A DNA stretch of 36,789 bases, from assembly GCA_018398765.1 (NCBI GenBank), contig JAHBMJ010000710.1, positions 1 through 36,789 of the forward strand, in the 5' to 3' direction. The DNA comes from Chromera velia. Lineage: Eukaryota > Sar > Chromeraceae. Both the position numbers and the translations under genes were made by a program. How positions within the stretch are numbered: position 1 is the stretch's first letter; each line of letters begins with the position of its first letter. Below the pieces are notes generated by a model. It did not search any database, had not been told where the DNA came from, and saw only the letters and a program-made list of their open reading frames with translations. This document shows, in pieces, positions 1 to 36,789 of the stretch.

Positions 1-15
1 GAGAGATAGAGAGAA

Positions 16-50
<35 letters not shown>

Positions 51-51
51 A

Positions 52-89
<38 letters not shown>

Positions 90-310
90 ACACAGGGGAA
101 GAGAGAGAGAGACGTACACACACAGGAAAAGGGAGAGAGAGAGAGACGTACACGCACAGGAAAAGGGAGAGAGAGAGACGTACACACACAGGAAAAGGGA
201 GAGAGAGAGAGACGTACACACACAGGAAAAGGGGGAGAGAGAGACACACACACACACAGGAAAAGAGAGAGAGACACACACACACAGGAAAAGGGAGAGG
301 GAGAGACCAC
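1..310. repeat. GA/GT microsatellite and purine-rich minisatellite
   Basis: The first 90 bases are (GA)n and (GT)n. They run into about six imperfect copies of a roughly 30-bp unit built from gagagacgtacacacacagg plus aaaaggga, up to about 310. ORFs here are alternating R/E and T/H peptides produced by the repeat and are not taken as genes. From 310 to 1037 I see no supported feature. Confidence 0.9.
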
Positions 311-1037
311 CTGTTTCCTTCCGTCCCTCTCTCTTCTTCTTTGCACGCACACAACAAAGTAAGAAAGACAAACAACCAGGCAAGCAGACGGACAGAGTAT
401 GTATGTTCGTCTTTCCCATTCTCCTTGTTTCTTTGGTGCTTAAAGTTTGTTCACTTACACAACAGGAAAACCAACGAAGGAACGAAAGTGCCCTAAATTA
501 AGCCTAGTCGGCCAGACAGGCAGATTGACAAAAACCAGAGAGAGACCCACAAAGAAAGATAGAAATAAAGATGGACAGATGCGTAGAGAGAGGGAGAGGG
601 AGAGACCGAGGGGGGGGGGCGACCTGGAGTCGAATCATGGACTGACTGAATGACAGTGAATGACAACAAAGGTCGGCTCTTTCTCGGAGCAGGAGAAGAA
701 GGAAGAGTCGGTGCTGAAGAACCACCACACACCCGTGGGGACAGAGTCACCAAAACTCAGCAAAATAAGTAAGTGAGGTTCAATGCAGTAAAACGTTCTC
801 AAGAAAAGATTGACTGACGAATAAACAGACAGCGTGAGGTCAACTGCAGTCACTGCAAGGAAGGCGTTTCGTGTTCCTGCAGTCTCCTCTCCCTTAGCCA
901 AATTGCAATACTCGTCCGCAACAGTGGAAGGGAGGCTGAAAGCGAGATGAGTGATTGCTTGCCCACGTGGATGAACTATCTCGCCCCGCCGGGAAATTTG
1001 AAGGCCGCAACAAAGGGGACCCCCGTCCTGTGCATCC

Positions 1038-1317
1038 ATGAACTCTAAGGCTTCCGACACGGTGCCCACGGCATCTGGGTTGTCTTCCTGGAGCATGGTA
1101 ATCGAGTCGACTCTGAAGTTTAGCTTCTGTTTTTGTGCTTGGATCGACCTCGATCGAGGCAACACGTTACAACAAAAATTGGATGTCCGATCCTCGTGGC
1201 AGCGCAGACACAGCAGGAAGAGAATGGAGTTGCAGGAATACAACAGCTGTTGGAAAGTGTAAGAGAAGCTCTGAAACAGATCCAGACCACTGAGGAGGGC
1301 AGGGACAACCTTGCAGG
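1038..1317 (+). other. Possible upstream exons of the coiled-coil gene
   Basis: An ATG at 1038 opens 20 codons that end at a donor (gtaatc, 1098). A second block, 1214-1317, follows an acag acceptor, reads as a helical Q/E/L-rich segment (IQQLLESVREALKQIQTTEE) and ends at gtgcgt. The two join in phase 0. However, the second block ends in phase 2, which does not fit the next good exon (acceptor at 2321-2323, phase 0). An exon is therefore missing between them, or these exons belong elsewhere. From 1318 to 2320 there is only repeat and AT-rich intron-like sequence. Confidence 0.35.
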
Positions 1318-1562
1318 GTGCGTCTTTGGAAATCAACAGCTTGAAGACGACGTCCGTCTACGACACTGTGTGCAGTTTATCCTTTTTTTTCCTTTTTGGG
1401 TTTGCGTTCTGCTCACCTTTAAACTCTCTCCTAGCTCTCTAGCCACGCGATTCAAGACGCTCTTTGCCAACCTTCCTAAGCTTGCAACCGGCTCACCGAC
1501 GCCCTCCTTTCTATGCTTTCCTGTATATTGGACTTGTGCATACTTGTGCCCCTGTCCCTCTT

Positions 1563-1815
1563 CTTGTTCATGCACAACACTACAACACCCAAACCCCAGG
1601 GAAAAATGAAAAAAACTCATGACCCAAAACCTCGCTAGCAACACTACAACACCCAAACCCGGGATTTTCAGGGAAAAATGAAAAAAACTCATGACCCAAA
1701 AACTATAACCTCGCTGCATGGCAACACCCAAATTAACCCGGGATTTTCAGGAAAAAATGAAAAAAACTCATGACCCAAAACTATAACCTATAGCTGCTTG
1801 CCGGAATTTTCAGGG
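1563..1815. repeat. Three tandem copies of a 60-80 bp unit
   Basis: Three imperfect copies share caacacccaaa, a ccgggattttcaggg block and gaaaaaaactcatgacccaa. They start near 1575, 1638 and 1720. A fourth partial block (gccggaattttcaggg) follows near 1800. The array lies outside any exon I can support. Confidence 0.8.
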
Positions 1816-2359
1816 TTGCACTGTTGCGCGTTTTTGCAATTAGTGCAACATTATATACGTGCGCAACATCTCGCAACAGGGCATGCAGACTGATGTATAT
1901 ATTTGATTTCCATGTGTTTTTCGTATCGCTCGCGCGTGTATATATATATATATATACATGAAATAATTATAATTGATAATTCCTTGTATGTACGTACATA
2001 TACGTACACATATACAGACGTGTATATACAATGAACCGCGTATACGTATACACAGTCCTTGTACAGGACCCTGATAGCTGAGCCTCCGCGTGCTGTCACT
2101 TGTCTCGAATCAGACGTGATCGAATGGAGGGGGCAACGCTGTATCTGCATGCATGCATCAAGTCACATATAGCGAAACAGCAATCCTTGAACAGAAACCT
2201 CACGTCTCAGTGACTGCCTTGGACTCTCTTATTCTTTTGCCTCCGGTCTGTCTAGCTGGGTTTGTTGAGTCTAAAGAAGCCCCTTGGTTTATATATGGAG
2301 GTTGGAAGGGAAGTTTATTTCAGAAAAAAGACCAGAACCTAAACCACACCCTAATATTC

Positions 2360-4054
2360 ATGTCTTCAAGTGGGGAGCCTGCGGGAGGGGGCGGGGAGGA
2401 GGCCTCGTCTCCCGCTGCGACAGCCTCCGCGTCCCCCCCTGCCAGAGCCACCACCGCCCCCTCGCCAGCGACGCTAAAGAAGTCCACCACCAGCGTCCTC
2501 AGCCCCAACAGCAAGGTATGTGCGAATAGACAGATAGACAGAAACAACCCTGTCGGTCCGTGATAAATGATCGTTGTGGTACTTCGTCTGGTATTTGTTT
2601 CCCCCCTCTCCAGTGTACTTTGTCCGGGGAGGGGCGCGGGAAACCTGAGGGCCCTCCATCTCAACCTGCCCCTCTCTCTCCTCAGCCCACTTATGAGCAC
2701 TCAGGTATGAATATTTATATTTGTGCACCCCTTTCTGTCACACCAACTGAGCCGAGGTGCCATCCGTCTATGTATGTGTCTGTCTGCATGTCTGCAGGGC
2801 TCGATGCAGAAGAGCGTGACGCTGACTTTTGGAAACATCAGCCCTGCCAATTCCTCCCAGGTCTCGGAGCAGCTGGAGCAGTCTCTGCAGACACACAAGG
2901 GAAAGGAGAAGGAGGAGACCGACGGACCCCCAGACACACCAGGAGGAAGGGGGTCGGGCTCTGCAGGGGGCTCTAGGGTGTTTGCGGATGACAGCGGGCG
3001 GCAGCTCTCTCAGGTGAACTGGCCGTTCAGTGCATGCATTTTCTTTCATACAGAATTCTTGAAAGAAAAATGAAAGAAAGAAAAAGCGGGCGGCAGCTCT
3101 CTCAGGTGAACTGGCCGTTCAGGCGTTTGGGGGGAGAGGGCCTTTTTTTCCTGTTGATTAGTGCAACAGAATTGACCTACAGTCGCTCCAAAACTTCGTG
3201 AAACTGGAAAAGTCTTTTCTGCGGAACGGTTTGTTGCACTTTTACTATTTGCTGATTTCTGTTGCTCTTCCACTGTGTTGCACCTCAACAGGGGACAGCT
3301 GTCATCGGCAGAGTAGCCTTCGAGATTCATCCGTGTACCCTTCCCTTTGCAGCTTCTGGATTCGAAGTCCCTTGAATGAAAGAAACACCGGCCGCCTTTT
3401 CTTCCATCTTGCAGGTGAGCAGGCTAGCCAACTCTCTTCGGTTTTCTGAGTGTCTTGAGAGCGCTGGGTCGTCTCAGCCCTCACAGTCGCAGCCAGACGC
3501 GGCAGGTGGGGGGGGAGAGGGAACGAGTACTTCCGCGCAGCAGAACGGAGCGGCAGCGGCAGGAGTTGTCTCTCCATCTGCAGCGTCTCCTTATAGGTCT
3601 CCTGGGGGTGGGGGGGAGACGGCAGGGTCGCCCTATGGAGCAGAGACGGCTCCCACACCTGTCTTGGCAGCACTGGGGGGCGAGGCCGCACCAGGGTCTC
3701 CCTCCTCCGCCAGCGCCGCATCTCCAGCGGCGTCTCCTTTTTTCATGGGGCCCTCTCCCAAAGCCTCGGGGGCAGGTGCAGAGGAGGACGCGGCGTTGAG
3801 GAGTCTGGCTGCTGAGGAAGCAGGTGCAAGGGGCGGAGTGGGGAGTGCCTTGTCGTCGTGTTCTCCTCAGGCAGCAGAGTCGAGACGCGCAACGGCAGAG
3901 AGGTCCATGTCCACACAGTGCGCCTTGGACTTTCGGTGGGTGGGTTGAGTTGAGTGACTTTGTGAGAGTCTGGGGGGATAAGGAGAGGCCTTTGGGGATT
4001 GGAAAAAGAAAAAGAAAGGGATAAATACGGGTGCGTGGAGTGGATCGAGTGGGC

Positions 4055-4089
<35 letters not shown>

Positions 4090-7000
4090 AACGAGATGTT
4101 GTGGGGCTGGGTGTTTGTTTTTGTTCGTCTGACTTTTTCAAGCTGACGTCCTCCTCACATTTTGTGTCGGTAGAATGACGAGAGACTGCATGGCTTTTTT
4201 TGTCAATGAGCTGCCCTCAGGCTGCACGCATGACGTCTATGTTTGAGTGTCTGTGCATGCAGATATACGGCAGGAGGGTCAATAAATCCGGCACTCGGAC
4301 ACGAGGTCTGTCTTGCTTTTGGGTGGTTTTCTCTAGGTCTGGTGCTTCATTCTGGGTCTGCGTGTTTCCTCTTTTGCTGTCAGCTTTCTCTGTGATGTTG
4401 TCTTTCGTTTTCATTCCATGAGATCAATTCATGCTTGACTCTTTCTTACCCTTTGATTCAGGTGCTTCGGTTGACTGCCGGCGCCCCTGCGCGAGAGGGC
4501 ACGTCTGGCTCTGGTGGTGTGCGGAGAGAGAGCGTTCAGAGCACAGAGAACGGAGGGGGGTCCACTGCAGGAGGAGGAGGAAGGATGAACCATGAGAGGG
4601 CATCAGCGTATTGCAAGAAGAGCCCGTTGAATGCCTCGCAGTCCTCATCTATTCTGCATAGGAGACCGAGCATAGGAAGTAGCCGGGGGGGTATGGGAGT
4701 AGGCAGCAGGCAGGGAAGTTTAGAGGGAGGGGGTGAAGGCGGAGGATCTCGGAAGAGAATTCTCCACGGTGGAGCCTCCACACCGAATCTAAGAAAAACC
4801 TCAGGAGGAGAGAGGGGCAATCTGCCCTCTACATCTGGAGGCAGACGCACTCTGGGAGGGGGGAGCAGGTCGGGTGTCGGGATGGGGGGATTGGGGCCTC
4901 TGTCTCAGGCGGAGCCGGGGAGGAGAGGGAGGAGCAGACAGAGGCCGGAGAGACCGGCAACGCCCAGACATCATGTGAGTCGATCAGGCAGTGCGTGGAA
5001 GTGTGCTTGGGGGGATGTCTCTGAATTTGTCCATGTATTTGTGGGTGCCTGGACGCATGAAAGCCTGAGTGCTGCTAGACAGCCCCAATCTTTCTCAGTA
5101 TGCTTGTTGTTCATCTGTGTGTGTATGTGCAGATCATGGCAAGCAGCGAGGTCCCTGCCCTGGACGAGCGCCTGCAGACAGAGACCGTCAGGGGAGAGCT
5201 CCAGAAAGACTACATGCAGTCACTGCCCCCCCCTCCAGTTGGCCCCTTTCCTTTCAGAAACGCACCACAAAACAGACCTAGACCTGCACCGCTAGCACAC
5301 AGCAGCCAGCCTAGAGACCCCCCTCGCCTTTCCTCTCTTCATGCAGGAGGAGGAGGAGGGGGGGGACAGTCTCCGCTCGGAGAGGCTGCCGCCGTTGCTG
5401 CTGCGTACATGCCTAGCGGTGCCAGTGGAGCTGCGGACACAGACAGAGAGAAGGCGCCCCCTTCTGCAGAGAGGTCCCCAACGTCTCGCGATACAGAGAG
5501 AGAGACTCACAGGGCGTCCGAGCTAGCCCCCCTCCAGATGGCTGCAGAGGGGGACAGAGGCACAGAGCGAGACGGCCACACAAAAGCCACAGGGGGCACT
5601 GGAGGGAGAGGGGCCCCCTCGGCCGCCTCCTCCCCTTTGCCCCTTCCTGTACAGCTCCGGTCGCTTCTCACGGGAGGCTCTAGATTCCAGTCAGTCAGTC
5701 AGTCCATGAGGCTTGCTTTAAGTCAGGCTGGTTCAGCGGGGTGAGAAGGAAAGGAAATGAATTCGCGCGAAAGCAAAAGCCCCCATTTGGCTGTTCTTTT
5801 CCCCTGTGATTCTCTTGTGCCGTTTTCACTTCACTTCAGCGGGGCATTTGCTTTCTGGATTTCGTTTACGCATGCGAGTTGTTGTCGAAGTCTTTCGTTT
5901 CTTTCAATTCTTCTGCATGCAGGTGCGCGATTTGCGAAGAAGTCTTCCACGTCGCTCTGGCCAAGTCAGTGGGTGTGCAAAGGAGGAATTCAGAGAATAC
6001 AAAAGGGAGTGAAGCATTTATTTTCATACAGAAATTCAAATCAATAAAACTTCTGTATGAAAATAAATGCTGGCCAAGTCAGTGGGTGTGCAAAGGAGGA
6101 ATTCAGAGAATACAAAAGGGAGTGAAGCATTTATTTTCATACAGAAATTCAAATCAATAAAACTTCTGTATGAAAATAAATGCTGGCCAAGTCAGTGGGT
6201 GTGCAAAGGAGGAATTCAGAGAATACAAAAGGGAGTGAAGCATTTATTTTCATACAGAAATTCAAATCAATAAAACTTCTGTATGAAAATAAATGCTGGC
6301 CAAGTCAGTGGGTGTGCAAAGGAGGGATTCAGAGAATACAAAAGGGAGTGAAGCATTTATTTTCATACAGAAATTCAAATCAATAAAACTTCTGTATGAA
6401 AATAAATGCTGGCCAAGTCAGTGGGTGTGCAAAGGAGGGATTCAGAGAATACAAAAGGGAGTGAAGCATTTATTTTCATACAGAAATTCAAATCAATAAA
6501 ACTTCTGTATGAAAATAAATGCTGGCCAAGTCAGTGGGTGTGCAAAGGAGGGATTCAGAAAATAGAAAAGAGAGTGAAGACTCATGTCAATCAGAGAGAC
6601 ATCCCTGAGAAGGCAAGGGGAGGGACGAGAGGAAGGAATGCAATTGAAGAAAGAGAGAACAAAGTCTGTCGATTATCAATGAATGGCCCGACCTCCCTGC
6701 ATGTGAGAAAAGAAGGGGAGGAGGCGGATCGAAATTAACGGCAGAGAGAGAGAGAGAGAGAGAGTAGGCCAATCTGCAGAAATCCTTGGAAGAAAAAAAG
6801 GGCCGGCCGCTTAATCGGCACCTTCCCCGAGGTTTCCAAAAGGTCGTGAAGACTCCTATCCAAAGAATGTCATCACAAGAAGACACGAAGAGCCACAGGC
6901 AGCAGAGAGACGAAAGAAAAGATTCTTGTTTTTTCTACCTCCATGCAGGTTTGTTGCAAGCGGCCGTGCGGACTTTGCGGAGGTCCACAAGTACCTTGAC

Positions 7001-10000
7001 GATTCCCCCTGGGCCACCGACTTTGCGCAGAGGCAGTTGCCCTCTCAGGCTCTTAGCCATCAAGGCGGCAGGCACGGGCCCGGAAGGCAAAATTCTGCAC
7101 AGTCGCTGTGCTACGGGACCGCCCGGATTCCCCTGGAAAAGCTCTGTGCGGGAATACTGTGCCCCTTTCACATGCTGCACCGACGAAGGTATGTATTCTG
7201 TTGGATACCCACAGGCAGAAAAAAAGTACATTTGTGGACATTTCGCATGACAGGGTCACCATGCAGCGAGAGAGATGCAACACAAAAATACAGGAGGAGG
7301 CCAGATGACCAACAGAAGGATCTAAAGCACCTCTAGCTACATAAAACTTTTCTTATTTGCTCCCGTCCGTGTGCTTCCACCATTTCAATCAAGCAAACAA
7401 CACAAACCTACGTGGGAGGACCGTCAATGCGAACCTCCTGTCGTCATCGCCACGGGAGAAGATTGCTTTGACTTTCATTCTTACAATTTCACACCGATTC
7501 ACACCCGTCTCTTCTTGCGTCCCTCTGTGCACACAGGTACACGTTGCTCGTCCAAGTGAAGCTCGCCCAAGTTGGGAGGATAGCTCGGAACGACTCTGTC
7601 TTCTCGGAGCTGTCACTGCTCGAACAGACGTCAGTCAGTTTGCTGGCTTGCTTTCTTCTTTCTCTTCAATCTCTTTCCCTCTCTTCACTTTTCTGTAGGC
7701 TGGTGAACAACGCACGACTGAAAGAAGGGGTGAGCAGTGTGTTCAAATGAACGAAATGAGCGCCCGCCTGATCCAGAAGGATCAGGATCATATGTTTTTT
7801 CGTTTCTCCAATCTTTCTCACACGTGAGTGAATGCAGTCTCCGGGCCGAGCTGCCGAGCTACGAGAGCCGCATGCAGACCGAGCTAAGACGACGGCATGA
7901 CGGGATTCTGTCTGCAGTGCGGGAAGCACTTGTTGAGGAGGCGCAGTCAGTCTTCGATTGATGGTGTTGTATGTCCCCTCCTCATTCTTCGTTTATTTGT
8001 GTTTGTGTGTCTGTCTGTCTGTTTGTTTATGGGGGAGTCCTCCGCTGTCACCTTTGTTTGGTTTTTTGTCGCTGAGCTATGAATGTCCAAACAAAAATCT
8101 TTTTTTACCATGGGAGAAATGCTTCTTCAATTCGTCCGATGGATAGATCTTTGTTCTTCACCATCTCTGCGTGCGTGCGTCACTGCAGGCACCTGGTGAG
8201 GCACTGGGAAGGGAGGGCCGCGTCCCTTGACGGAGAGATTGACGACACCATCAGGCAACTGCAGAGGAGACAGAGCGAGGAATTGGTACAGGTCAGCCTG
8301 GGAGGGAGAGCATTGGGAAGGGGGGAATCACTTGAGTCGCTGTCTTTTCTTCTCGACGGTTTCATTCTATCCTGTGTCCATGTGTGTGTGCACGCAGCTT
8401 TTGTCAGAAAGAAATAGGGTTTTCCTTTTCCATCCAAGTTTTGCGTCTGGGACAGAAATCGGGATAGGGCAGCGACGTTTGATTCAGCAAGAAATAGACA
8501 ATCTGTCGCAAGCATTCACACCTCTCACATGCATTCCCTCGAAGGATCCCTCCTTCTTTTCCTTCCTATCATGCTTCTCTTTGAATGCAACCACGGAAGG
8601 AAGGAAGGAAGGAAGGAAGGAAGGAGGGAAGGAAGGAAGGAAGGAAGGAAGGAAGGAAGGGAGGAAGGAAGGAAGGAAGGAAGGAAGGAAGGACGAGTGT
8701 GATCCCCCATGCCATCCATGCTGTGTTGTCCTTTCTCTCCTCCACCCATTCCCCTCCCAATCACTGTGTTAGGGAAAGTAAACCAGGCGGACCGTGTAGA
8801 GGACCAAACAAAAATTGTCGACTCATTGAAGCAACCTACCTCAGACTATTTGATCGAATCTGCTTTGTTCTGTTCTCAGGAGGCCGAGAGTCTAGAGGAC
8901 CTCAAACAGGCCCACCTGGCACAGCCCAAGTTCTCTTCCGAGCTAATCGCGATGATCGCCTCCGAGCCACGGATGTACGACACCAGACGATTCAGCGATG
9001 TCGTCAAGGTCAGCCACGGGCCCTGCAGGAAACAGTCCTCTCAAATGCACCAGCTAGGGAGGGCAAAAGGAACACATCCTGCCTACATCCACAAATCAAT
9101 CGCTGAGCCATTTGACTGACTGCCTACTTGCCTGACAGAATGGATATGTATTTGGCTGTCTGTCTGCAGGTGAACGAGATAGGGCGGGAGATCGAGAAGG
9201 AGCAGCGGTGTGCATATCAGACGAAGTTGGAGGCCGCGATGACGAACAAACTTCAGTGGTCAGTCAGGCCGCCCGTCCATCCATCCATCCATCCATGTAG
9301 ATCGCGGAACAATTTTGGTCCTGCATTCCAATCGTTTACATATCTGTGCTCGTCATCTGGCTGTCACGCTTTCTCCTGAATTATCATGGTCAAATTCATT
9401 GGTTTTGAATGATAGGCGCGCTTCTGAAACAGCGATACATCTTTGAAGAAAAACTCGAAAAAGGGATGAAAACACTTTGTGCTTACTACATGCAGTGAAA
9501 TGATGAAGGTCAAATAACCAGATTGAGCAATCAACCGACCTGCCCGTGAATCTGTACTCACTCACTCCCTCCATCGATGCCTTTTCCTTTCTCCCATCCG
9601 TTTTTTCCTTGCTGCTTTCTTTCAGGTTTGTCTCGAAGCAGAACAAGAAACTCTCGGGTCTCGTGGACAAATTGGTGCGTGCGTCAGTCAGTCAGTTGAA
9701 GAGTAGTCTCTCTCGGGCGTTCATTTGCTTTGGGGCACCTCTCTTTGTCCGCTCGCGAGCTGCTCGTCCTTCCATTTTAGTGTCATAGAGAGGTTTATTT
9801 TTTCTCATCTCTTGCGTTCTTCTCTTCTGTGCCTCTCTCCCGTTTTCTCTGTCTCTCTCTCTATCTCTATCCCTGTCCATACTTTTCTCCCTATATGCGT
9901 GTGTAAGTGCGAGTAAGTGAACAAGTGAGTACGTGTGCATGTGTGAATGTGCAGGTCCGACACCGCAAAGAGCTGCTCGGACAGGTCGAGAGGGACAGGG

Positions 10001-12850
10001 AGCTGCTGATAGGGAGGGTCCGCACTGCAATGCTCCGACTCGACAGGGAGATGGCAGAGGAGAGAAGAGTCCTCTCCAGGGGATTCTCTGAGGTGAGTCG
10101 AGTCAGCCTGAGTCAGGGGGTCTGCATGGACAGCCGTGGAGGGAGGGAGGAGGGCAGCTAGGAAGGAGAGAAACTTAAGGGTCTTTGACTGTACATGCAT
10201 GTCTCTTCCTTCTGATAGAAGCTTTTTTGATACGTAATTGATTTCCTGGGTGTTTGTTTTCATCTTCAGAGTCTTCGGCTTCAGTTCTTCCCCCTCGGCC
10301 ATTTGTCCTTTGAGGCACAGCCTTTGTCTGCATGTATCTTTTTTTGCTTCAGTCGATACGCAGGCGGCTCTTTTGTGTGTCAATCTTATGCAACGCGTAA
10401 GTGTTTTTTGTTGATGTCCTTTCTGCAGCACGCTCACAAGCTCCCTGTCTTGCTGGAACGAGTTCCGAAGAGACTAACGAAGGAGAAAGGAGTGCCCCTC
10501 CGAGAAAGGGGGGTGACGATGGGCACATTTCTCCGGAGTGCTCCCTCCTCCTTTAGGTCGGTTGGTTAGGATGTGGGGTGAACGGGGGGCAGACCAGACC
10601 TCCTGCTGCGTTGGCGTCTCTCTCACACACAGACATACACACATCACCAGCTAGAAAGATGAGAGCTGAAAATCGGGCAAGCAATGAGAACGGTTGCGTG
10701 TGTGAGAGCGCAACACAAACAGTGAAAAATTTGAGTGCATGAATGAATGAATGGATGAATGAATGAATGACTGAATGAATGAATGAATGAGTGTAGACGG
10801 GGAGAAGGGGATGCCGGATGATGTGCGGTTCCTGATGTATGCAGATTCGGTCCTTTCGACTTGTCGGGAGCAGATCCAGATTTGGAGGAGGAGAGGGGGA
10901 TCTGCGCCTGTCTCGGCCATCTGATTGCGGCAATCTTCGGACAGGGGGAGAAGGGGATCAGGACCCGACTGGCAGGGGCGTGTGGGGAGTGCCTCGCGTG
11001 CTTCACTCTGAACAGAATTGTGATGGGGGTCCGTCCGTTCTTTTCTTTTTTCGATATGTTTGTTTGCATTTCCAATCTTCACTTTTGAGAGAGCGTATGT
11101 GCATTGTTGCATTGCACGTTCCGCGGTTAGGGGTGGACGTGTACGCGGCTGCCTCGACAAGAAAGCTGCTTGAAGAGCGAAGCCAGGTTTTTCATTCTGC
11201 GTGAAAGAGGTTAAGCGCTCGTTGCCCCTTGTGTCTGTTGTCTCCTCGGTGTCGATTCCCTAGCTTCCTCTGCATCTTTGTGGAGTGCATGAATCTTCCT
11301 GGATGAAGTTGCATGTCTATTAAGTCCGTTTTGTTTTTCATCACGCCATTCAGGGGGACACGTAAACGAAAAGAAAAACCACTCGTTTCCTTTCCCCTGC
11401 TCCAACTCCTTGCAGGAACCGATCGCACAGGCCCTCCCACCTCCCAGCAATTCTATGCAACACCACCCAGACCTCAACTCAGCTTTGGCGCAGGTCCGCG
11501 CAGATTCTTTCAAAAATTCTTGGATCATGAGAGAATTTCAGATTTTCAGTGCGCCGGTGTAGAGGCAAAACACTTGGAAAGATGAGTGTGTGTCGGTACC
11601 AGTCTGGCCAGTCTTCTAGAACGCTTGCGCATTCAGGCCTGATCCTCACGAAGGACACTGACACCCTTTCTCCACATCCTCATTCTACTTGAAACCCTGT
11701 CTCTCCTGCCCCACTCTTTCTCTCCTCTCTGACTGACCTTTCACATGTGCCTTGACTTCCTTGCAGGGGGGTGCGAGTCGAGGCCGGAGTCAGGCAGGAC
11801 GGCTATCGAGGGCAGCCACCTCCTGTGGAAGTCTGAGGGCTGGAGGGGGGGGAGGGGGGTCTCTGCATGGAGGGACCAGCAGTGCCTGGGGGAGGCCCCA
11901 GCCGTCTGTTGCTCTGAGCCTCTCTCACCTGTCTCAGGGCAGCCACACTCAGACAGGGGAACTCCTGGCGGCACACAGCGGCAAGGGACACAGGGAACTG
12001 ATGCTCAGGTGGGTCCTTCCTGGGGTCTTTTGTTTTTGTGCATTCCCTCACGTCACTGTTCGCATACTTCCAGATGCAGTGATGAAGCAAAACAACATGA
12101 AAAAGATAAAAGGAAGAAAGATGGAAAGATAGAAGCGAAAGTCCTTCCTTCCACAATGAATTGGCCCCCCGTCTCCTCTTTCCCTAGCTTTGTCCTTTCT
12201 ATTCTTTCTTGCTAGATCCTGGATGTCAGAATGTACTTTGTTTGACTCTTTCTCATTCGATTTCGTTTCAGGTCCGGCGAGACGGCATTTGGAAGGTGGG
12301 GCAAATGCCTCGGGGGGATCCTCCGGTCTGGCGTTCATCAATTCGGACAACGCGGGGGGGAGGAATGGGGGGGGAGGGGAGGGGGATATTCCGCCATCAA
12401 CCCTATGGAGCTGTGACTGGTCGGTTGGCCGTTGATTGAAACTTCAAATTCTTGTCGCCCTCTATCCCCCTTTTCCTCTCTGGTATTCTTCTGATTGTAT
12501 TGCTTTGGCTGGTGCATATCGTGTTTCTTTGCATACATAGGAAAGAGTTGATCGAGGAGTGACTGTCAGGTGGTGAGCTGAAGTGAATATCAGAAGAATG
12601 CAGGTGACAGACGAGGCACCCATGCATTCTTTCTCTTTCCGTTTTTGTCTTTTTCTCTTGTTTCGTCTTCATCTCCTCCTTTTCGATTTCCTCCTCCGTT
12701 AATTCAGGTGCCGCCGAGACACGACCCCCCAGACCGCCTGCATCGTCCCTCTAGACAACGACGTGCCTCATCAAGTGCTGAGGGCATTCGATAGATTCTC
12801 TCTTGATACTGTCAGTCTGTCTTTCTTTCTGTCTATCTGTCTTTCTTTCT

Positions 12851-12884
<34 letters not shown>

Positions 12885-12969
12885 CTGTCTGGGTGTCTGT
12901 CTGTCTGTCTGTCTTTCTTTCTGTCTATCTGTCTGTCTGGGTGTCTGTCTGTCTGTCTGTCTGTCAGGG

Positions 12970-13002
<33 letters not shown>

Positions 13003-13013
13003 GTCTGTCTGGG

Positions 13014-13050
<37 letters not shown>

Positions 13051-14393
13051 GGCTGGCTGGCTGGCTGGCTGAAAGAATCATAAAGTCTGTCTCTTTCAAA
13101 TGGTCTGCCTACTGCTCTTTCTGCTCTCACTGTGTCTCTCCGTGTGCATAATGGAGGCAAGAGAGTCTGTTGGAGTGGATGGAGAGACTTCGTTTCATTT
13201 CGGGGTCCTTTGGGTGTCTTGGTCAAGTACCACGTGGGCTCTTCAGCTGCCTTTCATTCAACAGCTCAGCTTGGTGACACCGTATGAATGTACTATCCAT
13301 ACTGGCAGTTGATGCCTGACCGCCTGATCATCTGTTTCCCTCCCTCCGGCCTCCCTGCCGTCTTTCTTGTTTCTTTCTTTCCCTCCCTCCCTGTACCCCC
13401 TGTGACATGCAGGTCGTGAACTTGCGACACCAAATGACCACCGTGGCATCCAGAGAGAAGTGAGTGAGAGATTGTGAGAGAGAGAGAAGCGTGCCCTCCT
13501 CGGTTGGGTGGGTGATTCATAGCTGGGGAAGGGGCTTCGACCGACGGTGTTGTGCTCACGCACTTATGAATAGAAGGAAACCGTCTCCTAGAAGATCGTT
13601 TTCTCCGAGGTGATCAATAATTAGGCAGCCTCTCTGTTTTTTCACTCAGCTCTCCTCTTCACTTTTTCCAACGAATAAAGTGAAGAGAGTTCCAGACTTC
13701 AGACAGGAGAGAAAGCGAATTTTCAAAATCACCCCCCTCCCTTGTGTGTGCAGGTCAAGAAGCAGACCCTCGACTGCGAAACGGAGGGGACAGCAGGGAG
13801 CGTCGGACGTGCCGCATAGTTTCTCAAAGGGTGTGGTGCCAGGACACACGGCTAGCCTGTCTGCGTACAGGACCGGGTGGGCGGGGTTGGGGGGACCGAC
13901 CAAGGTTCGTTGGACGTACGCGTGCTGTTCGTGGAGGTGTGCGCGTTTGTGTGTGGAGAGTTTTTCCCCCGCACAGACGAAGGAGAGACGGCAGAAGACG
14001 ATTGACCTCTTGGAGACGAGACGGGTGTTGGGGCTGTGGAACACTTTGGGGTCTCTGCAGCCTCAGGTGATTGTGCAGTCAGGAGAGGGGAGGGGGGGGC
14101 ATGTGTCTGCATTGGCATTGACGGAGGGAAGAGGGGATGGTGAGGAAAGAGGGGAGGAGGGGGAGGAGGCAACTGCAAACGTGCTGACGCTGGGAGCAGT
14201 GGCAGAGGCTCTGGGCGGGTCGGGGGCTGAAGGGGAGGAGGATGTTGATAGGGAGGACGGGAGCGGGTATGAAGGAGAAGAAGGGGGGAAGGGAGGAAGC
14301 AGAAGGGGGTCGGGGGAGGAGACCGAAGGGCCTCTGCGCATAGGACAAGGCGACCCTGTGGAAATCCCTTTGGGCGTTAATCAGATGCATTGA
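2360..14393 (+). CDS. Multi-exon coiled-coil / low-complexity protein, function unknown
   Basis: Start taken at ATG 2360 (MSSSGEPAGG); earlier exons are possible. Exons: 2360-2515, 2798-3013, 3415-3939, 4462-4974, 5133-5740, 5923-5964, 6949-7188, 7537-7629, 7699-7729, 7838-7945, 8189-8291, 8398-8418, 8880-9008, 9170-9258, 9626-9674, 9955-10092, 10429-10556, 10845-11028, 11416-11493, 11767-12008, 12272-12412, 12708-12810, 13413-13459, 13754-14393 (TGA). Phases agree at every junction except 7729/7838. The product is about 1,540 residues. The first 670 or so are Ser/Gly/Ala/Pro-rich and probably disordered. The middle (exons 5923 to 10556) is charged and helical, with coiled-coil segments such as EIDDTIRQLQRRQSEELVQ. 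Next comes a Cys-containing stretch (GICACLGHLIAA..CGECLACF), then Gly-rich and acidic tails. Donors are often gtcagt or gtgagt and acceptors often tgcag. I do not recognise a family; a cytoskeletal or ciliary coiled-coil role is only a guess. Very high confidence that it is a gene, lower for individual exon edges. Confidence 0.75.
2993..3122 (+). repeat. Exon-edge duplication with fold-back spacer (exon 2798-3013)
   Basis: A 38-bp segment at 2993-3030 holds the last 21 bases of the exon, the donor cag|gtgaac and 17 intron bases. It is repeated exactly at 3085-3122. The 54-bp spacer contains a near-perfect hairpin: arm cattttctttca (3037-3048) pairs with 3060-3072 around a loop carrying tacagaattct. 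The second copy is a decoy donor inside the intron. The loop side also supplies a pyrimidine-rich stretch ending in catacag, a possible acceptor. Confidence 0.9.
5958..6580 (+). repeat. 113-bp array of exon edge plus perfect fold-back
   Basis: The word tggccaagtcagtgggtgtg recurs at 5958, 6071, 6184, 6297, 6410 and 6523, exactly 113 bp apart. The first occurrence is the real 3' end of exon 5923-5964 with its donor (ccaa|gtcagt). The other five are decoy copies in the intron. Between copies sits a perfect 20-bp inverted repeat: in unit one, 6014-6033 pairs with 6051-6070 around a 17-base loop. The arm contains TTTTCATACAGAA. Units are nearly identical (gaggaatt versus gagggatt), and the last copy decays after about 6565. 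Small ORFs across the array are artefacts of the repeat. Confidence 0.95.
8595..8693. repeat. (GGAA)n microsatellite in an intron
   Basis: About 100 bases of ggaa repeats with a few ggga interruptions lie inside intron 8419-8879 of the coiled-coil gene. Confidence 0.95.
10735..10795. repeat. (TGAA)n microsatellite
   Basis: Imperfect tgaatgaatgaatg repeats, interrupted by ggatg and ctg, lie in intron 10557-10844 of the coiled-coil gene. Confidence 0.85.
12811..13071. repeat. (TCTG)n microsatellite abutting a splice donor
   Basis: About 260 bases of tctg repeats, interrupted by ttctttct, ggtg and a terminal (GGCT)5, begin right at the donor of exon 12708-12810 (act|gtcagtctgtc). The array is full of gtctgt donor-like words. 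Arg/Gln/Thr/Asp-repeat ORFs on the minus strand are artefacts. Confidence 0.95.
13905..13976 (+). other. Possible 72-nt in-frame optional intron
   Basis: Inside the last exon of the coiled-coil gene, aag|gttcgt (13905) and a pyrimidine-rich acceptor cccccgcacag|acg (ends 13976) bound 72 nt. It has no stop, and both ends are in phase 0. Spliced or retained, the frame continues to the same stop. The 24 codons are Cys/Trp/Arg-rich, unlike their neighbours, which favours an intron. Confidence 0.45.
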
Positions 14394-14651
14394 CTGTAAC
14401 GGATTTGCCAGATGAGCAAAGGAATCGGAGTGGTCTTGAGCACTTCCTTGGAGACCTGTCGCTCCTGAATCTGGTTGAAAATGAAAACTATAAAATAAGA
14501 AGGAACAAAGTGGCTACAATCTTGCCGAGTGGGGCTGAAAGCAGCAATTATAGCGTGAGAGCTGCGACTGCAAGATTCAAAACTTTATTCATATTTAGAG
14601 AGTTGAGTATCAACTCTATGAACTAAATTCATTCATTCGATAGTAGTAGAA
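14394..14651. other. Intergenic, 3' of the coiled-coil gene
   Basis: No gene seen. Short AT-richer sequence lies between the stop codon at 14391-14393 and the LTR element. It probably holds the 3' UTR and polyadenylation site of the upstream gene; I cannot place these. Confidence 0.5.
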
Positions 14652-15133
14652 TGATGATGCACCGACCGACGCCAAGCGAGCAGTCGGCGGGGCAGAAAGA
14701 ATCGAACAATAGCAAGGCGCGGAGAATGAATGAATGCACGGGGGCCAAGGCATGCCCTGCATGAATATACGCCGCCCGAGTGCATCAAGGTGTACGCGCG
14801 CGTGTATAAAGTCAGCGGGGGCCACGTCAAGCTCTGTACTGGAATTCACATGAATTAATTCGACGTGCATGCACGCTTGAAGTGCGTATATCTGAATACG
14901 AACAATGTTGTGAAAGGAAGGAGGAAGAAGGTACGTATGAAGTGACTAGAAGTGATAGTCTTCTTCATATGTAGGAAACAACCTGACTGGTAGGTAGCAG
15001 TTGTGCGTGTCGTAGCTGGACATCGCAGTAAATGTGAATGCCAGTGATTTGCATCATGATAGACCAAGTCATATCTGTCTGACCGTCTATCTATCTCTGT
15101 ATAGCCCTATATAGAGATCAGTGTTTTTCATCA
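14652..15133 (+). repeat. 5' LTR (482 bp)
   Basis: TG...CA long terminal repeat. It contains a TATAAA at 14805-14810, preceded by CG-rich sequence and followed by a possible transcription start region. A second AT motif (ctatatagagatc) lies near its 3' end. In most places where the two LTRs differ, this copy holds G/C and the right copy A/T. Confidence 0.93.
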
Positions 15134-15224
15134 ATTGGTGACAGGAAGTAGGGCGACAGCCCTGACCTTCGGTTCCTTTCTTCTCTTTCTATTCTCGCTC
15201 GAGTGCTTTCAAGGTCCTTGATGG

Positions 15225-16532
15225 ATGATGGGTCGCTTCCTGCCCACGAAGTGGACCGGTGCGAATACCTACGTCACAGGATCCAAGAACATCTACGACA
15301 AGTTTGTCATCTACATTGGGAAGACCAAGCTGAAGCCTGTAGACCCTGCTCCACCTCCAAAAGAAGTGAGTGAAGATAAATTGAAGCAGCTGCTGGTGAC
15401 CCACCCGCATCGACAGTTGAAGGGCGACAATGGAAAGAAAGTGGGGGAGGAGTTTCAACCAAAGATCACCCGAAGGTTTGAGGAGGAGGTCAAGGGGCGG
15501 AAGTACAATAGCAAGAACCCTGAAGTCTGCGTTCTTATGCTCAAGGCAATAAAACTCTCATGCATTGATACAGGGCTTACAGGTGATACATTGAACGAAA
15601 CCAAACCAGGAAACCAAGAAGTCAGACAGATGATCGTAAACGCAGTGGTAAAGTATATCGACAATGCCACATACAAGCAAGCACTTGATGACTGGGCCTA
15701 GGTGACTAACGCTGGAGAGACACCACTTTATTCCGATCTGTTCTACCTTGTTCAGTGGCTCTTTGCAAAGAACAAGATCTCTCAGTTTGCTCTGTTCAAG
15801 GTGAAGGAGAGAAGATTTTGATAGTTTTTGGCTGTAGGTCAGTCAAGAGACGCGACATGGTTGAAGTATCTGTCAGATTTCAAAACCCATCTGGATGAAC
15901 TAGCACAGTGCCCCCGACCCCCCGTTTACCCCGACAGTGTTCACCTAAGAGAAGCAGACATCCAAGGAGGTGAGAAGGGAAAAACGAGGTTCCTTGACTA
16001 CAGACAGAACATGGACCTCATTACAGATCTCAGGCATGCATTCATCGAAGGATCGATCTCTCAAGCATGCAGAAACAGAGCAATGGAGGTAGCAAACACC
16101 CCGTGCAAGAGGTCTATTCCATAGAAAACGTGGTGTACAATATTTGTAGTGAATGAAATTGAACAGTTGTCATTTGTAGACGAGCCTGTGGTCTCTGTGA
16201 ATGCCGAAGGAGAACAACAGATTATGCAGGAGAGATGCCCGCATCCACACAATCGCAAATCGTATGTGATGCTCAGTGATGAGCATTACACAGGCCCACT
16301 CCTCATACATCAGAATCTGATACAACAGCCACAGCAGTATTACGGAAATCCTCCTCCCCCCCAACAAATGTACAACCTAATGCCTCTCTGGCAACATGCA
16401 CAAAGACCCAATTCGTACCTCATGCAGATGCCAGGACCGCCCTTTGGTGGTTATTTTGGCCAGTACCCGACCTCTATGCAAATGCAGCAACACGGATGGG
16501 GACTCTGGGAAGGAGGGCCTCAAAAGCAGTAG
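15225..16532 (+). pseudogene. Gag-like ORF of the LTR element, interrupted by four stops
   Basis: From ATG 15225 one frame stays protein-like for about 436 codons up to a stop at 16530-16532. It is interrupted by TAG at 15699, TGA-TAG at 15819-15824 and TAG at 16122. Reading on past the first stop gives a sensible helical stretch (DLFYLVQWLFAKNK); past the others come WLKYLSDFKTHLDEL and a Gln/Pro/Met-rich tail (QQYYGNPPPPQQMY). The position right after the primer binding site and the basic-then-PQ-rich composition suggest a capsid or nucleic-acid-binding structural protein. I see no CCHC knuckle. The stops are consistent with G-to-A or C-to-T changes, like the LTR differences. Family assignment is inferred from position. 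Confidence 0.65.
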
Positions 16533-17269
16533 CAACAGGGGGAGGGATGAAATCAATATAACCCACAATGCAGACAGGACAAGAAAGAAAGGAAGAGAAG
16601 GGAGAGAGACAGAGAGGAGAGAGATGGCGGACACTGAAGTGGGAATGACGGAGGGTTTGAAAGAAGAGACCAATCCAGAGGGCGTTAAGCAAGCTGACCG
16701 ACAGAAAAAAGGGCAGAAAAAGCTGACAGGGTGAGAGTTCAAGGACTATCCTCTCAATTAGTTTGAGAGACTGACGAGAGTGAGCTGTGTCTCTGCTGCA
16801 GATTGAGAGAGTCGTGCCTTTCAGTCGAGCCATGTCCTTTTGGTTTCTTTCTGATCTCTCTTCATCTCTTTTCTCTTTGTATCAACCACGAGTCAGGAGC
16901 ATGCAGGTTCGTCCGAAAAAAAATTGTGGACCTTATACCCGCATGCAGTATTATGCAGTCATCAGACAGTCAAGCAGGATAATCTTCGAAATTTCATGCA
17001 TGATGACCGCACAGGTTGAGTAAAAACCTGAGTCTAGGACCTATTTGCAAGCAATCTCGATGTTAGAATGAGTGTCCGACCTAAGAAGAAAAGAGCGTGT
17101 CAAAACAAAAGCCTAAGCACTCCATATGTCTTGATTCAACAAACTCACAAGGTTGTTCAAATTGGTTTAAGGTCTGTTCTGCTCTGTGTAATCTACATAA
17201 AAGAAAAAAAGAGAAAGGAATGCAAAGTCATAATTCTATTTACTCCGCGAAAAAAGAAAGGAATGCATT

Positions 17270-17751
17270 TGATGATGCACCGACCGACGCCAAGCGAGCA
17301 GACAGCGGGGCAGAAAGAATTGAACAATAACAAGGCACGGAAAATGAATGAATGCACGGGGGCCAAGGCATGCCTTGTATGAATATACGCCGCTCAAGTG
17401 CATCAAGGTATACGCGTGCATATATAAAGTCAGCGGGAGCCACGTCAAGCTCTGTACTGGAATTCACATGAATTAATTCGACGTGTATGCACGCCTGAAG
17501 TGCGTATATCTGAATATGAACAATGTTGTGAAAGGAAGGAGGAAGAAGATACGTATGAAGTGACTAGAAGCAACAGTCTTCTTCATATGTAGGAAACAAC
17601 CTGACTGGTAGGTAGCAGTTGTACGTATTGTAGCTGGACATCGCAGTAAATGTGAATGCCAGTGATTTGCATCATAATAGACCAAGTCATATCTGTCTGA
17701 CCGTCTATCTATCTGTGTATAGCCCTATATAGAGATCAGTATTTTTCATCA
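17270..17751 (+). repeat. 3' LTR (482 bp)
   Basis: Same length and ends as the 5' LTR, about 94% identical by eye count. At roughly 23 of 28 differing sites it carries A or T against G or C in the left copy. Nearly all differences (about 26) are transitions. Confidence 0.93.
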
Positions 17752-17756
17752 TAGAA

Positions 17757-19769
17757 TCGATACATTTTCTGTGTTTAGTTCTCTCTTTATGCAATCAGAA
17801 AAGCAATTTTAAAAATAAAATCTAGAATATAAAATATCTAAATTTTATGAGTGATCAATGAATTAGTCTATAGGCTTTGAGTTTACTGTAATCTGGCTAA
17901 TGTAATCCCGGAACATAAATTCTGATCCTAATCTTAATAAACGGTAGAGCAAATTTGTAATAAAAGTTTTAAAACTAAATTTAAATTAATGTTTAGATTC
18001 ATATATCATAATAAAACTATATTAAAATATATTAAAATTTAGCAATTAATTTTGATCATTATAAGTAAACGTATGTAATTGGACATTTCTTCCTTTTTAC
18101 CTCTTTTATAGCTAGATACATGCAATTCTACCATATATAAGTTACTGTAGATGCAAGTTTGCGGCCCCACTTTCAATTAAATTACATGCAGGACATTTAT
18201 AATTAAATTAATAGCAAATTTCGTTACTTTGCATGCAAATTGACCGTCACCAAATCAGCAAAAGTAAACACAGCCAGATCCGACTTTTCTGGACAAACTG
18301 TGCATACACAAAGATACAACGGCACCCCTTCAGTTTTTACTTGGCTTAATTCTCAGACTCGACGTCTTGTGTATCAGGCTTTCTGGCCTCTTCTCTCCGT
18401 TAGCCACTACTTGGGAGGGAAAGAGAAACATTTTCTCACACTGAAACCAGGGAATGTAAGTGACCCAACTCTGAGGAATGGCCACGTCCGATGGCTTGTC
18501 TTTATCAACATCAGTTGTTGCCATACAAAACTGCCTACACACCATAAAAGCTCGTTCAAAAACGGCATGATAAAGACCGAATGGATCACATCGAATTGGA
18601 GTGAAAATGCAGAAAAACAGACAGTAAACCGTCAGACAGATCGGAATCGAATTGATAGAAGGTAGAAAACCATCCGCACAATAAAAGGATGCTCCATCAA
18701 CACAACTTCTACCCATTAGTCCCCCTTCTTGAAGACCGTATGTCATATTCTTTGCTTCTTACCTTCATTTGGACGACGATGAGGGAATCATGCTGAACGG
18801 ATGCACAAATGATCGACCTTGAATGCATGAGAACCGGAAACTCTAGCCCCTAAGGTTGATACCTTTTTCTTTGAAAACAGGCGGCTCGAATATCAAGCAG
18901 TTCCATCTTAATTTTGCTTTGCGTCGTTCAGCCTTTTTCTTCTGTATAACTCTTTCTTTGCGCTGACTAGTTCCTGCGATACTACTTTGATTGAGAAAAA
19001 AAGGGCACCTTTTTGAGCCTCAAATTCTGCTCCATATGTGTACATTCGATCGTTCACGTCATAATGTTTGTAGAGGCCGTCTTTTTTGCATGCCAGGGTG
19101 CAAGACTTCTTCAGAAGTCAGCATGGAGTGCTTGGGCAGCCTGAAGTAGCTTGTAAACACAAAAACAGAAGGTTTTATCATCACAGAGTTATCTGTGAAA
19201 CAGATAGAATGCCAAGCTCGGCGTTGGCAAAAGAAAAAAAATAAAAGATCTTCCAAAGCCCCTTACTTTTTTTCCTTTTTTTTTCCTTTTTCTGTGAAAC
19301 AAGCTAGCAAACAAGTGTTGTTTGAGTCTTACATAAGTGTTGTTTACGTGTTGCATAACTGTTGCTGAGTGTTGTTCAGGATTAAAAAGTAAAATTAAAA
19401 ACTAGTAAAAAAAAAGTCTTCCTCAATCATTTATCTTTTTATTTTTATTTTTTTCTTTAGCCGACGCCTAAACGTTAAGTTAAGCCCTAGGTTACTAGGC
19501 TTCAGGCTAGCACTAGGCCTAGCGTTGAGTACTATATCAGAGTAGCATTAAGCTAACTTTGAATAATAGTAGCCTAATATTTAAGCACGATCTACTTTAA
19601 CCCCAAATCTTTTTGACTAGCTTTCAAACTAGCTTTGAAAAGAGAAAAATAGTTTGAATATATGATTTGAATATGAAAAAAAAGTCGAAATCTGGAAATA
19701 TGCTAGAATTTCCAATAGAAATCAATAGAAATTTGAAAAAAATTCTAAGGTCTAATTTTTATGATATTG
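17757..19769. other. AT-rich, gene-poor stretch
   Basis: Composition falls sharply to AT-rich, most strongly at 17760-18240. Pyrimidine runs occur near 19265-19300 and tgttg-type words follow at 19315-19380. One TTG-initiated 141-codon ORF at 18240-18665 has no ATG start, no recognisable motif and no splice support. I call no gene. It lies between two mobile elements and may be decayed transposon DNA. Confidence 0.6.
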
Positions 19770-19777
19770 CCATCAGA

Positions 19778-20928
19778 TAGTGACCATGTTTGATTTGATT
19801 TGATTTGATTTGAGGTAGGGCTTAAGCTCAAATGAAATATTCAGTCAGGGAGGACCTAGTGTTTAAAGACCTATCAAATACGATCAAATATTTGATCAAT
19901 ATGACTTTCAACCTCAAATATGAAGGTCCCGAAAAAACTTTTGCAAGTATCGATCCGTCACGCATGCTGGTTCAAATGAAAAAACCTAAATCTTGAAAGA
20001 CAGGAGAAGCGGTCAGAGGGGGCGGGGGGGACGAAGCAGCCTGACAGTGCTGACAGTGTTGGAGGGGGGGCCGCTCCTGCAGGGCCCGGCGGGAGGACCA
20101 ATTTGAAACCAAAGGAGGCGGCCGCAGACGCAAATGCTGAGAAGGCTGGGGGGAAACTTCCCCCTCCTGAGAAAGTCATCACTCCGGGTGAGGAAGGCTA
20201 CCGACCTCTTTATATTCACCTCCAACACAAAAGGCTTGTTGTCGGCCCTGGCGCAGCACAGAAAGTAGCCGAACTTACCAACTCTGGATGCTTAGCTGCC
20301 CAGAAACAGGACGGTTCCAACACCAACAGCAATAGCAAACGTGTGCGCGGTTCTCCGTCTCACCCTGTTGTCATCTCTCCGCAACCGAATAGAAGCCCAG
20401 GAGCACCCACTTCTGGAAAGCCGAAAAGCCAGAGAAAAAGCTCTCGGCAGCTCCCACCACCGATCGATTCGATTTACATTGAAGAAAGTGATCATGAAGA
20501 AGAGGAAAAGGAAGTGCCATAAAGCTGAGTGATTGTCACCTCAATTTTGGTACGTACTCTAACTTTATCGTATCAACAAAAAGTCATATGCAATTTTAAA
20601 TCTATCAATTTTATGTTCTTAATCTCTATTAGTACTAGAGTGAGTCTCAGTGACTAGTGTATATACACTGCCACACAGGCATATTTTTTTTACGGAACTG
20701 ATAAGTTATAATTTTATATATATTTTTTTAAATTTTTGAAACACACATCAGAAATGTTCTGATAACTATTGTCATGAGAAAAATGATCAGAGTGACAGTA
20801 AGTCAGTGACTCAGTGAGGAACCCTAAGAGGTTAACCTCAAATCTTACCTTAAATATCAAATATTTGAGGTTGAAGCTCAAATCAAATCAAATCAAATCA
20901 ATTATAATCAAATCAAACATGGTCACTA
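19778..20928. mobile_element. hAT-like DNA transposon, non-autonomous, 1,151 bp
   Basis: Terminal inverted repeats begin TAGTGACCATGTTTGATTTG. The left is 19778-19814 (37 nt); the right is 20877-20928 (52 nt, with a 15-nt insertion relative to the left). Both end in repeated TTTGA words typical of subterminal transposase sites. The element is flanked by an exact 8-bp duplication, ccatcaga, at 19770-19777 and 20929-20936. An 8-bp target duplication plus ends fitting YARNG are the hallmarks of the hAT superfamily. The interior holds only a short ORF without a recognisable hAT transposase or dimerisation region, so it depends on a transposase elsewhere. Confidence 0.88.
19980..20522 (+). CDS. 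Unknown ORF carried inside the hAT-like element
   Basis: An open frame runs from just after a stop at 19977 to a stop at 20520-20522, about 180 codons without an early ATG. It is therefore a partial coding sequence or a spliced exon. It starts Gly/Ala-rich, has one ordered-looking patch (YRPLYIHLQHKRLVVGPG), then a Ser/Pro/Lys-rich basic segment and an acidic end (EESDHEEEEKE). It is far more GC-rich than the AT-rich ends around it, which suggests captured host coding sequence rather than a transposase. It could also be the remnant of a fast-evolving transposon protein. Function unknown. Confidence 0.4.
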   Translation, partial: KNLNLERQEKRSEGAGGTKQPDSADSVGGGAAPAGPGGRTNLKPKEAAADANAEKAGGKLPPPEKVITPGEEGYRPLYIHLQHKRLVVGPGAAQKVAELTNSGCLAAQKQDGSNTNSNSKRVRGSPSHPVVISPQPNRSPGAPTSGKPKSQRKSSRQLPPPIDSIYIEESDHEEEEKEVP

Positions 20929-20936
20929 CCATCAGA

Positions 20937-22268
20937 TTTCTATTAAATTTTTTATAACGTATTTCTATAACCTTTTATAATTTGTATAGAACAATGAACA
21001 TCAATAAAACATCACAAAACCAGCTCTAAATTCAAAGAGTTTACTGTCCCAGCCACTGTGATCGACTACTGCTAGGACTACTGACTCAGATTTTGCTTGT
21101 ACTGCGGAAACATCGGTACCCTCTGAATCTCCCCACTCCGGCCCCCTACACTAAAGCTTCTCCCTAAGATCTAGCCTACAACAGAATATGCGTTCTCCGC
21201 TTCCTCGTTCGTCATCTGTTGTATCCCTTTTTTGACTTTTTACAGACGGAATACAAGCTCGACGGATACCTTTGAGGTAAAAAAAACAGGCTTGGGCGGC
21301 TCTGTCCCCCAGTTGTTCCATAATTGCGAAGCACTTTTTTCATTCTCCCTTCAGCTCTATTAATCATTCGGTCTTCGGCTGGCCCTTGTCCTGCAAGGAA
21401 CGGAAAATTCAGAAATGAGCGCACTCTCCAAGGCGACTGCGACGGCCACCCTCTTCGCAAATGTCAGAACTCTTTTGGGAGGATACATATACATACATAC
21501 ATGCATACATATATATACACACTTCTCCAACAAGACCTAGAAAAAGGGAAGGAAGGAAAGAAAAGAAAGACAAACAACAAGCAAGCAAGCAAGCAAGAAA
21601 GAAAGAAAGAAATGAAAGAGAGAAAGAAGGAACGAAGGAAAGAAGGAAAGACGGAAAGAAGTGAAGAAGAGAAAAAGGGAAAAGGGGGGAAGAATGAAGG
21701 GAAGCAGCAAAAAAAGAGAAGGAAATAAGAAAAGAAAGAGAAGGAAGAGAAAAGGACGAAAAAAAAGGCAGGAAGGAAGTAAGGAAGAAAAAAGAACGCT
21801 GTAAGCTTTGAAAACATATCATGAAATCGATTCAAAACGACACAGGCACCCAGGAAAAAGGATCTGAAACGGGGGCTTTCAAAAGATGAAAATGAAAAGC
21901 AGAACAGAGAAGAGAGGCACTGACGTCAAGTTTTGGGAACTCCGCTGTTTCCCTTCCCGCAAATGTGTCTGGCTGCACAACGCATGGAGGAGAGCTAGGA
22001 AGGTCAGCAGGTAGGGGTCATCCGAGGGAGGAAAACAATGGCACACAAGATTCATAGTGACATTCCAAGACGACAAAATCGGCAATCCACCGATGGACGC
22101 AAAAAGGACGATGAAGTTCGGGCTCAAAAGTGCCCCGACTGCTAGTCTCTCCTTCACGTGCCCATGTGTGTACGTGTCTCACATGCAAGAGAAGAAAAGA
22201 GAAGAGAAGCTGCAGAAGGGAAAGAATGAAAGAAATCGTTGACCATGTAGACAAACGGGATCGGAGAA
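20937..22268. other. Gene-poor region with long purine tract
   Basis: 20937-21200 is AT-rich. A near-continuous A/G tract runs from about 21540 to 21800 (gaaag and ggaag words), which yields spurious Lys/Glu/Arg ORFs on plus and Phe/Ser/Leu ORFs on minus. An acceptor-like ccttgcag on the minus strand near 21393 could belong to an unseen exon, but nothing downstream of it is convincing. The last few hundred bases should hold the 3' UTR of cutA. Confidence 0.5.
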
Positions 22269-23532
22269 TCAGGTTCCCCTGACCACTTCATTCTTCACCC
22301 ATCCGAGGTATCCCTCAAATCCGTCGACAACAGGCAGGAAGATCACCTGCATGACGTCGTTTTGAGGGATCACTCTTTTGACTGGCGATTGGAAGATCAC
22401 GGTGCATGCACAAGCAGAGGAACCGGGCAGGTAGACGAAATGCACCTTGAATCACAGGCACGTCAATACCAGAGAGAAGATACCCGAAATAAAAAGAGAA
22501 AGAACAGAATCACAGACACGTCCATACCAGAGAGAAGATACCCGAAATAAAAAGAGAAAGAACAGAATCACAGGCACGTCCATACCAGAGAGAAGATACC
22601 CGAAATAAAAAGAGAAAGAAAAGAATCACAGGCACGTCCATACCAGAGAGAAGATACCCGAAATAAAAAGAGAAAGAAACCGAAGGACGCCCGCACCTCT
22701 GCGCAATCGTATGGGTGCATCTTCGTGACCGCCTTCGTGACCTCTGCAGCGACTGCGGCCCTGGTCTTGATGATCATCAGGGCCTCTTCGTCGTTCTGCA
22801 AGAGAAGGGAAGAAAGGAGGGGGGGGAGAGAACAAAAAGGTCTTGATGATCATCAGGGCCTCTTCGTCGTTCTGCAAGAGAAGGGAAGAAAGGAGGGGGG
22901 GGAGAGAACAAGAAGGTCTTGATGATCATCAGGGCCTCTTCGTCGTTCTGCAACGAGGGAAGAAAGAAGGGGGGGGAGAGAACAAAAGGCATCCCATCCC
23001 AGGAAGAAAGAAGGGGGGGGAGAGAACAAAAGGCATCCCATCCCAGGAAGAAAGGAGGGGGGGGAGAGAACAAAAGGCATCCCATCCCAGGAAGAAAGAA
23101 GGGGGGGGAGAGAACAAAAGGCATCCCATCCCAGGAAGAACGTAAACTGCAGAAACCGCCTGAACGAAGCTGCTCACCTCCATCTTGCCCTCCCACGTGT
23201 ACCTGCACACAGACAGAGACAGTAAAGAGAGAGGCATGAGGCGACATGGTGAGCAATGTTGTTTTGCCACAGGCTTCCTGACCGCGTCTCCTAAATCATC
23301 GAGCGACTGACAGTGAGATCACCTTGGGGACCACATTGACGCACGCCACCATCTTTGCGTCCAGAAGATTCTTTGCGATGCTCTTCGCAACCTCGACGTT
23401 GGGAGCTGCAGAGATGGAAACCAGGGACTCAAAAGTGCGCGTCCGTCCTGAACGATCTGCGGGTGAATGCATGAATCTTGTAGGAGACGGGGTGCACTTA
23501 CTCGTCACGTACGCAACTCGAATGTCAGTCAT
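22269..23532 (-). CDS. cutA: CutA-family divalent-cation tolerance protein
   Basis: Five exons on the minus strand: 23532-23502, 23405-23312, 23202-23178, 22795-22697 and 22346-22269 (TGA). All are joined by GT-AG introns in correct phase, giving 108 residues, the usual CutA length. Family landmarks appear in order: an N-terminal strand (IRVAYVTTPN), the helix EVAKSIAKNLLDAKMVACVN, the VVPKVISLYTWEGKM hairpin, the NDEEALMIIKT strand, the second helix, then KMHPYDCAEV and a closing LPVVDG..YLGWV. CutA proteins form stable trimers; copper or divalent-metal tolerance was proposed for bacteria, and organellar or secretory forms exist in plants and animals, but the molecular role is unsettled. An in-frame upstream ATG at 23685-23683 would add a 51-residue hydrophobic leader (MRLPLSVVGTCLSLRFLGVK...), possibly a targeting presequence. 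Introns 3 and 4 are packed with tandem repeats, including copies of exon 4. Confidence 0.93.
22449..22680. repeat. Four tandem copies of a 57-58 bp unit in cutA intron 4
   Basis: Copies of aatcacaggcacgtcc followed by ataccagagagaagataccc and an aaataaaaagagaaag block start near 22450, 22507, 22566 and 22624. Differences are few. No exon sequence is included. Confidence 0.92.
22764..22965 (-). repeat. Three copies of the start of cutA exon 4 with its acceptor
   Basis: In plus coordinates, gtcttgatgatcatcagggc starts at 22764, 22840 and 22916, a period of 76 bp. The copy at 22764 is the real start of exon 4 on the minus strand (encoding NDEEALMIIKT). The two upstream copies keep the first 33 or so exon bases, and each is preceded by an acceptor (ttgcag or ttgcag-like). 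Use of a decoy would run into Phe/Ser/Pro sequence and alter the conserved core. Confidence 0.92.
22955..23140. repeat. 44-bp G-run minisatellite in cutA intron 3
   Basis: ggcatcccatcccaggaaga recurs at 22988, 23032, 23076 and 23120 (period 44), each followed by seven or eight G and agagaacaaaa. The G-run block is shared with the neighbouring 76-bp units, so the two arrays have a common building block. On the minus strand these become long C runs in the intron. Confidence 0.93.
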
Positions 23533-23685
23533 GGTGTTCGGAGGGACGGCACCAGGAAAGGTGCTGAAGTGTGTCACAAGACCGACAGGCTGTGTACAGA
23601 TGAAAGAGAAGCTATCAACGGAACTCTTGACACCAAGAAAACGAAGAGAAAGACACGTCCCCACTACACTCAAAGGAAGTCGCAT

Positions 23686-24404
23686 TAGGAGACTGATCGA
23701 CACACTGAAGGAGTCAACTGTCTCTCGGTCTCTCTCGTTCTCTGAGGAACATCGTCTGGAACAAAGCCACGAAAGAACTAGAAGCGCAGTCTAGTTCAAG
23801 CTCAGCGAAGGATGCAGTGGGGATCCTTTCATCGATCAGACAGGCTCATGCTAACTTGAGTCGATTGACGCCGAAAGTCCGAGACGGATTCGATCCCCCC
23901 AAAATTGGAGACGGCAGCATGCATGCATCTGCATGCGCATGCGGCGAGCGATCGAGCCCTGCCGAGCCGAATTTGCCGAGCCGAATTTCAATTGAGGCAT
24001 GCCGTGGCCATGCGCATGCATGCATGCAAATTTACGAACTTCCGCGCCGGGGGCCACGGCTACCAGTGTCAGGCTCAAAAACCGTTTGAATTAAGACATG
24101 ATCTGTCAGACATGTCAGACTGAGCCTGAAAGGCTTCTACGGCACGACAGGGACAAACACGTACTCAGTGGACAACAGGGGACATGCCCGATCATTGACT
24201 GCATGATCAACACACATGCAAACGGTCCTTGCAAGATCGGACTCTGTGCCCAGTCTGTCGATCAAAAAGGTCATTGAAAACAGAAGAACTCTGCAGCACA
24301 GTGTAAACCTGAGAGCAAACAACACCTTTTGCTCAGTCAAGTTTTGTTCTTGGCTGTTTGTTGCTGATCTTCTCTCACTGTCTTGACTTTCTTTCCCGAA
24401 CGAG
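23686..24404. promoter_or_regulatory. Divergent promoter with a GCATGC cluster
   Basis: This is the only stretch between cutA (leftward) and the subtilisin-like gene (rightward). GCATGC occurs at 23917, 23921, 23931, 23937, 23997, 24014, 24018 and 24022, eight sites in about 111 bp, several as the palindrome TGCATGCA. A direct repeat gccgagccgaattt sits between the two groups (about 23960-23990). GCATGC is a known ApiAP2 target word in apicomplexans; that it acts so here is inference. No TATA element is obvious. Confidence 0.55.
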
Positions 24405-25399
24405 ATGAAGTTTTGTACAGCCCTTCTTTTGTTTCCTTTCTTGGCTCTGTGCCAGGACATTTCTCCCTCTAACGACATCAGCATTGCAACAGAGGCTCTG
24501 TGCCAGGACATTTCTCCCTCTAATGACATCAGCATTGCAACAGAGGATGACACCCCTCTGGTCGAGGACGACGTTCAGATGGCAGACGCAGGAGTGAACC
24601 CCAACAGCGTGCCCCCTCCCGTGAACGTCATCGTGGAATGGAGCGAACAGTCGTCGGTGGCAGCAGCACGGCGCCGCCACATGGCTGCAGTGGACGGTGT
24701 TATGCTGCCAGATGAGTATGTCCAGAAGTTGAAGGACAAGACAGTGGAGGGACGGACACGCCACAGATCTTGGAGAGACATCTGGGCAGAACGGGGTGTT
24801 GGCAGAGGAGGAGCAGGAGGAGGTCCTCCCCAAGGCGCCACGATTCGGGACTACATCACCAGATTCTTCAGGGGAAGATCCGAAGGTCTGATGGAGGTGG
24901 ATGACGTGCAGGGACTCATGGAGGCTGCCCGGACGAGGAACGCAACGCTCAGAAGCCTCAGACGTCTCAACGGTGAGTGCCTTGTGTCTTTGTCTTGTCA
25001 CCCTGCATGTACGTGTGTGTTGCTTGTGCTGGTGTTGCCTCCGGGACAGACCTGTGACTTAACTCATTCCGTCTGCCGCTCCTGCGTGAACGTTTCTGCG
25101 TGCCGAGGGTGGCCACGTACAGATGTGCTGATGCGGATCATGAAAGGCGAGGAGACAAAGAGACGGGCGAAATGAAATACTGTGCGAAAAGCAAAAACAA
25201 GCAATGGCACTGTCTGTTGTGCAGGGAGGGCTGTTTCTGGATTGAAAGAGTCATGCTGCAAGACCTGTGCTGTCAAAGGATACCTTCAAAGCCTGCTGGC
25301 CGGACAAGTTTTCCCATCAGCTCCCATCCCGAATGTAGTGTTTCCGTGCGGTGGATGTTGAGGAACACAAATGATCAAGAGGAGTGGAAGTGAATGGCA

Positions 25400-25437
<38 letters not shown>

Positions 25438-28400
25438 CACACACACACACGCACGCACGCACGCACGCACGCACGCACATACGCGCACATAACCATTCTG
25501 GTGTGTGCAGGTCTGAACGTGGACGTTGTTGAGGCTTCGTCTGTGACTGAGGCGAGGGAGTTGGTGGACCATTTGAACGAGAAGCCTGAGGTGACCTTCG
25601 CAGAGATGGCCCTTTTGTGGTCTCTCGACAGACCGGCAGACACCCCAGCCAGAGAGATGCCTTGTGGGGCCTCTGCCTCTTCCTCTCCTGCTGAGCAGTT
25701 GATGAAAGGAATTCGACGTCTGGGCTCTGTGCCTCCCTCCTTGTCTGTGGAGGCAGAAGAAGAGGAGGGGAAGGAGAGAGAGCTGCAGAGCCGCTTTGTG
25801 CCTAATGACCCTTTCTTGGGCTACCTGTGGGGCATCGATCAGTCCTCCGACACTACAGACGTGAATGGTCTGTCTGTTTTCTGCATGCATGGGGGGGGGG
25901 CGGTTGTGCGTTTGCCCCTAGAGGGGGAGAGGGGCGATGGGGGTTCACATGAGTGAGGGTCTGTGTTTTGCTGTCTGTGTTTTTTTGTATCTTTGGCTCG
26001 GTCTGTGGAGAGAAGGGGAAAGAAAAGGGATTCTTTCCTCGCTTGCCTATTTTCTTCATACAGTTTCCCTCTTCGTACCTACTTTCCATAATATTGTTTT
26101 TCTGGGTCCCTTTTCCTGCCGTCATTTCTTGGCTGTGACCTCTTTTTTTCGGAATTCTACAGCCAGGCTGGCTTCCTTTGGGCGACCTTTGCATACCAGG
26201 ACTTGGAAGTCCTTTGTGCATGTCTTTTTTGTTCGTTCGTTCGCCGTTGTATCTCTCTGCCCTCCTCCCTCCTTCTTTCTACCTCTCTATTGCAGCTCCT
26301 GAGGCATGGGCTGTCCACAGTCCCTGCATTCATTTTTCATCCATTCATACATGCATACATGCATGAAAATGCATACAAAAAATTCTGTATGAAAATGCAT
26401 GCAGCTCCTGAGGCATGGCCTGTCCACAGTCCCGAGGTGTCTCGGAGTTTTGACCCCCCCGTGATTGCGGTGGTAGACACAGGAGTTGATTACGGAAACC
26501 CAGATATGAAGGTTGGCCTGGCCTTTTTGTCCGCCCTCTTGCACTCTCTGCCCGTCCTGACATACGCACTTTCATCGTACATGTTTTGGACCCTTGTTCT
26601 CAGGGGAAGGGGCCACGAATGTGCAGAAAATGGATCGGTACAGGTGTTGTTTTCCGCTTCTTCTCGTTGTTTGGCTCTGCAGAGTAGAAGAGCCAAGAGG
26701 GAAAAGTGCGTGGAAAGAGTCTCGCCCCTGCCTCACACCCCCTCTCCCTCTTTCTGTTCCCGTGCAGCCCCAATTGGACAGATACAGAGAGAGGGACGGG
26801 GTGTTCTTCGTTCATGAGCCGAAGTGGGGGGTCCGCCTGAAGAGATCCCACACGGCCACCAGCAGATCGATCTTTCACTTCTTTGGCAATAGGTCAGCTC
26901 CTTCTCGATCCTTCTTTTTCTGCAGAAACGCGGGGATCTGGTAGAGATATGCATCAAGCGTCCTTTGTCCTTGAGAAGAGACTGTTCATTCATTTCTGTT
27001 GGCGTGCCGACCTCTTCTTGCAATCTTTATTTGATTCGTACGCTTTCCAAACAGCATACAGACTTTCTCTCAAGCATCCGCACATGCAATTTTACAATAA
27101 ATGCAGCACGATCGATGAGGGTGCCGTCCGCGTCTCCCCAAAGGAAGAGCTGAAAGACGAGCAAGGGCCTCTCGAGTCCCTCAAATCCATGACGGGAACC
27201 TGCACAACCCCTCAGAGAAAGCACTGGACCAGCGCTTGTTGCATGGGAAAAGATGTCCTCAAAGAAGAAGGGGTCTGGGGTCGGCACAGAGAGTTGGAAT
27301 GGGGGGGTGAGCGGTCCAGAGAGGTTAGGGAAACCTGTATGGGCGGGCTGCAGACAGACTGCGCAGAGCTCCACTTGAAAGTGTGGGGTGAGATGGAAGA
27401 CGAGGGCTTCTTCCAGTCAGGCTTCCAATCAGGCGAGACAGAGAACAAAGAAGAAAAAGGTCGTGCCAAAATCTCTGAAGACCCGCAGCAGAAAGCGAGG
27501 GGTCAAAAGTGCGCACCTCCCAAAGAGAAATCCGAGAGTCGCGGCATTTCGTTTGTTTCTTCTGCTGCTGAGGGTGTACAGTCTGATGCCGAATACCCCG
27601 TCTCCGTCCCCAAAACTCCTCCCGCCCCTCCGGCGCCGCTTCCCGCCGCTCCCTCTGTGTCCCTCCGCTGGTGTCTCCAGAGCGCCTCCCAGAAGGGATT
27701 GCAGAGCGAGGAAGAGTTGGAGGGGGCCTGCGGGGGAATTTGGGACTACATGACGTCCGAAGAAGAGAGAGAGGGGAGACTTCTGCTGGTGAGGTACGTT
27801 GAGTACCTCAAGAAGATGAGAGTGAGGGAGGAAAAGTTGAAGGATGCCACCCCCCTGACACGGTGGATTGTGCAGGTGTCGGGCCCAAACCGGTGGCCCT
27901 TCTACCTCGCCATCTTCGTGCTGACCCTGGTCAGCATGGGCTGGTCTTTCTCCTGTTCTTTCGCGGCCTTTTCTTTCGATGACGGCAGGGTTGGAAGGGT
28001 GCTGCAGAGAGTGAGAACAGCGTGGGGATCTGTTGTGTTGTCCCTCTCTCTCGCGCCTCGGACTGCGCCATCCCTGTCTGTCTGTCTCTGTACTGCAGCA
28101 CTGCTGCTATCGTGTGTCTCTGCCGGACCGCCAACCCTCTCAGGGGAGTTTTCTGGCGCGACGGCTGCGTCGCTTGCTGCCTCCTTGGCCGTCTCAGGAT
28201 TGGCCAAAGGAGTTGCAAAGAGGGTCAAGAAGACCTTTCTTGACTTTGACTGTGAAGAGACGACCGAGACAGAGACAAAGAAGGCAGAAAGAAAGAGGGC
28301 CCAATCCGTTCCTGCCGGGATTGGAGGACATGGACGCGCTGCCTCCCCTTCCCCGTCTCTGACACAGGTGCATGGTGACCCTGTATGTTCCCACGGAGTG

Positions 28401-31352
28401 TCACAGTCACGAGGAACGCTTGAGAAGACAGAGACCGTCGACCTGCCAGCCAGCCAGCCTGAGGGGACACTCGTGGATGACAAACCCATACTCAGAGTTT
28501 GGAAGGCCAAAAGGCGGGAGGATGGTTTGGCAGGAGATTGTAGAGCCCCGCAGAAGCAGCAACAGCAGCAAAGGCCACCGCCAGCTTCACACGGACGCAC
28601 ACAGAGTGCAGGGGATGGCATTCAACAGCAGACCCCGCCCTCCTCTCTTCCCGCCCCCCTCGCTGCATTGACTCGCCGCTCTCTTCAGCAGCAGCGACAG
28701 CAGCGTGCGGCAGCTTCCATGATTCCCCCCGCATCTTCAAGTTCCTCTTCGTCCTCTTCTTCGAGCATGGCCGAGACGCAGCAGCAGAGACAGCACCAAA
28801 AGCAGCAGGCCAATTCCCCGTCTGCCTCCACTCAGTCTGTCGGAGAGGGGCAGGTCAACGCCGCGTCGTCCGCTGCCAGTTCCTCGGGGGGCAGTCTGAG
28901 GGACATCATGCGGAGCCCCGATATCCTTCCAACACCGCAACAGCAGCAGCAGCAGCAGCAGCAGGGGCGGGAGGGTCCATTCGGGCGAGACACTGTGCCC
29001 CCACAGGCTGTCACAGTGGGGGCCGCGTCATCTGCCGGCGTTAGCTCTTCCACTTTGCAGACATCATCTCCTCATCCTGCAACAACTGCTCAGGAGATCG
29101 CGCTGCAGTGGCAGAAGGCGCAGCAGCAGCAGCGGCCTTTCGACTTCAGGGTAGCCTCCACACACCCTGACAAGACAACTTTTTCCTCTGTGCAACCATT
29201 GTTCGCCTCCGTCTGTAATGAACTGTTACAGACGCAGAACGATCCTTTCCCGCCATCCTCCCGCATGCCGAGATCTCGAGGGGAAGCACACGACCTCATG
29301 CAGGCGGGGGTCCCCTCTCACGGGGGTGTCTCTGAGGGCCCCGGCTTGCCCTCACACGGCGGTACAGTGTCACGCACGCGGGCCCCTCCTCCTTCACTCA
29401 GCGGCACGCTCTCATCGCATTCAGAGGCACAACAACAACAGCAGCAACATGAGCATGGCGGGTTCCCTTCGTCTTCCTTCCCATCAGGTGTTGGGCCGAG
29501 GCAGCAGAGGGGAGAGAGAGAGACCAACCCTCAGGCGGAGCCAGAGAGGAGTACCAGATCCGCGCCCCTCTTGCAAGGAGCTCCAAATCCCGATGCCCCG
29601 CAGAAGCAGCAACAGCAGCAAAGGCCACCGCCAGCTTCACGCGGACGCACGCAGAATCATGCAGGGGATGGCATTCAAAAGCAGACCCCGCCCTCCTCTT
29701 TTCCCGCCCCCGTCGCTGCGTTGACTTGCCACTCTCTTCAGCAGCAGCGTGCGGCAGCTTCCATTATTCCCCCCGCATCTTCCTGTCCGTCCTCTTCTTC
29801 GAGCACGGCCCAGACGCAGCAGCAGAGACAGCACCAAAAGCAGCAGCATCCAATGATGCAGCAGCAGCAGCAGGCCAATCCCCCGTCTGCCTCCACTGTC
29901 GGAAGGGGGCAGGCCAACGCGTCGTCCGCTGCCAGTTCCTCGCGGGGCAGTCTGAGGGACATGCGGAGCCCCGTCATCCTTCCAACACCGCAACAGCAGC
30001 AGCAGCGGGGGGGCCCAGTCGGGTGTGACACTGTGCCCCCACAGGCTGTGCATGGGGCCGCGTCATCTGCCGCTGCCTCATCTGCCGGAGTTGGCTCTTC
30101 CACTTGTCCTGTAACAACTGCTCAGGAGATCGTGCTGCAGTGGCACGAGGCGCAGCAGCAGCAGCAGCGGCATGAGCAGCAAGCCGCCAAGTCGTCTAGT
30201 GGACCTCGAGCCCCCCGCAGAGGCAGAGGCAGAGGGGGTTTTCTGGATGTCCCGGGACACCGGCAGGGGAACGGGAGTGAAGGACAGGCTGCGAGAAGAG
30301 TGTGCCCGGCTGGAGAGTTTTCTTCTGCCCTCTCCTCCGGTGTGCGTGGGGGGATGGAAGGAAGGGGCCACGAAGAAACATCTGTGTGCCACTCGGATAC
30401 CAGCAGGCAAGGGAGTGACGAGGTGGGGGGGGAGATGTGGCTTCGTTGGGGGGACCTCGCTGAGGACTGGGAGCATATGAAGCCAAAGGGACCACAAGAT
30501 TTCGGCTCTTTCCAGGAGGCGTTTGTGTACTACAGCCTCCAGCAGGATAAGGGGAGGAAAGAGGTAGGTGGTTTCGCTTGCAGTCACTTCTATACGTGAA
30601 GATACATTCATCGTCACGCACAGGTTCTTGCATGCATGTGTTTCTACTCTCTCTCCGTGTTCCCTTTGAAGTCGTCACGTTGCTTGCGAGCACGTTACGG
30701 GCATGCTGCAATGTTTGTTTTTCTGATTCCCCCGGATTGATTTTCATGCTTCATTCCCCCCTCCCCTTGCGATGCTTGCAGCGGAGAAAGACGCGACTTC
30801 AGAGAAACGGTCAAGGTCCTCATGATGGACGCTCTGCCTTCCCTGTCTCTGACACAGGTGGTGATCATGCATGTTCTCACGGACAGTCAGGAGGAACGCT
30901 TGAGAAGGCAGAGATCGCCGACCTGCCAACCAGCCAGCCTGAGGGGACACTTGTGGATGACAAACCCATACTCAGAGTTTGGAAAGGCAAGAGGCAGGAG
31001 GATGCCCTGATGCAAACTGTGCTTCAGCCTGACGCTGATGCTACACCTCATTCATCATGCGCAGGCTCCCTGTCTGTGTCGCTTGGGACCTCACGAGGTT
31101 CACAAAGGGCACCGGGTGGAGAGACGGAGAAAGAGAAAGAGAAAGAAAGGGACTGCAGTGACAACTGCAAGACCACTTACAGAGCTCCGTCTTCGGCTCC
31201 AGTTCCCCCCGAGAATCCGACTGGAGGAGAAGCACGAAAAGGAACTGAGGGACCCCATCATCCGGGTGGGTCTTTTTTTTCTTTCTTTCTTGATTCACTC
31301 CTTGCTAAGCCTTCCCGTCTCCTGTGTGTTTGTGCGTGTTTGTGTTTGTGTT

Positions 31353-31386
<34 letters not shown>

Positions 31387-32339
31387 NCAGGCAAGGGAGT
31401 GACGAGGTGGGGGGGGAGATGTGGCTTCGTTGGGGGGACCTCGCTGAGGACTGGGAGCATATGAAGCCAAAGGGACCACAAGATTTCGGCTCTTTCCAGG
31501 AGGCGTTTGTGTACTACAGCCTCCAGCAGGATAAGGGGAGGAAAGAGGTAGGTGGTTTCGCTTGCAGTCACTTCTATACGTGAAGATACATTCATCGTCA
31601 CGCACAGGTTCTTGCATGCATGTGTTTCTACTCTCTCTCCGTGTTCCCTTTGAAGTCGTCACGTTGCTTGCGAGCACGTTACGGGCATGCTGCAATGTTT
31701 GTTTTTCTGATTCCCCCGGATTGATTTTCATGCTTCATTCCCCCCTCCCCTTGCGATGCTTGCAGCGGAGAAAGACGCGACTTCAGAGAAACGGTCAAGG
31801 TCCTCATGATGGACGCTCTGCCTTCCCTGTCTCTGACACAGGTGGTGATCATGCATGTTCTCACGGACAGTCAGGAGGAACGCTTGAGAAGGCAGAGATC
31901 GCCGACCTGCCAACCAGCCAGCCTGAGGGGACACTTGTGGATGACAAACCCATACTCAGAGTTTGGAAAGGCAAGAGGCAGGAGGATGCCCTGATGCAAA
32001 CTGTGCTTCAGCCTGACGCTGATGCTACACCTCATTCATCATGCGCAGGCTCCCTGTCTGTGTCGCTTGGGACCTCACGAGGTTCACAAAGGGCACCGGG
32101 TGGAGAGACGGAGAAAGAGAAAGAGAAAGAAAGGGACTGCAGTGACAACTGCAAGACCACTTACAGAGCTCCGTCTTCGGCTCCAGTTCCCCCCGAGAAT
32201 CCGACTGGAGGAGAAGCACGAAAAGGAACTGAGGGACCCCATCATCCGGGTGGGTCTTTTTTTTCTTTCTTTCTTGATTCACTCCTTGCTAAGCCTTCCC
32301 GTCTCCTGTGTGTTTGTGCGTGTTTGTGTGTGAGCGAGA

Positions 32340-32381
<42 letters not shown>

Positions 32382-33424
32382 ATTAACTTTTGAGTCTTGG
32401 CGTTCAGCCACGTTGAAGGCAGTCGGTGTCGCCATTTTTTTCCTCTCTGCAATCTCATGTTCGCTTTCCTCTTTCTCTCTTTTTTTCTCTCTTCTTGCAG
32501 TGAGACATTCCACGAGGTGTCTCCTGACAGACGACAGGAGCAACGACCCTGCCACAAAACTCCTCCTGCTTTCGCAACAGCAGCAAGAGAAGCGCCAAGA
32601 GCCGCAGCAGCAGAAGAGGAACGAAAAGCAGCCGCCTGTCAAGGGAGGACATGGAGAACAACAAGGATCCCCTGCCGCTTCTCATCGGAGACACTCCCCC
32701 ATGCACAAACAAACATGCACAGCAGCACAGTCGCAGCAGCCGCCCTCCTCTCTGCCGTCTGCTGACTCTACACCGGTCGAGTCTGTTGAGCCTCTTTCCG
32801 CCCCCGTCTCCCTGGGTGCAGCTGCTGCTGGCAGCGGATCCCCCCAGACATCTAGGCGTCCCCGTGAGTTGGCTCGGAAGGGCTCTGCAGGGGTTGAGGG
32901 TCTCTCTGGAAGTACTCCCACGGGGGCAGCGAGACCTCCTCTTTCCAGCGTGGGGGAAAGCACAGTTGCTGTTGCAAAGACGGGGGGAGTGGCACCAGGG
33001 CTCCCTCAAGCGAAGGCACAAATTCTCCAGCAGCCACCTCAGAGGCAGCAGGGGCAGGAGAACAAACGAGAAGAACAGGAGAAAAAGAGGAGAGAGGCAG
33101 AAAAGCCGGCAGAGCGAGAGAAGCTCGAGACGGACGGAGGGCTCTTTCAGTCTCCCGAGAGAGAGCCCTCGTCCTCGGCGTCTTCTTCTTCTGCTGCCAG
33201 TTCTTCTTCTGCAGCTGTCCCCTCCCAGACTGCAGTGGGTTGGGGAACAGAGAATAACAAGACCGCCATTGTCAACAGCAGGGCTCCTTCCCCGCCTCCA
33301 GACTCCACCGTGAGGACGACGGGAGGAAAAGCAGAAAAAGAAACGCAGGGACCTCAATGTTCTGGTGGGTCTCTTCTGTGCTTCTTCCTTTCTTCCTGTC
33401 TCCTTTGCCTCTGTGTTTGTGTGT

Positions 33425-33458
<34 letters not shown>

Positions 33459-34512
33459 TCCTGCTGTAAAGGAGACAGCCGCTGTCGCTATTCTTTTCTC
33501 GCCAGCACTTGCATGCTCGTTCGCTGGTTGCCTTCCCAATTTCCTCTCTAGAGTCTGTCTCACTTCCTGCCTCTTTCCCTGTGTGTGTGCAGCGGGACTG
33601 TCCGCGAGCTCTGTGACGGCGGAGGTGAATGCTCCTCGTCCTGTTGTCACAGAGACGGCTGGGGCGGTACCAGGACCTCCCCAGCCTCCGAATAGATCTC
33701 AAAGGAGGAAGAAGAACAGGAGACAGCGAGAGAGACAAAGAGCGGAAGACGCAGAGTGGACCCGGGTGGAACGCCCACTGCTAGCCTCCGACGGCAGGGC
33801 CGAGGCAGAGGAGTTCTTGGGGTTCTTTGAGAGGGACCTGAAGGCGACCGTCACGGGACAGGGGGGGAAGGGAGTGAGGGGATTCAGACAGTCGGAAAGC
33901 TCTGTCGTCACCGCTGTTGCGGCTTCCCCTGCTGCCACCGCAATAAGGGTGAGCGGGATGACAGAGAGGCCGCCAAGGGAGGCCAGGGGCGAGGGGGGGG
34001 TAAGGGATGTGCTTCTGAGTGGGGGGTCGAGACAGACTACCACTGTTCCGGCCGCGGCTTCCTCAACTGCTTCCGCCACGACGGTTGGGGGAATGACAGA
34101 GACGCCTCATCGTCAGGAGACAGGCGAGAGGGGGGTGAGGGATGTGCTTCTGGGTGGGGGGTCCAGACAGACTACGAGGGGGAGGGGGAGGGGAATGATA
34201 GAGAAGCCACACAGAAGGGGCACAGGAGAGGGGGGTGTGAGAGAAGTTCGCGTCCCATGGGAGGAAGAGTGGACGAAAGAGGAGCGTCCGCTGCTCCGAG
34301 AGGAGAAGGAGAAAGTCGAAGAGTGCCTGTCGTTCCTGGGGTCCGACTTCCGTGTGACGGAGCCACGAGGTCTCTGGCATCGGCTGAAGGTAGTTACAAT
34401 TCAAAAGGAAGCTGGGGAGATTTTGGTCCCGTATTCCGTCTCCTCAGTCACTCAGCGCGCTCCAACCAGTAACGTGCTACGCACTTTCTCCACCCGCAAA
34501 GAGGAAGGCTAG
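24405..34512 (+). CDS. Chimeric secreted protein: truncated subtilisin-like N-terminus, membrane segment, Q-rich repeats
   Basis: Exons 24405-24972, 25511-25867, 26405-26511, 26768-26892, 27107-30563, 30782-31265, 32501-33364, 33593-34512. All seven junctions keep phase and total 2,293 codons plus stop. Residues 1-16 are a signal peptide (MKFCTALLLFPFLALC). Residues 190-308 resemble a subtilase propeptide, ending in the classic mature-domain entry PNDPFLGYLWGID...NAPEAW. Residues 328-342 (VIAVVDTGVDYGNPD) are the S8 catalytic Asp box, Asp about 333. The His and Ser boxes, the oxyanion Asn and the calcium site are absent; after Lys344 the sequence is unrelated. A strong hydrophobic segment near 650 (FYLAIFVLTLVSMGWSF) would span a membrane. 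Then come two long copies of a Q/S/P-rich block, repeated GTLEK..SQPEGTLVDDKPIL motifs, and two EWT...ERPLL motifs at the C-terminus. It is unlikely to be an active protease. Alternatively, two adjacent genes could be joined by my model, with a break after 26892 (a read-through there stops at 26942-26944). Confidence 0.6.
24450..24551 (+). repeat. 51-bp in-frame tandem duplication in exon 1
   Basis: Two copies of a 17-codon unit (ALCQDISPSNDISIATE) follow each other directly after the signal peptide. They differ at one base (aacgac versus aatgac), so the duplication is young. The copied unit includes the last residues of the predicted signal peptide (ALC). Confidence 0.95.
25401..25490. repeat. 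(CA)n and (GCAC)n microsatellite in intron 1
   Basis: cacacaca followed by gcacgcac repeats lie just before the acceptor of exon 25511. Confidence 0.95.
26291..26433 (+). repeat. Exon-start duplication with fold-back spacer (exon 26405)
   Basis: A 34-bp segment (tgcag|ctcctgaggcatgg...tccc), covering the acceptor and the first 29 exon bases (APEAW.VHSP), is present at 26291-26324 and 26400-26433 with one mismatch (Ala/Pro). The first copy runs into an in-frame TGA and has no donor, so the second is the usable exon. The 75-bp spacer contains TTTTCAT...ATGAAAA pairing and ttctgtatgaaaatgcatgc, the reverse complement of the fold-back word in the 113-bp array. Confidence 0.92.
28548..30165 (+). 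repeat. Two long copies of a Q/S/P-rich coding block
   Basis: About 28548-29130 and 29598-30165, spaced about 1,050 bp, encode the same series of motifs: QKQQQQQRPPPAS.GRTQ, GDGIQ.QTPPSS, RAAAS.IPPASS, GSLRD..RSP.ILPTPQQQ, and TTAQEI.LQW. Both copies stay open, and they differ by substitutions and polyQ/polyS length changes, so the duplication is older than the 51-bp one. Confidence 0.9.
30404..32329. repeat. Near-exact 0.94-kb duplication either side of a single N
   Basis: The sequence from caggcaaggg at 30404 to about 31345 is repeated from 31388 to about 32329 (offset 984) with no difference that I could find. The single undetermined base is at 31387, immediately before the second copy and inside a ga repeat. 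The copies contain the end of exon 27107-30563, an intron and exon 30782-31265. They diverge only in the GT/GA microsatellite. An assembly duplication is the simplest reading. Confidence 0.9.
33418..33459. repeat. (GT)n microsatellite in intron 33365-33592
   Basis: About 40 bases of gt repeats shortly after the donor gtgggt. The donors of exons 30782-31265 and 32501-33364 are both followed by gtgggtctt-like sequence and a GT repeat, so these exon-intron pairs look like duplicates. Confidence 0.9.
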
Positions 34513-34779
34513 GAGGAAATAATAGCGAATGATATGATGTGATGGTACTGACCTTTTTGCTACCCTTGCTTGTCGAGCCTCTCAATGCAGTCAGTTGTTG
34601 ATCTGAGTGAGTATGCCTCATGTGTCATTGATCCTGTATGCATGTGTGTGCAGGCACTTGTGAGAGGAGCTTAAGGGCCTACCTCTTCTTTTCGTCGGTC
34701 TCGAAGGACGGTATGCACCCAGTCTGCCTTTCCTTTGATGATTGCGGAACACTGTGTGATGGCGCTGGCATGGAGAGCT

Positions 34780-35660
34780 TCCACTCACTCACTCACTCAC
34801 TCACTCATACACTTACTCGCGGAACACCTATCACCGGGGCAACATGTGCTGTAGACTGCTGGTTGCTCTGCGTGCTGTTGAAAGCCGCAGGTGAAAAGGG
34901 TGTCTCCTCATCATCCCTCATGCACTCACTCACACCTCACTCACTCACTCACTCACTCACTCACTCGCTCGCTCGCTCATACACTTACTCACGGAACACC
35001 TATCACCGGGGCAACATGTGCTGTAGACTGCCGGTTGCTCTGCGTGCTGTTGAAAGCCGCAGGTGAAAAGGGTGTCTCCTCATCATCCCTCATGCACTCA
35101 CTCACACCTCACTCACTCACTCGCTCACTCGCTCGCTCGCTCATACACTTACTCACGGAACACCTACCACCGGGGCAACATGTGCTGTAGACTGCCGGTT
35201 GCTCTGCGTGCTGTTGAAAGCCGCAGGTGAAAAGGGGGTCTCCTCATCATCCCTCATGCACTCACTCACATCTCACTCACTCACTCACTCGCTCGCTCAT
35301 ACACACACGCACGGAACACCTATCACCGGGGCAACATGTGCTGTAGACTGCCGGTTGCTCTGCGTGCTGTCAAAAGCCGCAGGTGAAAAAGGTGTCTCAT
35401 CACCCCTCATGCACTCACTCACCCACCCACCCACTCATCCACTCACTCGCTCAATCACTGCTCTGCCAGCGTTTAAGGGGCAAAATCGAACGAACGATGG
35501 AGCTAGACTGCCGGTTGCTCTGCGTGCTGTCAAAAGCCGCAGGTGAAAAAGGTGTCTCATCACCCCTCATGCACTCACTCACCCACCCACCCACTCATCC
35601 ACTCACTCGCTCAATCACTGCTCTGCCAGCGTTTAAGGGGCAAAATCGAACGAACGATGG
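34780..35660. repeat. Large tandem array, five units of 156-172 bp
   Basis: Five copies of a composite unit: (ACTC)n of variable length, ggaacacctatcaccggggc, then ggttgctctgcgtgctgt and aaagccgcaggtgaaaa. The ggaacacc word starts at 34821, 34993, 35157 and 35313. The last two units (about 35343-35500 and 35504-35660) are almost identical to each other and share gcgtttaaggggcaaaatcg. Each unit contains ccgcag|gtgaaa, which could be a donor copied with the repeat. ORFs through it are Ser/His/Thr repeats. No gene is called. Confidence 0.92.
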
Positions 35661-35912
35661 AGCATGCGGTGAAGAGCTCTGTGTCTCGCTTCTTCGCCTC
35701 ACATCAACGCTGAATCTAATGTCAAGCGATGGCTGCAAAGCAAGCAAACTCTCAGACGGACCCTCAACAAAACAGCAATGACTGGAGGCTCCCCTCATCT
35801 CTTCCCCCCCATGGCCCCCCCTTTGATTCTCTCTCGATCAGAGAGGATTCCATTCCCTCCCATCATGTACGGGTCCGATCTTCTGGGCGTCTTGTCACTC
35901 CCTGGGAGAAGT

Positions 35913-36140
35913 GACGTTGAGCTGCCTTCTGTCGAGGAGTGGCCGTTCTATGCTCTCACTGACGTTGAGCTTGCCTTCTGTCGAGGAGTGGCCGTTCTGT
36001 GCTCTCACTGACGTTGAGCTTGCCTTCTGTCGAGGAGTGGCCGTTCTATGCTCTCACTGACGTTGAGCTTGCCTTCTGTCAAGGAGTGGCGGTTCTATGC
36101 TCTCACTGACGTTGAGCTTGCCTTCTGTCGAGGAGTGGCC
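35913..36140. repeat. 49-bp tandem repeat, five copies
   Basis: gacgttgagcttgccttctg starts at 35961, 36010, 36059 and 36108, with a slightly shorter copy at 35913. Each is followed by tcgaggagtggccgttct. The last copy is partial. The period is not a multiple of three, so it is unlikely to be coding. Confidence 0.95.
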
Positions 36141-36789
36141 AACAACAGCTGTTGATTGACCACGCCCCCCTCCCCCCAAGTCCCCAACCAGGGCAGCTCC
36201 CCTGCCTTCAAGTTTTGTACAGGGTCTTCGAGGCACTGCCAGATGCTGGAGACAATTAACTGACAGTTCAAAAAAGGCGGACAGACTGCATGTCAGTCCC
36301 TTTGTACAAGTAAAGACACTCGTTGTCACTCCATTCGGGGAGTAATGTTCCAAGCCAATCGACTGGCAGGCAGTGGTTGCAGACTCTCTATTTGCAAAGT
36401 TTGGCGTCTCAGCCGCGTTTACAGAAGCGGAAAAGAGAGTTAAACCCGGCGTTTGTTGAAATTGTTTAATTCATATCACTGTCAAAGAACAACGACCGTG
36501 TGATCGACCTAAATAAACATTAATAACAACCGTATGTGCACATTATAAGCAGAGTTGTAAAATGATTGGCTTAGCTTATTTTTGGGCTTAGGCTGCTTAG
36601 CCAATGTCAGTGCTAACTAATGCTAAAAGTGTTAAGTGTATATTGGTTACTGTTTCTTGTATGTTTTGGTAAGTATATATTCTATTTATATGAGTAAAAA
36701 AAATGATTTTAGATAGGGAAAAAAACTGGTTTTGCCACTGTACAGGTCTTTACAGAGGCGGGGGGGAGGTCCGGGGCTAGGTTCGGGGG
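36141..36789. other. No gene seen; composition turns AT-rich
   Basis: 36141-36430 is mixed sequence with an inverted pair around ttttgtacag (36214) and tttgtacaag (36300). 36430-36765 is AT-rich with several gcttag words. The last bases are G-rich (gcgggggggaggtccgggg). It could be the edge of another mobile element that extends beyond the window. Confidence 0.4.

Follow-up and report, generated by a model that had tools for sequence, protein, structure and literature searches.

The target duplications left by MITEs and foldback elements are short, with a fixed length of about 2-11 bp, and SLACS leaves a 49-bp target duplication. The main texts on introners give target duplications of 3-9 bp (PMC9860276) and, for Amoebophrya, direct repeats of 3-5 nt with inverted repeats of 8-20 nt (PMC7789003). 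Chromera is not mentioned by name in the main text of the former. For Entamoeba SINE1, empty sites with one copy of the target are described (PMC3118788). In potato, an RdRp gene is described as having gained an intron by tandem duplication across an intron-exon boundary (PMC4974935). The genome of Chromera velia is reported to contain ~30 Mb of transposable elements (PMC4501334). No description of the insert family presented here was found in the literature searched, which comprised main texts without supplements and few subscription papers.

The window analysed is a stretch of 36,789 nucleotides that makes up one Chromera velia contig (JAHBMJ010000710.1; C709). A preliminary description of this DNA had placed duplications at four splice borders. 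All four exist and each repeated unit spans a junction, as determined by repeat scans and by exon borders from frame-consistent gene models read by eye. The inserts at loci 1, 2 and 4 belong to one dispersed family; locus 3 is a different thing. Loci 1, 2 and 4 are probably the product of a non-autonomous insertion element with a long target duplication, and the survival of insertions that copy a junction would enrich junctions among its sites.

Two of the duplications contain donors, both on the forward strand. At locus 1, the first target copy (2993..3030, 38 bp) consists of 21 exonic and 17 intronic nt, and the reading frames place the donor at CTCTCAG/GTGAAC (the slash marks the border), with the exon ending at 3013. 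The insert (3031..3084, 54 bp) begins with TGCATGCATTTTCTTTCATACAGAATTC and is a weak foldback. The second copy (3085..3122, 38 bp) is a decoy donor within the intron. These copies were 100% identical in a spaced-repeat scan, and the next exon is found at CTTGCAG/GTGAGC. Locus 2 is an array (5957..6579) of period 113, in which six flank copies of roughly 55 bp alternate with five hairpin inserts of 59 bp. Its donor, again from reading frames, is GCCAA/GTCAGT with the exon end at 5964, and the next exon is found at CATGCAG/GTTTGTTGC. The first insert (6013..6071, 59 bp) is a near-perfect hairpin, and the other four occupy 6126-6184, 6239-6297, 6352-6410 and 6465-6523. The arms are 96% complementary.

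The other two duplications contain acceptors. Locus 4, on the forward strand, possesses a first target copy (26291..26324, 34 bp) with a TGCAG acceptor and a truncated exon, which is a decoy. An insert of 75 bp follows (26325..26399), TGCATTCATTTTTC...TTCTGTATGAAAATGCA, and then the second copy (26400..26433, 34 bp), in which the TGCAG acceptor precedes the complete subtilase-like exon from 26405. The acceptor, TGCAG/CTCCTGAG, stands before a subtilase-like VIAVVDTGVD motif. The exon matches PF00082 with an E of 0.027, under the curated cut-off, and the target copies are 97% identical. Locus 3, on the reverse strand (22763..22990), is a plain 76-bp tandem repeat, present three times across an acceptor of CutA (PF03091, E 1.5e-5), which the reading frames place at TTGCAG/AACGACGAAGAG. 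Its copies abut without a foreign insert, whereas loci 1, 2 and 4 have an insert of 54-75 bp between the copies. The family insert is absent from locus 3, and the spacer showed no fold when compared with shuffles.

Fold-backs with related arms had been proposed to lie between the copies at three of the four loci. This claim stands in part. A related insert is present at loci 1, 2 and 4 and not at locus 3, and the strong hairpin is confined to locus 2. The locus 2 insert alone in the window folds as DNA far better than shuffles (z -10.0); the inserts of loci 1 and 4 have z values of -1.3 and -1.6 and are not strong hairpins. At gathering scores, Rfam gave no match in the window.

The 177.8-Mb genome (4,040 contigs, given here as C numbers; L numbers are fetched 3-kb loci) was searched by arm pattern. 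It contains 58 matches to the chlorophyll a/b-binding family, and a comparison of light-harvesting proteins with PDB gave relatives, with no near-identical chain among the matches listed. The family arms are TTTTCATACAGAATTC and GAATTCTGTATGAAAA, and members are dispersed and mostly 45-75 bp long. A 17-mer arm with at most 2 mismatches matched 2,062 times (1,024 + 1,038 by strand) against 18 (7 + 11) for the reversed control. For a 14-mer arm there were 321 + 321 matches against 1 + 0, and for a two-arm pattern 21 + 21 against 0 + 0. A relaxed two-arm pattern was found at 44 + 44 places (44 per strand), C709 included. A 25-mer arm had 62 exact matches. A single array on C3687, with a spacing of 119, accounts for 24, and smaller arrays are present on C3776 (97) and on C710 and C2063 (73). 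Spacers related across loci had been predicted, and one sequence family does recur at unrelated loci.

The inserts are often palindromic and AT-rich, with TGCA frequent at their ends. Their G+C averages 24%, compared with 54% in the duplicated segments and 49% in the flanks. Across 55 inserts the median fold z was -4.6 against mononucleotide shuffles, and terminal inverted repeats are present at the family level, as indicated by the two-arm places and the fold z values. No obvious retrotransposon tail was seen in the inserts by eye. By eye, the arm TTTTCATACAG is similar to a 3' splice site; read as the complement, CTGTATGA, it is similar to a 5' one. A second repeat that apparently accompanied the inserts proved to be AG/GT simple sequence. 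An unbiased scan for spaced duplications gave 162 pairs in 197,025 bases, 77 with the family motif and 9 with a hairpin and no motif; these bases are loci chosen for the motif, where other families may be missed. Of these 9 pairs, the eight listed lay in a satellite at L038 or in the L044 array, a diverged member.

Direct copies were accepted when they flanked a cluster of motifs and scored more than 1.35 times as high as the best among 60 shuffles. By this test they flank 76 of 92 motif clusters, drawn from 66 loci, against 21 of 384 random points in the 3-kb loci. The totals of 92, 66 and 53 leave out overlapping locus copies, the array loci of the window (L055-L059), identical copies, duplications of more than 66 bp and repeated units. 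A significant duplication was absent at 16 of the 92 clusters. These include six of the 20 loci that were chosen by their order in the list of a one-arm search (L061-L080, skipping loci already included), of which the other 14 passed. Around the clusters that failed, a search for farther-off duplications found adjacent weak copies at best, or none.

At a cut-off of 1.3, there are 66 unique duplications. The insert has a median of 59 bp. The duplication is 25-54 bp long in 58 of the 66 and variable, with 50-54 the commonest class. Such variable length is the pattern of non-LTR retrotransposons and SINEs, and not the fixed short length of MITEs. There is no sign of frame selection, as the period modulo 3 is 0, 1 or 2 in 19, 19 and 28 cases, with no surplus of 0. 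Copy-to-copy identity has a median of 0.94; nine of the 66 are 100% identical and 16 are below 90%. This spread of identities suggests that the insertions differ in age.

The same data bear on whether the duplications could have been invented by short-read assembly. The published Chromera velia assembly was built from short reads and has much low-complexity sequence (PMC4501334). However, the copies differ from each other by substitutions and indels, and the same architecture occurs with different flanks at dozens of loci, so that an artefact of this kind is scarcely credible. A template-switch process had been raised in the preliminary description. Template switching in replication or repair, by which palindrome and duplication would be made together without a mobile family, could account for the variability of both the duplication length and the inner part of the insert, and for the 16-17 nt unit that is repeated inside some inserts (L012, L052). 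However, the same arms occur at unrelated loci, with >2,000 arm matches, and because they recur there a common donor is needed. Between the two arms of one element, moreover, the similarity barely exceeds that between arms taken from different elements (a value as high arose in 42 of 2,000 permutations). With one family at unrelated loci and four empty sites that indicate insertion with target duplication, as discussed below, template switching is very improbable.

Splice signals were explored in the duplicated segments as weight-matrix and motif scores, which are not annotated junctions, with random segments of the same loci as the control. With splice weight matrices, the duplicated segments scored above the control for acceptors (p 3e-4) and for donors (p 7e-7). 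A score that combines a signal with a coding edge, using a codon model built from 1,787 seed codons, gave p 2.6e-8 for 66 sites. For 53 loci with one site each the edge score gave p 4e-6; copy 1 was kept, and therefore letters of the element cannot contribute. AGGT or ACCT was found in 29 of 66 duplications where 11.9 were expected, and TGCAG or CTGCA in 26 of 66 where 11.3 were expected, neither reached in any of 2,000 simulations. The enrichment of splice-like motifs is ~2.3-2.4-fold. In the 16 list-order duplications, TGCAG occurred in 8 against 3.2 expected, and AGGT showed no enrichment (2 against 2.5 expected).

Junction signals are over-represented in the duplicated segments, yet many insertion sites have no detectable junction signal. 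An exon edge in the duplication reached p<=0.05 at 14 of 53 loci and p<=0.1 at 20 of 53. Since only 14 reach p<=0.05, many insertions are not demonstrably at junctions. The preliminary description had proposed that time and again a short insert integrates and its flank is copied, and that junctions would be enriched genome-wide. Both proposals agree with these results, in that the architecture recurs across the genome and splice-like motifs exceed those of random segments of the same loci.

Some of the junctions are supported by homology. Copy 2 opens a calcium-binding EGF exon at L002 (Pfam EGF_CA, E 1.2e-11) and an MTHFR exon at L029 (Pfam MTHFR_C 1.6e-16; PDB 6fcx 3.4e-14). It likewise opens a serine-palmitoyltransferase-like exon at L040 (PDB 7u7h 1.5e-6; NCBIfam 2.9e-7, partial and far below the curated cut-off) and a histidyl-tRNA-synthetase-like exon at L028 (NCBIfam HisRS 1.7e-4, also partial and far below the curated cut-off). 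At all four, the insert truncates copy 1. Ten exon pieces were compared with Pfam, and L002 and L029 were above cut-off while the other eight had sub-cut-off matches or none. Two of four exon pieces compared with NCBIfam gave the partial matches of L040 and L028 and two had no match, and ten ORFs beside sites had no match in Pfam. Further cases were read by eye. L030 possesses what we take to be an ABC-type VYLMDEVTTDLD motif, and L027 presumably has an EF-hand-like loop at a donor. L009 and L026 are presumably junction cases as well, and at L042 there would be an insertion at both ends of one exon, if the motifs are recognised correctly.

Empty sites can indicate what was present before an insertion. 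Paralogs for loci 1 and 4 were found by searching the genome with window DNA. At locus 1, the paralogs on C2291 and C175 can be aligned to the two flanks, where the alignments overlap by 38 and 29 bp, and each has a single target and no insert; C175 has 14 other bases at that position, TGCATGCA among them. At locus 4, the insert is missing from the paralog on C3887, in which the 34-bp target stands once. L054, by eye a protein-kinase-like gene, contains two inserts, and its paralog on C320 is without both and has single targets of 33 bp (site 1) and 41 bp (site 2). Judged from these alignments, four insertions are shown to have each duplicated their target, of 38, 34, 33 and 41 bp. Searches for empty sites with L042, L010 and L027 found none.

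The splice junction is already in the empty paralog at three of the four sites (loci 1, 4 and L054 site 1). At L054 site 2 the paralog on C320 is coding throughout (...SYKVQQTAGTIGYADPLYIK), and the insert appears to lie inside an exon. The paralog kinase peptide at this site had no match in PDB. Elsewhere the L054 gene copy is interrupted by an in-frame stop, at a position where C320 stays open.

These sites bear on the proposal that the inserts are introner-like and give birth to introns, the duplicated AG/GT acting together with the element end (TGCA + target G = TGCAG, as at L054 site 2). At the border of insert and target there, a TGCAG resembling an acceptor is indeed formed, duplications containing AGGT are 2.4-fold above expectation, and the duplication of a stretch spanning an intron-exon boundary is described as the origin of the potato intron (PMC4974935). 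However, the junction predates the insert at loci 1, 4 and L054 site 1. At L054 site 2, by eye, copy 1 has only a weak donor and an in-frame product is not apparent, and a continuity test for exonic insertions gave no clear set of them. Intron birth by this route, which the preliminary description had raised, is improbable.

It is also conceivable that the machinery prefers junctions, through TGCAG or AGGT-like sequence or a co-transcriptional structure, so that the enrichment would reflect targeting and not survival. TGCA stands exactly at the native target start at 6 of 104 ends (0.9 expected), and AGGT is near native ends in 10 of 104 (3.1 expected). The strictest edge score is reached by 19% of the sites, compared with 4% among random segments, which we estimate to be above what exonic loss alone would easily give. 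On the other hand, most native ends are without TGCA or AGGT, their base composition has no strong motif, and the insert at L054 site 2 is inside an exon. Targeting in place of survival is rather unlikely.

The preferred reading, a non-autonomous element whose junction-copying insertions survive, can be put in steps. The element would insert and duplicate about 25-55 bp of target (33-41 bp at the four empty sites). A likely route is that opposite strands are nicked that far apart and then filled in. If the target contains an acceptor, copy 2 would retain the complete exon and copy 1 would become a truncated decoy. If it contains a donor, copy 1 would retain the exon edge and copy 2 would be an intronic decoy. 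Insertions within exons of working genes would mostly disappear, in keeping with the in-frame stop in the gene copy that has the one exonic insertion among the four. Such selective survival, to which a preference for TGCAG or AGGT-like target sites may add, could then produce the enrichment of junctions. Slippage or recombination between target copies may produce arrays such as the one at 5957-6579.

With 30-50 bp of target copied, an insertion at an exon edge could be tolerated and the gene would gain a second splice site. The family can serve as a repeatable natural experiment on the competition of splice sites and on how duplicated junctions might lead to alternative or new introns, with the empty paralogs as controls. 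A further suggestion, tentative and less likely than not, is that these inserts represent a distinct class of ultra-short mobile DNA, with nicks ~25-55 bp apart that are steered to junctions, and that each insertion gives a second working donor or acceptor. If such steered nicking were true, the >2,000 arm copies would amount to a permanent reservoir of alternative splice sites and of introns yet to form.

MITEs and foldback elements resemble the Chromera inserts in being short and non-autonomous, with inverted arms, a high copy number and, in some, inner tandem units; the Chromera duplications differ in being variable and mostly 25-54 bp. We know of no transposon class with target duplications so long on so small an insert, and for this reason the enzyme of insertion is a testable question. 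Widely nicking non-LTR retrotransposons and SINEs, as described for Entamoeba SINE1 (PMC3118788) and SLACS/CRE (PMC12278014), share variable and sometimes long duplications and single-copy empty sites. Unlike these, the Chromera insert is palindromic, 45-75 bp long and, by eye, without a retrotransposon tail.

Introners, as given in the main texts (PMC9860276, PMC7789003), are likewise short, non-coding, dispersed inserts of many copies, with inverted and flanking direct repeats and an association with splice sites. As with introners, similar sequences are dispersed in genes here, which were recognised by homology at L002, L029, L028 and L040. The duplications of introners are 3-9 bp or 3-5 nt, in contrast with 33-41 bp at the four empty sites, and introners make new introns, whereas the junction here is older than the insert at three of four sites. 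In the potato RdRp gene as described (PMC4974935), a duplication over an intron-exon boundary also yields spare splice sites. That was one plain tandem event, whereas in Chromera velia the copies are separated by a mobile insert, and the arrangement recurs genome-wide. Locus 3 is nearer to the potato type than are the other loci of the window.

The AT-rich elements of about 60 bp that lie between direct copies of their targets have an internal structure at some sites elsewhere in the genome. Inserts at genomic loci L052 (1510-1798) and L012 (1484-1549) are made up of several units of 16-17 nt around TTTTCATACAGAATTC, with nine motif matches present in L052. These units suggest either slippage inside the insert or repeated copying. 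The most frequent arm of the family is open in all three frames of one strand (…IYFHTEF, FIFIQNS, and LFSYRIL). Because of this, ORF lists often contain frames that run straight through family inserts.

In the paralog on contig C175, which is one of the empty sites for locus 1, there are 14 additional bases at the locus-1 target (L083, C175:42820-42990). These include TGCATGCA, which is similar to the end of a family element. The extra bases could be what an excision or another insertion left behind.

Two of the fetched loci, L034 (contig C710) and L044 (contig C2063), are the same locus with a 73-bp array. The later copies differ between the contigs, and C710 terminates within the array. In the window, a 300-bp stretch is found twice, at 30404-30703 and 31388-31687 (spacing 984, 100% identity), with an N at the seam (31387). 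This pair is possibly an assembly duplication.

Tandem repeats are also found in the window's genes. The subtilase-like gene holds a 51-bp exact-length tandem duplication (24443-24546, 98%) within an open reading frame, where it adds 17 residues and keeps the frame. In the CutA region, locus 3 is adjoined by a 58-bp array of four copies (22449-22678) and a 44-bp array of 4.2 copies (22958-23140). Thus, the CutA gene carries many plain tandem repeats.
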